From an uncultured Prevotellaceae bacterium (lineage in GTDB: Bacteria; Bacteroidota; Bacteroidia; Bacteroidales; Muribaculaceae), in NCBI GenBank assembly GCA_900318535.1, contig ONKU01000014.1, forward strand, positions 1 through 64,000: a stretch of DNA of 64,000 nt, written 5' to 3'. Numbering within the stretch: the stretch's first letter is position 1; each line of letters opens with the position of its first letter. Positions 1 through 64,000 of this stretch are shown here, piece by piece. The notes beneath the pieces are model-generated. The model did no database searches. It saw nothing but the letters and a program-made list of their open reading frames with translations, and had not been told where the DNA came from. The position numbers and the translations under genes are program-made.

Positions 1-120
1 TGGGGTCCACTTCCGTAACCGTGGATCGTTGTACAAATTCTTGCATTTGGCAATCTTTTTTTGCCTCTCGAATCTGTCAACTTTTTCTAGTTCAAGTCAC
101 ACACTATGATCTGATTTTTG

Positions 121-193
121 AGCGGTAAACGGGACTCGAACCCGCGGCCCTCAGCTTGGGAAGCTGATGCTCTACCAACTGAGCTACTACCGC
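121..193 (-). tRNA. tRNA-Gly (anticodon CCC)
   Basis: Read on the minus strand this folds as a full cloverleaf: acceptor arms GCGGTAG and TTACCGC (one G-U pair), D arm with AGTTGGTAGA, anticodon stem TCAGC/GCTGA around loop TTCCCAA, and a T arm with GGTTCGAGTCCC. Positions 34-36 are CCC, which decodes GGG glycine codons. The base after the acceptor is U, the usual glycine discriminator. CCA is not encoded, as is common in Bacteroidales. Confidence 0.95.
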
Positions 194-225
194 AATATTC
201 AGCCGTTTGATGGGCTGTTATCTTC

Positions 226-552
226 TTACGAGTTGGTCTGGTTGATGACTTCGGTGACACTGTCGCCGTCGGTCGTCTCATAATAGCGGACGGTCAAAGT
301 GTCATTGATGGACCAGGAGTCACGATGGTCACCCTCAAGATCAGGATAAGAGAATTCAAAGGTATCTTCACCGATCTTGAGATAAACACTGTTCATAGCG
401 CCATCAACTGCCACACCTGTAACTTCCTGTATCTCAAGCTGCTCGATGGAATCAGTCTTCTCTTCGGGTTGTACGTCTTGCTTCACCTCACCGGTGCAAG
501 ACATCATCGAGATGGCGGCAAGCACGCCAAACGCTATCAATAATTTCTTCAT
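226..552 (-). CDS. Small secreted lipoprotein of unknown function
   Basis: A 108-residue protein with a short basic start, a hydrophobic signal segment and a lipobox ending in Cys19 (ISMMSC), so it is expected to be lipidated and exported. The rest is acidic with no domain I recognise; the C-terminal part (TVRYYETTDG) suggests a small beta-rich fold. It lies just upstream of the tRNA on the same strand. Function unknown. Confidence 0.8.
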   Translation of the reverse strand: MKKLLIAFGVLAAISMMSCTGEVKQDVQPEEKTDSIEQLEIQEVTGVAVDGAMNSVYLKIGEDTFEFSYPDLEGDHRDSWSINDTLTVRYYETTDGDSVTEVINQTNS

Positions 553-657
553 CGTAATACTGAGTTAGGGTTTGTTTTACTGCTACAAAGATAGCGCTTT
601 TTTAATTACGAACACACATCATGTGCTTTTTTTCATTTTCAGGACCAGCCACTCAGA

Positions 658-1221
658 CTAGAACTTATAGCTGTCGGTGTCGAGGTTATCCATTTCCTCA
701 AAATCGGAAATCTCATCCTCGTCATATTCCTCGTCGCCATAGAACTCGCTCCTGTCAATGGCGTCGATATTGCTGGCATCAGGAATCTTGGGAATGGTGA
801 TGAACTCGGTGATGTCCACATTCTCGGCAGGCGGGTTGCCCACTTTGCGCTCACACAAGGGGTCATGCAGTGCCTTGCCAGGAACCACTTCTTTAAGTTT
901 GACTTTAAAGAAGCGCTCAGTCATGTAGTCGAACACGAACTTCATGCGCTGTCCTTCATCCTCAAGCAGTTCGTCAAGCTGTGTGTCGTCCATGATCCAG
1001 ATGTCCTGGTCGCTGTCACTGCCCATGTCCATGCAAGTGACCTCTTTCTCCTTATTCCACTCGTCATCGCAGATGTAGAAGGAGTCCATCTGTTCCTTTC
1101 CGTATCCTGCAGAATCAAGGATGATATTGCGCAACTGCATGAACGTTGCAGTTGAGTCGATGGCAATCTGAAGCTTGAAGTTATCGGCTTCGTCCGATAC
1201 TATGACAAATCTGTAAATCAT
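658..1221 (-). CDS. Plasmid pRiA4b ORF-3-like family protein
   Basis: The opening MIYRFVIVSDEADNF and the motif FVFDYMTERFFKVKL match the pRiA4b ORF-3-like family, a conserved but poorly understood cytoplasmic fold common in Bacteroidales. An upstream start at 1278 is possible, but family members begin at the internal ATG at 1221, which I chose. The C-terminal about 50 residues are very acidic (EEYDEDEISDFEEMD). Known family members have no established biochemical role. It stands alone between the lipoprotein and serine palmitoyltransferase genes. Confidence 0.75.
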   Translation of the reverse strand: MIYRFVIVSDEADNFKLQIAIDSTATFMQLRNIILDSAGYGKEQMDSFYICDDEWNKEKEVTCMDMGSDSDQDIWIMDDTQLDELLEDEGQRMKFVFDYMTERFFKVKLKEVVPGKALHDPLCERKVGNPPAENVDITEFITIPKIPDASNIDAIDRSEFYGDEEYDEDEISDFEEMDNLDTDSYKF

Positions 1222-1394
1222 ATCAGTATTATTCTCGGTTTGATGTTGCGAAATTACTAATACATTTTTATCAGACAAGTGTTTTTACAGTTTTTTTTTG
1301 AGAATCCACTGAAAAAACGGATATACCTGCATAATAAAACACGGAACCATGCCAGGGTTGACATGGTTCCACATTATATTATATAGTTCCTCGC

Positions 1395-2582
1395 TTAGGG
1401 TACAAGACCATAGCTGCGGAATACCTTCTGGATCTTCTCCAACGCAATGGCCACCTGCTCGTGGGTATGGGTAGCCATGAGGCTGAAGCGGATGAGTGTG
1501 TCGTTGGGAGCCACAGCTGGCGAAACGACCGGATTAACAAAGATACCCTCATTCAACAGATCACGAGTGATGGCAAACGTCTTGTTGTTGTCACGGATGA
1601 ACAGGGGAATGATGGGAGTTTCGGTGTGGCCGATCTCACAACCCATATCACGGAATCCCTGCAGTGCCTCATGGGTGATTTTCCACAAGTGCTCCTGACG
1701 CTCGGGCTCAGCGATAAGGATATCAATGGCCTTCATTGCAGCAGCCGTCGATGCAGGAGTGATGCTGGCAGTGAAGATGTAACTGCGTGAATGGTGACGC
1801 AGGTAGTTGGTGATCGTCTTGCTGGTAGCGATGAAACCGCCCAACGATGCAATCGACTTGGAGAAGGTGCCCATGATGAGGTCCACCTCGTCGCGCAGGC
1901 CAAAGTGATCGCACACGCCGCGACCGCCCTCACCGAAGACGCCGATGCCATGAGCCTCGTCAACCATGATGTTGGCATTGTACTTGTGGGCCAGATCCAC
2001 GATGTCGGGGAGCTTGCACACGTCGCCCTCCATCGAGAAGACACCGTCGGTGACGATAAGCTTGACGCGGTCAGGCTCGCACTTCTTGAGCTGCGCTTCA
2101 AGCGAGGCCATATCGTTGTGCTTGTACTTCAAGGAGTTGGAGAACGAGAGACGACGTCCCTCGATGATCGAGGCATGGTCCTGCTCATCCCACAGGATGT
2201 AGTCATCCCTGCCGGTAAGGGTGGAAATGACGCCTAGATTAACACCGAAACCGGTACTGTAAATCATCGCATCCTCCTTGCCCTCATACTCGGCAAGCTT
2301 GCGCTCAAGCTGCTTGTGCAGGTCGAGAGTACCGTTAAGGAAAGGCGAACCGGCACATCCGGTGCCGTATTTCTCGGTGGCCTCGATTGCGGCTTGCTTG
2401 ATGCGCTCATCGTTTACCAGGCCTGAGTAGCAGTTGGAGCCGAACATGAGCACCTTCTTGCCATTCATGATGACCTCGGTGTCCTGTTCGCTGGAGATAG
2501 CTCGGAAATAAGGATAGATGCCGGCAGCTTTGGCTTTCTGCGGCTCATCATATCGAGCTAACTTATTCTCTAATAAGTTCAT
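1395..2582 (-). CDS. spt: Serine palmitoyltransferase, PLP-dependent (sphingolipid synthesis)
   Basis: An alpha-oxoamine synthase that joins serine and an acyl-CoA to form 3-ketodihydrosphingosine, the first step of Bacteroidales sphingolipid synthesis. Visible signatures are MFGSNCYSGL near the start, DEQDHASIIEGRR, VDEAHGIGVFGEGGRGV (cofactor Asp) and GTFSKSIASLGG, whose lysine (codon 1857-1859) binds PLP. The pattern is closer to the Bacteroides Spt enzyme than to BioF or Kbl, and no biotin or threonine-degradation genes are near. An ATG at 2627 would add 15 residues; the family starts at the ATG at 2582 (MNLLENKLARYD). Alternative: glycine C-acetyltransferase. Confidence 0.8.
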   Translation of the reverse strand: MNLLENKLARYDEPQKAKAAGIYPYFRAISSEQDTEVIMNGKKVLMFGSNCYSGLVNDERIKQAAIEATEKYGTGCAGSPFLNGTLDLHKQLERKLAEYEGKEDAMIYSTGFGVNLGVISTLTGRDDYILWDEQDHASIIEGRRLSFSNSLKYKHNDMASLEAQLKKCEPDRVKLIVTDGVFSMEGDVCKLPDIVDLAHKYNANIMVDEAHGIGVFGEGGRGVCDHFGLRDEVDLIMGTFSKSIASLGGFIATSKTITNYLRHHSRSYIFTASITPASTAAAMKAIDILIAEPERQEHLWKITHEALQGFRDMGCEIGHTETPIIPLFIRDNNKTFAITRDLLNEGIFVNPVVSPAVAPNDTLIRFSLMATHTHEQVAIALEKIQKVFRSYGLVP

Positions 2583-2654
2583 AAACAAATGTTTAATTTC
2601 TTGATTTGCCGCCATTGAATGATTCAACAGACGACCTCACATTATAATTGGCTG

Positions 2655-2662
2655 CAAATATA
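2655..2662 (-). promoter_or_regulatory. -7 element of spt promoter
   Basis: On the minus strand the sequence is TATATTTG, matching the Bacteroidetes -7 consensus TAnnTTTG. Transcription would start near 2648. I see no clear -33 TTTG at the right spacing. Confidence 0.5.
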
Positions 2663-2822
2663 TAAAAATAATCTTTAACGAAATGTTAAAAAGATGGCAA
2701 AAAGTGACAAAAAAGCTATAAGAAAGACATGTAACCCGCTATTCCGCATAGCATAATGCCCTGTTAATAATTTTTAAAACGACTATATCTTAAAACATCA
2801 ACAGGACAGATGCTGACAACGG

Positions 2823-3008
2823 TCAGTTACGGTCAATGTCGTCCATATCTATCTCGGCATTATGCATGAGATCATAATCCGAGAATTCCACGCCGTCGAA
2901 TTCGCCATCCTCAAACATCATGTAGTCCTGTCGCAGGCATCCCGTCAACATCATTGAGAAGACAGTTGCCAGGACAAGCACCGCAAAATATCTATAATAC
3001 CGTTTCAT
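2823..3008 (-). CDS. Tiny acidic lipoprotein
   Basis: About 61 residues from the ATG at 3008 (MKRYYRYF). A hydrophobic segment leads into a lipobox (MMLTGC), followed by about 35 residues rich in Asp and Glu. A minus-strand -7 element TATATTTG lies at 3037-3044, placing the transcript start close to the upstream ATG at 3026, so the start at 3008 is preferred. Small acidic lipoproteins like this are frequent in Bacteroidales; no function can be assigned. Confidence 0.65.
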   Translation of the reverse strand: MKRYYRYFAVLVLATVFSMMLTGCLRQDYMMFEDGEFDGVEFSDYDLMHNAEIDMDDIDRN

Positions 3009-3111
3009 ATATACACTGAATCTCAATATTCAAGCGCAAATATAACAAAAAATTGAATGTCAAGTGCATGATTCCAGTTTTTTTCAGTAATTTAGCGCAT
3101 TAAAATCATAA

Positions 3112-5130
<2,019 letters not shown>

Positions 5131-5137
5131 TCGAACG

Positions 5138-5737
5138 ATGATGAAGAGACTGTTAACCGCTTTGATGATAATGACTTACTGCCTGATGATTCAAGGTCAA
5201 GAGGTTGAAGGCTTTGTGACAGGACTGCTGGAACAATACCCCAAGGCCCGGTTGCTGGACATCTACAAGTCTTGTTTCCAAGACTATATGGGTGCTGAGC
5301 ACCTCGTGGGCGACACGGCAAGCGCCCGAGCCTATCTGGAGCAGGAACTGGCCGAAACCCGCGACAAGGAACTGATGCCATGGTACTATGAGCCATGCGG
5401 CATCAACGGGCAGCATGTGAGAGTGAGCATGAAGGCCGTTCATGACGGAATCCTCTCGGCTGACGAGCTGCTGCAAGCATTCGTGAACAGCGCTAATGCT
5501 GAAAGGCCCACTGTTGAGCAATGGACCGGAATATGGCATGCGATGGCCAAAATAATTGACCAAATGGGACTCAATCTGCCCTATTACGAGCAGGACCGTC
5601 AATTCATTGAGCAAGTGCTTGCTCAAGGCAGATATGCCATCAGTCACTCGCCCGACTACCGCGAGGCCTATACACCCCATTACCGCATCGTCTCCAGGGA
5701 AATCTTTGAGCGGGAAATCAAGCCCCTGCTCCCCTAG
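5138..5737 (+). CDS. Secreted conserved protein of unknown function
   Basis: A 199-residue protein with an N-terminal signal peptide (MMKRLLTALMIMTYCLMIQGQ). The mature part has conserved-looking blocks such as YPKARLLDIYKSCFQDYMGAEHLVGD (part of it), WYYEPCGING and a closing YTPHYRIV. I do not recognise the family. It follows ligA by seven bases and probably shares its transcript; a strong hairpin lies just downstream. There is no evidence that it acts with DNA ligase. Confidence 0.75.
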   Translation: MMKRLLTALMIMTYCLMIQGQEVEGFVTGLLEQYPKARLLDIYKSCFQDYMGAEHLVGDTASARAYLEQELAETRDKELMPWYYEPCGINGQHVRVSMKAVHDGILSADELLQAFVNSANAERPTVEQWTGIWHAMAKIIDQMGLNLPYYEQDRQFIEQVLAQGRYAISHSPDYREAYTPHYRIVSREIFEREIKPLLP

Positions 5738-5766
5738 CCCTGTCGTTATTGACTGATAAACAGATC

Positions 5767-5803
5767 GCGCCCCGCTGAGTCGCCGGTTGGACTCGCGGGG
5801 CGC
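5767..5803 (+). terminator. GC-rich stem-loop after the ligA pair
   Basis: GCGCCCCGC plus GAGTC pairs with GACTC plus GCGGGGCGC around an 8-base loop, with one bulged T. There is no U-run after it, so it may be a 3'-end-stabilising hairpin rather than a simple intrinsic terminator. Confidence 0.5.
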
Positions 5804-5872
5804 ACGGCTTGTGTTGCTCATCATGAGCTATCATCTATTACCGGCTTTCCAAACAAATGATGCAATTAACTA

Positions 5873-6478
5873 TCAGCGGTGCTTCTTGTCTCGGTAAGGC
5901 AGAATCTCGCCATAGATGGTAATAGTGGGTCCACCCGTGATCGTGGCCACGGCACGCTTGCTGTTGTTGAACAGGGTGATGAACACATCGGCATTGACAG
6001 TGCCGCTGACGATTGAGAACTGGTAATGTACATCACCATTGTCGTCATAGGTCATGCGCTGCTTGCGCACTTCGCCTTTGCCAGTCCATCCACCCAGTCC
6101 ATTAGAACCTGAATAACCCGTATTCAGGGCAAACTGGATGATGCCATCGGTGCCCTGGACCAAGACAAAATTGGAGTTCCTGTTGATGTCATAGTGACGA
6201 TATCCCATGTTACCGATCTGGATGTTGTCGGCGACAAGGACAAAGTATCCGCGACGCAGGGAGTTGGAGGCCTTGGCATAAGCCACTTCGTCGTTCATTT
6301 CCCTGAGCTTTTTCTCACGCTCCTTGATTTCTTGCTCGGTTTCCTGGACGGGTTGTGCGGGTGTAATCATTTCGAGTTGCACATCACTGGTCTCGATGTC
6401 CACCTCATTGGCATCCTGTGCCGATGCACAGAATCCCATGGCAACGGTTGCGCTTAGCGCTAATAGTAATCTTTTCAT
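5873..6478 (-). CDS. DUF4251 secreted protein
   Basis: A 201-residue protein with a signal peptide ending near CASAQ, then an acidic helical linker (EREKKLREMNDEVAYAKA) and a C-terminal domain with the DUF4251 pattern: GYFVLVADNIQIG, NSNFVLVQGTDGIIQFALNTG, GLGGWTGKG. The family is restricted to Bacteroidota and is predicted to be periplasmic or surface-exposed; its function is unknown. It is convergent with the preceding gene. Confidence 0.8.
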   Translation of the reverse strand: MKRLLLALSATVAMGFCASAQDANEVDIETSDVQLEMITPAQPVQETEQEIKEREKKLREMNDEVAYAKASNSLRRGYFVLVADNIQIGNMGYRHYDINRNSNFVLVQGTDGIIQFALNTGYSGSNGLGGWTGKGEVRKQRMTYDDNGDVHYQFSIVSGTVNADVFITLFNNSKRAVATITGGPTITIYGEILPYRDKKHR

Positions 6479-6565
6479 TGTAGGGTTTTATTTATTCTTA
6501 TCTGTTCTTTAGACACATTTCGGGCATTTTTGTTTAATTTTGCATGTCAAAAAAAAATCGAAACA

Positions 6566-7426
6566 ATGGAAAGAAGACTCAACATAAGACTGAGCAGACG
6601 TCTATTGCTGCTGTTGTGCCTGATGCTTTTGGGAGTTATCGCCACATCCATACTATTATTATTTGTGCCCGACGGCAATTTGTTCGCGATGCTGACGATG
6701 CAGGATATCCTTGCCTTTATCCTGCCCGCCGTTGTGGCAATGGCGATAATCTACCGCCGTCCCCTCCACGTCATGGGGCTTGACCGGGCGCCATCGTGGC
6801 TTGCAATCGCCATTGTCATCGTGTTTTATATCATCTCGCTACCTGCCATGAACTGGCTGGTGGAGATGAACAAAGCCATGTCACTTCCCTCGTGGATGGC
6901 AGGCATCGAGCAGGCCATGCGGACTGCTGAGGACAGTGCGGCCGAAGTCACCCGTCAGATGCTCAACATCAACAGCGTGGGGCAACTCATCCTGTGCGTG
7001 CTCGTCGTTGGCGTGATGGCCGGATTGAGCGAGGAGATGCTATTTCGCGGCGCCATGTTGCGCACGATGCAGGACAGCCGGTTGGGCAATCATGCCGTGG
7101 TATGGATCACAGCTATCCTGTTCAGTGCCTTCCACATGCAGTTCTACGGTTTCGTCCCCCGCATGCTGTTAGGTGTGTGGCTGGGCTACCTGTTTGTGTG
7201 GACGGGAAGCCTGTGGGTTCCCATCATCGCCCATACCCTTAACAACAGCACCGTGGTGCTGATGAGCTACCTTTCCAACAAGGGTGTCATCCCCGAAGGC
7301 TTTGGCGACAACCTGGGCCTTCCTGCCGCCGGTTCATTTCCCTGGCTAGCCACATGCAGCCTCATCGCCAGCCTCGCTTTGGCCATTAGCGTCCATGCCT
7401 TTTACACCTCACGTCGCAAAGCCTAA
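6566..7426 (+). CDS. CPBP-family intramembrane protease
   Basis: A multi-pass membrane protein of about 286 residues with the CPBP (Abi/CAAX-protease-like) motif GLSEEMLFRGAML, then FSAFHMQF and HTLNNST, which supply the Glu-Glu-xxx-Arg, His and His/Asn active-site positions. Such proteins cleave or process membrane substrates; the target here is unknown. I chose the ATG at 6566 rather than 6530 because a -7-like element (TAATTTTG, about 6536-6543) overlaps the upstream reading, so transcription should begin after it. Confidence 0.85.
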   Translation: MERRLNIRLSRRLLLLLCLMLLGVIATSILLLFVPDGNLFAMLTMQDILAFILPAVVAMAIIYRRPLHVMGLDRAPSWLAIAIVIVFYIISLPAMNWLVEMNKAMSLPSWMAGIEQAMRTAEDSAAEVTRQMLNINSVGQLILCVLVVGVMAGLSEEMLFRGAMLRTMQDSRLGNHAVVWITAILFSAFHMQFYGFVPRMLLGVWLGYLFVWTGSLWVPIIAHTLNNSTVVLMSYLSNKGVIPEGFGDNLGLPAAGSFPWLATCSLIASLALAISVHAFYTSRRKA

Positions 7427-7502
7427 CACCTAAGAGGTGCTTGCCTCGCCTTTTTTTCGCCTAAATTACTTTGTACAATTTCTATTATTTCTGGTAAATC
7501 GC

Positions 7503-7510
7503 TAATTTTG
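7503..7510 (+). promoter_or_regulatory. -7 element for the dockerin/FISUMP gene
   Basis: TAATTTTG followed by C matches the Bacteroidetes -7 box. It lies inside the first codons of the longest possible reading frame, which supports the start codon at 7559. Confidence 0.5.
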
Positions 7511-7558
7511 CAGGCGAAAAACCAGATAAACCAACTAAATCGAAAAATCGAAAACACA

Positions 7559-8428
7559 ATGAAAAAAAATCTTGTTTCGCTCGTTCTGTTGCTGGGAGCA
7601 CTGATGCTACCTGCCGCAGTACATGCTCAAAACATCTACGGTGACGTGAACGGTGACCTAGAGGTCAATATCGCTGATGTTAACGCCGTCATCGACATCA
7701 TCTTGACCGATAGTGGTAATCTCACGGCTGGCGAAGTAAACGGTGACCATGAAGTAAACATTGCAGACGTGAACACGATCATCAGTATCATCCTTAGTGG
7801 CCCTGCTCCCGATCTTGAACACGACTATGTTGACTTGGGCCTGCCCAGCGGCACGTTGTGGGCCACGCGCAACGTGGGAGCCAGTGCCCCCGAGGAATAC
7901 GGCGACTACTTTGCATGGGGAGAGACGGAACCCAAGAATTGCTACGACTGGTCCACCTACAAGTGGTGCAACGGCTCTATGACTAAACTGACGAAATACT
8001 GCTTGTACAGTTACTATGGCTACAATGACTTTGTGGACGACAAGACCGAGCTGGATCCGGCCGACGATGCCGCATGCGCTCATTATCCGGGTGGCCGCAT
8101 GCCGTCGTTGGAGCAGATAAAGGAGTTGATCGACAGTTGCACTTGGACATGGAGTCAACGCAATGGCGTGCGTGGTGCGTTGGCGACTGGTCCCAATGGT
8201 AACACCATGTTCTTGCCCTTAGCGGGCTATCGCAGTGACATTGCGCTCGTCTCCACGGGCGGGCTAGGCTTTTATTGGTCGCGCACGCTCAACTTAATCG
8301 GCGGCTCGCAGCTCGCCAACCACATGACCATTACCGACTGGCACACTTTTGAGGTATGGGCCTACTGGGACAAAATAGACCGCGCATGTGGCCTCACCGT
8401 ACGTGCTGTGCTCTTCTCACAGAATTAG
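7559..8428 (+). CDS. Secreted protein: dockerin-like repeats plus FISUMP-type domain
   Basis: About 289 residues from the ATG at 7559 (MKKNLVSLVLLLGA), which gives a clean signal peptide. Residues about 28-80 hold two calcium-binding dockerin-type repeats (GDVNGDLEVNIADVNAVIDI and GEVNGDHEVNIADVNTIISI, each with D/N-x-N/D-G-D positions). The C-terminal domain (VDLGLPSGTLWATRNVG, YFAWGETEPK, GGRMPSLEQIKEL) is a Fibrobacter-succinogenes-major-paralogous-type module common in surface proteins of gut Bacteroidales. No cohesin is visible nearby, so the dockerin partner is unknown. Confidence 0.8.
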   Translation: MKKNLVSLVLLLGALMLPAAVHAQNIYGDVNGDLEVNIADVNAVIDIILTDSGNLTAGEVNGDHEVNIADVNTIISIILSGPAPDLEHDYVDLGLPSGTLWATRNVGASAPEEYGDYFAWGETEPKNCYDWSTYKWCNGSMTKLTKYCLYSYYGYNDFVDDKTELDPADDAACAHYPGGRMPSLEQIKELIDSCTWTWSQRNGVRGALATGPNGNTMFLPLAGYRSDIALVSTGGLGFYWSRTLNLIGGSQLANHMTITDWHTFEVWAYWDKIDRACGLTVRAVLFSQN

Positions 8429-8493
8429 CACCCTTTTCTGTCTTGATACGCAAGAACTCTCTACCGCCAACTGTCGGTAACAGGTAAGATACT

Positions 8494-8525
8494 AAATGAC
8501 GGCATCACGATGCCGTCATTTGTTT
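8494..8525 (+). terminator. Intrinsic terminator after the dockerin gene
   Basis: A perfect 12-bp stem (AAATGACGGCAT / ATGCCGTCATTT) with a 4-base loop CACG, followed by GTTTT. Confidence 0.8.
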
Positions 8526-8917
8526 TAAGCTACACATTTTGCCGCATTGACGGTTTCAAAGTAGAGTGGTTCGTCGAAGTTGTCGAGTGGGCATCGCCCG
8601 GGAAAGTGCTCGAAGTTGTTGGCCACGAATAATCAACAGCCAGGTGCCTCCTTCTAAATCACAAAGTTCCTCTTCGAGGCACTTGCTATGTTCTACTCAT
8701 GGACCAAGCAGCGAACCTCTCCGAGGTTCTTGCATGGTCTTTCTCATTGAAATCGGTTCTTCGAACCGCTAACATCTTCGATGTTTTCCCCGGACACCCT
8801 AATGATTCTAAACCATGTCTTAAAAATACCTCCCGCAAGTGAACACAGTTGCCATGCGCAACTGTTATTTAATAAATAATTTGTGGGGGAAATGTTGGTT
8901 TGTTGAGGAAAAAGGAT
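8526..8917. other. Gene-poor spacer before sppA
   Basis: No reading frame here looks like a gene; the 68-residue frame at 8566-8772 is rich in Ser and Arg with no recognisable motif. The stretch holds a 10-base direct repeat TCGAAGTTGT (8574-8583, 8610-8619), the hairpin array described separately, and a hairpin with ACAGTTGC / GCAACTGT arms near 8844-8864. It could be a decayed element or encode structured RNA. Confidence 0.45.
8644..8785. repeat. Array of short perfect hairpins with 3-base loops
   Basis: Four perfect inverted repeats each have a 3-base loop: CCTC-TTC-GAGG (8669-8679), GAACCTC-TCC-GAGGTTC (8713-8729), CGGTTC-TTC-GAACCG (8754-8768) and AACATC-TTC-GATGTT (8771-8785). GTGCCTC (8644) also pairs with GAGGCAC (8676-8682). 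On the minus strand the loops read GAA or GGA closed by C-G, a geometry known to form unusually stable mini-hairpins. The shared design despite differing stems suggests a related origin. Confidence 0.7.
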
Positions 8918-8925
8918 TACTTTTG
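8918..8925 (+). promoter_or_regulatory. -7 element of sppA promoter
   Basis: TACTTTTG fits TAnnTTTG. The predicted leader to the sppA ATG is about 100 bases. Confidence 0.45.
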
Positions 8926-9030
8926 TAGGTTAGAGTAATGCGGACTGGCGACTTGTAGCCGTCGGGATGTCAGCAATGGTTTGACGCATAGACATTTAGA
9001 AACAACAAAACATTAAAATACTATACTGTT

Positions 9031-10830
9031 ATGATGAAGAAATTTATCCTTATCGTTTGCGGCTCGTTTGTTGGCGCATTCTTGGCTTTCCTGTTCTTTA
9101 TGTTTGCCGCCATGATGATGAGTATCGGCATCATGGGGGCTATGGGTTCAATGGGCAGCAAGAAGAGCGTGAATGTTTCCAAGCACTCTATCCTCAAACT
9201 TGATTTGGGCACCAGCATCGAAGAGCGAGGCGGTGATGAACCCATTGACATGATGTCACTGATGCAGGGTCAAGGCTTGCCTTCATCCTTGGGATTGAAC
9301 ACCGTGGTGTCGGCCATCGAAAAGGCCGCTAAAGACGACAAGGTGGATGGTATTTATATCGAGTGTAACGGTGTGAGTGCAGCTCCTGCCACCCTCGAGA
9401 AGGTACGCAGGGCTCTCAAGCAGTTCAAGAAGAGCGGCAAGTGGATTGCCGCCTACGGTCACGAAGGCATCAACCAGGCCGACTATTATCTGGCCAGTGT
9501 TGCCGACAGCATCTACCTGAACCCTGTAGGGGCTGTTGACCTGCATGGCTTGGGTGGCATGACGCCATATATGAAAAAGCTGTTTGACAAGGTGGGCATC
9601 GAGATGCAGATTGTGCGCGTGGGCACGTTCAAGAGTGCCGTTGAGCCCTACATGCTCGACGACATGAGCGATGCCAACCGCTTGCAGACGGAGCACTACC
9701 TGGGCATCATTTGGAACGAGATGCGCGACAGCATCGCTGCAGACCGCAAACTGCAATCGGCCGCGCTGAACACATTATGTGACAGCGTTGTGGTCACCTT
9801 CAAGGCTGACCGTTTGCTGAAAGAAAAGCTGGTGGATAAGCTGGTTTACCGCAACCAGATGGAAGATATCCTGCGTGCCCGCACCAAGGTGGATAAAAAA
9901 GACGACCTGAACTACGTGAGTCCTGATGACCTGGCCGACGACCTTGAGGCCAGCGCCAGCGGTGACCACATCGCCGTGGTCTATGCCGTGGGTGAGATTG
10001 ACGGCAGCCCAAGCATGGGCTCGACCGAAGAGGGCATCAACAGTGACAAGCTGTGCGAGACCATTCTCAAACTCAAGGACGACGACAATGTCAAGGGCAT
10101 GGTCTTCAGGGTGAACTCGCCGGGCGGCAGCGCCTTTGGCAGCGAGCAGATCTGGAAGGCCGTCATTGACTTCAAGGCTGCCGGCAAACCTGTAGCCGTG
10201 TCGATGGGTGATTATGCCGCATCGGGTGGTTACTACATCTCATGCTGTGCTGACCGCATCTTTGCCGAGCGCACCACTATCACGGGCTCCATCGGTATCT
10301 TTGGCATGATACCTTGTGCCAGCGAATTGATTGAGAACAAGTTGGGTGTCCACATGGCATCGGTCAAGACCAACGAGAATGCTGACATGACCGGTGTATA
10401 CAAGAAACTCACCCCAGCCCAAACAGCCGCTTTACAGAACATGATCAACGAAGGCTACGAGCTGTTCACCAAGCGCTGCGCCGACGGCCGCCACGTGACG
10501 CAAGACTCCATCAAGCAGATTGCCGAGGGTCGCGTGTGGGACGGCATTACAGCCAAGCAGATTGGCCTGGTAGATGAGTTTGGCGGCATCGCCGAGGCCG
10601 TGGCATGGGTAGCTAACAAGGCTAAGCTGGGCAAAGAGCCCAAGACCCAGAACTACCCCGCCCTCGAGGATCCCTTCATGTCGCTGCTCGACAAGTATAT
10701 GGTTGCTCGTTACGAGTCCCGCCTGCAAGGCGAGATGGGCCTGCTGTATGACTGGCACAAGCAACTGCAGCGCATTCTGGGCCGCGATCGGGTACTGTGC
10801 CTGATGCCTGAGGAGAAAATTTATTTCTAA
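9031..10830 (+). CDS. sppA: Signal peptide peptidase SppA, 67K type
   Basis: A 599-residue membrane-anchored serine protease that degrades leftover signal peptides and membrane fragments. One N-terminal transmembrane segment (residues about 5-30, rich in Met and Ala) is followed by the two tandem SppA/ClpP-fold halves. The catalytic lysine is Lys201 (GTFKSAVEPYM) and the nucleophile is Ser398 (DYAASGGYYIS), placed as in the E. coli enzyme. It opens a plus-strand run with lpxK. Confidence 0.95.
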   Translation: MMKKFILIVCGSFVGAFLAFLFFMFAAMMMSIGIMGAMGSMGSKKSVNVSKHSILKLDLGTSIEERGGDEPIDMMSLMQGQGLPSSLGLNTVVSAIEKAAKDDKVDGIYIECNGVSAAPATLEKVRRALKQFKKSGKWIAAYGHEGINQADYYLASVADSIYLNPVGAVDLHGLGGMTPYMKKLFDKVGIEMQIVRVGTFKSAVEPYMLDDMSDANRLQTEHYLGIIWNEMRDSIAADRKLQSAALNTLCDSVVVTFKADRLLKEKLVDKLVYRNQMEDILRARTKVDKKDDLNYVSPDDLADDLEASASGDHIAVVYAVGEIDGSPSMGSTEEGINSDKLCETILKLKDDDNVKGMVFRVNSPGGSAFGSEQIWKAVIDFKAAGKPVAVSMGDYAASGGYYISCCADRIFAERTTITGSIGIFGMIPCASELIENKLGVHMASVKTNENADMTGVYKKLTPAQTAALQNMINEGYELFTKRCADGRHVTQDSIKQIAEGRVWDGITAKQIGLVDEFGGIAEAVAWVANKAKLGKEPKTQNYPALEDPFMSLLDKYMVARYESRLQGEMGLLYDWHKQLQRILGRDRVLCLMPEEKIYF

Positions 10831-10882
10831 CATTTAGTAGTTATCCGCACTAATCGTCTATTTTTCAAGGTCTGTAATCTCA

Positions 10883-12007
10883 ATGAGCATCGACCTGTCA
10901 AAGATACTGAACAAAGAACAACGCAAGTCCATCATGGACGCACTGCTGACGCCATTCTCATGGGGATACGGCGCTGGCGTGTGGCTGCGCAATGCCGCAT
11001 TTGATGTGGGCTTACTGCCGCAGGAGGAGTTTGACGTGCCAGTCGTGTCGGTGGGCAATATCACCGTGGGCGGCACCGGCAAGACTCCCCATGTGGAGTA
11101 CATTATCGAGGCCTTGTACCGCCGCTACCACATTGCTGTACTAAGCCGTGGCTACAAGCGCAAAACCAAGGGATTTATCCTGGCGAGCAACAACATGACG
11201 CCCCGCGACATCGGCGACGAGCCGTACCAGATTTTCAGCAAGTTCAGCGGGTTGATCACACTTGCCGTGTGTGAGAGCCGCCGCAAGGGCATCCGTGAAC
11301 TGCTGCGCATCGACCCCGACATCAATCTGATACTGCTTGACGACGGATTCCAGCACCGATATGTGAAGCCCAAGGTGAACATCGTGCTGGTGGACTATAA
11401 CCACCCGCCCTATGAGGACAAACTCATGCCGCTGGGCACGCTGCGCGAGCCTGCCCGCAATGTGCTGCGTGGAGACATCGTGGTGGTGACCAAATGCCCC
11501 AGCGACATCACGGCCATGGATATCAGAATGGTGAAGAAGAACCTGGCGCTGTTCCCCTATCAGGGCCTGTTCTTCAGCAACATCCGTTATGCTGACCCGA
11601 TTCCTGTATTTCCCGTCCAGTCGCCGCAAATCACGTCTCTGCAATGGCTGCGCGAGGATGATGCCGTGCTGTGTCTCACAGGCATTGCAACGCCCAAGCC
11701 GCTGGTGCGCTATTTGCGCCAGTTTGCTGCCCGTGTCAAGGTGATGCACTTCGACGACCACCATTTCTTCACCCGCCGGGATTTCAGTGACATCTTTAAG
11801 GTATATAATCAACTCGAGGGCAAGCGCAAATTCATCATCACCACCGAGAAAGACGCGGTGCGCATCATGAATAACCCCTACTTCCCTCCCACCCGTCGTC
11901 ATTGCATTTTCTACATTCCCATGAGGGTAGGATTCCTGGAGATGGAAGGCGCAAACTTCATCGAAGGACTGGTCAAGAAAATCGACGATCAGGGTTCCAC
12001 TTCGTAA
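10883..12007 (+). CDS. lpxK: Tetraacyldisaccharide 4'-kinase LpxK
   Basis: Phosphorylates the 4' position of the lipid A disaccharide at the inner membrane. The P-loop GGTGKTPHVEY is preceded by SVGNITV, and LLDDGFQHRYVK carries the family-specific DDGFQH motif. The N-terminal about 40 residues include the membrane-association helix. The length of 374 residues is normal. It shows that this organism makes lipid A. It lies 52 bases after sppA and 59 before the phosphorylase, so co-transcription is likely. Confidence 0.96.
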   Translation: MSIDLSKILNKEQRKSIMDALLTPFSWGYGAGVWLRNAAFDVGLLPQEEFDVPVVSVGNITVGGTGKTPHVEYIIEALYRRYHIAVLSRGYKRKTKGFILASNNMTPRDIGDEPYQIFSKFSGLITLAVCESRRKGIRELLRIDPDINLILLDDGFQHRYVKPKVNIVLVDYNHPPYEDKLMPLGTLREPARNVLRGDIVVVTKCPSDITAMDIRMVKKNLALFPYQGLFFSNIRYADPIPVFPVQSPQITSLQWLREDDAVLCLTGIATPKPLVRYLRQFAARVKVMHFDDHHFFTRRDFSDIFKVYNQLEGKRKFIITTEKDAVRIMNNPYFPPTRRHCIFYIPMRVGFLEMEGANFIEGLVKKIDDQGSTS

Positions 12008-12066
12008 AAATCTAATTCTCAGTTACAAAAAGTCAATATCCAACAATTAAAGAAAGGATTGTTATT

Positions 12067-12909
12067 ATGGCACAAGACATCAACTTGCTGGATCAGATTC
12101 AGGAAACCAGCGAATTCATCAAGAAACGCGTGAACAACAAGTTGCCCAAGACCGCCATCATTCTGGGCACCGGCCTAGGAGCCGTTGTGGATCACATCAA
12201 TATCGAAATAGAGATTCCTTATGGCGAAGTCCCCAACTTCCCCGTCTCGACGGTTCAGGGTCATAAAGGCCGCTTGATCTTTGGCACCCTGGGCAATAAG
12301 TATATCATGGCCATGCAGGGCCGTTTCCACTACTACGAGGGCTACTCGATGCAACAGGTAACCTTCCCCATCCGCGTGATGAAGGCCCTGGGCATCAAGA
12401 CACTGTTTGTGTCCAACGCATCAGGCGGCATGAACCCGGACTTCAAGGTGGGCGACCTGATGGTCATCACCGACCACATCAACGTGTTCCCCGAACACCC
12501 GCTGCACGGCAAGAACATCGACGAACTGGGTCCGCGTTTCCCGGCCATGGTTGATGCCTACAGCCCCCGCCTGATCCAGATGGCCCGTGACATCGCCAAG
12601 GAGAAAGGCATCCGCCTGATGGAAGGCGTGTATGTGGGTACACAGGGTCCGACGTTCGAGACACCTGCCGAGTACCGCTACTTCTGGCGCATTGGCGGTG
12701 ATGCAGTGGGCATGAGCACCGTTCCCGAGGTGATTGTGGCCCGCCATGGCGACATTGAGGTGTTCGGCATCTCAATCATCACCGACCTGGGCGTAGAAGG
12801 CGCTGTCGAGAAGGCCTCGCATGAAGAGGTGCAGAAAGCTGCCGCCGCAGCCCAGCCCATCATGGCGATGCTTGTTCAGGAGATGATTAACCGCTTCGAC
12901 GAACTTTAG
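12067..12909 (+). CDS. punA: Purine nucleoside phosphorylase (inosine/guanosine type)
   Basis: Splits purine ribonucleosides with phosphate to base plus ribose-1-phosphate (purine salvage). The trimeric PNP-I signature is clear: ILGTGLGAVVDHI, QGRFHYYEGY, SNASGGMNPDFKVGDLMVI, and GVYVGTQGPTFETPAEYR. The length of 280 residues is typical. It sits between lpxK and thiL, probably in one transcript, although the three act in unrelated pathways. Confidence 0.93.
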   Translation: MAQDINLLDQIQETSEFIKKRVNNKLPKTAIILGTGLGAVVDHINIEIEIPYGEVPNFPVSTVQGHKGRLIFGTLGNKYIMAMQGRFHYYEGYSMQQVTFPIRVMKALGIKTLFVSNASGGMNPDFKVGDLMVITDHINVFPEHPLHGKNIDELGPRFPAMVDAYSPRLIQMARDIAKEKGIRLMEGVYVGTQGPTFETPAEYRYFWRIGGDAVGMSTVPEVIVARHGDIEVFGISIITDLGVEGAVEKASHEEVQKAAAAAQPIMAMLVQEMINRFDEL

Positions 12910-12935
12910 ACTTTAGGATTACTGCTGACAGACTG

Positions 12936-14003
12936 ATGAAAGAAACCGAGATTTCCACATTAGGCGAGTTCGGGCTCATAGAGCACCTGACGCGCTCTTT
13001 TCCCGTGCGCAATGCCTCCACCCTTCGTGGTGTGGGCGATGACTGTGCCGTCATCAACTATGGCAAGGACCGCGAGACGCTGGTCACGACTGACCTGTTG
13101 CTTGAGGGCATTCATTTCGACCTGACCTATGTGCCCCTGATGCATCTGGGCTATAAAGCCATCGTAGTGAACCTGAGCGACGTGTATGCCATGAACGGCA
13201 CGCCGCGCCAAGTGACCGTGTCGCTGGGTATCAGCAAACGGTTCACGCTGGAGCACATCGAGCAGTTGTATGAGGGTATGCGCATCGCCTGTGAGCGTTA
13301 CGGCGTTGACCTCGTCGGCGGCGATACCAGCGCCTCGGTAACGGGACTCATCATCAGCGTGACCTGCCTGGGCGAGGCGGCCCATGACGACATCGTTTAC
13401 CGCACAGGTGCCAAGGACACCGACCTGATCTGCGTGAGCGGCAACCTAGGTGCGGCCTATATGGGACTGCAACTGCTGGAACGTGAGCGCCGTGTGAGCG
13501 CCGGCATGAAAGACGATGATTTTGAACCCGATTTTGCGGGCAAGGAATACATCATCGAGCGCCAACTCAAACCGGAAGCCCGCCGTGACGTCATCGAGGA
13601 ACTGCGCGAACTGGGCATCCGCCCCACCGCCATGATGGACGTGAGCGACGGCCTGTCGAGCGAACTGCTGCACATCTGCAAGGATTCGGGCATTGGCTGC
13701 CGCGTGTATGAGGAGCGCATCCCCATCGACTACCAGACGGCCCTCATGGCCGAGGAGCTGAACATGAACCTCGTGACCGCTGCCATGAACGGCGGCGAGG
13801 ACTACGAATTGCTGTTCACCGTTCCCCTGGCCGACCATGACAAGGTAGCACGCATGAAGACCGCACGCCTCATCGGCCACATCACCAAACCCGACCTGGG
13901 CGCCTACATGGTCACCCGCGACAACCAAGAACTGGAAATCCGCGCCCAAGGCTGGAACGCCTTCACTCAGGAGCCATCCAACGAGGACAAAGACGACAAA
14001 TAA
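12936..14003 (+). CDS. thiL: Thiamine-monophosphate kinase ThiL
   Basis: Phosphorylates thiamine monophosphate to the active cofactor thiamine pyrophosphate. The AIR-synthase-like fold shows GVGDDCAVI near the start, TTDLLLEGIHFDL, NLSDVYAMNGTPRQ, VGGDTSAS and the late GGEDYELLFTVP. The 355 residues match the family. Neither a TPP riboswitch nor other thi genes are adjacent. It closes the run that starts with sppA and is followed by a terminator. Confidence 0.95.
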   Translation: MKETEISTLGEFGLIEHLTRSFPVRNASTLRGVGDDCAVINYGKDRETLVTTDLLLEGIHFDLTYVPLMHLGYKAIVVNLSDVYAMNGTPRQVTVSLGISKRFTLEHIEQLYEGMRIACERYGVDLVGGDTSASVTGLIISVTCLGEAAHDDIVYRTGAKDTDLICVSGNLGAAYMGLQLLERERRVSAGMKDDDFEPDFAGKEYIIERQLKPEARRDVIEELRELGIRPTAMMDVSDGLSSELLHICKDSGIGCRVYEERIPIDYQTALMAEELNMNLVTAAMNGGEDYELLFTVPLADHDKVARMKTARLIGHITKPDLGAYMVTRDNQELEIRAQGWNAFTQEPSNEDKDDK

Positions 14004-14023
14004 CCGACTCGGCATAACATCGT

Positions 14024-14059
14024 AAGCCACCTGCGCCACAACGGTTCGGGTGGCTTTTT
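14024..14059 (+). terminator. Terminator after thiL
   Basis: AAGCCACC pairs with GGTGGCTT around a 17-base loop, followed by a T-run. Confidence 0.75.
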
Positions 14060-14157
14060 CATCGTTGTCAAACCCCTATAAAATCGCCTTGTAGAAAGTA
14101 AAATCCGGATTTAATAATAATTTAGACGGAATATTTTTTAATGTGGGGATTTTGGCT

Positions 14158-14165
14158 TACTTTTG
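14158..14165 (+). promoter_or_regulatory. -7 element of the lplA-gcv cluster
   Basis: TACTTTTG precedes the lplA ATG at 14174 by 8 bases, so the leader is very short. This also rules out the upstream in-frame start at 14141. Confidence 0.5.
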
Positions 14166-14173
14166 CAGTCAAG

Positions 14174-15148
14174 ATGAAATATCTGAGTCTGCCTGACAAC
14201 AAGACGCGCATCCTCCCTTTCTATCTAGCAATGGAGGAGTATGCGGCGCGTATCATTGGAGAGGATGACATCTTCTTCATGTGGCAGGTGGAGCCCACGG
14301 TCATATTCGGCCGCAATCAGCTGATTGACAGCGAGGTGAATGTGGATTATTGCCGTGAGCACGGCATCGCCTTCTATCGCCGCCGCAGCGGTGGCGGTTG
14401 CGTGTATGCCGACAGGGACAACATCATGTTCAGCTACATCACCCGCAGCGACGAGGTACAGACCACTTTCAGCGCCTATACCACTGCTGTGGCCGTGATG
14501 TTGCGCGGACTTGGGCTCAACGCCACAGCCAGCGACCGCAACGATGTGCTCATCGACGGCCGCAAGGTGAGCGGTAATGCGTTTTACCACATCCCTGGGC
14601 GCAGTATCGTTCACGGCACGATGCTCTTTGACACCGACATGGAACACATGCTTCATGCCATCACGCCGTCTCGAGACAAGTTGTACAGCAAGGGCGTGCA
14701 GTCAGTGCGCAGCCGCATCACCACGCTGAGCGAGCATCTGTCGATGGATATCGAGGCTTTTAAGCGCCATGTGCGTGAAACGCTGTGTGACGGTGAGATT
14801 AGCCTCACTGCAGATGATGTGGCCGAAATCGAGCAGCTTACCCTGCCCTATCTGGAACCATCGTTCCTGTGGGGCAACAACCCTCGCTGTGAGGTGGAGC
14901 GTGGCGGGCGCATCGATGGCGTAGGCAGCATCCATGTGAACCTGGAGCTCAAGCACGATGTCATCGACGACCTACACCTGACAGGAGATTTCCTGCCGCT
15001 GTGCGATGCCCGTGAAGCGTTGCTTGACCATCTGCGCGGCGTCTCGTTGACGGCACCGGCCCTGCAAGAGGCCCTTGACGGCCACGATGCCGGCAAGTGG
15101 ATAATGAACATAACTAACGAACAATTAATATCACTTTTAACCAATTAA
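14174..15148 (+). CDS. lplA: Lipoate-protein ligase A
   Basis: Attaches lipoate to lipoyl-domain proteins such as GcvH. The family motif RRSGGGCVYADRDNIMFSYI is clear (shown in part: RRSGGGCVYADRDN), as are KVSGNAFYH and HGTMLFDTDM. The start was set at 14174 because of the promoter element just upstream; the product has 324 residues. It stands first in the glycine-cleavage cluster, 13 bases before gcvT, so lipoylation capacity is likely co-expressed with the lipoyl carrier it serves. Confidence 0.92.
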   Translation: MKYLSLPDNKTRILPFYLAMEEYAARIIGEDDIFFMWQVEPTVIFGRNQLIDSEVNVDYCREHGIAFYRRRSGGGCVYADRDNIMFSYITRSDEVQTTFSAYTTAVAVMLRGLGLNATASDRNDVLIDGRKVSGNAFYHIPGRSIVHGTMLFDTDMEHMLHAITPSRDKLYSKGVQSVRSRITTLSEHLSMDIEAFKRHVRETLCDGEISLTADDVAEIEQLTLPYLEPSFLWGNNPRCEVERGGRIDGVGSIHVNLELKHDVIDDLHLTGDFLPLCDAREALLDHLRGVSLTAPALQEALDGHDAGKWIMNITNEQLISLLTN

Positions 15149-15161
15149 AACCATTAAAACC

Positions 15162-16259
15162 GTGACTGAAGAAATCAAAGTTACCTGTCTGCATGACAGG
15201 CACGTGGCGCAAGGCGCTCTCATGTCCCCCTTTGCTGGTTACGACATGCCCATCCAGTATGTAGATATCACCACCGAGCACAACGCTGTTCGCAACAAGG
15301 TGGGTGTTTTTGACGTTTCGCACATGGGCGAGGTGGAAATCACCGGTCCCGATGCCGCCAAGTTCACCAACTACATCTTCACCAATGACATCAACGCCAT
15401 CAAGGCCGGTCAAATCCTGTACGGCATGATGCTGTACCCCGACGGCGGCACCGTTGACGACCTGCTGGTTTACCGTGTTGACGATAACGACTATTTCCTC
15501 GTGATCAACGCAGCCAACATCGACAAGGACGTGGCTTGGATCATGGAGCAGGCCAAGAACTTCGACGTGAAGGTTGACCACCAGAGCGAGCTCTACGGCC
15601 AGATTGCCGTTCAGGGTCCCGAGGCCGAGAAGACCATGGGTACCGTGCTGGGCATCGACACCACCGACCTGACGTTCTACACTTTCAAGAAGATGGAATA
15701 TGATGGCAAGACCATCATCGTGAGCCGCACCGGTTACACCGGCGAGGACGGCTTTGAGGTATATGCCGACCCCGCTATCATCTGCAAGATGTGGGACATG
15801 CTCATGGAAGCCGGTGTACAGGCCTGCGGTCTGGGTTGCCGCGACACCCTGCGCTTTGAGGCCGGTCTGCCCCTGTACGGCGACGAGCTGACCGCCGAGA
15901 TTTCGCCCATTGCCGCTACCTTCGGCATGTTTGTGAAACTCGACAAGGAGGGCGGCTTCATCGGACGTGACGCCTGCGCACAGCAGAAGGCTGAAGGCAC
16001 TCCCAAGAAACTGGTGGGTCTGGAACTTGAAGGCAAGGCTATCCCCCGCCACGGCTATGACGTGCTCGACGGCGATAAAGTCGTGGGCTACATCACCACC
16101 GGCTACCACAGCATCACGCTGGACAAGAGCGTGGCCTTCGCACTGGTTGACCGCGCTGTTGGCGCCCTGGGCAACACGCTGAATGTGCAGATCCGCAAGA
16201 AAGTGTTCCCCGCCACCGTGGTGAAGAAACGTTTCTATACGCCGAATTATAAAAAATAG
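15162..16259 (+). CDS. gcvT: Glycine cleavage system T protein (aminomethyltransferase)
   Basis: Transfers the methylene group from the aminomethyl-lipoyl arm of GcvH to tetrahydrofolate and releases ammonia. The start codon is GTG, in an A-rich context. Typical motifs are PFAGYDMPIQY, FDVSHMGEVEI, VSRTGYTGEDGFE and GCRDTLRFEAGLPLYG. The length of 365 residues is normal. The gene is strongly codon-biased, as is the whole cluster, suggesting high expression. Confidence 0.96.
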   Translation: MTEEIKVTCLHDRHVAQGALMSPFAGYDMPIQYVDITTEHNAVRNKVGVFDVSHMGEVEITGPDAAKFTNYIFTNDINAIKAGQILYGMMLYPDGGTVDDLLVYRVDDNDYFLVINAANIDKDVAWIMEQAKNFDVKVDHQSELYGQIAVQGPEAEKTMGTVLGIDTTDLTFYTFKKMEYDGKTIIVSRTGYTGEDGFEVYADPAIICKMWDMLMEAGVQACGLGCRDTLRFEAGLPLYGDELTAEISPIAATFGMFVKLDKEGGFIGRDACAQQKAEGTPKKLVGLELEGKAIPRHGYDVLDGDKVVGYITTGYHSITLDKSVAFALVDRAVGALGNTLNVQIRKKVFPATVVKKRFYTPNYKK

Positions 16260-16332
16260 GCCCTAGGCTTTTTAAAGACGAGAGATTTATCAACAAACAA
16301 CAATATTAACTAATTTAATTCTTAAAAACACA

Positions 16333-16713
16333 ATGAGTAAGATTATCGACGGACTCTACTACATGGAGTCACATGAGTATGTAAGGGTAGAAGGCGACTT
16401 CGGTTTCATCGGCATCACCGACTATGCACAGCACGAGCTGGGCAACGTGGTTTACGTGGACATGCCCGAGGTTGACGACGAGGTAACCGCAGGTGAGGAG
16501 TTTGGTGCTGTTGAGAGCGTGAAAGCTGCCAGCGACCTGATGTCGCCCGTGAGCGGCACCGTTGTCGAGGTGAACGAAGCCCTCGAGGACGAGCCCGGCC
16601 TGATCAACAAGGACCCGTTTGAGAACTGGATCATCAAGGTTGAGCTGAGCGATAAGAGCGAGCTTGACAACCTGATGGATGCCGCTGCCTACAAGGACAT
16701 GATTGGCGAGTAA
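16333..16713 (+). CDS. gcvH: Glycine cleavage system H protein (lipoyl carrier)
   Basis: A 126-residue lipoyl domain that shuttles the aminomethyl group among the P, T and L proteins. The lipoylated lysine is Lys64 in GAVESVKAASDLMSPVSG. The length and the C-terminal YKDMIGE helix are typical. It sits between gcvT and gcvPA. Confidence 0.97.
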   Translation: MSKIIDGLYYMESHEYVRVEGDFGFIGITDYAQHELGNVVYVDMPEVDDEVTAGEEFGAVESVKAASDLMSPVSGTVVEVNEALEDEPGLINKDPFENWIIKVELSDKSELDNLMDAAAYKDMIGE

Positions 16714-16755
16714 TCAACCCTACAACTCTTTTTAACACAAAGATTCCATTAACTA

Positions 16756-18102
16756 ATGAGTTATAAGTTTTATCCGCACACCGACGACGAGATGCGTGCC
16801 ATGCTGTCCACGGCAGGCGTCAAGTCGCTGGACGACCTCTATCAGGATGTGCCCCAGGAGCTCCAGCTCAAGAAAGAGTATGAGCTCCCCGATTCCATGA
16901 GTGAGATTGAAGTGCGCCGTTTCTTTGACGACCTGGGCATGGGCAACATCACCATGCGCACCTTCCTGGGTGCCGGTTACTATGACCACTACAGCCCCGC
17001 CGTCGTTCAAGACATCCTGAAGCGCAGCGAATTTCTCACCGCTTACACACCCTATCAGGCCGAGATCTCGCAGGGTACCCTGCAGTACATCTTCGAGTAT
17101 CAGAGCATGATGGCCGAGTTGACCGGCATGGAGGTAAGCAATGCCTCGATGTATGACGGCACAACCGCCACCGCCGAGGGTATGATGATGGCCGTTGCCA
17201 ATGCCAAGAAGCGCAACCGCGTGCTGGTAAGCGAGACCATCAGCCCCTATGTGCTTCGCGTGATCAAGACCTACGCCAAGTTCCATGGTATCCAGATTGA
17301 CATGGTTCCCGCCAAGGACGGCGTGATGTGCCACAACTGCCTCAAGGCCGAACTAGAGAAGGAAGATGTGGCCGGCGTTATCGTTGCCACGCCCAACTTC
17401 TATGGTATCCTCGAGGACTATACCGGCGTTGCTGACCTGTGCCATGAGCACAAGGCATTGCTCATCATGCACTGCGTAGCCACCGCACTGAGCGTTGTCA
17501 AGACTCCCGCCGAATGGGGTGCCGACATCGCAGTGGGTGACGGCCAGAGCCTGGGTATCCCCTTGAACTACGGCGGTCCCTATGTGGGCTTCCTGTGCAC
17601 GACCAAGAAACTGATCCGCAAGATGCCGGGCCGCATCGTTGGTGCTACCAAGGATGCTGACGGCAAGCGTGCCTTTGTCCTGACGCTGCAAGCCCGCGAG
17701 CAGCACATCCGCCGCGAGAAGGCCACGAGTAACATCTGCTCCAACCAGAGCCTGATGGCGCTGTACGTGACCATTTACATGGGTCTGATGGGCGCTAAGG
17801 GTCTGAAGGAAGTGAACGAGATCAGCTACAGCAACGCTCATTACCTGGCCGAGAGCCTGGTTAAGACCGGTCTGTTTGAGATGGCTTATCCCGACAAGCC
17901 GTTCCTCAACGAGTTTGCCGTGAAGACGAAGCTCGACATCGACAAATTGCAGGAATTCTGCAACGAGGAGTACCTGCAGTGCGGTCTCAAGATCGCCGAC
18001 GACACCTTGCTGATCGCCGTGACCGAGACCTACAGCCGCGAGGATTGTGACGACCTTGTTGACGCATGTGTAACCTTTAACGAAGAACAGGAGGGCAAGT
18101 AA
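16756..18102 (+). CDS. gcvPA: Glycine dehydrogenase (decarboxylating) subunit 1
   Basis: First half of the two-subunit P protein, which decarboxylates glycine with PLP. Clear signatures are FLGAGYYDHYSPAVVQ, YTPYQAEISQGTLQ, GTTATAEGMMMAV and YGGPYVGFLC. At 448 residues it is a complete N-terminal-type subunit; the PLP lysine lies in the partner. The gene ends three bases before the ATG of the gcvPB N-terminal segment at 18106. Confidence 0.96.
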   Translation: MSYKFYPHTDDEMRAMLSTAGVKSLDDLYQDVPQELQLKKEYELPDSMSEIEVRRFFDDLGMGNITMRTFLGAGYYDHYSPAVVQDILKRSEFLTAYTPYQAEISQGTLQYIFEYQSMMAELTGMEVSNASMYDGTTATAEGMMMAVANAKKRNRVLVSETISPYVLRVIKTYAKFHGIQIDMVPAKDGVMCHNCLKAELEKEDVAGVIVATPNFYGILEDYTGVADLCHEHKALLIMHCVATALSVVKTPAEWGADIAVGDGQSLGIPLNYGGPYVGFLCTTKKLIRKMPGRIVGATKDADGKRAFVLTLQAREQHIRREKATSNICSNQSLMALYVTIYMGLMGAKGLKEVNEISYSNAHYLAESLVKTGLFEMAYPDKPFLNEFAVKTKLDIDKLQEFCNEEYLQCGLKIADDTLLIAVTETYSREDCDDLVDACVTFNEEQEGK

Positions 18103-18105
18103 GTT

Positions 18106-18189
18106 ATGAATAACACTTTTTACGGAAAACTCATATTTGAGTTGTCACAGAATGGCCGTCAGGGTTATTCCCTGCCCGAGAACAGGTGA
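18106..18189 (+). other. Out-of-frame N-terminal segment of gcvPB
   Basis: An ATG at 18106, three bases after the gcvPA stop, opens 27 codons reading MNNTFYGKLIFELSQNGRQG then YSLPENR before a TGA at 18187. This is the expected N-terminus of subunit 2 of bipartite P proteins (GKLIFELS..GR.GYSLP). The remainder of the protein lies in the +1 frame, so the natural gene starts here and is interrupted by a shift near 18181-18196. Confidence 0.8.
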
Positions 18190-19561
18190 GGGCCTGATGC
18201 GTGAGAATGCTCCCCTGTTGCCCGAGGTTGACGAGTTGAGCGTCGTTCGCCACTACACCAACATGAGCAACAACAACTTCGGTGTGGACACGGGCTTCTA
18301 TCCCCTGGGTTCCTGCACGATGAAGTACAATCCCAAAATCAACGAGGAAATCGCTGCCCACCGCGAGTTCACCGGTCTGCACCCGCTGCAGAACCCCGAG
18401 ACCACTCAGGGCGCCCTCGCTGTTTACTACTTCCTGCAGACCAGCCTGGCCGAAATTTCGGGTCTGAGCGAATTCACCTTGAACCCCTATGCCGGTGCTC
18501 ACGGTGAGTTGACCGGCCTGATGATCATGCGCGGCTATCACATGGAGCGCGGCGACGTGAAGCGCACCAAGGTGATTATCCCCGACAGCGCCCATGGCAC
18601 CAACCCCGCCAGCTCGGCCGTCTGCGGCCTTGACGTGGTGGTTGTGAAGAGCCGTCCCGACGGCACCGTCGATGTGGACGACCTGCGTCCCCTGCTCGAC
18701 GACACCATCGCCGGCATGATGATGACCAACCCCAACACGCTGGGTATCTTTGAGCACAACATCGGCGAGATTGCCAAGGCTGTTCATGACTGTGGCGGTC
18801 TGATGTACTACGACGGTGCTAACCTCAACCCCATGCTGGGTAAAGTGCGTCCCGGTGACATCGGCTTCGACATCATGCACATCAACCTGCACAAGACCTT
18901 CTCGACACCTCATGGTGGTGGCGGTCCCGGTAGCGGCCCCGTCGGCGTTCGCGCCGGTCTGGAGCACCTGCTCCCCAACCCCCGCGTCGTGAAAGTGGAA
19001 GAAGAGGACTACGACTACTTCAAGCTCGAGTGCAGCGACAAGTCTATCGGCAGCATCAGCGGTCACCTGGGCAACTTCGGCGTGATGATGCGCGCCCTGG
19101 CCTATATCCTGACCCTGGGCCGTGACCAACTCAAGTGGGTCGGCCCGCTGGCAACCCTCAACGCCAACTACATCAAGGAGTCGTTGAAGGACGTTTATGA
19201 GCTGCCCATCGGCGGCGTGTGCAAGCACGAGTTCGTCTATGACGGCTTGAAGGACAAGTCCACTGGCGTGACCACCCTCGACGTGGCCAAGCGTCTGCTG
19301 GACTATGGCTTCCATGCTCCCACCATCTACTTCCCCTTGCTGTTCCACGAGGCCCTCATGGTAGAGCCCACCGAGAACGAGAGCAAGCAGACCCTCGACG
19401 AGTTCATCCGCATCATGCGCGTGATCGCTCAGGAGGCTAAGGATGATCCCGAGATGGTGAAGACTGCTCCGCACAACACGCCCGTTCGTCGTCTTGACGA
19501 CACCCAGGCTGCCTTGCATCCCATCGTGACCTGGCGCGAACTTGTGGCTGACGCCCAGTAA
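18137..19561 (+). CDS. gcvPB: Glycine dehydrogenase (decarboxylating) subunit 2, apparent 5' frameshift
   Basis: Second half of the P protein, carrying PLP on the lysine of HINLHKTFSTPHGGGGPGSG (codon at 18893). Conserved core: VVRHYTNMSNNNFGVDTGFY, GSCTMKYNPKINEE, DSAHGTNPASS. The coordinates follow the open frame from a TTG at 18137, but its first about 15 codons encode nonsense (MSCHRMAVRVIPCP); the true start is in another frame at 18106. Family-like sequence begins at about LMRENAPLLPEVDEL (ATG 18197). If translated only from 18197, the protein would lack about 30 N-terminal residues. Confidence 0.9.
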   Translation: MSCHRMAVRVIPCPRTGEGLMRENAPLLPEVDELSVVRHYTNMSNNNFGVDTGFYPLGSCTMKYNPKINEEIAAHREFTGLHPLQNPETTQGALAVYYFLQTSLAEISGLSEFTLNPYAGAHGELTGLMIMRGYHMERGDVKRTKVIIPDSAHGTNPASSAVCGLDVVVVKSRPDGTVDVDDLRPLLDDTIAGMMMTNPNTLGIFEHNIGEIAKAVHDCGGLMYYDGANLNPMLGKVRPGDIGFDIMHINLHKTFSTPHGGGGPGSGPVGVRAGLEHLLPNPRVVKVEEEDYDYFKLECSDKSIGSISGHLGNFGVMMRALAYILTLGRDQLKWVGPLATLNANYIKESLKDVYELPIGGVCKHEFVYDGLKDKSTGVTTLDVAKRLLDYGFHAPTIYFPLLFHEALMVEPTENESKQTLDEFIRIMRVIAQEAKDDPEMVKTAPHNTPVRRLDDTQAALHPIVTWRELVADAQ

Positions 19562-19572
19562 AGCATCTATAA

Positions 19573-19639
19573 CTACGAATTACGCGAATTTTACGAATCT
19601 CTTCTTGAGAACAGTATGTTTAATTCGTGTAATTCGTAG
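19573..19639. repeat. Long imperfect inverted repeat between gcvPB and lpdA
   Basis: CTACGAATTACGCGAATT (19573-19590) pairs with AATTCGTGTAATTCGTAG (19622-19639) along 18 bases with one G-U. The arms are themselves built from repeated ACGAATT units. There is no T-run, so it does not look like a classical terminator. Confidence 0.75.
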
Positions 19640-19671
19640 TTTAATATTAACAGAGAAAAGTATTAGTGACT

Positions 19672-21009
19672 ATGTTTGACATTATTATCATTGGTGCTGG
19701 TCCTGGCGGTTATGAGACCGCTGCCGATGCTGCTGCACACGGCTTGACCGTTGCCATCATCGAGCGTGACCAGATGGGCGGCACTTGCCTGAACCGCGGT
19801 TGCATTCCCACTAAGGCCCTGTGCCGCAACGCCGAGGTCATCAACCTGATGCGCGAGGCCGAAGAGTGGGGCGTGAAGACCGGTGAGATGGCTTTTGACT
19901 ATGCTCCCGTGTTTGAGCGCAAAGAGGCTGTCGTGAAGCAGCTGCGCGAAGGCGTGGAAATGCTCATGGGTGCTCCCGGCATCACTGCCATCAAGGGCGA
20001 GGCCGTTCTCAAGGACGCCAATACCGTTGTTGTCAACGGTGAGGAATACCAGGCCAAGAACATCATCATCGCTACCGGTTCGGCTCCCCGCGGCCTTCCC
20101 ATCGAAGGCGCTGACCTGGCCATGACCAGTGACGACATCCTGGCGATGGAGACACTGCCCAAGAGCCTGTGCATCGTGGGTGGTGGCGTCATCGGCATGG
20201 AGTTTGCCGCCGTATTCAGCACGTTTGGTGTCGAGGTGACCGTCATCGAGTACTGCAAGGAAATCCTGCCCCCGTTCGACAAGGACGTGGCCAAGCGCCT
20301 GAAGACCGTCCTGAGCAAGCGCGGCATAAAAATCATCACCAGCGCTGCCGTCAACGGCATCACCCAGGGCGAGGACGGTTATACCGTTTCCTATGAGCTC
20401 AAGGGCAAGCCCCAGAGCGTGACCTGCGAGAAGGTGCTCATGTCGGTAGGACGTCAGCCCGTGCTGCCGCAAGGTCTGGACGCTGTTGGCGTTACCGTGG
20501 GCCGTCGCGGCATCGAGGTGGACGACAACATGATGACTAACGTGCCCGGTGTTTATGCCATCGGTGACGTGAACGGTCGCATGATGCTTGCCCACGCTGC
20601 CAGTGCACAAGGACAGCGCGCCCTGCACGCCATTCTGGGCAAAGCCGACGACATCAAGCTCGACATCGTGCCCAGTGCCGTATTCACCGTGCCCGAACTG
20701 GCCATGGTAGGACTGACCGAGGAACAGTGTGCCGAGCGTGGCATGGACGTGACGGTGAAGAAGTCATTCTTCCGCAGCAACGGCAAGGCTGTCGCCATGA
20801 ACGAGACCGACGGTCTGTTGAAGATGATTGTCGACAACGCTACCCGTCAGATTGTGGGTTGCCACATCTGTGGCGCTCACGCAGCCGACCTGATCCAGGA
20901 AGTGGTCACCGCCATGAATGCCGGTGCCACCGTTGACCTGCTGGCCCGCAGCATCCACGGCCATCCCACCTTGAGTGAGGTGATGCTGACAGCTGCACGC
21001 CAGTTCTGA
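19672..21009 (+). CDS. lpdA: Dihydrolipoyl dehydrogenase (L protein)
   Basis: FAD-dependent enzyme that reoxidises the dihydrolipoyl arm of GcvH with NAD+. It shows an N-terminal GAGPGGYETA dinucleotide fold, the redox pair Cys39/Cys44 (GGTCLNRGCIPTKAL), the NAD site GGGVIGMEFAAVFSTFG, YAIGDVNGRMMLAHAAS, and the C-terminal HPTLSE catalytic His-Glu. I prefer the ATG at 19672 (MFDIIIIGAGPGG) to the GTG two codons upstream. It closes the glycine-cleavage cluster. Confidence 0.95.
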   Translation: MFDIIIIGAGPGGYETAADAAAHGLTVAIIERDQMGGTCLNRGCIPTKALCRNAEVINLMREAEEWGVKTGEMAFDYAPVFERKEAVVKQLREGVEMLMGAPGITAIKGEAVLKDANTVVVNGEEYQAKNIIIATGSAPRGLPIEGADLAMTSDDILAMETLPKSLCIVGGGVIGMEFAAVFSTFGVEVTVIEYCKEILPPFDKDVAKRLKTVLSKRGIKIITSAAVNGITQGEDGYTVSYELKGKPQSVTCEKVLMSVGRQPVLPQGLDAVGVTVGRRGIEVDDNMMTNVPGVYAIGDVNGRMMLAHAASAQGQRALHAILGKADDIKLDIVPSAVFTVPELAMVGLTEEQCAERGMDVTVKKSFFRSNGKAVAMNETDGLLKMIVDNATRQIVGCHICGAHAADLIQEVVTAMNAGATVDLLARSIHGHPTLSEVMLTAARQF

Positions 21010-21019
21010 CCCCTATCAT

Positions 21020-21041
21020 GCAAGCCAGTGGCTTGCAATAC
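21020..21041. repeat. Gene-end palindrome plus AATAC (copy 1)
   Basis: GCAAGCC-AGT-GGCTTGC followed by AATAC, lying just after lpdA and before its terminator. Related copies occur at 29417 and 57061. Confidence 0.65.
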
Positions 21042-21049
21042 TAATAACG

Positions 21050-21092
21050 CGTCACCCAAAGCCATGCTGCTCTTGGGTGGCGTGCTGTTTTT
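21050..21092 (+). terminator. Terminator between lpdA and rsgA
   Basis: CGTCACCCAA pairs with TTGGGTGGCG (one wobble) around a 13-base loop, then a T-rich tail. It serves the plus-strand gene. Confidence 0.7.
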
Positions 21093-21103
21093 ATTTTTCT
21101 CTC

Positions 21104-22039
21104 TTAAAAGGGCTTGCGGTACTTGTTGTTGGGGTCCTCTTCGAGGATGCTCAGGTAGCTGGTGAAGCGCGACGGGGCTATCTTGCCCTGCCCGACGGCT
21201 TCCAGCACGGCACAACCCGGCTCGTGGGTATGCGTGCAGTTGTTGAAACGGCAGTCGTCCGAAATCCTGAAAATCTCAGGGAAATAGTGGGCTACCTCGG
21301 CTCGTTCAAAGTCGATGGTGCCAAAGGCTTTCACTCCCGGCGTGTCGATGATAGCCCCGCCACCAGGCAGGTCGAGCAATTCGCTGAAGGTGGTCGTGTG
21401 CATGCCCTTGTGATGGGTATGGCTCACGTCACCCACCCTGACATGGGCATCGGGGACAAGGAGATTGATGATGGATGACTTGCCTACTCCGCTGTTGCCC
21501 GAGAGAAGCGACATCTTGCCAGCAAGCTGGGCACGCAAGGCATCGGCCCCTTCGCCTGTCGCCGCCGACATGGTAACAACGGGATAACCAATGCTCTCGT
21601 ACAGTGTTTTCAACTCATCAAGCCTGCCTCGCCATTCATCGGTGTCCAACAAATCTATTTTATTGAAGGCCAGCACGGCAGGAACCTGATAGGCCTCGGC
21701 CGTAGCGAGAAAACGGTCGATGAATGTGGTACTGGTCTCAGGATTAGTCAATGTGGCAACGAGGACCGCCTGGTCAAGATTCGCTGCAATAATCTGGAAT
21801 TCCTTGGAGAGGTTGCTGGAGCGACGGATGATGTAGTTGCGACGCGGCTCGATATCTCCCACAACGGGAGCGTCACCGCCCTTGTCCTCGACCTGCACCC
21901 TGTCGCCAACGGCCACAGGATTGGTACAACGCAATCCCTTGAGGCGCAGCACACCACGCATCTTGCAATTCACAGTGTTCCCGTCGTCAAGTCGCACGGT
22001 CACCCAGCTGCCTGTATTTTTGATGACTAGTCCTTTCAA
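21104..22039 (-). CDS. rsgA: Ribosome small-subunit-dependent GTPase RsgA
   Basis: Checks late maturation of the 30S ribosome. An N-terminal OB fold precedes a circularly permuted GTPase with motif order NKIDLL (G4), GNSGVGKSSIINLL (G1), DTPGVKAFG (G3), then a C-terminal zinc site CRFNNCTHTHEPGC. The family start (KGLVIKNTGSW) falls on a TTG at 22039; no in-frame ATG precedes it before a stop. Upstream lies a 7-base-period repeat. Confidence 0.95.
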   Translation of the reverse strand: MKGLVIKNTGSWVTVRLDDGNTVNCKMRGVLRLKGLRCTNPVAVGDRVQVEDKGGDAPVVGDIEPRRNYIIRRSSNLSKEFQIIAANLDQAVLVATLTNPETSTTFIDRFLATAEAYQVPAVLAFNKIDLLDTDEWRGRLDELKTLYESIGYPVVTMSAATGEGADALRAQLAGKMSLLSGNSGVGKSSIINLLVPDAHVRVGDVSHTHHKGMHTTTFSELLDLPGGGAIIDTPGVKAFGTIDFERAEVAHYFPEIFRISDDCRFNNCTHTHEPGCAVLEAVGQGKIAPSRFTSYLSILEEDPNNKYRKPF

Positions 22040-22062
22040 TTCAAATAACTATAGTTGAATTT

Positions 22063-22090
22063 CTAACTCCTAACTCTTAACTCCTAATTT
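22063..22090. repeat. Heptamer tandem repeat in the rsgA leader
   Basis: Four units of period 7 on the plus strand: CTAACTC, CTAACTC, TTAACTC, CTAATTT. It fills the gap between the stop of the symporter gene and the rsgA start. It belongs to the same family as the repeats near 38.3, 38.7, 45.7, 46.5, 55.4, 59.7 and 63.7 kb. Confidence 0.8.
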
Positions 22091-22091
22091 T

Positions 22092-23510
22092 TTAATCCCA
22101 TGCTTCAAGGTCATTGGCCACTTCGGGGAGGTCACTGCGGTGGAAAACGGGATTCTCTATACCGCGGCGACGCTGGTCACGATAGTTCTTCAACAACTTG
22201 AAAGCGTATTTGCTCAGGAACGCCAAGGCAATCAGGTTGCACAGCGTAACCAAGGCCATGAACAGGTCACCCATATTCCAAACGAACTCGAAACTGGCCA
22301 CAGCACCCAGGAAGACAAAACCACCGCCCGAGAGGATGCGGAAGACCGTAAGTACCCACTTCTTGTCGGTCAAAAAGCGGATGTTGGCCTCGCCATAGTA
22401 GTAGTTGCCTATAATGCTACTGAAAGCAAACAGGAAGAGGGAGATGGCCACAAATATCGTTCCCCAGCTGCCCACCTGCGACTCCAGAGAGGCTTGTGTG
22501 AGTTGGATACCCTCGAGTCCTTCGGTAGTGTACAGGCCACTGACAAGCACCATAAAAGCGGTGCAACTGCACACGAGCAGCGTGTCGGTGAACACACCCA
22601 GGGCTTGAATGAGGCCCTGCTTGACGGGGTGGGAAATGTCGGCCGTTGCGGCCACATTGGGAGCACTACCCTCGCCCGCCTCGTTACTGAACAGTCCTCG
22701 CTTGACACCCACCATAATCGTCATGCCCAAGCCTCCGCCAGCCACCTGCTCAAAGCCGAATGCGCTCTCGATGATGAGTTTGAACACATGAGGTATCATG
22801 TTGATATTCGTGATGACAACGAACAGGGCCAGAATGAAATAACCGATAGCCATAATCGGCACCAAGATGCTGCTCACACGGGCGATGCGCTGAATGCCAC
22901 CAAAGGCAATGAACAGGGCAATAGCCGTGATGATGCAGCCCACCACCAACGGATCAAAACCGAAGGCCTTATTCAAGGCACCACAGATAGCGTTGCTCTG
23001 GATGGAATTGTAGGAGAGGCCAAAGGTCAACGTGATGAGCACGGCAAACAATCCCGCCATCCACTTGTTGTGCATGCCATGCCGGATGTAATAGGCCGGA
23101 CCACCAATAAACGACTCACTGGACGGGCGCTTGAACAGCTGAGCCAGCGTGGCCTCGACAAATGCCGTTGCCGAGCCAACAAGCGCAATCAGCCACATCC
23201 AGAAGACAGCTCCGGGACCACCCACGGCAATGGCGGTTGCCACACCAGCCAAGTTGCCCGTGCCCACACGCGTCGCCATCGAGACGGCGAATGCCTGGAA
23301 CGAAGAAATATGCTTCTTCTTGCCGCTATGGGTCGACGACGAGTCAACAAGTTGACGGAACATGTCACCCAACATTGTGAACTGCACAAATCGGGAGCGA
23401 ATCGTGAAATACAATCCACACAGGATCAATGCGCCTATCAGCAGATAGGCCCACAAGGCATCGTTAATCGATGTGATTATATTATTGAGGGCGTCTAGGT
23501 TAAGCGTCAT
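22092..23510 (-). CDS. Alanine/glycine:cation symporter (AGCS family)
   Basis: A 472-residue inner-membrane carrier that takes up alanine or glycine with sodium. AGCS signatures are visible: GTGNLAGVATAIAVGGPGAVFW (partly quoted), FVEATLAQ, GGPAYYIRHG and SNEAGEGSAPNVAA. About 10-11 hydrophobic segments are evident. Glycine as a substrate would fit the nearby glycine-cleavage cluster, but that link is inference. Confidence 0.92.
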   Translation of the reverse strand: MTLNLDALNNIITSINDALWAYLLIGALILCGLYFTIRSRFVQFTMLGDMFRQLVDSSSTHSGKKKHISSFQAFAVSMATRVGTGNLAGVATAIAVGGPGAVFWMWLIALVGSATAFVEATLAQLFKRPSSESFIGGPAYYIRHGMHNKWMAGLFAVLITLTFGLSYNSIQSNAICGALNKAFGFDPLVVGCIITAIALFIAFGGIQRIARVSSILVPIMAIGYFILALFVVITNINMIPHVFKLIIESAFGFEQVAGGGLGMTIMVGVKRGLFSNEAGEGSAPNVAATADISHPVKQGLIQALGVFTDTLLVCSCTAFMVLVSGLYTTEGLEGIQLTQASLESQVGSWGTIFVAISLFLFAFSSIIGNYYYGEANIRFLTDKKWVLTVFRILSGGGFVFLGAVASFEFVWNMGDLFMALVTLCNLIALAFLSKYAFKLLKNYRDQRRRGIENPVFHRSDLPEVANDLEAWD

Positions 23511-23616
23511 TTCATGCCAATTCTGTTGATTGATGCAAAATTAGGAAATAATCAGTGATTTTAGGTCTTCTTTGCGGAATAATTTTTAAATTTGCTGAAT
23601 TAAACAAGAACCGATT

Positions 23617-26600
23617 ATGAGAAAACAAGTCACATTATTATTGATAGCCTTGCTGTGCCTTGCCGCAAGCGCCCAGCAGTTGAACCGCCCCATCGGGCAA
23701 TATCCGGGAAATCCCAGTGAATACTACGGGCCGACATTGGTTCAAGACAACTCATACCGTAATATCGCGTTGCACCGCACCGTGTACCAGTCCTCGGCAT
23801 GGGACTTTAACCTCACATCACAACTGTTGACCGATGGGCTCATAGATGAGAAAGCCCCAGCCTGGCTCAATGTCACCACACCCGAGGGGCCACTGCCGCC
23901 CCATAAGAGGGAGGCCTGCATCGACGGCAACGAATGGACCAGTAACATCGTGATGGGCGGTGACACGTGGCTGCAATATGACTGGGAGAACATGGCTATC
24001 GACATCGATGAGGTGGAGATGGTGTGCAGCATGGCCTACCGTGAGGATGCCCCGCAGGGCTACAGGATACGCCTGCTCACGTCCGATAATGGCAAGTTCT
24101 GGGTCACTGCAGATGAATGGGCGGGAGATTCACTGCCTGGCGCAGCATCCTACCGCCGCGTCCACAGCGACCCCAACAAAAACTCAGGTGACGACCTGCT
24201 GCCCACGCGCAACATCAACCACACTTTTCATCTTAAGGGAAAAGCCTGCTCACACATCAAGCTGGAAATGATCACACCAGCAGCAGTCCACTGGACCTTC
24301 ACCGAACTGAAGATGAGAAAAAACGGCCAGCGTGCCAAGGGCATCTTGCCATCGGAGCACTTCACCAGTGCCTGGCGCAGTTTGGGCAACAAAGATGAAT
24401 GGGTGACCATTGACTTGGGAGCAAGCGCCAACATCGATAAAATTATGCTGTACTGGTTTGAAAAAGCCATGCTGTACAATATCAAGGTAAGCGATGACAA
24501 CATCAATTGGCAGACCATCTCAGCATCTGACAAAACACAGAATAATCTGACTACCTTAGACGCCAAGAATGTGACGGCCCGTTATGTGAGACTTAACATG
24601 AAAGGCGGAAGCCAACCCTATAGCCTAAAAGAGATTGAGGTATGGGGTACTGGAGGCCTGACTACCCAAAATCATGAGCAGGGAGGTTGGCAAGAGGGCC
24701 GATGGCTGCTCAATGGCGGCAACTGGCGATTGAAACGCGCATCCCACCCCAACGCTGCAGCAATTCCCGCTACCGTTCCCGCTACCGTTTTATCGAGTTT
24801 TGTCAATGCCGGGGCGCTACCTGACATGAACCATGACGATAACCTGATGATGGCCTCAGAATCGTTTTTCGATGGAGACTTTATCTATACGCGCTATTTT
24901 GATGTGCCCGAAGAGATGCGGGGCAAGCGTATGTTCCTCAATTTTGACGGAATCAACTGGAAAGCGGAAGTATGGCTCAACGGTACCTATCTGGGCCGCA
25001 TTGATGGTGCTTTCAAGCGCGGTAAGTTTGACATCACGCCCTATCTCAAGAATGAGAACAACTACCTGAAAGTGCTCATTCATGCCAATGCCAATCCCGG
25101 CGGCGTGAAGGTCAAGACTGAGAAGAATACCGACTTCAACGGCGGCATCCTCGGGGCTGATAACCCGACTTTCCATGCCACGATTGGCTGGGACTGGATA
25201 TCGACCATCCGTGGGCGCGACATCGGTATTTGGGACGACGTTTACCTGACAACTGCCAGCGATGTGACCGTGAGCGACCCCGTGGTGACAACCACGCTGG
25301 CTGAGGGCGACACCTTGGCTAGCATGACACCAGCCGTGATATTGACTAACCATGCACAGCAACCCGTGACCGGCATTCTGCATGGTCATATCGGGGAGAT
25401 TTGTTTTGAGAAGCAAGTCACTCTATCCGCTGGTGAAACGATTGAGGCGACCTTTAGTCCCAATGAATTCCCGCAACTTAAAGACCAGCGGATGCGGTTG
25501 TGGTGGCCCAACGGCTATGGCGAGGCTTACCTGTATGATGCGGGGTTTGAGTTTATCGTCGATGGGCAGCAGAGCGATGCCGTGGAGTATAAAGCGGGGA
25601 TTCGCGAGGTCAAGACTGTTGACAAAGACACCAAACTGAAGATTTACATCAATAACCGGCGACTGGTGCCGCTGGGCGGCAATTGGGCATTCAGTGAGAA
25701 CAACCTGAACTACCGCGGCAGGGAGTTTGATGCTGCAGTGCGCCATCACAAGGAGATGAACTACAACATGATCCGCAACTGGGTGGGCATGACCGGTGAC
25801 AAGGAATTCTTTGAGGCATGTGACCGCTACGGTATCATGGTGTGGCAGGACTTTTGGCTGGCAAACCCGGCAGACGGTCCCGACCCCGACGATGAGGCGA
25901 TGTTCATGGATAATGCACGCGACTTTGTGCTCAAGATTCGCAACCACCCCTGCATCGGCATCTATTGCGGACGCAACGAGGGCTATCCTCCCAAGACACT
26001 TGATGACGGATTGCGCGAGACCGTGGCATCTCTACATCCTGGACTTGACTATATCTCCAGCTCGGCTGACGATGGCGTGAGCGGCCATGGACCCTATTGG
26101 GCAATAAGCGCCAAGGAATATTTCGAGAAGCAGACCGGCAAACTGCACAGTGAACGCGGTATGCCCAACGTAATGACCTATGAAGGCTTGAGCCGAACGC
26201 TGGATTCTGAACACTTGTGGCCGCAGAACATCTATTGGGGCCGCCATGACTATACCATGGAGGGCGCTCAACGCGGAGCATCTTTCAACAAGCTGATTGC
26301 CGACAACTTCGGTGAGCCGACATCGGCTCAAGAGTTCTGCGACTGGGCACAATGGATCAACTATGAGGGTTACCGTGCCATGTACGAGAGCGGCAGTCAG
26401 GACCGCATGGGCCTGCTCATCTGGATGAGTCACCCCTGCTGGCCGTCGATGGTGTGGCAGACCTATGACTACTACCTGGAACCCACGGCTGCCTACTATG
26501 GTGTGAAACATGCCTGTGAACCGTTGCATGTGCAATGGAATCCCTTGAGCAACTGCGTTGAAATCGTCAACCGCTCGGCAGGCCATCAAGAGGGAATCGT

Positions 26601-27099
26601 CAAGGCCTGCATCATCAACCTGAACGGGGAAACTGTTTGGGAGCAGGTTCAAGGCTACGTATGCGATGAAGACATGACGCTGGACATGATGCAGATTGAT
26701 GTGCCTGAAGATATTGCAGGGGCCTATTTCCTGCGATTGACGCTGATGGATGCCACGGGCGCTATCAAATCGATGAACGACTACGTGAACACAACCATCG
26801 AGAATGACCGCACATCGTTACATGACCTGCGGCAGACCCAAGTGACAGCGGCCGCCAACGGCAACAGCATTACCATCACCAATAATGGCAATGTGCCTGC
26901 CGTGATGTTGCGGCTTAACCTCAAGGGCGATGACGGTGAACAGATCTTACCGGTCATCTACAGCAACAATTACCTGCACCTGATGCCCGGCGAGAGTCGC
27001 ACCATAGACATCGAATGGAAAAACGAAGATGCCCGTGGCTGCAAGCCCATTGTTGAAATCAACGGCACGAATGTAACAAAAATGACTGTACAGTTATGA
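23617..27099 (+). CDS. Glycoside hydrolase family 2 enzyme with F5/8 type C domains
   Basis: A 1160-residue secreted enzyme (signal peptide to about residue 19, ASAQQ). The first about 350 residues contain discoidin-like carbohydrate-binding regions (WVTIDLGASANIDKIMLYWF, SLKEIEVWGTGG). A GH2 sugar-binding fold, an Ig-like domain and the TIM barrel follow. The acid/base is predicted as Glu788 (YCGRNEGYPP) and the nucleophile as Glu846 (HSERGMPNV). The pattern suits a beta-mannosidase or exo-beta-glucosaminidase-like subgroup; the substrate is not certain. Its stop overlaps the next start (ATGA). Confidence 0.88.
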   Translation: MRKQVTLLLIALLCLAASAQQLNRPIGQYPGNPSEYYGPTLVQDNSYRNIALHRTVYQSSAWDFNLTSQLLTDGLIDEKAPAWLNVTTPEGPLPPHKREACIDGNEWTSNIVMGGDTWLQYDWENMAIDIDEVEMVCSMAYREDAPQGYRIRLLTSDNGKFWVTADEWAGDSLPGAASYRRVHSDPNKNSGDDLLPTRNINHTFHLKGKACSHIKLEMITPAAVHWTFTELKMRKNGQRAKGILPSEHFTSAWRSLGNKDEWVTIDLGASANIDKIMLYWFEKAMLYNIKVSDDNINWQTISASDKTQNNLTTLDAKNVTARYVRLNMKGGSQPYSLKEIEVWGTGGLTTQNHEQGGWQEGRWLLNGGNWRLKRASHPNAAAIPATVPATVLSSFVNAGALPDMNHDDNLMMASESFFDGDFIYTRYFDVPEEMRGKRMFLNFDGINWKAEVWLNGTYLGRIDGAFKRGKFDITPYLKNENNYLKVLIHANANPGGVKVKTEKNTDFNGGILGADNPTFHATIGWDWISTIRGRDIGIWDDVYLTTASDVTVSDPVVTTTLAEGDTLASMTPAVILTNHAQQPVTGILHGHIGEICFEKQVTLSAGETIEATFSPNEFPQLKDQRMRLWWPNGYGEAYLYDAGFEFIVDGQQSDAVEYKAGIREVKTVDKDTKLKIYINNRRLVPLGGNWAFSENNLNYRGREFDAAVRHHKEMNYNMIRNWVGMTGDKEFFEACDRYGIMVWQDFWLANPADGPDPDDEAMFMDNARDFVLKIRNHPCIGIYCGRNEGYPPKTLDDGLRETVASLHPGLDYISSSADDGVSGHGPYWAISAKEYFEKQTGKLHSERGMPNVMTYEGLSRTLDSEHLWPQNIYWGRHDYTMEGAQRGASFNKLIADNFGEPTSAQEFCDWAQWINYEGYRAMYESGSQDRMGLLIWMSHPCWPSMVWQTYDYYLEPTAAYYGVKHACEPLHVQWNPLSNCVEIVNRSAGHQEGIVKACIINLNGETVWEQVQGYVCDEDMTLDMMQIDVPEDIAGAYFLRLTLMDATGAIKSMNDYVNTTIENDRTSLHDLRQTQVTAAANGNSITITNNGNVPAVMLRLNLKGDDGEQILPVIYSNNYLHLMPGESRTIDIEWKNEDARGCKPIVEINGTNVTKMTVQL

Positions 27100-29414
27100 T
27101 GAAATGCCCGCTTGTGACAATTATAGCACTGGCGCTCATGACTTTTAGCATGAATGCCAAGGACAAATATCCTTATCAGAACGCCGGTCTGCCTGTAGAG
27201 CAACGTGTTGAGGATTTGCTCTCGCGCATGACCCTTGAGGAAAAAGCGGGGCAGATCGTGTGTCTCATGGGCTGGGATTCCTATCAGATCAGCGGCAAAA
27301 AAGTGACCTTGAGCGACAAGTTCAGACAAGAGGTGGACAGCCTGCATGTGGGCATGTACTGGGCGGTATTCCGTGCCGACCCGTGGACACGCAAAACTAT
27401 AGCCAACGGACTCAATCCCGCGCTGGCGGCTCAGTCGGCAAATGCCATGCAGCGATATGCCATCGAGAAGACCCGCCTGGGGATTCCCATCTTCCTCGCC
27501 GAAGAGGCACCTCACGGCCACATGGCCATCGGGGCCACGGTTTTCCCGACAGGACTTGGCATGGCCGCGACCTGGTCTCGCAACATGATGCAGCAAGCGG
27601 GAGAAATCATCGGCAAAGAGGTGCGCTCCCAAGGCGGACACATCAGCTACGGGCCGGTACTTGATTTGGCCCGAGAGCCTCGTTGGTCACGCGTTGAAGA
27701 GACACTGGGCGAGGATCCGTTCCTGAGCGGCGAGATGGGAGAATCAATGATACTCGGCTTGGGGGGCGGCGACTTGAGTCTGCCCTACTCGACCATCGCC
27801 ACGCTGAAACATTTTATCGCTTACGGCGCCAGTGAGGGCGGTCAAAACGGCGCCCGCAGCATCGTGGGCCCAAGAGAACTGAAGCAAGTGTTCTTACCAC
27901 CATTCAGGCGCGTGCTTGATGCAGGGGCATTGTCAGTGATGACCTCTTATAATTCGCTGGATGGCGTGCCCTGCACGTCCAATCGAGAGTTACTGACTGG
28001 CGTTTTACGGAACAACTGGGCATTTAACCGAGGATTCGTGGTGAGCGACCTGTTCAGCATCGATGGGCTTAGGGGTACGCACCGCACTGCAGCATCGTTG
28101 CAGGATGCGGCCATCCAGGCGCTGTTAGCAGGTGTTGATGTAGATTTGGGCGGTAATTGCTATATCCAGCTTGCTGATGCGGTGAGAACAGGCAAAGTCA
28201 GCGAGGAAGCACTAAACCAAGCCGTCAGGCGCGTGCTGCGACTGAAATTCGAGATGGGACTGTTTGAACATCCCTACGTTGACGAGAAAACCGCCGGCAA
28301 ACTGGTGAATAATGCTGAGGCCGTTGCTACAGCACGGCAGGCGGCACGAGAATCCATCACCATGCTCAAGAACGACGGCATCCTGCCCTTGGACAAGGAG
28401 TTAAAGGTAGCCGTCGTTGGGCCAAATGCCGACAACGTCTATAACATGCTGGGCGACTACACCGCGCCACAACCTGACGGCAAGGTCATTACCGTCTATA
28501 GAGGCATCAAGGCCTTGATTGGTGAGGCTAACTGCTACTATGCCAAGGGTTGTGCCATTCGTGACACCGTTGATTGCGATATAGCGGCTGCAGTAGAGGC
28601 GGCCAATCATGCCGATGTGATTGTTGCGGTAGTGGGAGGTTCATCGGCCAGGGATTTCAAGACATCCTATGAGGATACCGGTGCAGCCAGTGCCGAGCAG
28701 AAAACCATCAGCGACATGGAGTGTGGCGAAGGCTTCGACCGCGCCACGCTTGGCCTGTTGGGAAGGCAGAATGAGTTGCTCACTGCATTGAAAAAGACCG
28801 GCAAGCCGCTTGTCGTGGTCTATATTGAGGGACGTCCATTGAATAAAAATTGGGCCGACGAGAATGCCAATGCCCTGCTAACCGCTTACTATCCTGGCGA
28901 ACAAGGCGGCAACGCCATCGCCGATGTGCTGTTCGGCGACTATAACCCTGCGGGAAGACTGCCCGTTTCGGTACCCCGCCATGTGGGGCAGTTGCCAGTG
29001 TATTACAACCAGCCTCGCCCAGTGGCGCATGACTACGTCGAAATGACGGCAAAGCCTCTTTATCCGTTTGGGTACGGGTTGAGTTACACGTCGTTTGAGT
29101 ACAGTGACCTGAGCATCGCCGCAGGGCAAGTGTCTTTCAATGTGACCAACACGGGCTCGAGAAAGGGAGACGAAGTGGTACAACTCTATGTGAGCAACAC
29201 GGGAGCCTCGGTGGTGCAGCCTGAGCGGCAACTGATCGGGTTCGAGCGAGTGACACTGGAAGCCGGGGAAAGCCGCATGGTGACGTTCAATATCCTGCCC
29301 GTTGATCTGGCCATTGTGAACGACAAGATGCAATGGGCCGTTGAGGGAGAATATGTGTTGTTTGTTGGGAGCTCGAGCGAGGATATCCGGTTAACAGGGA
29401 AGCTGGAGTATTGA
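27096..29414 (+). CDS. bglX: Glycoside hydrolase family 3 beta-glycosidase
   Basis: A 772-residue periplasmic enzyme that removes terminal sugars, typically beta-glucose or xylose. The signal peptide ends near SMNAKD. Motifs: AEEAPHGHMAIGATVFPTGLG, SYGPVLDLAREPRWSRVEET, and the nucleophile Asp318 in FVVSDLFSIDGL, then the C-terminal alpha/beta sandwich and a fibronectin-III-like end (YPFGYGLSYTSFEYSD). It overlaps the GH2 gene by 4 bases, so translational coupling is likely. Gene symbol by family resemblance only. Confidence 0.88.
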   Translation: MMKCPLVTIIALALMTFSMNAKDKYPYQNAGLPVEQRVEDLLSRMTLEEKAGQIVCLMGWDSYQISGKKVTLSDKFRQEVDSLHVGMYWAVFRADPWTRKTIANGLNPALAAQSANAMQRYAIEKTRLGIPIFLAEEAPHGHMAIGATVFPTGLGMAATWSRNMMQQAGEIIGKEVRSQGGHISYGPVLDLAREPRWSRVEETLGEDPFLSGEMGESMILGLGGGDLSLPYSTIATLKHFIAYGASEGGQNGARSIVGPRELKQVFLPPFRRVLDAGALSVMTSYNSLDGVPCTSNRELLTGVLRNNWAFNRGFVVSDLFSIDGLRGTHRTAASLQDAAIQALLAGVDVDLGGNCYIQLADAVRTGKVSEEALNQAVRRVLRLKFEMGLFEHPYVDEKTAGKLVNNAEAVATARQAARESITMLKNDGILPLDKELKVAVVGPNADNVYNMLGDYTAPQPDGKVITVYRGIKALIGEANCYYAKGCAIRDTVDCDIAAAVEAANHADVIVAVVGGSSARDFKTSYEDTGAASAEQKTISDMECGEGFDRATLGLLGRQNELLTALKKTGKPLVVVYIEGRPLNKNWADENANALLTAYYPGEQGGNAIADVLFGDYNPAGRLPVSVPRHVGQLPVYYNQPRPVAHDYVEMTAKPLYPFGYGLSYTSFEYSDLSIAAGQVSFNVTNTGSRKGDEVVQLYVSNTGASVVQPERQLIGFERVTLEAGESRMVTFNILPVDLAIVNDKMQWAVEGEYVLFVGSSSEDIRLTGKLEY

Positions 29415-29416
29415 GT

Positions 29417-29437
29417 GCAAGTTATCACTTGCAATAC
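29417..29437. repeat. Gene-end palindrome plus AATAC (copy 2)
   Basis: GCAAGT-TATC-ACTTGC followed by AATAC, three bases after the bglX stop codon. Confidence 0.6.
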
Positions 29438-29451
29438 AACGACAAGTTAGA

Positions 29452-29486
29452 GGGGAGCGCTGTCACTTGGATAGCGCTCCCCTTTT
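29452..29486 (+). terminator. Terminator after bglX
   Basis: GGGGAGCGCT pairs perfectly with AGCGCTCCCC around an 11-base loop, then TTTT. Confidence 0.8.
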
Positions 29487-29518
29487 CAACGTATTTTGCC
29501 ATTCACATTATTGTCACA

Positions 29519-32092
29519 TTAGCCACAACGGGACGTGCCGCAGTTGGTGCAGATGAGGCAGCCCTCCTGATAGACCAGCGTGTTCTGGCCACAGTTGGGG
29601 CATTTCTCGGCAGCGACCTCGCCATTGTTGATGTAGCGCTTGAGGGCACGCTCGACGCCCATCTTCCACGTGTTGATCGACTGGCTGTCCAACTCCAGGC
29701 TGCTCACGAGTTTGAGCACCTGCGGGATGGGCATTCCGTAACGAAGCACACCCGAAATGAGCTTGGCATAGTTCCAGAACTCGGGATTGAACTTCTCGCT
29801 CAGGCCCTCGATGGTGGTCTTGAAGCCGCGCTTGTTGATGAACTGGAAGTCATAGCGCTTCACGCCATCCTCGCCAACGGCCTTGATGATCTTGCCCTTG
29901 GTCACCGATTTGGGACAGAAGATACCCTCGTCGTCATCGGCAATACCGGTGAAGATCTCATAGGGTCGACCGTCAATCAAGCCGATAAAGGCAATCCATT
30001 TTTCCTTCTTGTTCTGGAAACGCACCACGTCGGCCTCCAATTCAACCGGACGCTTGAGGATGTGCTCTTCCTCGGCAATGTAGCGGGCGGGTCCTTCTTC
30101 CTTAGCGGCTTTTTCCTTCTCTTCTTCCTTCTTCTTGTCGTTGTCGCTCAAGGCCACGAGCACGCCGGTGCGTGAGCCGTCACGATAGACGGTACAGCCC
30201 TTGCAGCCGCTGCGCCATGCCTCCACGTAGAGGCGGCCGACCATTTCCTCGCTGATGTCGTTGGGCAGGTTGATGGTCACACTGATGCTGTGGTCCACCC
30301 ACTTCTGCACCTCACCTTGCATGCGCACCTTGTTCACCCAGTCCACATCGTTGGCCGTTGCCTTGTAGTAGGGAGATCTCTCAACGATGGCATTGAGCTC
30401 CTCCTGGGTGTAGTCGCGGCGCACGGGGATATTGTTGATGTTCATCCAGGTCACCAGCTTGTGGTGATAGACGATGAATTCCTCAAACGAATCGCCGTTC
30501 TCGTCCACGAGGTCAACATGCACGTCCTTGTCGCTGGGGTTCACCTTGCGGCGGCGCTTGTAAACGGGCATGAAGACGGGCTCGATGCCCGAGGTCGTCT
30601 GCGTCAACAGGCTGGTGGTTCCCGTGGGAGCGATGGTCAGGCAAGCGATGTTGCGGCGGCCATATTTCACCATCTCCTCATACAATTCGGGCTTGGCCTC
30701 ACGCAGGCGATTGATGTAAGGATTGTTCTCCTCACGCTTGGCATCATAGATCTCAAAGGCGCCACGCTCCTTGGCCATCTGTACCGACGAACCATAGGCA
30801 GCCAGTGCCAGAGCCTTGTGGACGCTTACCGAGAACTCGGTAGCCTCGGGAGTACCGTAGCGCAGACCCATAGCGGCAATCATGTCGCCCTCGCCCGTGG
30901 TGCCCACACCCGTGCGACGGCCCTTGAGGGTCTTGGTGCGGATTTTGTTCCACAGGTTCATCTCGGTGGTCTTGACCTCGGCAGTCTCGGGATCGGACTT
31001 GATCTTGTCGAGGATCTTCTCGATTTTCTCCATCTCCAGGTCGATGATATCGTCCATCATGCGCTGGGCGCAGGCAACGTGCTCGGCAAACTGGTCAAAG
31101 TCAAAATAGGCCTGAGGCGTGAACGGGTTCTTCACATAGCTGTACAGGTTGATGGCGATCAGGCGGCAGCTGTCATAGGGGCACAAGGGTATCTCGCCGC
31201 AAGGATTGGTCGAGATGGTCTTGAATCCAAGGTCAGCATAGCAGTCAGGCACACTCTCGCGTGTGATAGTGTCCCAGAACAGGATGCCGGGCTCAGCGCT
31301 CTTCCATGCGTTGTGGACAATCTTGGCCCACAGCCTTGCGGCATCGATTTCCTGCTCATAAACAGGCTTATCGCTGTCGATGGGATACTGCTGGTGATAG
31401 GGCTTGCCCTCTACGGCGGCCTTCATGAAAGCGTCGTCGATGCGCACCGACACGTTGGCACCGGTGACCTTGCCTTCCACCATCTTGGCATCGATGAACG
31501 ACTCGGCATCGGGGTGCTTGATACTTACCGTAAGCATCAGGGCACCACGGCGGCCGTCCTGCGCCACCTCGCGGGTGCTATTGCTGTAACGAACCATGAA
31601 GGGCACCAGGCCGGTCGAGGTCAAAGCACTGTTCTTGACAGGTGACCCCTTGGGGCGGATGTGCGACAAGTCATGTCCCACGCCACCACGGCGTTTCATG
31701 AGCTGTACCTGCTCCTCATCGATCTTGAGAATGCCGCCATAGCTGTCGGGCTCACCGTCGAGGCCGACAACGAAGCAGTTGCTCAACGAGCCCACCTGGA
31801 AATTGTTGCCGATTCCTGCCATGGGACTGCCCTGCGGCACGATGTAGCGGAAATGGCTCATCAGCTCAAACAGACGGTCTTCACTCAGGGGATTGGGATA
31901 CTTGTTCTCGATACGGGCTATCTCACGCGCGATGCGGCGATGCATGTCATCGGGCGTCAACTCATAGAGATGGCCAAAAGAGTCTTTCAAGGCATATTTC
32001 GTTGCCCATACCCTGGCGGCAAGTTCATCGCCGTCAAAGTACTTCAACGAGGCCTCGTAAGCCTGTTGATAGGTGTAGGTTTTCTGTTCCAT
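29519..32092 (-). CDS. nrdJ: Adenosylcobalamin-dependent (class II) ribonucleotide reductase
   Basis: Makes deoxyribonucleotides using a B12 radical and needs no oxygen. The barrel motifs include NPCGEIPLCPYDSCR, CAQRMMDDIIDLEMEKI (in part), GTTGEGDMIAAMG, and LTIAPTGTTSLL. After the catalytic domain come a Lys/Glu-rich linker and a TSCPD-like region, ending in a four-cysteine ribbon (CPNCGQNTLVYQEGCLICTNCG). The 857 residues are typical. A separate TSCPD-domain gene lies at 53.1 kb. No cobalamin riboswitch is visible upstream. Confidence 0.96.
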   Translation of the reverse strand: MEQKTYTYQQAYEASLKYFDGDELAARVWATKYALKDSFGHLYELTPDDMHRRIAREIARIENKYPNPLSEDRLFELMSHFRYIVPQGSPMAGIGNNFQVGSLSNCFVVGLDGEPDSYGGILKIDEEQVQLMKRRGGVGHDLSHIRPKGSPVKNSALTSTGLVPFMVRYSNSTREVAQDGRRGALMLTVSIKHPDAESFIDAKMVEGKVTGANVSVRIDDAFMKAAVEGKPYHQQYPIDSDKPVYEQEIDAARLWAKIVHNAWKSAEPGILFWDTITRESVPDCYADLGFKTISTNPCGEIPLCPYDSCRLIAINLYSYVKNPFTPQAYFDFDQFAEHVACAQRMMDDIIDLEMEKIEKILDKIKSDPETAEVKTTEMNLWNKIRTKTLKGRRTGVGTTGEGDMIAAMGLRYGTPEATEFSVSVHKALALAAYGSSVQMAKERGAFEIYDAKREENNPYINRLREAKPELYEEMVKYGRRNIACLTIAPTGTTSLLTQTTSGIEPVFMPVYKRRRKVNPSDKDVHVDLVDENGDSFEEFIVYHHKLVTWMNINNIPVRRDYTQEELNAIVERSPYYKATANDVDWVNKVRMQGEVQKWVDHSISVTINLPNDISEEMVGRLYVEAWRSGCKGCTVYRDGSRTGVLVALSDNDKKKEEEKEKAAKEEGPARYIAEEEHILKRPVELEADVVRFQNKKEKWIAFIGLIDGRPYEIFTGIADDDEGIFCPKSVTKGKIIKAVGEDGVKRYDFQFINKRGFKTTIEGLSEKFNPEFWNYAKLISGVLRYGMPIPQVLKLVSSLELDSQSINTWKMGVERALKRYINNGEVAAEKCPNCGQNTLVYQEGCLICTNCGTSRCG

Positions 32093-32166
32093 TGCTATTT
32101 TGTTGAAATTCTGTTAGTTTCTAAGGTGAAAACATGCCGACGTTGTCATTTGCGGCAAAATCCTCG

Positions 32167-32197
32167 CAAAGGTAACACGAATATTTTGAACAACAAA
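32167..32197 (-). promoter_or_regulatory. nrdJ promoter (-33/-7)
   Basis: On the minus strand TTTG is followed after exactly 19 bases by TACCTTTG, a consensus Bacteroidetes promoter. The start of transcription is predicted near 32160, giving a leader of about 70 bases. The rest of the 308-base gap between nrdJ and the next gene is AT-rich and holds only the downstream terminator. Confidence 0.75.
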
Positions 32198-32347
32198 ATT
32201 TATTCCCGATTTTCTAAAGTTTTTCAAAAAAATTTTCAAACATCTAATTTTCAGGTATTTAGATTTTTACCTATCGAGAAATGTTTTCCAAAAGGCAAAC
32301 GAAGTAGCATTAAAAGTCTCTCAAAATAAACTACTTGCACAAAACAA

Positions 32348-32377
32348 GCGGGCGACTCCCAAGAGGGAATCGCCCGC
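32348..32377 (-). terminator. Terminator of the OmpA-like gene
   Basis: GCGGGCGA pairs with TCGCCCGC and an inner TCCC/GGGA extends it; read on the minus strand it is followed by a T-rich TTGTTTTG. Confidence 0.7.
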
Positions 32378-32400
32378 AAATCTTTTACCGAAAATTGTGA

Positions 32401-33090
32401 TTAGTTGAGCGTACCGTCCTGAGCAGCCTTAATCATATCCTCGTTAGCGGTGATGTAGATCTCAACGCGGCGGTTCTGTGCACGACCTGCCTCGGTGTCA
32501 TTGCTGGCAACAGGATAGTCAAATGCAAGACCACGGCTCGTAAGACGGGCAGCGGGTACACCAGCATTGGTCAGGTAGTTGCGAACCTCGGTAGCACGAG
32601 CGTTGGAAACCTTCTCGTTGGCAGCGCGGGTGCCCACATTGTCGGTGTGACCGTAGATCTGAACATCGGTCTGGGGATTGTTCAGCAGCGAGGTAGCGAA
32701 CTTGTCGAGCGAAGCCTTGGCGTCATTGCCGAGCTTGGAGCTGTTGAAGCCGAACAAGATACCATTGTCAAAGGTCACCTTGATGCCCTCAAAACCGTTA
32801 ACGTCGGTAACGGTGTCCACCTGAGCGCCAGCAATCTGAGCGAGCTCACGAGCCTGCTTGTCCATCTTCTTGCCGATGAGTGTACCAGCGACACCACCAG
32901 CAACAGCACCGATAGCACCACCGATGGCAGCACCCTTGCCCTTACCAATCAGGGCACCGATACCGGCACCGATAGCAGCACCGCCGCCACCGCCGATGAG
33001 ACCACCCTTAGTGGCATTGTTCATGGAACCACAGCCCGAGATACCGAGCATCAACATAGCACTCAATAAAACACATAAAGTCTTCTTCAT
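32401..33090 (-). CDS. OmpA-family lipoprotein with glycine zipper
   Basis: A 229-residue outer-membrane lipoprotein (lipobox LGISGC). Residues about 28-75 form a glycine-zipper membrane segment (GGLIGGGGGAAIGAGIGALI). The C-terminal OmpA domain binds peptidoglycan: VTFDNGILFGFNSSKL, IYGHTDNVGT, NARATEVRNYL, and NRRVEIYI. It resembles YiaD. A -7 element TATATTTG lies upstream at 33143-33150 on the minus strand. Confidence 0.92.
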   Translation of the reverse strand: MKKTLCVLLSAMLMLGISGCGSMNNATKGGLIGGGGGAAIGAGIGALIGKGKGAAIGGAIGAVAGGVAGTLIGKKMDKQARELAQIAGAQVDTVTDVNGFEGIKVTFDNGILFGFNSSKLGNDAKASLDKFATSLLNNPQTDVQIYGHTDNVGTRAANEKVSNARATEVRNYLTNAGVPAARLTSRGLAFDYPVASNDTEAGRAQNRRVEIYITANEDMIKAAQDGTLN

Positions 33091-33233
33091 AGTTCTATAG
33101 TATTACAATTAATAATGTATATGTTCTAACGTTTACAACTTGCAAATATAGTACATTATTTGTTACAGCCGAACAATTTGACAAAAAAATCGCCAAACGG
33201 TTTAAAAGACTATTGTTTTTTAGCTAAAATGCT

Positions 33234-33268
33234 ATCGCGCGACAGCCTGCAAGAGACTGCCGCGCGAT
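33234..33268 (-). terminator. GC-rich stem-loop after fbp
   Basis: ATCGCGCG and CAG pair with CTG and CGCGCGAT with one mismatch; on the minus strand it is followed by ATTTTAG rather than a clean T-run, so termination is likely but not certain. Confidence 0.5.
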
Positions 33269-33294
33269 GTGATGAAAGATTGTCGTAACGGCAA

Positions 33295-35304
33295 TCAGCG
33301 CTTGTTGGTGATGGGGCGCAGGTTGCGTTCCTTGAGGTCGCCCGAGCGGTAAGCGTCGAGCAGTTCCTTGAGGTCCTCGATTTGCGACTGCAGTTCCACA
33401 CCGATGTCAGTATCCTTGACGTGCATGCGGTGATTGGTCAGCTCGACCAGACTGCGACGCGACTTGATGTCCTGCCCCAGACGAACGGCCTCGTCGATTG
33501 ACGAGAACGGCTCATGCTGAACGAGCTCAAATCCACGGGAGTGATATACCAGCGTGTAGCCGGCGATACCCGTTTCGGGCTGATAGGCCTTGGAGAAGCC
33601 GCCGTCAATTACCATAAGCTTGCCGCCGGCCTTGATGGGATTCTCACCCTTGATGGTCTTGACGGGCACATGGCCGTTGATGATGTGGCGGTGCTCGCCC
33701 TCAACGCCGAACTCGTCAAGAATCATGTCAACCACATCGGGGTTGTCGCGCATGGTGTAGTAGAAGCCCTTGACCTCCTTGTGGGTGTCCTTGTCGGCAA
33801 TGAAGTAGCGCTCAAAGGTCGCCATCTTGCTCTTGTCGAATGCGGGTGAATCGGGGCCACACCACAAATACCACAGATAGTCGAGTGCAAACTCGCGTTC
33901 CTCGGGATCCTCACAGCCGAAGTAGGCATTGCGGATCAGGGTACCGGCACGCTTGAGCAAGGCCTTGCCGTGGAACTTCTCGCCACGTATCTTGACATCC
34001 TTGAGGGTACCGTCCTCATTCAAGGGTATTGAGGCATGGTACAGCAGGTTGCCGTTAGCAATGGTGTAGAGACAGCCGTTGCGGAAGAGGCACAGCATGT
34101 GCTTGCGCAGTTTCTCACTCTCGGTGAACGACTGGTGCAGTTTGTTGACGATGGATTCTTCCTCGGCGGTCAGTTTGTAAGGATGTTTGGGATCAACCGT
34201 CGGGAAATTGGTATCGAGCAGCTCATATTCCTTGCCCTTGATCTTGATAATGCCTTTCTTGAGGTCCATCTTATCCATAAGCAGGCGGTCCTTCATGTCA
34301 AAGTCGGGACGGCGCTTGATGGCGGCAGCCTCGAGCTTGAACTGGATGATGCTGATGGCCTTGTGCATCTGGGCCACGAGCTGGGCCGTGCGTGCACGCT
34401 CGGGATCCTTGGCACTGCCGTCCTTGGGGAGGAAACGCTCGCAGGGGTCATCGGCATAAGTGTCCATGGCAAAGGTGGCCAGGGGCAGCAGGTTGATGCC
34501 GTATCCGTCCTCGAGCACGCCATGGTTGCCATAGCGCAGGGCAATGCGCAACACATTGGCAATGCTGCAATCGTTGCCCGCTGCAGCACCCATCCACAGG
34601 ATGTCGTGGTTACCCCACTGGATGTCGAAATTGTGGAAATTGCCCAGGACATCCATAATCTTGTCGGGGCTTGGGCCACGGTCATAGACGTCGCCCAGGA
34701 GGTGCAGCATGTCGATGGTCAACTGCTGAATGAGGTTGCACATGGCAATGATGAAATCATCAACGCGTTGCGTGGAAATGATGGTCTTGATGATCACGTC
34801 CACGTAGGCCTGCTTGTTGGGGTCGCTGCTGTGCTCGTGCAGGAGCTCCTGGATAATGTAGGAGAAGTCCTCAGGGAGCGCCTTGTGCACCTTGGAGCGG
34901 CTATATTTTGATGACACATTGCGACACACCTTCACCAGGCGGTTGATGGTGATGAAATACCAGTCGTTGAGTTCATCCTTGTCAGCAATTTCGTCCTTGA
35001 CGAGTTCGAGTTTCTCGGCAGGATAGTAGATGAGCGTGCACAGGTCCTTCTGCTCACGGGAACTGAGAGAATCGTTGAAGATTTCACTCACCTTACGCTT
35101 GATGGTACCACTGGCATTGCGCAGCACGTGCTGGAAAGCCAAGAACTCACCGTGCAGGTCAGCCAGGAAGTGTTCGGTGCCCTTGGGCAGGTTCAGAATC
35201 GCCTCCAGGTTAATGATCTCGGTGCTGGCGGTGGCCACATTTGGGAAACTGCGTGAAAGCAGCTTCAGGAAATAAAGGTCGCGTTTTCTTTTTTTAGGTT
35301 TCAT
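33295..35304 (-). CDS. fbp: Fructose-1,6-bisphosphatase class III
   Basis: Gluconeogenic enzyme removing the 1-phosphate of fructose-1,6-bisphosphate. The class III type belongs to the metallophosphatase fold, seen in FLADLHGEFLAFQHVL, HLLGDVYDRGPSPDKIMD, IQWGNHDILWMGAAAGN and INGHVPVKTIKGENPIKAGG (each quoted in part). The length of 669 residues is standard for Firmicutes and Bacteroidales enzymes. A minus-strand -7 box TACCTTTG at 35353-35360 is its probable promoter. Confidence 0.96.
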   Translation of the reverse strand: MKPKKRKRDLYFLKLLSRSFPNVATASTEIINLEAILNLPKGTEHFLADLHGEFLAFQHVLRNASGTIKRKVSEIFNDSLSSREQKDLCTLIYYPAEKLELVKDEIADKDELNDWYFITINRLVKVCRNVSSKYSRSKVHKALPEDFSYIIQELLHEHSSDPNKQAYVDVIIKTIISTQRVDDFIIAMCNLIQQLTIDMLHLLGDVYDRGPSPDKIMDVLGNFHNFDIQWGNHDILWMGAAAGNDCSIANVLRIALRYGNHGVLEDGYGINLLPLATFAMDTYADDPCERFLPKDGSAKDPERARTAQLVAQMHKAISIIQFKLEAAAIKRRPDFDMKDRLLMDKMDLKKGIIKIKGKEYELLDTNFPTVDPKHPYKLTAEEESIVNKLHQSFTESEKLRKHMLCLFRNGCLYTIANGNLLYHASIPLNEDGTLKDVKIRGEKFHGKALLKRAGTLIRNAYFGCEDPEEREFALDYLWYLWCGPDSPAFDKSKMATFERYFIADKDTHKEVKGFYYTMRDNPDVVDMILDEFGVEGEHRHIINGHVPVKTIKGENPIKAGGKLMVIDGGFSKAYQPETGIAGYTLVYHSRGFELVQHEPFSSIDEAVRLGQDIKSRRSLVELTNHRMHVKDTDIGVELQSQIEDLKELLDAYRSGDLKERNLRPITNKR

Positions 35305-35367
35305 GACTTGCTATAGCTTGATTAAGTTTAAGGTATATATCTAAAGAACGTACAAAGGTAGTCAAAA

Positions 35368-36693
35368 TTATTTGAGCAGGGAAATTCTCACCTTCTTTCC
35401 CTTGATTTTTGCCTGTTGCAAGAGTGCCAGCACCTGTTGTGCCTGGTTTCGAGGCACGGCAGCAAGGGAATAATGGTCACGCACGTCTATTCGGCCGATG
35501 GCTGAAGGCTCCACTCCGCCATTGTTGGCGATGAAGCCCATGATATCGCCCCGAGAGAGCTTTTCTTTCTTCCCCGCTTGGAAATAGAGCGTTGACATGG
35601 TCGCCTTGGCCGGTTTCCCAGACGGTTCCAGCGTGAAGGGTTCGTCAACAGCAATCCATTCGGGCAAAGGCTCGTCAGGAGCGGTAATCACATAGGCATT
35701 GCCGCTGGCATCGACGCGCGCGGTACGACCGTTGCGATGGACATAGGTTTGCCCGTTGATGGGTAAATGATAATGGACAATGTGGGCCACCGTGTCGATG
35801 TCCAGGCCTCTTGAGGCCAAGTCGGTGGAGACCAAGATGTTGATACTGCCGTTGTTGAGCATGGCAACAGCCGTCTCGCGCTGCTGCTGATCCAAAGCAC
35901 CATGGTAGATACCAACCGAGAACCGTTGCTTGTGCAATGCCTGGTGGATGCGTTCCACGCTCTCACGGAAGTTGGCAAACACGATGGTTTTGCCTCCATC
36001 GAGCGAGAGCAACAGCTGCCGCAAGGTCTCGAGTTTGTCTTTGTCATCCGATACCACTTGCCACACCTTGATGCGTTCCGAGGGCAGGTCGTCCTGTTCC
36101 AACACATTCAGAGTAAACGGGTTGTGAAGGCGAACGTAGTCGGGCACCTCGTCCAGCACCGTGGCCGAGGCCATGATGCGGCGGTTGATGCGCGGCATCA
36201 CCTTGATGAGGCGGCGCATCTCGTCCTCGAAGCCCAACTCCAACGCCTTGTCCATCTCGTCAAGCACCAGCAGACGAGTGCCGCTCAAGTCGATGTGGCC
36301 GCGCTTGTGGTGGTCCAGCAGGCGACCAGGGGTGGCAACGACAACATCGGGGGTGACGGCAAGCGAGGCCTTCTCGTCGGCAACGGCATGTCCGCCATAG
36401 CAAGGGGTGACCTTGTAATCCACGGCCAGCACGCGTAGTATCTCGGACGTCTGCATCACCAGTTCCCGCGAGGGCGCCATAACTACCGCCTGCAAGCGTT
36501 GCATGGGCGGTTTGAGTGCCTGCAGCAGGCACAGAGCAAAGGCCAACGTCTTACCCGTTCCCGTTGGAGAATACAGCACGAGGTCTCCCCCACCCGCCTT
36601 CCAGGCATTGAGGGCGGACTGCTGCATCTCGTTGAGTTCGTCAATCCCCAGGCGCTCTTTTACCAGTTTTATAATCTCAGTTTCTTTCATCAA
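35368..36693 (-). CDS. dbpA: DEAD-box RNA helicase, DbpA type
   Basis: A 441-residue ATP-dependent RNA helicase probably acting in 50S ribosome assembly. Motif I is SPTGTGKT; motif II reads DEMD instead of DEAD; motif III is SAT; motif VI region reads HRNGRTARV. The C-terminal about 75 residues (MSTLYFQAGKKEKLSRGDIM, IGRIDVRDHYSLAAV) match the DbpA/CsdA RNA-binding domain, which targets 23S rRNA hairpin 92 in E. coli. It diverges from the WG-repeat gene. Confidence 0.9.
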   Translation of the reverse strand: MMKETEIIKLVKERLGIDELNEMQQSALNAWKAGGGDLVLYSPTGTGKTLAFALCLLQALKPPMQRLQAVVMAPSRELVMQTSEILRVLAVDYKVTPCYGGHAVADEKASLAVTPDVVVATPGRLLDHHKRGHIDLSGTRLLVLDEMDKALELGFEDEMRRLIKVMPRINRRIMASATVLDEVPDYVRLHNPFTLNVLEQDDLPSERIKVWQVVSDDKDKLETLRQLLLSLDGGKTIVFANFRESVERIHQALHKQRFSVGIYHGALDQQQRETAVAMLNNGSINILVSTDLASRGLDIDTVAHIVHYHLPINGQTYVHRNGRTARVDASGNAYVITAPDEPLPEWIAVDEPFTLEPSGKPAKATMSTLYFQAGKKEKLSRGDIMGFIANNGGVEPSAIGRIDVRDHYSLAAVPRNQAQQVLALLQQAKIKGKKVRISLLK

Positions 36694-36734
36694 TCTGCAA
36701 AATTATCTAAAAAATGTTAGACTATTCAATATTT

Positions 36735-36766
36735 TTTGATGGGAACGAGTTATTTAACTAATTTTG
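36735..36766 (+). promoter_or_regulatory. Promoter of the WG-repeat gene (-33/-7)
   Basis: TTTG at 36735-36738 and TAATTTTG at 36759-36766 are separated by 20 bases, matching the Bacteroidetes consensus. The predicted leader is about 25 bases. Confidence 0.7.
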
Positions 36767-36797
36767 CACCCTTTGAAAACATTATCCAGCATAAGAG

Positions 36798-38315
36798 ATG
36801 AAGCTTTTTTCAAGAATAGCCTTTGCCGCTGTCGTGGCATTGCTGATGGCCGCCTGCAGCGGCAGTGAGACAACCTACCAGTACAAGACCCAGTATCTGC
36901 CCGTGCAACTCGTGGGCAGCGAGAAGTGGTCCATTCTGGACGTGAACAACGGCGAGGTGGTCGCCAAAGACGCCTTTGCCAACGCCCCGTCGCCCATTGT
37001 AGCCGGGATGTTCTACGTGATGAACGAGGACGGCAGTTACGACTACTATGACGTGAGCGCCCCGACAACCCCTGTTGCCGGACACTTTGGCAGCGTAACC
37101 TCCTTTAGCGACGACGGCGTGGCCGTTTGCAGCCGTGTGGGCGGTTCGTTGTGCGTCATCGACCGCAAGGGACAGGTGGTCAGGGAATTGCCCAAGGAAG
37201 TGTCGCAGTGCTCGATGTTCTCGCGCGGCATGGCAGCCTTCCAGAACGACAACGGCTCCTGGGGTTACATCAACACCAGTGGCGATACTATCGTACCTGC
37301 AAACTACAGCAGTGCCAACATGTTCCTGTATAACGACTATGCCATGGTCATTGACGAGAACCAGCCCAACGACAGCACGGTCAGCTTTACCGTTATCAAC
37401 AAGAACGGCAAGGTCATGTTCACTGCCAACAGCAGCGAGTACCAGCCCGTACAGCCCTATTTCATCAACGGCGTCCTGCCCGTGATCAAGGGTGACAGCC
37501 TCGTGTGCCTGAACGAGGAAGGCAAGGAAGTAGCCAATCCCATTGATGATTCCGACAAGGTGGAGAAGGCAGGATATGCCGACTTCTCACGCACACCCTC
37601 TGGCGACTATATCGTCATCAAGGACAAGAAGACCGGCATGGTCGACAAGAACAACCAGCCGCTCATTCCCATCGAGCACGATAACCTGATTGACATCAAC
37701 GGCGAGCGCCTGATTGCCGTGGACGGGGACACCTATCACATCATTGACCGCAACGGAAAAGCCGTGGGCGATGTCAAGTTCAGCAATGCCCACGTGAGCG
37801 AGGACAACCCCTTTGCCACGCGCGGCTTTATCGACACCGACCTGGCCGCTGTTGCCCTGATGTCGTTGTTTGAAGAAAACAGCGCATGTGGTGCCAACGC
37901 CAACACCACCCTGATGGACATGAACGGCATGCTCGGCACCGACGCCCGCATGTATGCCGGCAGCAACACGCTGGTGATGCCCCAAGGACCCTACATCATC
38001 CAATATGTATTTGACCGTGAAGTATCCAGCGCCAACGCCGACAGCACCTCGGCCAGCTTCAACTATGACGCCAAGGTGGACCGCGTGATCATCTCGCTGA
38101 ACCTGAACCACTGCCCCGCCAACACCGAGCCCGCCATTGTCAACAAGGTGGAGAGCCGCTTGGGCACCAAGGGCTTTGTGTTCGCCAGGGACGGCATCTT
38201 CTGCAGCGACTACCTGACCGCGTTGACCTTGGGCTATGACAAGGGCGTGATGAATCTGATTTATTACATGCACTTCAACGAATCAGTCCCCCAGGTCAAA
38301 AACAAAAGGAGCTAA
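36798..38315 (+). CDS. WG-repeat lipoprotein
   Basis: A 505-residue exported lipoprotein (lipobox MAACSG). Repeated WG-type units occur through the first 330 residues, for example SEKWSILDVNNGEVVAKDAF, GSLCVIDRKGQV, GSWGYINTSGDTIVP and KTGMVDKNNQPLIPIEHDN (in part), a beta-propeller-like arrangement. The C-terminal about 150 residues have no recognised domain. The function of such proteins in Bacteroidales is unknown. Its stop codon lies inside the heptamer repeat that leads into queD. Confidence 0.82.
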   Translation: MKLFSRIAFAAVVALLMAACSGSETTYQYKTQYLPVQLVGSEKWSILDVNNGEVVAKDAFANAPSPIVAGMFYVMNEDGSYDYYDVSAPTTPVAGHFGSVTSFSDDGVAVCSRVGGSLCVIDRKGQVVRELPKEVSQCSMFSRGMAAFQNDNGSWGYINTSGDTIVPANYSSANMFLYNDYAMVIDENQPNDSTVSFTVINKNGKVMFTANSSEYQPVQPYFINGVLPVIKGDSLVCLNEEGKEVANPIDDSDKVEKAGYADFSRTPSGDYIVIKDKKTGMVDKNNQPLIPIEHDNLIDINGERLIAVDGDTYHIIDRNGKAVGDVKFSNAHVSEDNPFATRGFIDTDLAAVALMSLFEENSACGANANTTLMDMNGMLGTDARMYAGSNTLVMPQGPYIIQYVFDREVSSANADSTSASFNYDAKVDRVIISLNLNHCPANTEPAIVNKVESRLGTKGFVFARDGIFCSDYLTALTLGYDKGVMNLIYYMHFNESVPQVKNKRS

Positions 38316-38352
38316 CAACTAAGAACAAAGAACTAAAAACTAGCGACTAAAA
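38311..38352 (+). repeat. Heptamer-period leader of queD
   Basis: Six 7-base units: GCTAACA, ACTAAGA, ACAAAGA, ACTAAAA, ACTAGCG, ACTAAAA, ending one base before the queD ATG. The first unit contains the stop codon of the upstream gene. Confidence 0.8.
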
Positions 38353-38353
38353 T

Positions 38354-38704
38354 ATGTATTACGTTCAAAAGACACTGGAAATCTCGTCGGCCCACATGCT
38401 GTACCTCGATCACAACAGCAAGTGCGAGAACCTGCACGGCCACAACTGGATTGTGAACGTGTATTGCAAGGCCAAAGAACTTGACGACAACGGCATGGTC
38501 ACCGATTTCACCATGATCAAAGAGATGGTACATGGCAAGCTGGACCACAAATACTTGAACGAGGTGCTTGACTTCAACCCCACGGCCGAGAACATCGCCC
38601 GCTGGATTGTAGACACCGTGCCCAACTGCTACCGTGCCGACGTACGCGAGAGCGCCAACAACCTGGCCATCTACGTCAAGGACGAGGACAACAATGTGGA
38701 GTGA
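38354..38704 (+). CDS. queD: 6-carboxy-5,6,7,8-tetrahydropterin synthase
   Basis: Converts dihydroneopterin triphosphate to 6-carboxytetrahydropterin in queuosine synthesis. Zinc histidines lie in SSAHMLYLDHNSKCENLHGHNW (quoted in part as AHML and LHGHNW), with the catalytic Cys in NSKCENLHG. The length of 116 residues suits QueD. It is followed 85 bases later by queE, with queC and queF about 2 kb away on the other strand. Confidence 0.94.
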   Translation: MYYVQKTLEISSAHMLYLDHNSKCENLHGHNWIVNVYCKAKELDDNGMVTDFTMIKEMVHGKLDHKYLNEVLDFNPTAENIARWIVDTVPNCYRADVRESANNLAIYVKDEDNNVE

Positions 38705-38712
38705 GTTGGGAA

Positions 38713-38747
38713 TTAAGAATTAGGAGTTAGGAGTTAGGAGTTAGGAG
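38713..38747 (+). repeat. Perfect TTAGGAG heptamer tandem repeat
   Basis: One degenerate unit TTAAGAA followed by four perfect copies of TTAGGAG, in the gap between queD and queE. Confidence 0.9.
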
Positions 38748-38767
38748 TTGGCATCCGCGTTTTGACA

Positions 38768-38788
38768 GCTAACAACTAAAAAACAAAC
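38768..38788 (+). repeat. Heptamer-period leader of queE
   Basis: Three 7-base units GCTAACA, ACTAAAA, AACAAAC end one base before the queE ATG. The first eleven bases equal those opening the queD leader. Confidence 0.7.
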
Positions 38789-38789
38789 T

Positions 38790-39380
38790 ATGTGGAAGAT
38801 AAATGAAATCTTTCACTCGCTGCAGGGCGAGGGTTTCAATACAGGCACCGCCAGCGTGTTCATCAGGCTGAGCGGCTGCAACCTGCATTGCGCCTTTTGT
38901 GACACCCGTCACGAGGAGGGCAAGATGATGTCATTGCCCGAAATCGTCGAACAGGTCATGCGCTACCCCAAGGCCCCACTCATCGTGCTCACGGGCGGTG
39001 AGCCGTCGCTGTGGATCGACGAGGATTTCATCAGTGGGCTCAAACAGATGACGGGCAAGCGCATCGCCATCGAGACCAACGGCACCCGCCCCCTTCCCAA
39101 TGGCATCGACTGGGTGACCCTGTCGCCCAAAACTGGTCTGGGCGAGAGTGGAGACCTGCCTGTGGTGCTCACCCGCTGCGACGAGCTAAAGGTCGTTTAT
39201 CTGGGCCAAGACTTGGCCCAATACAACAACATCACGGCCAGCTACCGCTACCTGCAGCCCTGCTGGGTTGAAGACAAGGAACAATGCCGCCGCAACATGC
39301 ACGACACCGCGCAAGCCGTTTTACAACATCCCGAGTGGCGGCTGTCGCTCCAAACGCACCGCATCTTGGGCATTAAATAG
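38790..39380 (+). CDS. queE: 7-carboxy-7-deazaguanine synthase
   Basis: Radical-SAM enzyme that rearranges 6-carboxytetrahydropterin into 7-carboxy-7-deazaguanine. The iron-sulfur motif is CNLHCAFC (CX3CX2C) at about residues 31-38, preceded by FHSLQGEGFNTG. VLTGGEPSL and IAIETNGTR are also typical. The length of 196 residues is normal. Confidence 0.95.
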   Translation: MWKINEIFHSLQGEGFNTGTASVFIRLSGCNLHCAFCDTRHEEGKMMSLPEIVEQVMRYPKAPLIVLTGGEPSLWIDEDFISGLKQMTGKRIAIETNGTRPLPNGIDWVTLSPKTGLGESGDLPVVLTRCDELKVVYLGQDLAQYNNITASYRYLQPCWVEDKEQCRRNMHDTAQAVLQHPEWRLSLQTHRILGIK

Positions 39381-39389
39381 CCATTTCCT

Positions 39390-39412
39390 GTTGCGTTGAC
39401 AACGCAACATAC
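39390..39412. repeat. Palindrome after queE followed by ATAC
   Basis: GTTGCGTT-GAC-AACGCAAC is a perfect 8-bp hairpin with a 3-base loop, then ATAC. It resembles in layout the CAAGCC-type palindromes elsewhere in the window. Confidence 0.6.
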
Positions 39413-39422
39413 GAAACACAAA

Positions 39423-39465
39423 AAGAATCATGCTCACACCGTTGAACGGCGTGAGCATGATTCTT
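39423..39465. terminator. Bidirectional terminator between queE and fabD
   Basis: A 15-bp stem AAGAATCATGCTCAC / GTGAGCATGATTCTT with an inner CCG/CGG extension lies between two convergent genes. The A-rich side gives the minus-strand transcript a T-rich tail. Confidence 0.75.
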
Positions 39466-39483
39466 AAATGTTTGCAGCGAGCC

Positions 39484-40362
39484 TTACTGGCGACCGCTCA
39501 GGACGACGTCGCGGCTGGTCTTGGCGATCAGGCCTTGCAGCACCTTGCCCGGGCCCAGTTCCTCGGCCTCGATCATGCCGTCAGCCACCATGTTGGCAAC
39601 GATGTGGCTCCAACGCACGGGGGCGGTGAGCTGTTGCAGCAGGTTGGCCTTGATTTCCTCAGGGTCGGTGTGGGGCTTGGCATCCACGTCCTGATAGATG
39701 GGACAAACGGGAGCCGAGAAGTCGGCAGCCTCGATGGCCTCGGCCAGTTCGGCACGGGCAGGCTCCATCAGGGGAGAGTGGAAAGCGCCACCCACCTTGA
39801 GGGGCAACGCACGGCGTGCGCCGGCCTCCTTGAATTTCTCACAAGCAGCCTCGATGGCGGCAATTTCACCCGAGATAACCACCTGACCGGGGCAGTTATA
39901 GTTGGCGGGGACACAGATGCCATCGATGGTAGCACAGATCTCCTCCACCTTAGCGTCTTCCATACCGATGATAGCAGCCATCGTCGAAGGAGCGGCCTCG
40001 CAAGCCTTCTGCATGGCCAGGGCACGTGCCTCGACCAGCTTCAGACCCTGCTCAAAGGGCAGTGCGCCAGCGGCAACGAGTGCCGAGAACTCGCCCAGCG
40101 AATGACCGGCAACCATGTCGGGCTTGAACTCCTCGCCCATGGTGAGCGCGAGAATTACCGAGTGCAGGAAAACAGCAGGCTGTGTAACCTTGGTCTGCTT
40201 CAAATCTTCTTCGGTGCCTTCAAACATCAGGTCGGTGATGCGGAAACCCAGCACCTCATTGGCTTTTTCAAACAATTCTTTGGCCTTGGGGTTGTTGTCA
40301 TACAGGTCCTTGCCCATACCGACAAACTGTGCGCCCTGACCGGGGAATACGAATGCTTTCAT
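39484..40362 (-). CDS. fabD: Malonyl-CoA:ACP transacylase
   Basis: Loads malonyl groups on acyl carrier protein for fatty acid synthesis. GQGAQFVGMGKDLY opens the protein, GHSLGEFSALVAAG holds the nucleophilic serine, and GGAFHSPLMEPAR holds the catalytic His. The length of 292 residues is typical. It stands alone, convergent with queE and separated from queC by about 100 bases. A minus-strand -7 box TACCTTTG at 40412-40419 is its likely promoter. Confidence 0.96.
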   Translation of the reverse strand: MKAFVFPGQGAQFVGMGKDLYDNNPKAKELFEKANEVLGFRITDLMFEGTEEDLKQTKVTQPAVFLHSVILALTMGEEFKPDMVAGHSLGEFSALVAAGALPFEQGLKLVEARALAMQKACEAAPSTMAAIIGMEDAKVEEICATIDGICVPANYNCPGQVVISGEIAAIEAACEKFKEAGARRALPLKVGGAFHSPLMEPARAELAEAIEAADFSAPVCPIYQDVDAKPHTDPEEIKANLLQQLTAPVRWSHIVANMVADGMIEAEELGPGKVLQGLIAKTSRDVVLSGRQ

Positions 40363-40411
40363 TTCTTATTTATTCAGTAGTTAATGATGTTTCTTTATTT
40401 CAAAACGGCTG

Positions 40412-40419
40412 CAAAGGTA
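40412..40419 (-). promoter_or_regulatory. -7 element of fabD promoter
   Basis: TACCTTTG on the minus strand, about 50 bases before the fabD start. This makes fabD an independent transcript from queC and queF. Confidence 0.5.
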
Positions 40420-40461
40420 GTCATAATTTCAAAACCACCTAACAAATATGGCAAAAATAAA

Positions 40462-41115
40462 TTATTTCAGGTATTCGGTGGGGTCGTCGATGCCTGCTTC
40501 GCGCAGGGCCTGGCGGCGCTCGGTGCAAGTGCCGCAGGTGCCGCAATGCTTTTCACCGCCCTTGTAGCAGGAGTAGGTCTCACTGTAGTCCAGTCCCAAC
40601 GCAGCACCATGGCGGGCAATCTCGGCTTTACTCAAGTCGGTGTAGGGAGCATAGACCTTGACGCCCTCATAGGTACCCGTCATCATCGCCGTGCTCATCG
40701 CCTCGATGAAGGGTGAACGGCAGTCAGGGTAGATGCTGTGGTCGCCGGCGTGGTTGGCAATCATCACGCGCTTGAGGCCGTTGCTCTCGGCAATGCCACA
40801 AGCAATGGCCAGCATGATGCCGTTGCGGAAAGGCACCACCGTCGATTTCATGTTCTCATCATTGTAGTTGCCGTCAGGAATAGCATCGGCACTCTCGAGC
40901 AGGGCGCTCTTGAAATATTTGTGCATGAAATCCAGGGGAATAATCAAGTGCTTGATACCCAGCCGCTGGCAATGCATGATGGCACAACGGCGCTCACGGC
41001 CGTTCTGGGTACTGCCATAGTCAAAGGTGATGGCCAAGGCAATCTCGTCCTTGTACTCATAGAGCATGGTTGTCGAGTCCATGCCGCCCGATGTAATGAT
41101 AACCGCGTCTTTCAT
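40462..41115 (-). CDS. queC: 7-cyano-7-deazaguanine (preQ0) synthase
   Basis: Converts 7-carboxy-7-deazaguanine and ammonia to preQ0 using ATP. The PP-loop SGGMDSTTMLYEY is close to the start, and the C-terminal zinc cysteines appear in CYKGGEKHCGTCGTCTERRQAL (in part). The ATG at 41115 (MKDAVIITSGG) is the family start; the open frame extends 39 residues further but overlaps queF. The queF stop lies one base before this ATG. Confidence 0.95.
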   Translation of the reverse strand: MKDAVIITSGGMDSTTMLYEYKDEIALAITFDYGSTQNGRERRCAIMHCQRLGIKHLIIPLDFMHKYFKSALLESADAIPDGNYNDENMKSTVVPFRNGIMLAIACGIAESNGLKRVMIANHAGDHSIYPDCRSPFIEAMSTAMMTGTYEGVKVYAPYTDLSKAEIARHGAALGLDYSETYSCYKGGEKHCGTCGTCTERRQALREAGIDDPTEYLK

Positions 41116-41116
41116 G

Positions 41117-41587
41117 TCAATCGTTGTGGAAATTAGCAATGAGGCGCGCACGCACCATGTCCTGATGCTGGCTGTCGCCATAGTTGGCAAACGGCTTGAT
41201 GCTGATGCCCCCACGCGGATTAAACAAGCCAATGACCTCCAGATACTTGGGGTCCATCAACTTGACCAGGTCCTTCATGATGATGTTCACGCAATCCTCA
41301 TGGAAATCGCCGTGGTTGCGGAAACTGAAGAGGTACAGTTTCAGGCTCTTGCTTTCAACCATGCGCACACGAGGGATGTAGTTGATGATGATGTGGCCAA
41401 AGTCGGGCTGGCCCGTCTTGGGGCACAACGAGGTAAACTCGGGGCAATCGAGCGTCACCACATATTCATTCTCAGGGTGCTTGTTCTCGAAAGTCTCAAG
41501 CACATCGGGACGATAATCAAACTCATATTGCGTGCCCTGGTTGCCCAGCAACGTCACGCCTTCTAATTCTTGATCGGTTCTTGACAT
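41117..41587 (-). CDS. queF: NADPH-dependent preQ0 reductase
   Basis: Reduces preQ0 to preQ1. Single-domain (156-residue) type with the active-site cysteine in [16 protein letters not shown] and the [18 protein letters not shown] block (NADPH and substrate site). It is transcribed with queC. A -7 box TACCTTTG lies at 41618-41625 on the minus strand. I see no preQ1 riboswitch in the roughly 35-base leader. Confidence 0.96.
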
Positions 41588-41617
41588 AAAAACAGATGTA
41601 TTTTGCGTTCAGGACTG

Positions 41618-41625
41618 CAAAGGTA
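41618..41625 (-). promoter_or_regulatory. -7 element of queFC promoter
   Basis: TACCTTTG on the minus strand, about 30 bases before the queF ATG. Confidence 0.5.
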
Positions 41626-41695
41626 CAAAAAAGTTTTTAGAAAGATTTCAGTTCCATGATTTACAAATGCTATTGGAACAAGATTGTCTGTAAGA

Positions 41696-41758
41696 CGGTT
41701 TTCGGTGGCTTGGCAGCGGCAGGCTGTCGCCTCGCTTGTGCCAAGCCACCGAGAACCG
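41696..41758. repeat. Long stem-loop between queF and the mosaic gene
   Basis: A 20-bp stem (arms 41696-41715 and 41739-41758) with a single wobble pair encloses a 23-base GC-rich loop. There is no T-run on either side. It may be the 3' end of the minus-strand transcript from the 41781-44213 gene. Confidence 0.75.
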
Positions 41759-41780
41759 ATGATCCTTTAGGGGAAAGAGC

Positions 41781-44213
41781 TTAGAGGGCTAGGCGGAAGC
41801 CTAAGCCATCGGCAGAGTCGGTAGGAAGTGTATGGTTACGGTACCAAACACGTTGGCCAGATTCACCATTGAAGAATGCTCCACCACGGGCGACTCGTTC
41901 TGAGCCTGATGTGGGACCCATGGGATTGGTTTGGGCAGCATTGCTGTAAGTATCATAATAATCGTAGCACCATTCCCAGACATTACCGCTCATGTCAAAC
42001 AGGCCCAACTCGTTGGGCGTCTTCTGCCCCACAGGTTGGGTGGTATCAACATAATTTTGACTCCATGCCACATCGTTAAGCGTGTTGCTGCCGGCATACT
42101 TGTATCCATGGCTCATATTGCCACCACGGGCGGCGAACTCCCATTCGGCCTCGGTAGGCAGGCGGAAAGTCTTGCCCGTCATCTGGTTCAACTTGGTGAT
42201 GAACTCTTGACAGTCGTTCCAGGTGATAGACTCCACGGGTCTGTTCAGGTCACCGGTGAATTGACTCGGGTTGCTGCCCATCACAGCCACCCACAATTCC
42301 TGTGTCACCTCGGTCTCACCGATGCTGTATGACGACAGCGTCACTTGGTGAGCGGGCAAGGCGTTACTTTCATCGCTACTGGGATTATCTCCAGTAAATC
42401 CCATGGTGAAGGTGCCGCCGGCAACAGGCACCATATTGAAAGTCACACCACCGACGCTGAAAGAATTCCCAGGCCAATAGCCACTCAACAGGTAGTCGAT
42501 CAAGGTGGTCACGTCGCTGATGGTCACATTGCCATCCAAGTCACAGTCAGCATTGGCGAGAACGATGCCCGAGGCATCTCCGCTCAGCAGGTAGTCGATC
42601 AGGGCTGTCACGTCGCTGATGGTCACGTTGCCATCGGCATCCACATCACCTCGCATCTCCATATCGCTAATGGTGAGATTGTCCACGGCGAAGTAGTCAC
42701 CCTCGGGGTTGACGCTGCTGTCCTTGGTATATCGCCACGTGAGCGTGTGGGTGCCCGCTGTCAAAGGCATGGAATAATTCTCCCATTCGTTTTTGCGCGC
42801 GCCGTAAGCAAACTGGCTCACGCCATCGACGAGGAACTCACACTTGTCCCACGCTGTGCTTGTGCCCTCGCCCCAAGCCTTGAAATCAAACGAGAGCATG
42901 GACGAAGTGTTAACCGTAACAGTCGATGTCATCTCAGACGTGCTGCTGGACACGCCGGCATTGCCCGACCGGGCATAGGTGCGGTTGCCCTCGGTCACCT
43001 CAATCCACGGATACGCTCCAAGGGAGGTGACCGTGAAAGCGCCACCGCTGACTGCCTGACTGAGGTCGGCACCTAAGCAGACACTGTCCACGGCAAAGAA
43101 GTCGCCCTCGGGGTTGACGCTGCTGTCCTTGGTATATTGCCACGTGAGCGTGTGGGTACCCGCTGTCAAAGGCACGGAATAGGTCTCCCAATCGTTCTGA
43201 AGGGCACCGTAAACAAACTGCCTCTCGCCATCGACGAGGAACTCACACTTATCCCACGCTGTGCTCGAGCCCTCTCCCCAGGCTTTGAAATCAAAGAAGA
43301 GCGACATGGGTTTGCTCAATGTCAGCGTGGCTGTCAATATCGATGAACTGCTTGCCACACCGGCATTGCTCGATTGGGCATAGGTGCGGCTGCTCCCGGT
43401 CACCACTGTCCAGGGATAGTCACCACTAGAAACGAAGTGGATGTTGCCACCCTCGACGTTGAGGGCGCTACTCAACGCATCACCCGATTCATCGGCGAAT
43501 CCCTCTACATGCGTGAACTTGTTCCAGTAATTGGTATTCTGATAGGCATTAAGAGCACTCGAGGGAACATGCAGCGTGGCAGTGGCATAGGTACTCTCTT
43601 CAAACATCGGCTCCTTGAACTCCCAAGCCTCGAGGCTGCGGCAGGTAATGTCCGTCAGACTGGTACAGCCCATGAAGATGTTCAAAGACCAATTGACTTG
43701 ATTGAAACGGCAGTTCGCACCCAGGTCAACAGTGGTGAGCGCCGAGCAGCCATAGAATGCCAATCCGCCCACATAGGTCACCGAATTGGGGATAACCACT
43801 TCGGTCAGAGAGGTACAACTCCCGAAAGAATAACCACCGATGGTGGTCACCGTGTTGGGAATGGTCACTCTGGCCATGCGGCTGCAGCCCGCGAATGCAT
43901 TCTCGCCGATTGTCACGACATTATCATAGATGGTAATACTGGTGATATATTCACAATTCTGGAAGGCTCCATTCCCAATCTCAGTGACACGGTATCCGGT
44001 ACCCGTCGCAGAATTGGTAGCTGTACCGTAGATAGTATAACCGCCAGAAGGCGATGCTATCACGTGACCGACAACCTTGGCCGTGGTGCTGCTGGTGATG
44101 ACATACTGCAGATTTTGGTAAATGAAGTCATAAGTGTCGGCAGCACTGGCAGCCAGTGCGCACGTTAACCACACCGCGAGTGCGGTCAACAGTTGGAGGT
44201 AATTTTTTTTCAT
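41781..44213 (-). CDS. Mosaic secreted protein: BspA-like repeats, duplicated module, dockerin, SUMF1
   Basis: An 810-residue exported protein. After a signal peptide (to ASAAD), residues about 28-245 are BspA-type leucine-rich repeats (IGNGAFQNCEYITSITIYD, IGENAFAGCSRM). Two copies of a 135-residue module follow (about 255-525; YPWTVVTGSSRTYA and YPWIEVTEGNRTYA), then two dockerin repeats (DVDADGNVTISDVTALIDYL and DCDLDGNVTISDVTTLIDYL), then a SUMF1/formylglycine-enzyme-like fold (about 588-808; LPTEAEWEFAARGG, GNVWEWCYDYY). The SUMF1 part lacks the paired catalytic cysteines (its end reads RGGAFFNGESGQRVWYRN), so it is probably a binding domain. Confidence 0.88.
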   Translation of the reverse strand: MKKNYLQLLTALAVWLTCALAASAADTYDFIYQNLQYVITSSTTAKVVGHVIASPSGGYTIYGTATNSATGTGYRVTEIGNGAFQNCEYITSITIYDNVVTIGENAFAGCSRMARVTIPNTVTTIGGYSFGSCTSLTEVVIPNSVTYVGGLAFYGCSALTTVDLGANCRFNQVNWSLNIFMGCTSLTDITCRSLEAWEFKEPMFEESTYATATLHVPSSALNAYQNTNYWNKFTHVEGFADESGDALSSALNVEGGNIHFVSSGDYPWTVVTGSSRTYAQSSNAGVASSSSILTATLTLSKPMSLFFDFKAWGEGSSTAWDKCEFLVDGERQFVYGALQNDWETYSVPLTAGTHTLTWQYTKDSSVNPEGDFFAVDSVCLGADLSQAVSGGAFTVTSLGAYPWIEVTEGNRTYARSGNAGVSSSTSEMTSTVTVNTSSMLSFDFKAWGEGTSTAWDKCEFLVDGVSQFAYGARKNEWENYSMPLTAGTHTLTWRYTKDSSVNPEGDYFAVDNLTISDMEMRGDVDADGNVTISDVTALIDYLLSGDASGIVLANADCDLDGNVTISDVTTLIDYLLSGYWPGNSFSVGGVTFNMVPVAGGTFTMGFTGDNPSSDESNALPAHQVTLSSYSIGETEVTQELWVAVMGSNPSQFTGDLNRPVESITWNDCQEFITKLNQMTGKTFRLPTEAEWEFAARGGNMSHGYKYAGSNTLNDVAWSQNYVDTTQPVGQKTPNELGLFDMSGNVWEWCYDYYDTYSNAAQTNPMGPTSGSERVARGGAFFNGESGQRVWYRNHTLPTDSADGLGFRLAL
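42681..43188. repeat. 405-bp tandem duplication inside the mosaic gene
   Basis: Segments starting at 42681 and 43086 are nearly identical for about 100 bases (for example the shared CCCTCGGGGTTGACGCTGCT) and are 405 bases, or 135 codons, apart. This is the most conserved part of the two 135-residue modules. Confidence 0.8.
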
Positions 44214-44322
44214 AATAGATCAATTTAACAGTTAATAATATCAATTGTTTTAGTTAAACTCATCCGTGGGGATTGCGGTAGGCAGAAGAGTACAACTTAC
44301 TGCTGAAAATGAATCCGCACCG

Positions 44323-44354
44323 CAAAGATATTGGAAAAATTATTAAAAAGCAAG
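44323..44354 (-). promoter_or_regulatory. Promoter of the mosaic gene
   Basis: On the minus strand CTTG is followed after 20 bases by TATCTTTG. The leader to the start codon is about 100 bases, long for this window. Confidence 0.55.
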
Positions 44355-44379
44355 TATATATTCTATAATTATCCTCAAC

Positions 44380-45096
44380 TTATCGAATTTCATTCAGCAG
44401 ATTGAGGGCGAAACGGGCTGCAGCGGTTCCCATTGGCGTCATCTCGTCAAGGCTGCGCAATGCCTTGAGCCTGACGTCCTCGTTCACGTCATCGCAGCAA
44501 TTCAGGAGCAGATGACGGCTGTAAGCCACCGTGAACTCGGGATGCCCCTGGAAAGTGACGACCTGGTTGCCTATCCTGAACGACTCGTTCTTGCAGAAAT
44601 CGCTGGTGGCACACAGCACGGCGTCCTGCGGTAATGCGGTCACCTGGTCATGATGACTGTAGAGCAAACGCATCTCCTGGCCCGGGAAATAGGGCGCCAT
44701 GCGCTCATCAATCACTTGCGAGTCCCGCACTCCTGCGCCGAACCCGCCTTCATACTGCCTGACTTCACCGCCCAGTGCCCTGGCAATCGCCTGATGGCCG
44801 AAGCACACGCCCATCAGTTTGGCACCACGGCAATAGGCGTGTTCAATCCAGTTCACCAGCGCGGTAATCCATGGTTTGTCATCGTAGGCCGAATCCAGGC
44901 TGCCGGGGACCAGATACAGTTCATCGGTGTTGACCGATGAGGGCAATTCGCCCTGCCACGTCTGGAATATCTTGTATGAAACCTGTTCACCGATTGCGGC
45001 AAACAGGTCCATAAACAGTGACTCGTAGTTAGGGATAAAGTCGGGCAGCCTTCCTGGGAAAGTGTCACACAACAGGATGTTGATGTTAGGTGTCAT
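44380..45096 (-). CDS. Type 1 glutamine amidotransferase (GMP-synthase-like)
   Basis: A 238-residue class I amidotransferase domain without a synthetase part. The nucleophile elbow is MGVCFGHQAIARALGG and the catalytic His lies in VTFQGHPEFTVAY. Stand-alone proteins of this type transfer or hydrolyse glutamine amide groups; some are gamma-glutamyl-acting. The acceptor is unknown. Its ATG overlaps the stop of the HD-domain gene (ATGA), so the two are translated together. Confidence 0.82.
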   Translation of the reverse strand: MTPNINILLCDTFPGRLPDFIPNYESLFMDLFAAIGEQVSYKIFQTWQGELPSSVNTDELYLVPGSLDSAYDDKPWITALVNWIEHAYCRGAKLMGVCFGHQAIARALGGEVRQYEGGFGAGVRDSQVIDERMAPYFPGQEMRLLYSHHDQVTALPQDAVLCATSDFCKNESFRIGNQVVTFQGHPEFTVAYSRHLLLNCCDDVNEDVRLKALRSLDEMTPMGTAAARFALNLLNEIR

Positions 45097-45710
45097 AACT
45101 CGTCAAGCTCCTCACCTGTGCGTTCCATGATGCTGGCTGCCAGGCCGTCGGCTGTCTGGATGATGGTCACCAGCGGATAGAGCTTGCGTGCCGCATCATA
45201 ATTGCGCATGTCCTCATAGCTGTTCTGGTTCACACCCCAGGCGCCCATGTGCCAGCGAATGGCCAGCATCTCGTCGTCGTCCAATGGAAGACCGCTGCAC
45301 AGCAGCAACGTCAACGACTTCTCGCCATGTCCCATCGGGAAACCCTTGTAAGTGATCTTGTAGCCCTCGGCATCTTCCCAAATGCCCAACGCATTCTTGC
45401 GTTTCTTGACTGTGCGCTTGTAGATGTCGCACTTGCACACGTCGTGCAGCAGGCTGCACAGGATGATGCTGTCGCGTTTCACCTCATGCTCAAGGCCCGG
45501 CTCTACCGTCTTCATGGCCTCGAACACAGCAAGAGCCGCCTTGCAGGTGTTGAGCGAGTGACGCGCCAAACCGCCCTCGACATTCAAGTGGTGGCCGGCT
45601 GATGCAGGAGCCGTAAAAAAGCCCCAAGACTCCAGATCACCAATCACGTCCTCGATACCCTCACGTGCGGTCGAACGCAACAACTCCAGGATTTCCTCTT
45701 TGCAAGTCAT
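45093..45710 (-). CDS. HD-domain phosphohydrolase-like protein
   Basis: A 205-residue cytoplasmic protein with HD-superfamily metal ligands: GGLARHSLN, ILCSLLHDVCKCD (the HD pair) and GHGEKSLTLL. HD proteins hydrolyse phosphate esters of nucleotides or act on nucleic acids; the substrate here is unknown. It is coupled to the downstream amidotransferase by overlap. Its start codon follows a heptamer repeat directly. Confidence 0.8.
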   Translation of the reverse strand: MTCKEEILELLRSTAREGIEDVIGDLESWGFFTAPASAGHHLNVEGGLARHSLNTCKAALAVFEAMKTVEPGLEHEVKRDSIILCSLLHDVCKCDIYKRTVKKRKNALGIWEDAEGYKITYKGFPMGHGEKSLTLLLCSGLPLDDDEMLAIRWHMGAWGVNQNSYEDMRNYDAARKLYPLVTIIQTADGLAASIMERTGEELDEL

Positions 45711-45711
45711 A

Positions 45712-45746
45712 TTTTAGTCCTTAGTTTTTAGTCCTTAGTTTTTAGT
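45712..45746 (-). repeat. Heptamer-period leader of the HD gene
   Basis: Five 7-base units on the plus strand: TTTTAGT, CCTTAGT, TTTTAGT, CCTTAGT, TTTTAGT. In the mRNA sense it reads alternating ACTAAAA and ACTAAGG units ending one base before the ATG. Confidence 0.9.
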
Positions 45747-45757
45747 TTTTTCTTTGA

Positions 45758-46543
45758 CTATTTCTTGTAGCCGTGCTCGCGGCGGTACTTGCGCACATCA
45801 CGGAACAGGTCGGTGGCATAGACGAAATTGTTCAGGTCATCGTTGTCCACGTCATAGATTTCGTCCTTGTTGCCAATCCAACCCACATGTCCCTTGTTGA
45901 TGAAGACGATGTTCTCGCCAATGCCCATCACCGAGTTCATGTCGTGGGTGTTGATGATGGTGGTGATGCCGAACTCATGGGTAATGTCGCTCAAGAGCTC
46001 GTCGATAACGATCGACGTCTTGGGGTCCAGACCCGAGTTGGGCTCGTCGCAGAACAGGTACTTGGGATTCAGGGCGATGGCACGTGCGATGGCACAACGT
46101 TTCTGCATACCGCCGGAGAGTTCGCTGGGAAATTTGTTCTCGCTGCCCGTGAGGTTCACACGGTCGATACAGAACTGGGCACGGTCACGAATTTCGCTGT
46201 TAGACATTTTGCTGAACATGACCAGCGGGAACATCACGTTACCCATCACGGTCTCGCTGTCGAAAAGCGCTGATCCCTGGAAAAGCATACCGATCTCTTT
46301 GCGCAATTCCTTGCGCTGCTTGCGGTCCATACGGGTGATGTCGCGTCCGTCGTACAGGATTTCGCCCTCGTCAGGATCAAAGAGGCCTACAATATTCTTA
46401 ATCAGAACCGTCTTGCCCGAGCCTGACTGACCGATGATGAGGTTGGTCTTGCCGTCATAGAGCTTGGCATTGATGTCAAACAACACCTGGCGGTTTCCAC
46501 CTTCTTCTTTAAAGGTCTTGGAAAGATGCTTAACTTCTATCAT
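45758..46543 (-). CDS. mlaF: Phospholipid-transport ABC ATPase MlaF-like
   Basis: ATP-binding subunit of the Mla lipid transporter that moves phospholipids between the inner membrane and the periplasm. Walker A is GQSGSGKTVL, the signature is LSGGMQKR and Walker B is YLFCDEPNSGLDP. The pattern EPNSGLDP is typical of MlaF. It lies 31 bases downstream of the permease; no MlaD-type MCE protein gene is in the window. Confidence 0.92.
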   Translation of the reverse strand: MIEVKHLSKTFKEEGGNRQVLFDINAKLYDGKTNLIIGQSGSGKTVLIKNIVGLFDPDEGEILYDGRDITRMDRKQRKELRKEIGMLFQGSALFDSETVMGNVMFPLVMFSKMSNSEIRDRAQFCIDRVNLTGSENKFPSELSGGMQKRCAIARAIALNPKYLFCDEPNSGLDPKTSIVIDELLSDITHEFGITTIINTHDMNSVMGIGENIVFINKGHVGWIGNKDEIYDVDNDDLNNFVYATDLFRDVRKYRREHGYKK

Positions 46544-46546
46544 ATA

Positions 46547-46581
46547 TCAGTTGTTAGTCTTTAGTTATTTGTTGTTAGAGT
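46547..46581 (-). repeat. Heptamer-period leader of mlaF
   Basis: Five 7-base units on the plus strand: TCAGTTG, TTAGTCT, TTAGTTA, TTTGTTG, TTAGAGT. It spans from the mlaE stop codon to just before the mlaF start. Confidence 0.75.
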
Positions 46582-47321
46582 AACAACAGGGTTAATATGA
46601 CGTCGGCAACCAGAATCATGATGTTGCTCATCACCACGGTGTCGGTACTGGCCTGACCCACCTCGACCGAACCGCCCTTGACCGAGTAGCCGTAGTAGCA
46701 GGCAATGGTGGACATCAGGAAAGCGAACACCAGCGACTTGATCAACGCAAACCACACATACCACTCGATGAACAGCGACTGGATGCCAAAGATATAGGTG
46801 TCAGGGTCAACAATGCCCGTGATGATGCAGATGAGCCATCCGCCAAACAGGCTGGTTGCCATACAGATAACCACCAGGAACGGCAGGATAGTAATCAGCG
46901 CCAAAATTTTAGGCATCGCCAGGAAATTGGCGCTGTTGATACCCATGATATCCAGCGCATCGATCTGCTCGGTGGCCCTCATGGTGCCTATTTCACTGGC
47001 GATATTGGAGCCTATCTTGCCCGACAGAATCAGGCACAGGATGGTCGATGAGAACTCCAGCAGGATAATCTCACGCGTCGTCAGTCCCACGGTGTAACGG
47101 GGCAACAGCGGGTTCGAGATATTGAGCTTAATCAAAATCGTACACAACGAGCCGATGAACAGCGACACGATGATGATCAGCGGTATCGAGTCGATGCCCA
47201 ACTTGGCGATTTCGTTAAGATAGCGTTTGAAGAACACCTTCCACTTGTCGGGGATGGCAGTGACCCTCCACATGAACATGCAGTAGTCTCCAAACTTATC
47301 CAACATTCTTGTCAGTAACAT
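46575..47321 (-). CDS. mlaE: Phospholipid-transport permease MlaE-like
   Basis: A 248-residue integral membrane permease with five or six hydrophobic segments. The MlaE family pattern is seen in SIPLIIIVSLFIGSLCTI, SGKIGSNIASEIGTMRATEQ, and ALDIMGINSANFLAMPKILA. It pairs with MlaF directly downstream. Confidence 0.92.
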   Translation of the reverse strand: MLLTRMLDKFGDYCMFMWRVTAIPDKWKVFFKRYLNEIAKLGIDSIPLIIIVSLFIGSLCTILIKLNISNPLLPRYTVGLTTREIILLEFSSTILCLILSGKIGSNIASEIGTMRATEQIDALDIMGINSANFLAMPKILALITILPFLVVICMATSLFGGWLICIITGIVDPDTYIFGIQSLFIEWYVWFALIKSLVFAFLMSTIACYYGYSVKGGSVEVGQASTDTVVMSNIMILVADVILTLLLL

Positions 47322-47357
47322 ATCTATTATTCTTCTCTCGTTCTAGTATTCGGTTGT

Positions 47358-47930
47358 TTACAACAGGGCGCTCTCATCAATGAGGTTGTTGAGCATCGCA
47401 TAGACGGTGAGGCCAGCCACACTCTTGATTCCGGTCTTGTGGGTGATGTTCTTGCGGTGGCTGATGACGGTGTGGACGCTCACGTTGAGGGCATCGGCAA
47501 TCTCCTTGTTGGTCTTGCCCTGGGCGAGCTGCACGAGCACCGCGGTCTCACGCTTGGTCAACTCATAATTGCTCTTGACAGGCTCATCCTCGCCAGGAGC
47601 CACCTGGGCCAGCGTCTCGATGACCTCGGCGCGGCTGTCACGGATGTCCACTACGGCATCATACTGCTTGAGCTCATCCCGCTCCACATACTGATAGACC
47701 AATGCCACCAGAGCCATCGCATGCTCACCTTGCAAGTGTCTGACGTTGCTCAGCAGGGTCGGATTGATGAGCACAATGTCAGGACGGGCACTGAGTATGC
47801 GCTCTTCCAGGTGGTCGATATCCGATTCGGGTTCAAGCACTTTGAAACGGATCTGGCCGTCGAGGATGGCTTTCAGCCCCTCAACAATCACCTCCGAGGG
47901 TTCGACTATCAACAGGCGTCGCTTCATCAT
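47358..47930 (-). CDS. LuxR-type regulator with degenerate receiver domain
   Basis: A 190-residue DNA-binding regulator. The C-terminal helix-turn-helix is canonical (LTKRETAVLVQLAQGKTNKEI, ALNVSVHTVISHRKNITHKTG; quoted in part). The N-terminal domain has receiver topology, but the expected phosphorylated Asp is Asn56 (DIVLINPTLL) and the acidic pocket reads VEPSE, so phosphorylation in the usual way is unlikely. It overlaps the hemerythrin gene by 4 bases. Confidence 0.88.
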   Translation of the reverse strand: MMKRRLLIVEPSEVIVEGLKAILDGQIRFKVLEPESDIDHLEERILSARPDIVLINPTLLSNVRHLQGEHAMALVALVYQYVERDELKQYDAVVDIRDSRAEVIETLAQVAPGEDEPVKSNYELTKRETAVLVQLAQGKTNKEIADALNVSVHTVISHRKNITHKTGIKSVAGLTVYAMLNNLIDESALL

Positions 47931-48625
47931 TTCAGGATGGCATTTTCGAGGTGCTGAACCAGCGGCACCATGATTTTCTCCTCGATAAAGGTATGCTTCT
48001 TCAGATCCTCGCTCAACCGCAGGATATCATACACCACGTCTGTCACATTGTCGTCATCGACCTGAGGCGGCAGGTACTTGAAAACGATATTGAGCAGATC
48101 GTCCAGTTTGCCCTCGATGTCGCTGTGCGTGTGCACAAACTCGCCGATGCTGTAGGTCGTATCTTTCTTGCCTCCCATCAATGCCTCGATGTGGGGGAAC
48201 ACATCACGCTCCTCGTGGGCAAAATGCTCTACCACCTCACGCTTGTATTCCTTGAAGAAACTGATAAATACCTGCCCGATGCGGCCGTTCAGCTTCTGGG
48301 CAATGGCATCCAGGTGGCGCTCAATGTGGGGCAAGCGCTTATCGACATAGTACCTGTGGGATTTCTCCAGATAAGGTACGAGGCCAGCCATGTCGGTGCC
48401 CAGGATGGTTGCCGTCGAGGGCACGTAGTTGTTGAAAGTATAGACGTTGCAGATGAGCAGGAAGAAAGCCGTGTCCACCCCACTCTCCTCGCACACGTCG
48501 GCAATCGAGCGGTCGCCAAAGCCCAGAGAGATGCCCAGCCGTGTCAACAAGGTCAACAGCGACGGATGGGCGGTAATCAGGTCGCTCAGGCGGCTTTCAC
48601 TCGAGAATAGTCGTGATTTCATCAT
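47927..48625 (-). CDS. Hemerythrin-domain protein (RIC/YtfE-like)
   Basis: About 232 residues. An N-terminal segment (SRLSDLITAHPSLLTLLTRL) resembles the ScdA/YtfE leading domain; the main domain carries di-iron ligands in HRYYVDKRLPHIERH, HFAHEERDVFPHIE, HTHSDIEGKLDDL and FIEEKIMVP. Such proteins repair iron-sulfur clusters or sense oxygen and nitric oxide. The start is one of the adjacent ATGs at 48625 and 48622, because the promoter excludes the longer frame. It is coupled to the LuxR gene. Confidence 0.87.
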   Translation of the reverse strand: MMKSRLFSSESRLSDLITAHPSLLTLLTRLGISLGFGDRSIADVCEESGVDTAFFLLICNVYTFNNYVPSTATILGTDMAGLVPYLEKSHRYYVDKRLPHIERHLDAIAQKLNGRIGQVFISFFKEYKREVVEHFAHEERDVFPHIEALMGGKKDTTYSIGEFVHTHSDIEGKLDDLLNIVFKYLPPQVDDDNVTDVVYDILRLSEDLKKHTFIEEKIMVPLVQHLENAILK

Positions 48626-48661
48626 TACTTGGATTGCAATACTGTTTACTTTTATCGGCTG

Positions 48662-48693
48662 CAAATATAGCACATTTTAGCCAATGGAGCAAA
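48662..48693 (-). promoter_or_regulatory. Promoter of the hemerythrin-LuxR operon
   Basis: On the minus strand TTTG and TATATTTG are 20 bases apart, a consensus Bacteroidetes promoter. It sits between the stop of the LTA-synthase-like gene and the hemerythrin start. Confidence 0.75.
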
Positions 48694-48701
48694 TCGCCCT
48701 A

Positions 48702-50456
48702 TCACTGGGGCGAAAACCGCTGCACACGATCGAAAATGAGGAGGCGGCTGATGTCCCACGCCTTGCGTTGCTGTGGGGTGAGCGCCGTGCTGTCGCCGAT
48801 GACCGACATGTTGCGCGGCTGGATGGCACCAGCGACAGGATATCGCAGGATGCTGTGGCCGAGGCCCTTCCACGGATAGGCATTGGCACCCATCACGTCG
48901 AGCAGCGTGGGATAGACATCCACCTGGCCAATAACGGCATCGTACCGCAATGTGGTGTCGCAGCCCGCAATGATCAAGGGAATGCCCCAATCGTCGGGGA
49001 CCGCGTCATAGTCCGAGATTCCCATGACCCGATTACGGTAAAGCTGGGTGTGGTCGCTGACAATGGCCAGCACCGTGTTCCCTGCCAATTCATAACGATG
49101 CAAGTCGTTGATAAACACACCGATGCAGCTGTCGGTAAGGTGCACGCAGTTAAGGTAACCTCGAGCCTCGGCATTGAGGGTGTCGCTGGCTGTAATCCAT
49201 GAGGGTGGCAACTTGCCATCGGTGTAAGGCGCATGCATAGTCATGGTAACCATTTCAAGGAAAAACGGCTGATGTAAGGACGGCAACAGGCCTCCGGCAT
49301 AGTCCACGAGCGCCGCATCGTCGATATTGCCTTGACGCTTGAGTGCTACCGCCAAGTGCTCACGGTTGTAAAGGGTGTCAAAGCCGTAGGTGCGGGCCGT
49401 GACATTCTGATTCCAGTTGACGCCAGGCGTGCAGATGATCTCCCGGCAGTCATAGCCTGGCAGAGCCGCTGCCAAGGTGGGATATGGCCCGTCGCCATGA
49501 TGAACCGCCACCACGCCGTCACGCAGGGGCAGCAGGCCCGTGTTGTAGATGAAATGGGCATCGCTGGAGTGGCCATGGCTGGTCTGGAACAGGACATGCG
49601 GAGCATAAATCACACTATCGCCGGCCACCAGGCTGTTCATGACGGGAGTCACCTCACGACCGTCCACCTGCATGCCGATGGGCCATGTGTGCAACGACTC
49701 CACAATGATGAGCACCAGATTGCGACGGCCGTCAGCCGAATAGGGATTATCGGTGTAGTTGGGGCAATCGTCAGCGAGAAAACGGTCCACCATAGCGCGT
49801 TCTTCATCGGTCACCTTGTGGTTGTTGAACAAAGCCTGGTAGAGCGAAAACGCCCCATAAGGGATCATACCGTTTTGAGCGAAGTAGCCACGGTTGCTGA
49901 AGTTGTGCAGGAAGCGTTTCTCATAATTCTCGCCCTTGACAAGATATCCTGCTAAAGACAATAACAGACAGCCTGCCAGCGACAGCAGGAAAGGCCTGAT
50001 CCGTTCACCACCCTCCCGCATGCGCCGTCCCAGCAGGCAAACAACCACCAGCAGCAAATATGGCACCAAAATGAGCAAATCCTGCCACCGCAGCAACGAG
50101 AGCGTTGTAGCTGCCAGGGTGGAATTGACGTTCTGGGTAAGAGTCAGGCTCTGCCAAGGCATCAGGTCGTCATAGGCGCGGCAATAACACACCTGCATCA
50201 GGCACCAGACGGTGAGCAAAGTCAATGGTATCCACACCAGCCAACGCCAGCGGCGTCGCAGCAGCCAATAGGGAGCCAAAAGCAGCAAAGCATTGGCCAG
50301 CGAGATGGCGACAACGTGCCAGTTGTGAAATAACTGGCCCAAGCCGCCCAGTTGCGTGTCAAGCGCCACCATGAAGCATTGCCAGGCAACGACAAGCACG
50401 CACAACACATAAAACATTGTGCCCCAGCGCTCGATATGCCCTGATGCCCGACTCAC
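48702..50456 (-). CDS. LTA-synthase-like membrane sulfatase-fold protein
   Basis: A 584-residue inner-membrane protein with five N-terminal transmembrane helices and a C-terminal periplasmic alkaline-phosphatase/sulfatase fold. Seen: LVLIIVESLHTWPIG (metal Glu), the nucleophile Thr or Ser region FQTSHGHSSDAHF, and AIVSDHTQLYRN (SDH metal ligands). In Gram-negatives this family transfers phosphoglycerol or phosphoethanolamine to glycans or lipids. The start is a GTG three bases after the UmuD-like stop. Confidence 0.82.
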   Translation of the reverse strand: MSRASGHIERWGTMFYVLCVLVVAWQCFMVALDTQLGGLGQLFHNWHVVAISLANALLLLAPYWLLRRRWRWLVWIPLTLLTVWCLMQVCYCRAYDDLMPWQSLTLTQNVNSTLAATTLSLLRWQDLLILVPYLLLVVVCLLGRRMREGGERIRPFLLSLAGCLLLSLAGYLVKGENYEKRFLHNFSNRGYFAQNGMIPYGAFSLYQALFNNHKVTDEERAMVDRFLADDCPNYTDNPYSADGRRNLVLIIVESLHTWPIGMQVDGREVTPVMNSLVAGDSVIYAPHVLFQTSHGHSSDAHFIYNTGLLPLRDGVVAVHHGDGPYPTLAAALPGYDCREIICTPGVNWNQNVTARTYGFDTLYNREHLAVALKRQGNIDDAALVDYAGGLLPSLHQPFFLEMVTMTMHAPYTDGKLPPSWITASDTLNAEARGYLNCVHLTDSCIGVFINDLHRYELAGNTVLAIVSDHTQLYRNRVMGISDYDAVPDDWGIPLIIAGCDTTLRYDAVIGQVDVYPTLLDVMGANAYPWKGLGHSILRYPVAGAIQPRNMSVIGDSTALTPQQRKAWDISRLLIFDRVQRFSPQ

Positions 50457-50458
50457 CG

Positions 50459-50887
50459 CTACAGTCTCTTAATGATGTGGGATACGATGCCCCACACCTG
50501 GAAATTGCTGTCCTCGCTCACTTTGAGCTCGGGAAACGAGGCATTGGCAGGAGTGAGGTAGATGCCGTCGGCACGCACGCTCAGCCTTTTAACTGTGAAA
50601 TCGCCATCGATGAAACACACGGCAATATTGCCGTCATGAGGATTGAGCGAACGGTCGATGATGAGCAGGTCGCCCTCGTTGATACCGGCATCCACCATCG
50701 AATCACCGATGACACGGGCACAGAAGGTGGCCGCGGGATTGGTGATCAAGGCACGGTTCAAGTCGATGGTGTCAGCATATTCGCCCTGGGCAGGGCTAGG
50801 GAAACCCGCCTGAACACGTCCTTCAAAGAATTGCAGACCAGACATTTTCTCGCCTGGTTGCAGCTGTGATATCTTGATTTCGTCCAT
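50459..50887 (-). CDS. umuD: UmuD-like S24 autoprotease
   Basis: A 142-residue LexA-fold protein without a DNA-binding domain, as in UmuD. The predicted self-cleavage bond is Ala27-Gly28 (GRVQAGFPSPA), the catalytic pair is Ser63 (GDSMVDAG) and Lys100 (FTVKRLS). In E. coli the cleaved form joins UmuC to make DNA polymerase V. No umuC follows here; the next gene is the LTA-synthase-like one, and the preceding gene is an MBL hydrolase. Confidence 0.88.
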   Translation of the reverse strand: MDEIKISQLQPGEKMSGLQFFEGRVQAGFPSPAQGEYADTIDLNRALITNPAATFCARVIGDSMVDAGINEGDLLIIDRSLNPHDGNIAVCFIDGDFTVKRLSVRADGIYLTPANASFPELKVSEDSNFQVWGIVSHIIKRL

Positions 50888-50890
50888 CAG

Positions 50891-51667
50891 CTACACCTTT
50901 ACAATCAGTCCGTCATAAGCCAGTTCCACACCTTGAGGCAGCAACCTCGGGGAATCGGCATGCAATCCCATGCGGTCACTCATGTGGATGAGCAACGTGC
51001 GACCCGGCTTGACACGTTCCACGATAGCGAGTGTCTCGTCCAGGCACATGTGTGACATGTGTTCGCCCACGCGCAACGAGTTGATGACCAGCAACGGAAT
51101 GCCCTTGAGACTGTCCACCACCTCGTCGTCAATGGTCTTGGCATCGGTGATATAGGCCAGCGGACCGATGCGGAAGCCCAAAATAGGCAACTTGTAGTGC
51201 ATCACGGGGATGGGCTCGACACGCACACCCTCGACCAGGAACGGCGTGTCGTCATCAATGACATGGACATCAAACTGAGGCACACCCGGGTAAGGATTCT
51301 CGGCAAAACAATAGGGAATGCGCTTGTGCAGATTCATCACCACATCGGCTCGGGCATACAGCGGCATGGGACGCTCAAAGCAATAGGCCCGCAGGTCGTC
51401 GAGTCCCGCAACGTGGTCAAAATGGATGTGGGTCAAGAGCACCGCATCCAGGTTGTCGTCACTGGCCCGCAGCATCTGAGTGCGGAAGTCGGGGCCGCAG
51501 TCGATGAGAATTCTAGCACCCTGATAACGCACGATGGCCGACGTGCGCAAGCGTTTGTCTCGCGAATCGTCGCTCATACACACGGGACAATGGCAACGCA
51601 ACATGGGCACACCTGTCGAAGTACCCGTTCCCAGAAATTCTATTTCAAGCGTGGTAGGTTCCATCAT
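50891..51667 (-). CDS. MBL-fold metallohydrolase, PhnP-like
   Basis: A 258-residue metallo-beta-lactamase-fold enzyme. FLGTGTSTGVPMLRCHCPVC shows the leading cysteine pattern of PhnP-like phosphodiesterases; THIHFDHVAGLDDLRAY is the HxHxDH metal site; further histidines are in VMHYKLP and LIHMSDRMG. It probably cleaves cyclic phosphodiesters. It overlaps the upstream lipoprotein gene by 4 bases (ATGA). Confidence 0.87.
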   Translation of the reverse strand: MMEPTTLEIEFLGTGTSTGVPMLRCHCPVCMSDDSRDKRLRTSAIVRYQGARILIDCGPDFRTQMLRASDDNLDAVLLTHIHFDHVAGLDDLRAYCFERPMPLYARADVVMNLHKRIPYCFAENPYPGVPQFDVHVIDDDTPFLVEGVRVEPIPVMHYKLPILGFRIGPLAYITDAKTIDDEVVDSLKGIPLLVINSLRVGEHMSHMCLDETLAIVERVKPGRTLLIHMSDRMGLHADSPRLLPQGVELAYDGLIVKV

Positions 51668-52602
51668 TTCCTGAATTGACTCAGGAGCCCATCAACAAAA
51701 TACAGGTAGGCTCCACCGTCGTAATACCAATATTCCCTCATTCCCGCCTGGTCGGGACGCTCGCTGATGCTCTTGGGGTTGCCAAGCGCCAATCGGCATT
51801 CATCTTTAGTCATGCCCACGACGACTTTGCCATGAGTGATCATGTCCCAGTTGGCGTCGTTGATGGTTGGATAAGACTGCCGTGGGTCTGCCGCCGAGAA
51901 GAGTGCGTCAAAATCCCGTCCATGCATGGTTGAAGTATTATTGTTCATCCACACCATCGCTTTCTCGCCAGTATCGGCTGCCGTGAACAACACCCGCAGG
52001 GGTAACACAGCATTTCCAGGCAAGATGCTGTCGATGTGCACATTGATGAAGTGGCGGCCATCCTTCATCTGCTCGGTTTGGCGGTCATACCAAATTGGCG
52101 TGTGGATATAGAAATCTTTCCCAACCAACTGCTGCGCTACATGGTCCACCATATCCAAGTCGATAAGCATGGGCAAGGTGAAACCCGGACGACGGGCCTC
52201 CTCGAAATTTCCTCCACGGTAGTGATACATTTCACCGGTTTGGCTATCCTCCAAATCAATATAGATCCGGCGGCTATCGAACGTGCCGCTCGCCGCCCAC
52301 CCTTGGTAAATGAGCGTGCGGCCAGCCAGATGCAGGGTATCCTTGTCATAGCCATCGGTTTCGGCAAGCATCTGCGTCACCCTGTCATCGGCCACCCAGA
52401 AGCGCTTACCGATTTTCCATGCCGTAAGCGAGTCAATGTAGGCTTCTAGAGTCACGGCAGGCTGGCGCGAGTCAATCTGGTCCATGACCCGCCGCACGTC
52501 CTTGTCGGTCACATGCTCGGTCACTTCGATACCCGTGCCACAAGCCGCCAGCATCAAGCATGCCGCCACAGCAACCGCGATGTCCCGAATCATTCGCAAC
52601 AT
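51664..52602 (-). CDS. Lipoprotein with SmpA/OmlA-like C-terminus
   Basis: A 312-residue exported lipoprotein (lipobox MLAACG). Most of it is unfamiliar; the last about 60 residues (ITHGKVVVGMTKDECRLALG, NPKSIS, YWYYDGGAYLYFVDG) look like the BamE/SmpA-type fold that recognises outer-membrane assembly partners. Translationally coupled to the MBL gene downstream. Function unknown. Confidence 0.75.
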   Translation of the reverse strand: MLRMIRDIAVAVAACLMLAACGTGIEVTEHVTDKDVRRVMDQIDSRQPAVTLEAYIDSLTAWKIGKRFWVADDRVTQMLAETDGYDKDTLHLAGRTLIYQGWAASGTFDSRRIYIDLEDSQTGEMYHYRGGNFEEARRPGFTLPMLIDLDMVDHVAQQLVGKDFYIHTPIWYDRQTEQMKDGRHFINVHIDSILPGNAVLPLRVLFTAADTGEKAMVWMNNNTSTMHGRDFDALFSAADPRQSYPTINDANWDMITHGKVVVGMTKDECRLALGNPKSISERPDQAGMREYWYYDGGAYLYFVDGLLSQFRK

Positions 52603-52613
52603 GCGATACTGTG

Positions 52614-53027
52614 TTATTTCTTCTTCTGCTGCTCCTCGACCTTCAACAGGGAATCAATCGATGCAGTCACGGCCTGGATATCGACATCGCCGTTCATGAC
52701 ATCCTGCGTCACCTCTTTGACAGCTTCTTCGCGGTCAACGCCGCTTTCCACTTTAATCTTTGTCAGGAAAGGCGTATTGCGCTGGCGCGACTCCCTGAGG
52801 GCTTCACGAAAGTCGGCAATAGCTGCCGAATCGTTCAATGCCATAATTTCTTGTTCGGCCTCACGGATTGCCTTGTCGACAGCAAGAGCAGCATCTTTGT
52901 CCTGCTTCTCTACAGCCTGATCGAGCTGGGCAGCCATTTCCTTGCCCCTTTTGGCATAATCACTTTCGGTACATCCTACTAGAGTCAGAGCTGCAACAGC
53001 AGCTACCAGAATAAAAAATCTTTTCAT
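52614..53027 (-). CDS. Helical lipoprotein of unknown function
   Basis: A 137-residue exported lipoprotein (lipobox LTLVGC). The mature part is highly charged and predicted helical (KEMAAQLDQAVEKQDKDAAL, REAEQEIMALND), ending in a Lys-rich tail. No family recognised. It lies 11 bases upstream of the next lipoprotein gene. Confidence 0.72.
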   Translation of the reverse strand: MKRFFILVAAVAALTLVGCTESDYAKRGKEMAAQLDQAVEKQDKDAALAVDKAIREAEQEIMALNDSAAIADFREALRESRQRNTPFLTKIKVESGVDREEAVKEVTQDVMNGDVDIQAVTASIDSLLKVEEQQKKK

Positions 53028-53067
53028 TGTTATATTGTGTTTAATTTACTAATTATCAAATATTTAA

Positions 53068-53325
53068 CTAATCCTTCATGTCTAATGCCTGTCGCAAGCC
53101 GTTGGCCAGCTGGTCGGGGCACGAAGTGTTCTTGTAGCCGCAACGGATGCCCTGCAGCTTGGCGATGGCATCAGCAGCCTTCATGCCGCGCAACAGCACC
53201 GAAATGCCCTGCAGATTGCCATGGCAACCGCCCGTAAACTGAACGTCACGGATTACGCCTTGCTCGTCCAGTTCAAAATCAATCTGGGATGAACACGTTC
53301 CTTGGGTATAATAAGTGTATTTCAT
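53068..53325 (-). CDS. TSCPD-domain protein (TIGR03905-like)
   Basis: An 85-residue protein with the motif CHGNLQGISVLLRGM and the name-giving tail NTSCPDQLANGL. The same domain occurs at the end of class II ribonucleotide reductases such as the nrdJ product of this window. Four cysteines (CSSQ, GGC, IRCG, TSC) suggest metal binding. The role of stand-alone members is not established. Confidence 0.88.
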   Translation of the reverse strand: MKYTYYTQGTCSSQIDFELDEQGVIRDVQFTGGCHGNLQGISVLLRGMKAADAIAKLQGIRCGYKNTSCPDQLANGLRQALDMKD

Positions 53326-53342
53326 TTTCTAAAATGGGTGTC

Positions 53343-54020
53343 TTACTTCCGTATCAAATCGACCAACCGCTGCTGGTCAAGGATATGCAATTCATTACTG
53401 TCATAGTCCAGGATCTCCTCGTCTGACAGTTTGTCAAGCGAAGCGATGAGCGTCGTGCGCTGCGTGCCCAACAGGGCGCACAGGTCCTTCTGCTTGAAGC
53501 GCAACGTCACATCGGTAGCACCCGTGATAGACAACGCATCCACCAGCATGGCCAAGCGTTCCATGATAGAGCCGTCCCTGGTGGCCAAGATGGAAGACAT
53601 ACTGCGCTGACTGCCTGATGACAGGTAATTCAGGATATTGAACAGGAAGACCTTATCGGCTCCAAGCATCTTGATATAGTCACTCTTGCGCAACTGCAGG
53701 ATGCCGCACGACCCGTCGGCATAAGCATGATAGGGATAGGTCGTTTCCCGGCCGAAAAGATACTCCGCAGCCAGCACATGCGGCATTGCCAAGGTCTGCA
53801 ACAACGACACACGCAGGTGGTCACAGGGAGTTTCCAGCCTGACGCGCCCCGAAACGATGAACCTCATGTGGGTGCATGGGTCACCAGCAGCAAAAATCTG
53901 CTCCCCATTACGGAACTTGAGGAAATGAAACGGCAGTTTCTCGACAAGTGCCGTGATTTTATCGGTGCTCACGCCCTGAAAGAGCGGTAACTGCATCAAT
54001 TGCTGGTACATACTGTTCAT
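53343..54020 (-). CDS. Crp/Fnr-family transcription regulator
   Basis: A 225-residue regulator: a cyclic-nucleotide-binding-type beta barrel (NGEQIFAAGDPCTHMRFIVSG), a long dimer helix, and a C-terminal winged helix (LRFKQKDLCALLGTQRTTLI). There is no N-terminal cysteine cluster as in Fnr. The ligand and targets are unknown; it sits just downstream of hisS on the same strand. Confidence 0.88.
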   Translation of the reverse strand: MNSMYQQLMQLPLFQGVSTDKITALVEKLPFHFLKFRNGEQIFAAGDPCTHMRFIVSGRVRLETPCDHLRVSLLQTLAMPHVLAAEYLFGRETTYPYHAYADGSCGILQLRKSDYIKMLGADKVFLFNILNYLSSGSQRSMSSILATRDGSIMERLAMLVDALSITGATDVTLRFKQKDLCALLGTQRTTLIASLDKLSDEEILDYDSNELHILDQQRLVDLIRK

Positions 54021-54042
54021 AATTCCGGAAATCTGAATCGAA

Positions 54043-55407
54043 TCACTTTCCCAAATGCTCGATGACCTGTTCGACAGTCAACGACTGCTGTTCACCGGTG
54101 ACCATGTTCTTGAGCGCAATCGTGCCGTTCTGCACCTCGTCTGCTCCGACTATGGCCACATAGGGAATCTGGCGGTCGTTGGCGTAATTCATCTGTTTCT
54201 TCATCTTGGCGCTGTCGGGATACAATTCTGCGCTGATGCCTGCACGGCGCAATGCCATGATGTGCTTCAACGAAGTAGCCGCCTCCAGGTCGCCAAAGTT
54301 GACGAACATCACGCGAGCCGTTGCCATGGTGTCGGCAGGATAGAGGTCGAGAGCATTCAGTACATCATAGATGCGGTCGGCACCAAAGCTGATGCCCACA
54401 CCCGACAAGCCGGGCATGCCGAATACGCCCGTCAGATTATCATAGCGTCCACCACCCGTAATGCTGCCAATGGCAACATCCAGGGCCTTGACTTCGAGAA
54501 TGGTGCCCGTGTAATAGTTCAAGCCACGCGCCAGCGACACATCGAGTTCCACGTGGGCACGAGTGCCCAAGGCAGCAACCTGGGTGAGCACATAGCGCAT
54601 CTCCTCGATGCCCTTCATGCCCACTTCGCTGCTTGCCAGCATTCCTGCCAGCGCGGCCAGTCGTTCCTCGTTGGTACCATCAAGTGCCAGCAAGGGCTGC
54701 AAGGTGGCAATTGCCTCATCGCTCAAGCCTTTCTCCTTCAACTCGGCATTGACGTTATCGATGCCGATCTTGTCGAGCTTGTCGATGGCGACGGTGATAT
54801 CAATAATTTTGTCGGCAGCACCGATGACCTCGGCAATACCGCTCAGGATCTTGCGATTGTTCAGCTTGATGGCGACATTGATGTTGAAACGGTTGAACAC
54901 CTCATCGATCATCGTCACCAGTTCCACTTCGTTCCACAGCGAGTCGCTGCCCACGATGTCGGCATCACACTGGTAGAACTCACGGTAACGGCCCTTCTGC
55001 GGACGGTCGGCACGCCACACAGGCTGCACCTGGTAACGCTTAAAAGGCATCTGCACGTCGTTGCGGTGCTGCACGACATAGCGTGCAAAGGGCACCGTCA
55101 AGTCGTAACGCAGACCCTTCTCGCTGATCTTGGTAGTCAAGTGCAGCGAGTCATGTGCCGCCAGCAGGTCGTCGGGGGCATCCTTGAGATAGTCACCGCT
55201 GTTCAGGATCTTGAACAACAGTTTGTCACCTTCCTCGCCATACTTGCCCATCAGTGTGGACAGGTTCTCGATAGCGGGTGTTTCAATCTGCTGGAATCCG
55301 TACAGCAGGAAGACGTCTTTGATGGTGTTAAAAATATAGTTGCGGCGCGCCATCTCGATGGGTGAGAAGTCGCGCGTCCCCTTGGGGATAGATGGTTTTT
55401 GTGCCAT
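54043..55407 (-). CDS. hisS: Histidyl-tRNA synthetase
   Basis: Charges tRNA-His. Class II synthetase with motif 1 region, motif 2 in [12 protein letters not shown], the histidine-specific [13 protein letters not shown], and [16 protein letters not shown]-terminal anticodon-binding domain ends the 454-residue protein. Six 7-base repeat units directly abut its start codon. Confidence 0.97.
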
Positions 55408-55449
55408 TTAGATTATTTGTTTCTAGTCTTTGGTTTCAAGTTGTTAGTT
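55408..55449 (-). repeat. Heptamer-period leader of hisS
   Basis: Six 7-base units on the plus strand directly after the complement of the start codon: TTAGATT, ATTTGTT, TCTAGTC, TTTGGTT, TCAAGTT, GTTAGTT. Divergence between units is high but the period is exact. Confidence 0.7.
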
Positions 55450-55457
55450 TTCATTGA

Positions 55458-56138
55458 TCAGCGACGGCGGCCTCCTAAGAAAATGGCAGCGTAATATAAT
55501 AATGTAGCGAGTGAACCGATGGCTGCTACCACATAGGTATAGGCAGCGGCATGCAAGGCGTCCTTGGCATAGCCCAACTGCTCACCGCCAACGATTCCCG
55601 AGCCCTCGAGCCACTTGATGGCACGACGGCTGGCATCCACCTCGACAGGCAGCGTCACAAAGCTGAATGCAACCGTTGCAGCAAACATGGCAAGTGCAAT
55701 ATACAAGGGCAATGCGGTCATTTCATACACGGCAATGCCGGCAAGCAGCAGCCACTGCACCGTTTTGGAAGCAAACGACACGATAGGAACCATCTTGGTG
55801 CGCAACTGCAGCATGCTGTAGCCCACCTTATGCTGAACGGCATGGCCGCACTCGTGAGCAGCCACTGCGGCAGCAGCGATGCTGTTGGTGCCATAGACGG
55901 GCTCACTCAGGTTCACCGTCCTGTTGGCAGGGTTGAAGTGGTCGGTCAACTGACCGCTCACACTGGTCACCTGCACGTCGCCGCAGCCGTTCTGCTGCAG
56001 CATCGCGATGGCAACGTCACGTCCAGCCATGGGCACGCCCAATGGAACTTTACTATACTTCGCAAACTTTGACTTGAGGGAGTTCTGAACAATCAAGCTC
56101 AGGATAAAAATACCTCCCATTAAAATATACACAAACAT
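55458..56138 (-). CDS. Zinc membrane metalloprotease, YugP-like
   Basis: A 226-residue membrane protein with the zinc site AAHECGHAVQH, a third ligand probably in LPVEVDASRRA, and four hydrophobic segments. The N-terminal GVPMAGRDVAIAML and VSGQLTDHFNPANRTVNLSE are typical of the YugP-type family. Its substrate is unknown. An imperfect heptamer repeat (56149-56171) precedes the start. Confidence 0.88.
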   Translation of the reverse strand: MFVYILMGGIFILSLIVQNSLKSKFAKYSKVPLGVPMAGRDVAIAMLQQNGCGDVQVTSVSGQLTDHFNPANRTVNLSEPVYGTNSIAAAAVAAHECGHAVQHKVGYSMLQLRTKMVPIVSFASKTVQWLLLAGIAVYEMTALPLYIALAMFAATVAFSFVTLPVEVDASRRAIKWLEGSGIVGGEQLGYAKDALHAAAYTYVVAAIGSLATLLYYAAIFLGGRRR

Positions 56139-56339
56139 GCTGTAAGTATTTAGTTGTTAGTTTTTTTAGTTGTCAGACGCTTAAAAACATTTTTTTGCTG
56201 GCAGCGACCAGTTTGGCACGAAAATTGTAGCAAAAGGCGCTGGACCAGATTACGCACCGCAAAGGTAAAGTTTTTTGGTCGCAAAACCGCCCAAAAGGAC
56301 AATAAAAGTGCTAAAAAATGAAAATTGGGAGCAAAAAAA

Positions 56340-56370
56340 TTTGCCAATTCAAAAATAGCCGTTACATTTG
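56340..56370 (+). promoter_or_regulatory. Strong promoter of the Ala-rich lipoprotein
   Basis: TTTG (56340-56343) and TACATTTG (56363-56370) are exactly 19 bases apart. The following leader is about 45 bases of AT-rich sequence. The rest of the gap back to 56139 is AT-rich with no gene. Confidence 0.75.
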
Positions 56371-56422
56371 CGGCGTTGATTCGTTTTATTATTAATCATT
56401 TATTTATTTAAGTTGTTTTATT

Positions 56423-56980
56423 ATGAAGAAGTTTTTATTGATGTTTGCAGCTGTTGCTGCTATCGCTTTTGTTGGTTGCAAGACTGAGACCAAGCCCGCT
56501 GAGGAAGCTGCTGTTGAAGAGGCTCCCGTAGCTGAGTACACTGTTGACGGTGTAGCTAACGAGCTGCTGAACTGCGCTGATGAGGCTGCTGCTGTTAGCC
56601 TGCTCGATGGTATCAAGGCTAAGGCTGAGGAGTTGCTGAACGGTGGTGACCAGGCTGGTTACTTCAACATCATCAACATCCTGAAGACCGTTTGGGACAA
56701 CAACAAGGATGCCATCCTGGCTAAGATCCCGACCCTGGCTGAGAAGATGACCAGTTACATCGATGTTCCCGAGAACCTGAAGGCTGGTTTTGCTGAGTTC
56801 GTAGCAAAGCAGGCTGCTGAGAAGGTTGGTGAGGCTGTTGACGCTGCTACCGACGCTGCTACCGAGAAGGTTGACGCTGCTAAGGAGGCCGTTAAAGATG
56901 CTGCTGGCAATGCCGTTGACGCTGCCAAGGAGAAAGGTGCTGAGGCTGCTCAGAAGGTAGCTGACGAGCTGAAGAACTAA
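56423..56980 (+). CDS. Alanine-rich helical lipoprotein, probably highly expressed
   Basis: A 185-residue exported lipoprotein (lipobox AFVGCK). The C-terminal about 60 residues repeat an 11-residue-like pattern of Ala, Lys, Asp and Glu (EAVDAATDAATEKVDAAKEA), similar to LEA/apolipoprotein-type amphipathic helices. Codon choice is extreme (GCT, GAG, AAG, CTG), unlike its neighbours, and promoter and terminator are both near consensus, pointing to high expression. Function unknown. Confidence 0.85.
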   Translation: MKKFLLMFAAVAAIAFVGCKTETKPAEEAAVEEAPVAEYTVDGVANELLNCADEAAAVSLLDGIKAKAEELLNGGDQAGYFNIINILKTVWDNNKDAILAKIPTLAEKMTSYIDVPENLKAGFAEFVAKQAAEKVGEAVDAATDAATEKVDAAKEAVKDAAGNAVDAAKEKGAEAAQKVADELKN

Positions 56981-57010
56981 TCTAGAACACAAGATTAATC
57001 CCTTATAACA

Positions 57011-57050
57011 AATCAGGGCTGGCTCTTATGGGCCAGCCCTGATTGTTTTT
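57011..57050 (+). terminator. Strong intrinsic terminator
   Basis: A perfect 13-bp stem AATCAGGGCTGGC / GCCAGCCCTGATT with an 8-base loop and a following T-run. Confidence 0.9.
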
Positions 57051-57060
57051 TCTTTTCTTA

Positions 57061-57081
57061 CAAGCCGATGGCTTGCAATAC
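57061..57081. repeat. Gene-end palindrome plus AATAC (copy 3)
   Basis: CAAGCC-GAT-GGCTTG followed by CAATAC, nine bases before the end of the convergent GNAT gene. Confidence 0.6.
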
Positions 57082-57089
57082 CAGAACAT

Positions 57090-57596
57090 CTAGCGGGATG
57101 AGGTGGCGGCTTTTTGATAGGCGAGGCGCTCGTCGCCGCTGAGCAGATAGATGATGCCGCAGTAAGTGAAGCCGTAACGCTCAATGACATGGCGCATGAT
57201 CACGTTGTCGCGATGGGTGTCGATGCGCAAGCAACCAGCCACGTCCATGCAATAGTCCATCACGTCGTTGAAAATGCCATGACTCGCTGCCGTGCTGGCC
57301 AAGCGGTGCACCACATAGTAGGGTTGATCGTCCAGCCACTGGCCTTCATAAATTTCCTTGTAAGTGGGCTCAGGGCCAGGGATGAAGGCAAATGAGGCAA
57401 CAATCTCCCCACCCTGCTCCACACACAGGTAGCAATGCCCGTTGTTGATGTCGTTCTCAATGGTCTCACGACTGGGATAGCCGCCAATCCACTGGTTCAC
57501 GTTACCACACGACCGCATGATGCCGCGCGCCTCCTCGATGAGCCGCATGATGACCGGCACATCTTCCATCCTTGCTTTTCTAAACGTCCTATTCAT
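57090..57596 (-). CDS. GNAT-family N-acetyltransferase
   Basis: A 168-residue acetyltransferase fold: FRKARMEDVPVIMRLIEEAR opening, CYLCVEQGGEIVASFAF central strand, and the end LRIDTHRDNVIMRHVIERYG with GFTYCGII, which covers the acetyl-CoA site. The substrate is unknown. It follows the M3 peptidase gene by about 20 bases on the same strand. Confidence 0.85.
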   Translation of the reverse strand: MNRTFRKARMEDVPVIMRLIEEARGIMRSCGNVNQWIGGYPSRETIENDINNGHCYLCVEQGGEIVASFAFIPGPEPTYKEIYEGQWLDDQPYYVVHRLASTAASHGIFNDVMDYCMDVAGCLRIDTHRDNVIMRHVIERYGFTYCGIIYLLSGDERLAYQKAATSSR

Positions 57597-57616
57597 ACAG
57601 TAATCCTGATTTGTTC

Positions 57617-59674
57617 TTATTCATTGTCAGTTGAAATGGCAATGCCGTCGCGGCGCATCATGGCATCGATGCGGGGCTCACGACCGCGAAAGCGCTGATA
57701 AAGCGCCATCGGGGCCTCGGTGCCACCACGGGAGAGCACGTTATCGACCCACTGGCGGGCTGTCTCCCGATTGAAAATGCCGTCTTCCTTGAACTTAGAG
57801 AAGGCGTCACACTCTATCACTTCGGCCCATTTGTAGCCGTAGTAACCCGCAGCATATCCACCCGAGAAAATATGGGTGAACTGCGGAGACATGATGCAAC
57901 CTTCAACAGGTTCAAATGCCTTCACATCCCTGGTCGCATTATACTCGAATTGGAAATCATCGCCCACATAGGGCTCTGAAATGCTGTGCCAGGCCATATC
58001 GAGAAATCCGAAGCCCAACTGCCGCACACAAGCGTACGCGGCACCATACTGCGACGATGCCAACAGGCGGTCAATCAGTTCCTGCGGAACGGGCTCGCCC
58101 GTCTGGTAATGACAAGCAAAACTATCCAAAAATTCCCGCTCATAGACGTAGTTCTCGTTGAACTGTGAGGGCACCTCGACAAAGTCACGATAGACGTTGG
58201 TGCCCGAGAGTGACTGGTACTTGCAACGGCTCAACAGCTGGTGCAATGCGTGACCGAACTCGTGCATGAACGTCTCGACCTCACGCACGGTGAGCAACGA
58301 CGGCTTCGTATCGGTAGGACGGGAGAAGTTCATCGTCAAGGTCACCAGCGGCCTCACGTCATTACCGTTCTCGTCGATGTACTGCTCACGGAAACTCGTC
58401 ATCCATGCTCCGCTCTGCTTGGTAGCACGTGGGAAGAAATCGAGGTAGAGCACACCCACAGCCTTGCCGTCCTCATCAGTCACGTCAAACACCTCCACCT
58501 CGGGATGGAACACCTGTGCATCGTGGTTGGGGACAAAGCGCAGGCCATACATCCGCTTGGCAAAGCCAAAAACGCCCTTGGTCACCTTGCTCAACTCGAA
58601 ATATGGACGCAACAGCTCATCGTTGATGTCAAACATCGAGTCCTTTTCCTTATTGCTGTAATAGCTGTAGTCCCAGGGCATGATTTCTACCTTCTTGCCC
58701 TCCAGTTTACCAGCAAATTCGGTCAAATGCTCCATCTCGCTGCGTTCCACCGGCAAATAAGCCTCACGCAACTGGTTGAGCATGTTATAGACCGCTTGGG
58801 GCGTCTCGGCCATCGTATGCTGCAGTTTGTAGTCGGCAAAGGTTTTGCAACCCATCAGGCGGGCGATATCCAATCGGGTGTTGGCAATGTCTCGCAGCAC
58901 ATCCAGATTGCAGTATTCACCGCTGGTACACTGGCGGTTGTACATCTTGTACAATTTCTCGCGCAAGTCGCGACGGTCGCTGTACTTCATGAACGGGCCA
59001 TAACTGGGCGCATCCAGCGTGATCAGCCAGGCATCCTCGCGGCCTTTTTCCTTCGCCGCCTGACGTGCCGCGTCAAGGGTGCTCTCGGACAATCCGGCCA
59101 GGTCGTCCTGTGTGAGCCACAGTTCATAACGGGGAGTTTCCTTAAGGGCGTTCTGGTCAAACTTCAAAGTCAATTCAGTCAAACGCTTGGACAGTTCGCG
59201 ATAACACTCACGGTCAGCACCTTGCAGATTGGCACCGCTGCGGATGAAGCCGTCGTAGGTCTCACGCATCAGCATCCGGTCCTCGACATCATGCCGTGAG
59301 GCATCAAAATGGTCGTGTACATGTTTCACGCGTTCCCACAACTGCTCATTGAGCGTAATGCTGTTGAAATGCTCACTCAACAGTGGGGCCATGCGGTTGC
59401 TCACCTCTAACAAGGCATCGTCGGCATTGGCCGAGAGCATAGGGTAATACACACCCAGGACACGGCTCAGGGTCGCTCCTGCACGGTCGAGCGCAACGAT
59501 GGTGTTCTCAAAAGTCGCCTCAGCTGCATTGCCTGCGATGGCTTTGACTTCGGCATCATGTTCCTTGATACCCTGACGGATGGCAGGCTCGTAATCGGCC
59601 GTCGTGATGCGGTCAAAAGGTATGGTTCCTCCCGTTGTCCTGAACGGCTTGAAAAATATATTGTCCTCGATCAT
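57617..59674 (-). CDS. dcp: M3-family dipeptidyl carboxypeptidase (Dcp-like)
   Basis: Zinc oligopeptidase of about 685 residues that trims dipeptides from peptide C-termini. The active site is FMHEFGHALHQLLS with the third ligand in the DFVEVPSQFNENY region. The ATG at 59674 (MIEDNIFFKPF) is preferred to a GTG at 59686. No signal peptide is seen, so it is cytoplasmic. A heptamer repeat abuts the start codon. It lies 30 bases downstream of mutS2. Confidence 0.92.
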   Translation of the reverse strand: MIEDNIFFKPFRTTGGTIPFDRITTADYEPAIRQGIKEHDAEVKAIAGNAAEATFENTIVALDRAGATLSRVLGVYYPMLSANADDALLEVSNRMAPLLSEHFNSITLNEQLWERVKHVHDHFDASRHDVEDRMLMRETYDGFIRSGANLQGADRECYRELSKRLTELTLKFDQNALKETPRYELWLTQDDLAGLSESTLDAARQAAKEKGREDAWLITLDAPSYGPFMKYSDRRDLREKLYKMYNRQCTSGEYCNLDVLRDIANTRLDIARLMGCKTFADYKLQHTMAETPQAVYNMLNQLREAYLPVERSEMEHLTEFAGKLEGKKVEIMPWDYSYYSNKEKDSMFDINDELLRPYFELSKVTKGVFGFAKRMYGLRFVPNHDAQVFHPEVEVFDVTDEDGKAVGVLYLDFFPRATKQSGAWMTSFREQYIDENGNDVRPLVTLTMNFSRPTDTKPSLLTVREVETFMHEFGHALHQLLSRCKYQSLSGTNVYRDFVEVPSQFNENYVYEREFLDSFACHYQTGEPVPQELIDRLLASSQYGAAYACVRQLGFGFLDMAWHSISEPYVGDDFQFEYNATRDVKAFEPVEGCIMSPQFTHIFSGGYAAGYYGYKWAEVIECDAFSKFKEDGIFNRETARQWVDNVLSRGGTEAPMALYQRFRGREPRIDAMMRRDGIAISTDNE

Positions 59675-59702
59675 TTCTCTAATCACTAATCTTTAATTCA
59701 AA
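59675..59702 (-). repeat. Heptamer-period leader of the M3 peptidase gene
   Basis: Four 7-base units on the plus strand directly beyond the start codon: TTCTCTA, ATCACTA, ATCTTTA, ATTCAAA. In mRNA sense the core is TTAGNGA. It fills almost the whole mutS2-M3 gap. Confidence 0.65.
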
Positions 59703-59703
59703 A

Positions 59704-62160
59704 TTACTCCAATTCCACTACTGTGATTCCTGCGCCGCCAAACTGCACATGCTCGTCGCGATAAGACTTCACACCCGAGACGGTGTGCAGGTACTCGCGG
59801 ATGGCCACCTTCAGCGCACCAGTACCGGTGCCATGCAGGATGCGGACGCGCTGAGCGCTGAACTGGATAGCATCATCGATGAAATAGGTAATGGCCTGCA
59901 AGGCTTCATCGGCACGCATGCCGCGCACGTCGATATCCGGCTTGAAATTCAGCTGGCGCGTGCGGATTTCATCAGTCGTGGCACGTCCCAAGGATTCAGC
60001 TTTTGGTAACTTCTCCTTGCGCATGGTACGCTCTACTTTGTCGGCCTCGATTCGGGTCTTGATGTTCCCGAATGCCACCAACGCATATTTCTCGTCAATG
60101 CTGATGAGTGTTCCGACGGTTGTCGTTCCCTTCAGTACCACGTTGTCGCCTGCCTGCAGGGGACGGTTCTTGTCAGCTTGCTGGGGCTTCGCTTTCTTTT
60201 TGGCTGGTTTGCGATGGGCTTTATCGTTGGGCGTGAGCTCAGTAAGCCGTGCAGGAGCATCGGGTTCTTCGGCATTGAGGCGCTGCTTGAACTCGTCCAG
60301 CTGGCGCCGAAGCTCCTTGGTGCGCTCTTTCTCAGCCTGTTCGCGGCGAATCTCCTTGATGGTACGCTCAATCTGGGCGTTGCTGCCCTTCAGTATTTCC
60401 TGTGCCTCGGCACGCGCGTCGTGAATGATCTGTCGATGCTCGGCACGGATATTGTCCAACCGCTCGTCATAGTCGGCGATCATCTGGTCGAGGCGCTTTT
60501 CCTTGGCGCGCACGTCCTGGCGCTTGTTCTCCCAGTAGCGGCGGTCGCGCACGATGTCGAGCAGGTACTTGTCCATGTTGATATAGTCGCTGCCCACTAT
60601 TTCGCTGGCCTTGTCGATTACCTGCTGGGGCAAACCCGTCTTGCGGGCAATCTCGATGGCAAACGAACTGCCGGGGTAACCCATCGACAATTGGAACAAG
60701 GGCTGCATGCGCTGGCGGTCATAGAGCATAGCGCCATTGACCACGCCATCGGTCTCGTCGGCAAAATGCTTCAGGTTCTGGTAATGGGTTGTGATCACAC
60801 CCATCACCCTGTGCTCGTTGAGCTGCTCCAGGATGGACTGGGCAATGGCTCCGCCAATCTGTGGCTCGGTACCGCTACCCATCTCATCGATAAGGATGAG
60901 AGTCTCCTTACCTCCCTTCGAGAGGAACAGCTTCATGTTCTGCAGGTGGCTGCTATAGGTACTCAGGTCGTTCTCGATGCTCTGTTGGTCACCGATGTCA
61001 ATGAAAATGTCATGGTACAGGCCCATGTGTGAATTGTCGCGCAGAGTGGGCAGCAAGCCGCACTGCATCATGTACTGGACAACGCCTACGGTCTTCAGGC
61101 ACACCGACTTACCGCCGGCATTAGGACCCGAAATGACCAGGATGCGGTTTTGCTGGTTCAGGTTGATGTTCAAGGGCACCACCTCCTTGCCCTGGGTTCG
61201 CAACGAGAGCATCAGGGCGGGATGGATGGCCGTGTACCATTCCACCACCGGTTTGCGGTCGATGTGGCACATCTGTGCTCCCACATCCTTGGCAAACAGT
61301 GCCTTAGCACGGATAAAGTCCAGCTGCCCAAGCGTTTCCAGCACGCCGGCCAGTTCATCGAGGTGCGGACGGATCTGGTCGGTCACCTCGGTGAGGATGC
61401 GTATAATTTCGCGGGCGATTTCGGCCTCTGTCTCACGGATGCGGTTGTTGGCCTCGACGATGGCATCGGGCTCAATGAACACAGTCTTGCCTGTGGCACT
61501 CTCGTCATGCACGATACCATGCAGTTTGCGCTTGTTCATGGCACTCACGGGCAACACCAGACGCCCGTCACGCAACGAGGGCTGCACATCGTTCTCCAGG
61601 ATGCCATCCTGCTTACCCTGGGCGATGATGCGGCGCAGGGTGCCGTTGATGCTGCTGGTCACACGGGCAATCGCAACACGCAGCTCATGCAGGTGCGGCG
61701 ATGCCGTGTCCTTGATGTTGCCGGCCTTATCGAGCACATGCCCGATGGCGCTACTCAACTCGGGGAAGGCCTGCATGCCGCTGGTGAGTTCCCGCAATCG
61801 CGGATAAGGCGAATTGCCGTCACCGTCGGCAGCAAAGAAACGGACAACCTGACTGACCGTAACCAGCAGACGCTGCAGGTCAAACAGGCGCTCGGCCGAC
61901 AGGAATGTGCCGGGCGTGGAAACCTCCTTGAGCACGACACGCAAGTCGAAATAGTAACTCAACGGAAATTCACGGCCCGTCTGAAGGATGGACAAGAACT
62001 CGTTGGTCTCCTCGAGCCAGCGGATGACCTCGTCGCGACGGGTCGAGAAACGCAGGCGCGGCACGTTTGCCGCCCCCAACGCGCTCACGCAGTGACGTTC
62101 CAGTTCACGCCTGACGGCATCAAAGCCAATCTTGGTCTCAAAAGTTGAGGGATAAATCAT
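59704..62160 (-). CDS. mutS2: Endonuclease MutS2 / ribosome-rescue ATPase
   Basis: About 818 residues: a MutS-type core and ATPase with Walker A GPNAGGKSVCLKTVG, DEMGSGTEP, and STYSSHL, a long coiled coil (about 520-640, Glu/Arg-rich), a KOW-like segment (LQAGDNVVLKGTTTVGTLIS) and a C-terminal Smr nuclease domain (DVRGMRADEALQAI, RILHGTGTGALK). MutS2 proteins limit recombination and split collided ribosomes. The start was placed at the ATG 62160, because a -7 box covers the upstream GTG. Confidence 0.94.
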   Translation of the reverse strand: MIYPSTFETKIGFDAVRRELERHCVSALGAANVPRLRFSTRRDEVIRWLEETNEFLSILQTGREFPLSYYFDLRVVLKEVSTPGTFLSAERLFDLQRLLVTVSQVVRFFAADGDGNSPYPRLRELTSGMQAFPELSSAIGHVLDKAGNIKDTASPHLHELRVAIARVTSSINGTLRRIIAQGKQDGILENDVQPSLRDGRLVLPVSAMNKRKLHGIVHDESATGKTVFIEPDAIVEANNRIRETEAEIAREIIRILTEVTDQIRPHLDELAGVLETLGQLDFIRAKALFAKDVGAQMCHIDRKPVVEWYTAIHPALMLSLRTQGKEVVPLNINLNQQNRILVISGPNAGGKSVCLKTVGVVQYMMQCGLLPTLRDNSHMGLYHDIFIDIGDQQSIENDLSTYSSHLQNMKLFLSKGGKETLILIDEMGSGTEPQIGGAIAQSILEQLNEHRVMGVITTHYQNLKHFADETDGVVNGAMLYDRQRMQPLFQLSMGYPGSSFAIEIARKTGLPQQVIDKASEIVGSDYINMDKYLLDIVRDRRYWENKRQDVRAKEKRLDQMIADYDERLDNIRAEHRQIIHDARAEAQEILKGSNAQIERTIKEIRREQAEKERTKELRRQLDEFKQRLNAEEPDAPARLTELTPNDKAHRKPAKKKAKPQQADKNRPLQAGDNVVLKGTTTVGTLISIDEKYALVAFGNIKTRIEADKVERTMRKEKLPKAESLGRATTDEIRTRQLNFKPDIDVRGMRADEALQAITYFIDDAIQFSAQRVRILHGTGTGALKVAIREYLHTVSGVKSYRDEHVQFGGAGITVVELE

Positions 62161-62165
62161 AGGCA

Positions 62166-62173
62166 CAAAATTA
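62166..62173 (-). promoter_or_regulatory. -7 element of mutS2 promoter
   Basis: TAATTTTG on the minus strand, only about 5 bases before the ATG, so the mRNA should be leaderless or nearly so. Confidence 0.45.
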
Positions 62174-62204
62174 GTGTATTTTCGCGGAATGGAGAAATAA
62201 TTTG

Positions 62205-62212
62205 TATCTTTG
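62205..62212 (+). promoter_or_regulatory. -7 element of the candidate small RNA
   Basis: TATCTTTG followed by CGG matches the consensus. It points away from mutS2 and lies about 70 bases before a terminator stem, well short of the next gene. Confidence 0.6.
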
Positions 62213-62217
62213 CGGCA

Positions 62218-62326
62218 TCATAGGGAATTATCCCTAGACATAATCATCAATCAAATCTTATCTATCTGATTCAAGAAAAAACCATGCCTCGTTGTCGTTC
62301 AGCAGACGTCAACGAGGCTTTTTTAT
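62218..62326 (+). ncRNA. Candidate small RNA of about 110 nt
   Basis: A promoter -7 box ends at 62212 and a strong intrinsic terminator ends near 62324; no convincing reading frame lies between. A 5' hairpin TAGGGA-ATTA-TCCCTA (62221-62236) starts the predicted RNA. A separate -7 box (TACATTTG, 62369-62376) serves the downstream peptidase gene, so this unit appears independent. No known RNA family recognised. Confidence 0.45.
62286..62324 (+). terminator. Terminator of the candidate small RNA
   Basis: GCCTCGTTG pairs with CAACGAGGC and extends inward, followed by TTTTTT. Confidence 0.8.
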
Positions 62327-62368
62327 CTTTTTTTGCCCAAATATAGGACAGGAAACAAAAAAAAGAAC

Positions 62369-62376
62369 TACATTTG
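62369..62376 (+). promoter_or_regulatory. -7 element of the C1 peptidase gene
   Basis: TACATTTG followed by CGAG, about 55 bases before the start codon. Confidence 0.5.
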
Positions 62377-62432
62377 CGAGTTATAATCATGAATTTCAAT
62401 TAACCTAAACATTAATAACTAACTCATTTTTT

Positions 62433-63638
62433 ATGAAGAAATTCTTATTCTTACTGCTCGCATCGGCTATTTCGTTCAACATGATGGCTGATGACAAGGT
62501 TGTTGTCCCCGACAGCACCGGTTTCAAGTTCACCGACACCAAGGTTATCCGTCACACCCCCGTCAAGGACCAGAACAAGTCCGGAACGTGCTGGTGCTAC
62601 TCGACCAACTCCTTCTTTGAGAACGAGATCCTGCGCCTCACCGGCAAGGAGGTTCACCTGAGCGAGGGCTTTGTGGTTAACCACTGCTACTATGACAAGG
62701 CCATCAAGTACATCCGCATGGATGGCACGATCAACTTTGCCGAGGGTGGCGCTGCCGAGGATGTGCCCTACGTATGGCGCAAATACGGCATGGTTCCCAA
62801 CGAGGTGTACACCGGCATGACCTATGGTGACAAGAAGTTTGACACCCACGAGCTGACCACGCTGCTGAGCGGCTTTGTTGGCACCATCAACAAGAACAGC
62901 CGCGGCAAGCTCACTCCCGCGTGGATGGACGCTCTGAAGGGTGTCCTCGACGGCTACATGGGCAAGATGCCCGAGAGCTTCGTGTATGAGGGCAAGACCT
63001 ACACCCCGCAGACTTGGGCTGCCAGCCTGGGCCTGAACATGGACGATTATGTACCCATCGCATCGTTTACCCACCACCCCTACTATCAGCCCTTCATCCT
63101 TGAGGTGGCCGACAACTGGTTGTGGTCCAGCTATCAGAACGTGCCCATCGACGAGCTGCTCGAGATTGCCAACTACGCTATCGACAACGGCTACAGCATC
63201 GCTTGGGGTTCTGACGTGAGCGAGAAAGGTTTCAAGTGGCGCAACGGTTATGCCATCCTGCCCGTCAAGAAGGAAGTTCCCGATGCCGAAGGTACCGACA
63301 TGGCACGCTGGGCTCAGCTGAGCGACAAGGACCGCGAGGCCGAACTGTGGGACATCAAGGGCCCGGTTAAGGAGCAGTGGGTAACCCCCGAGGAGCGTCA
63401 GGAGATGTTCGACAACAAGGAGACCACCGACGACCACGGCATGGTCATCATGGGCAAGGCCGTTGACCAGGAAGGCAACAAGTACTTCAAGGTACAGAAC
63501 AGCTGGGACACCAACCAACTGTACGAGGGCTACTTCTATTGCAGCGAGGCCTTCTTCCGCGCCAAGACTTTGAACATCCTGGTGCACAAGGATGCCATCC
63601 CCGCCAAGATCGCCAAGAAGTTAGGCATCAAGAAGTAA
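62433..63638 (+). CDS. C1-family cysteine peptidase (bleomycin hydrolase/PepC-like), exported
   Basis: A 401-residue papain-fold aminopeptidase with a signal peptide (MKKFLFLLLASAISFNMMAD). The oxyanion Gln and nucleophile Cys are in VKDQNKSGTCWCYSTNSFFE (in part), the His in TTDDHGMVIMGKA and the Asn in FKVQNSWDTN. Its codons are strongly biased. The exported location differs from cytoplasmic PepC of Firmicutes but is common for Bacteroidales members. Confidence 0.9.
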   Translation: MKKFLFLLLASAISFNMMADDKVVVPDSTGFKFTDTKVIRHTPVKDQNKSGTCWCYSTNSFFENEILRLTGKEVHLSEGFVVNHCYYDKAIKYIRMDGTINFAEGGAAEDVPYVWRKYGMVPNEVYTGMTYGDKKFDTHELTTLLSGFVGTINKNSRGKLTPAWMDALKGVLDGYMGKMPESFVYEGKTYTPQTWAASLGLNMDDYVPIASFTHHPYYQPFILEVADNWLWSSYQNVPIDELLEIANYAIDNGYSIAWGSDVSEKGFKWRNGYAILPVKKEVPDAEGTDMARWAQLSDKDREAELWDIKGPVKEQWVTPEERQEMFDNKETTDDHGMVIMGKAVDQEGNKYFKVQNSWDTNQLYEGYFYCSEAFFRAKTLNILVHKDAIPAKIAKKLGIKK

Positions 63639-63645
63639 TTATTTT

Positions 63646-63688
63646 AGTTGCACTACGCGCAACTAAAAGTTTAGAGTTTAGGGTTTAG
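63646..63688 (+). repeat. Hairpin and heptamer repeat after the C1 peptidase gene
   Basis: AGTTGC and GCAACT arms (63646-63664) form a small hairpin, followed by three 7-base units AGTTTAG, AGTTTAG, GGTTTAG (63668-63688). Confidence 0.65.
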
Positions 63689-63721
63689 AGACATTTCAAC
63701 TACCCTGCTCGCCCTTAAAAG

Positions 63722-63765
63722 AAAAAAGACCTGCACGCCGTGTTGATGGCGTGCAGGTCTTTTTT
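63722..63765. terminator. Strong terminator, 18-bp stem
   Basis: AAAAAA plus GACCTGCACGCC pairs with GGCGTGCAGGTC plus TTTTTT around an 8-base loop; the A/T flanks would allow termination from either side. Confidence 0.9.
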
Positions 63766-63813
63766 AGTCGCCGTTTGGAGGCTTTATCATGTTTTTTTAG
63801 TAATTTCGCAGCC

Positions 63814-64000
63814 ATGATGATGGTTAATCGAGAACGCGGGGTTAATCGGTGGGTGCTGGTGGGGATTGGTGCCTTTGCTGTGGTGGCCTTGTTGCTGGTG
63901 TCGTGGGATTCTTATCTGTATGACCTGTGGCAGCACCATGACGTGATCTGGTTCTATCTGTGCGGCAAGGCGTGGATGAACGGTATGACGCCATACGTCG
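63814..64000 (+). CDS. Membrane protein, N-terminal part (cut by window edge)
   Basis: An ATG at 63814 opens a frame without stops to the end of the window. Residues about 12-30 form a hydrophobic segment (WVLVGIGAFAVVALLLVSWD), and the following YDLWQHHDVIWFYLCGKAWM resembles the start of polytopic glycosyltransferases of the GT-C type. The identification is tentative because only 62 codons are visible. A -7-like TAATTTCG lies just upstream. Confidence 0.55.
   Translation, partial: MMMVNRERGVNRWVLVGIGAFAVVALLLVSWDSYLYDLWQHHDVIWFYLCGKAWMNGMTPYV

Follow-up and report, generated by a model that had tools for sequence, protein, structure and literature searches.

Intergenic heptamer arrays at gene borders in a rumen Bacteroidales bacterium and its congeners

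Introduction

TAACTGA direct repeats are reported from marine Beggiatoaceae, cyanobacteria and five Bacteroidetes, as heptamer arrays that are mostly intergenic, run forward before start codons, sometimes overlap the end of the upstream ORF and most commonly end 1 nt upstream of the start (PMC4679880). According to the same source, their phylogeny is patchy, the insertions and deletions between two Cyanothece strains are mostly 7-nt steps, and a translational role is suggested for Beggiatoaceae; the sections of it used here follow one unit in strain BOGUAY, with 12 of 170 sets directed toward a stop codon (PMC4679880). GGGAATC and GGGGA(C/T)T heptamers, known from Xanthomonas and Nostoc, carry G runs that form quadruplexes, and their G-rich strand is coding downstream of ORFs and non-coding upstream (PMC4692102). 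That paper also cites a 2007 survey in which a unit length of 7 was over-represented among bacterial simple sequence repeats and polymerase slippage was suggested; as cited there, the survey is statistical and gives no border or polarity rule (PMC4692102). Arrays ruled by borders or polarity in Beggiatoaceae, cyanobacteria and Xanthomonas have been reported without explanation. The 2007 survey is reportedly the work of Mrazek and co-workers. Another kind of dispersed repeat is represented by REP and BIME elements, which are intergenic, palindromic and composite and are associated with RAYT transposases.

Here we analyse a 64,000-nucleotide stretch of DNA (the window) from an uncultured rumen Bacteroidales bacterium, together with samples of its own genome and of its congeners. 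A preliminary description of the window proposed that 7-base-period repeats with a CTAA or TTAG core form the leaders of many unrelated genes, and it regarded such a role as new. That novelty does not stand, as arrays of TAACTGA units that stop 1 nt short of the start codon were already published (PMC4679880). Arrays that end at start codons are in print for TAACTGA, and heptamers with the strand polarity found here for GGGAATC; the arrays described here are best read as a new variant of known intergenic heptamer arrays.

Results

The repeats with period 7 are a genuine signal that extends across the genome. An 844-kb sample of the genome, about half of which (20 of 41 pieces, 380 kb) was chosen for CTAA-pattern matches, piece L020 excepted, contained 56 intergenic period-7 arrays against 0.2 per shuffle and a single array in coding sequence. 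The intergenic counts for periods 8 and 9 were 12 and 7, and the remaining periods had at most two arrays each apart from 14, a multiple of 7; the suspected excess of period 7 over periods 6, 8 and 9 is thus large. The remaining 400 kb, chosen later, held 13, 4 and 6 arrays at periods 7, 8 and 9, and the window 4, 0 and 0. Heptamer arrays also fill gaps in relatives of this bacterium: 940 kb from six congeners, in which four stretches had been chosen for their position, at queD-queE in G407, G415 and G402 or next to a Y1 gene in G290 (L140), yielded 78, 6 and 31 intergenic arrays at periods 7, 8 and 9, and no period-7 array in coding sequence. This count leaves out the G397 and G390 stretches (14 short contigs) as well as stretches of G213, G330, G323, G337, G209, G297, G276, G312 and G189; further stretches were used for the hairpin-tail class alone, except that L276 and L279 also served for the HD gap. 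G189 has 281 CTAA-pattern matches, yet the 40 kb examined contains no period-7 array. Genes were called with our own codon-usage script, and start positions are therefore approximate. At the Rfam gathering score, one tRNA was the only match in the window, and no array matched an RNA family.

Ten stretches of the window had been named as repeats (Table 1 gives the arrays as we delimit them). We scored each by the best of lags 5-9 against 5000 mononucleotide shuffles of its own letters, which gave p-values that are flattering because the ten stretches were chosen by eye: seven exceed their shuffles at lag 7 (p < 0.001 for the rsgA, queD, queE 38713-38747, HD and C1 stretches, p = 0.009 for mlaF at 46547-46581 and p = 0.02 for M3), and three do not (queE 38768-38788, p = 0.12; hisS, p = 0.15; YugP, p = 0.49). 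Tandem Repeats Finder reports six of the ten, missing queE 38768, mlaF, hisS and YugP. Their description as leaders is half right, given that the TTAGGAG arrays at rsgA and queE begin just past the upstream stop and the array at the C1 gene forms a 3' tail, and the placing of a stop codon within the first unit at queD and mlaF is correct.

Table 1. Arrays and associated elements of the window
Feature	Position	Strand	Context
rsgA array, TTAG-type (TTAGGAG sense)	22063..22087	-	4 nt past upstream gene's stop, 23 nt before rsgA start
queD array, CTAA-type, imperfect	38311..38352	+	fills gap before queD; upstream TAA stop (38313-38315) in first unit
queE TTAG-type array (TTAGGAG, run of 4)	38710..38749	+	5 nt after queD stop; left arm of inverted pair
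Linker GGCATCCGCG between arms	38750..38759	+	9-base form GCGGATGCC/GGCATCCGC dispersed in genome
CTAA-type stretch before queE	38768..38788	+	weak alone (p = 0.12)
HD-gene array, CTAA-type	45712..45746	-	14-base unit TTTTAGTCCTTAGT, 2.5 copies; 5 heptamer cores
mlaF array, CTAA-type, degenerate	46544..46574	-	in gap before mlaF; first unit contains TAA stop of upstream gene
hisS leader	55408..55449	-	period 7 not significant
YugP-like gene leader	56149..56171	-	period 7 not significant
M3 stretch, TTAG-type sense GATTAGTGATTAG, marginal	59675..59702	-	between two genes; listed GTG start (59686) of M3 gene inside
Hairpin, 10-bp perfect stem TTTTAGTTGC...GCAACTAAAA	63642..63668	+	just past C1 peptidase gene stop
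Hairpin-tail array AGTTTAGAGTTTAGGGTTTAGAG	63668..63690	+	after C1 peptidase gene hairpin

The arrays do lie close to ORF borders, at a median distance of 7 nt with 63% within 10 nt, compared with 17.5 nt if placed at random in the same gaps. A special link to starts, as first supposed, is not borne out: in co-directional gaps, 68 arrays are nearer the stop, 49 nearer the start and one is tied. Heptamer arrays are therefore not mainly a leader feature, and gene ends are abutted as often as starts. What distinguishes the two sides is polarity, with 42 CTNA-sense arrays to 7 of the complementary TNAG sense (which includes the TTAG type) on the start side and 21 to 47 on the stop side (p = 2e-9), and gaps with one array keep this contrast (start 19:4, stop 16:27; p = 6e-4). 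The register to the ATG is not fixed either: in 29 of the 46 scored leaders the last core begins 5-10 nt upstream, these six places being used about evenly, and in the rest it begins further away. When the own genome is taken together with six congeners, the stop codon is included in 34 of the 101 arrays close to gene 3' ends, but the start codon in just 1 of the 72 close to 5' ends. Leaders that carry an array (52) are rich in A and poor in G to a greater degree than 783 other leaders, with A at -3 in 63% against 48%. Base composition as the cause of the stop-side TTAG polarity was rejected: in array-free gaps, too, A exceeds T and C exceeds G downstream of stops, so that composition fails to explain it, and array-free 3' flanks show the opposite GC skew.

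Where neighbouring arrays share a gap, they form a TTAG...CTAA inverted pair in 26 of 34 cases. Against 60 mononucleotide shuffles, the mean folding z-score is -4.0 for two-array gaps (n = 30), -1.6 for array-free gaps (150 sampled) and -0.6 for single-array gaps (n = 62). Arm-specific pairing was discarded as a candidate, the arms of one gap pairing no better with each other than with arms from other gaps of the same genome (permutation p = 0.26). Single-array gaps still lean toward TNAG after stops (27:16), and pairing is therefore not the whole cause of the polarity. The 9-base linker form (Table 1) has 26 intergenic and 22 coding copies in the 844-kb sample.

Relatives often keep place and polarity while the units change. 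Among the best-scoring 20 of 101 genomes, own included, the queD-queE gap holds an array in 16 (15 of the 19 congeners), often with different units, and CTNA-type arrays occupy the queE start-side place in several relatives. The expectation that unit number varies between species is confirmed at the HD gap, where 5 ACTAR cores here compare with 9, 8 and 33 in G415, G357 and G401; the length at this gap is 47 nt here and 250 nt in G401, where the unit is 14 bases (222 of 248 lag-14 matches). The start-side array of this gap is missing in most of the 22 relatives examined, and the hisS leader has no array in any of three near species (L053-L055, compared with the hisS region of the window). Core preference differs between genomes, a CTGA core being present in 14 of 38 arrays in G407 and G423 and in 1 of 102 in the own genome, G415 and G412.

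The suggestion that arrays are born by slippage of single heptamers and then decay uniformly fits poorly with unit order. Within arrays, neighbouring units resemble each other no more than after shuffling of their order (125 vs 121), whereas units two apart do (106 vs 89), which reveals a 14-base step. Even so, a single unit is repeated throughout some arrays, as in the four TTAGGAG copies. In CTAA-type arrays the core is kept and the three-base spacer varies (variation 0.01-0.06 vs 0.13-0.17, the core being about six times less variable), a contrast that is absent in the CTTA- and CTAG-type arrays (68 and 51 units). Judged by unit type, the commonest units, CTAAAAA, CTAAGGA, TTAGGAG and TTAGAGT, are without GGG, which is present in some others (CTAGGGA, TTAGGGT).

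The own genome has two Y1 transposase genes. Mobilisation by a RAYT is a weak candidate, as no heptamer array occurs in the gaps that hold these genes; the first such gap has an array about 0.8 kb away, on the far side of another gene. By a hand tally, a PF01797 match is missing in 7 of 24 family genomes having at least 10 CTAA-pattern matches. RRM domains favour UAG-type RNA. An RRM-type reader (PF00076) was likewise set aside, with no match in the own genome and in 147 of the 149 family genomes searched, and with 2 of 14 control genomes positive.

Discussion

The arrays share with the TAACTGA repeats their nature as direct intergenic heptamer repeats, their forward orientation near starts (42 of 49) and the overlap of some arrays with the end of the upstream ORF. 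The unit is not TAACTGA itself, the units being mostly CTAA plus a spacer with CTGA chiefly in G407 and G423. Another phase of TAACTGA, CTGATAA, is one base from the G407 units CTGAAAA and CTGACAA. They also differ from the arrays of PMC4679880, as far as the sections used here describe them, in having several unit families, equally many stop-side arrays, mostly inverted pairs and a 14-base step. The polarity is that of the GGGAATC type (TNAG sense prevails after stops, with 47 of 68 arrays, and CTNA sense before starts, with 42 of 49), although the unit is unrelated and, in the parts of PMC4692102 consulted, no counterpart is described for the linker GGCATCCGC or the hairpin-tail class.

On balance, we think that the repeats are a Bacteroidales version of an already known type of dispersed intergenic heptamer array, made by slippage and spreading and tolerated at gene borders. 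Period, placement, polarity, inverted pairing, turnover and the 14-base step are observed, and the causes given below for them are proposals. Slippage would create arrays and alter their length, with a marked two-unit (14-base) step. Unit types would then spread between loci, which could be why one genome has a small unit alphabet, made up mostly of the CTAA core, with CTGA in some species, plus a restricted three-base spacer. Arrays may pile up at borders because ORFs exclude them, and they supply the upstream gene's stop codon in about a third of cases while ending short of start codons. The CTNA strand is perhaps kept at starts by selection on leader composition, since initiation that is free of Shine-Dalgarno pairing would be favoured by an mRNA leader with much A and little G. 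After stops, the complementary strand might prevail largely because the arrays of a gap tend to form an inverted pair, which could fold in the transcript. Counting against plain slippage, most arrays share one core and the CTAA-type core varies less than the spacer. No mechanism for the spread of arrays between loci was found in our searches.

The preference for CTNA sense and for A at -3 in array leaders would also be expected if start-side arrays were selected elements that tune translation initiation, which in Bacteroidota is reported to respond to A at -3 and to structure (PMC6847099), and the near match of the G407 start units to TAACTGA points the same way. However, as many arrays follow stops as precede starts, no ATG register is kept, none of three near species has an array in the hisS leader, most of the 22 relatives examined have none on the start side of the HD gap, and the genes have no evident shared function, so we regard this as unlikely. 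We are similarly doubtful, if slightly more so, that an RNA- or DNA-binding protein acting in trans reads the CTAA/TTAG core every 7 bases, with the unit shifting along with the factor between species. The low variability of the CTAA-type core, the genome-specific core preference and the frequent constancy of place and polarity while units change are as such a protein would predict, but several unit families coexist within one genome. Improbable to a somewhat greater degree is a two-faced punctuation code, with CTNA before starts and TNAG after stops, read at 7-nt spacing by a putative trans-acting factor whose specificity varies between species. If it were true, the arrays of one genome would shift unit together, and place and polarity would be fixed even across phyla.

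The dispersed, inverted, intergenic arrangement, the 19-base exact copies at 15 places, the composite repeats of G401 and the two Y1 genes are what REP-like elements would leave if a REP-associated (Y1) transposase mobilised them. Against such an origin, which we consider very unlikely, stand the array-free Y1-gene gaps, with one array about 0.8 kb from the first of them, and the seven CTAA-pattern genomes without PF01797. Six-frame stop-codon insulation is the least credible reading: CTAA yields TAA and, on the other strand, TAG; because 7 cannot be divided by 3, each frame on both strands would receive a stop; and 34 of the 101 arrays near 3' ends do provide a stop codon. Yet it leaves polarity unexplained, the published GGGAATC arrays have the same polarity and no stop codon on either strand, and in the congeners the next most frequent period is 9, which is divisible by 3 (31 vs 6 for period 8), though this does not hold here (7 vs 12).

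A genus with about 100 sequenced species and the same gap filled with different units offers a natural experiment on array origin, spread and tolerance. Such same-gap arrays also make a leader or tail function directly testable, and even as no more than tolerated filler they would show how the sequence around gene starts and at gene ends can be replaced fast.

Arrays of the form AG(TTTAGRG)n make up a class of their own, found mostly behind a gene, directly after a hairpin past the stop codon, and the C1 peptidase copy belongs to it. The heptamer arrays as a whole resemble REP and BIME elements in being dispersed, intergenic, palindromic and composite, and differ in that their arms are period-7 arrays of variable length and that no RAYT linkage was found in the Y1-gene gaps examined. 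A scan for canonical terminators at 63500-64000 found none. The 19-base core of the C1 array is present in 15 exact copies in the own genome, and in G401 the motifs GCATCCGC and GCTCGC occur within composite repeats roughly 60-64 bases long. Visual inspection does show a stem and, after it, a run of T on the 3' side of the C1 array.

Abundance of period-7 arrays

In 844 kb of the genome that holds the window (2.92 Mb in 43 contigs, the window belonging to its contig 31), a lag-match scan at threshold 12 finds 56 intergenic arrays of period 7, compared with 12 of period 8, 7 of period 9 and 0–2 for each of periods 4–6 and 10–13, in a sample of which 20 of 41 pieces were chosen for CTAA hits (one of them, L020, having none in the list) and the remaining 400 kb were chosen afterwards from leftover sequence. 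Period 14, a multiple of 7, gives 35 intergenic arrays, dinucleotide shuffles yield 0–0.2 arrays per period, and the coding sequence of the sample holds one period-7 array. The 7-base periodicity noted in the preliminary description is thus real and larger than reported there, and the possibility that period 7 is no commoner than periods 6, 8 or 9 is contradicted by these counts. At threshold 11, the 400 kb not chosen for CTAA contain 13, 4 and 6 arrays of periods 7, 8 and 9, and the window 4, 0 and 0. Six congeners (940 kb) contain 78, 6 and 31, and their coding sequence has none of period 7. Across the whole genome, four consecutive CTAA-N3 units match 80 times, overlaps included, versus 10 for the reversed pattern, and some of these 10 may be arrays too because CTAATC-type arrays hold both words.

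Among the ten stretches originally named, Tandem Repeats Finder recovers six, and seven are significant against shuffles of their own letters; the second queE stretch, hisS and YugP are not. By hisS identity, the nearest named relatives are the MAGs RUG14590 (94%), RUG12777 (94%) and RUG373 (92%), taken from their names to be rumen Bacteroidales.

Period-8 arrays (CTTAGCGC / CGCTAAGC and variants) are scattered intergenically, several ending in GCGTGAGGC or GCGTGGGG. Period 9 (ACAACAAAT, ACGAATGAA, ACAAGAAAT) is the second commonest period in the six congeners.

Coordinates of features in the window and in sampled genome stretches (L-numbers)
Feature	Stretch	Position
tRNA gene, minus strand (Rfam)	window	121-193
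Linker of queD-queE gap	window	38750-38759
Hairpin with tail array	window	63642-63690
Period-8 array	L003	19913-19935
Period-8 array	L004	4785-4816
Period-8 array	L016	8014-8036
Period-8 array	L045	19913-19935
Period-9 array	L003	6013-6043
Period-9 array	L003	6104-6126
Period-9 array	L049	7006-7027
Period-9 array	L049	9838-9859
Y1 (PF01797) transposase gene	L133	5491-6720
Y1 (PF01797) transposase gene	L134	5959-6996
Terminator-like hairpin, genome G213	L137	248-319

Position and polarity at gene borders

When this genome and the six congeners are pooled, the 139 arrays located in 14–500-nt gaps lie a median of 7 nt from the nearest ORF border, versus 17.5 nt expected by random placement in the same gaps. 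The proposal that the repeats form gene leaders holds in part: in co-directional gaps 49 arrays lie nearer the start, 42 of them with CTNA on the sense strand, but 68 lie nearer the stop (one is tied), so that leaders are half of a symmetrical pattern. Of the 68 stop-side arrays, 47 carry the complementary TNAG form in sense orientation (Fisher p=2.4e-9 for the start/stop contrast), and gaps with a single array agree (CTNA:TNAG 19:4 at starts, 16:27 at stops, p=6e-4). This polarity is clear in the window's genome and G407 and weak in G412 (4:4 at starts, 4:6 at stops), the other genomes having too few arrays. TNAG prevails in convergent gaps (10 versus 5); divergent gaps, with 4 TNAG versus 2 CTNA, do not follow the rule, but are few.

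Arrays are sparsest in divergent gaps (0.28 per kb here, 0.12 in G407, G415 and G412 together) and densest in co-directional gaps (1.40 and 2.41), a contrast in array-bearing gaps with p=0.03 and 0.001, respectively, that is not significant in the unselected set from this genome (p=0.74). Near 3' ends the stop codon falls inside the array in 34 of 101 cases, and near 5' ends the start codon does so in 1 of 72; no fixed register to the ATG was found.

Unit variation and paired arrays

Arrays of the CTAA type (404 units) deviate from their consensus in 1, 1, 6 and 2% of units at the core positions and in 17, 13 and 14% at the spacer positions. Across the 87 units of CTGA-type arrays, variation is concentrated at a single spacer position (31%), and the contrast is weak or absent among the 51 CTAG-type and 68 CTTA-type units; 19 of 137 arrays have none of these four cores. 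Registration of the arrays by the core may somewhat favour core constancy. Spacer letters are correlated in this genome's CTAAxyA units (GG 29 versus 13 expected, CG 0 versus 10, GA 10 versus 23). Units two apart within arrays are more alike than in shuffled order (106 versus 89, reached in 0 of 300 shuffles), which is true neither of adjacent units (125 versus 121) nor of units three apart (51 versus 55). With the whole pool of CTARxyA units as the reference, adjacent units are identical at a rate of 0.15 here (0.14 expected), and the rate exceeds expectation in G407 (0.35 versus 0.19) and G415 (0.28 versus 0.18), so single-unit runs also exist. The HD array in the window is a 14-base unit repeated 2.5 times (Tandem Repeats Finder), and the 250-nt HD gap of G401 has 222 of 248 lag-14 matches.

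Among 665 gaps of 30–300 nt, 109 carry an array and 32 at least two. Of 34 neighbouring pairs read on the plus strand, 26 run TNAG then CTNA as inverted pairs, one the reverse and seven in the same direction. Two-array gaps fold better than array-free ones (mean z -4.0, n=30, versus -1.6, n=150 sampled; p=4e-5), and single-array gaps no better (-0.6, n=62). Arms from one gap match no better than arms swapped within the same genome (13.2 versus 12.4, p=0.26); the pairing is therefore generic. The linker GGCATCCGC separates the arms between queD and queE, and its 9-base form is dispersed (26 intergenic and 22 coding occurrences, in a sample 15% intergenic). In the intergenic sample, the 9-base motif GGCATCCGC/GCGGATGCC frequently adjoins arrays and at times forms both halves of an inner stem. 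Between two genes of G213, inverted ATTATGA-unit heptamers lengthen the stem of a terminator-like hairpin (GGGCTCCGCC...GGCGGAGCCC).

Turnover among relatives

Among 101 genomes of the genus, the 20 that score best (own included) comprise 16 with an array in the queD-queE gap, two without the gap and two without an array at threshold. Several genomes share the order stop, TTAG-type, linker, CTNA-type, start, many have a single arm or no linker, and units differ (TTAGGAG, TTAGGCT, GTTAACA, CTGAAAA, TCTAAGG). The HD gap has an array at threshold in 8 of 23 genomes (own included), with 9 CTAA-type cores in G415, 33 in G401 and, below threshold, 8 in G357, versus 5 in the window; in the rest, the gap has TTAG-type arrays past the upstream stop, different units or no array. 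The hisS leader carries no array in three near species. Core preference also varies: CTGA is the core of 14 of the 38 arrays from G407 and G423, versus 1 of 102 from the window's genome, G415 and G412 (p=2e-8), and G290 uses TAGATTA and CAGATAA. The CTAA pattern occurs very unevenly, in 68 of 198 genomes of the order and 49 of 149 of the family. Within 40 kb of G189 (2.3 Mb, another family) there is no period-7 array, so its 281 pattern matches lie elsewhere.

Origin of the arrays

Base composition can account for the start-side polarity: leaders without arrays are rich in A and poor in G (AT skew 0.125, GC skew -0.127), and array-bearing gaps amplify these skews (0.279 and -0.186). It explains the start side only, because array-free 3' flanks are skewed almost identically to leaders (0.119 and -0.096), whereas those with arrays have a GC skew of +0.20. 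The same polarity has been published for G-rich heptamers unrelated to these, in Xanthomonas and Nostoc (PMC4692102), which suggests a general cause. We consider it most likely that slippage and spread produce the arrays, that gene borders tolerate them and that leader composition selects the start-side strand.

A factor might read the 7-base code. RRM proteins were rejected as this reader, with no match in the window's genome or in 147 of 149 family genomes (positive controls Synechococcus elongatus and Bacteroides ihuae). As candidate makers, Y1 transposases occur in 88 of the 149 and are missing from 7 of 24 array-rich genomes; the gaps holding the two Y1 genes of this genome contain no heptamer array. 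The first of these genes has inverted motifs such as GAGACGCAAAATTTTGCGTCTC nearby.

TAACTGA arrays in Beggiatoaceae stand mostly forward before starts, most commonly 1 nt upstream, and TAACTGA repeats have also been described from cyanobacteria and from five Bacteroidetes, among them Paludibacter (PMC4679880). Hence the occurrence of heptamer arrays in this phylum is not new, and their position before starts is not either. Rephased to CTGATAA, the TAACTGA unit is one base off the start-side CTGAAAA and CTGACAA of G407. In one open-access library we found no published account of rumen Bacteroidales with such arrays, of the 14-base step, of unit exchange at fixed gaps or of the hairpin-tail class.

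A hairpin-tail class

The array 3' of the C1 peptidase gene belongs to a distinct class (AGTTTAGAGTTTAGGGTTTAG...) with a near-constant tail, AG(TTTAGRG)n, mostly directly after a post-stop hairpin. Its 19-base core has 15 exact copies in this genome (27 with at most one mismatch, some overlapping) and occurs in 29 of 101 genus genomes, with up to 33 copies. Eleven exact copies sit 1–2 nt past a hairpin scored at least 10 bp, whose stem varies from gene to gene, and the eight readable ones all lie 27–48 nt past the stop of a same-strand gene; the other four exact copies follow a GCTCGC-type repeat or variant. Across several genomes, 28 of 60 tail-class arrays, including interrupted ones that conceal the hairpin from the scan, have a stem of at least 7 within 6 nt upstream, versus 5.4% of 500 random intergenic positions. 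The class resembles a hairpin bearing a fixed tail and may be a 3'-end signal. G401 (L260, L261, L262) carries tandem composite repeats of about 60–64 bases that combine GCATCCGC, a GCTCGC-type motif and a TTTAGAG array.
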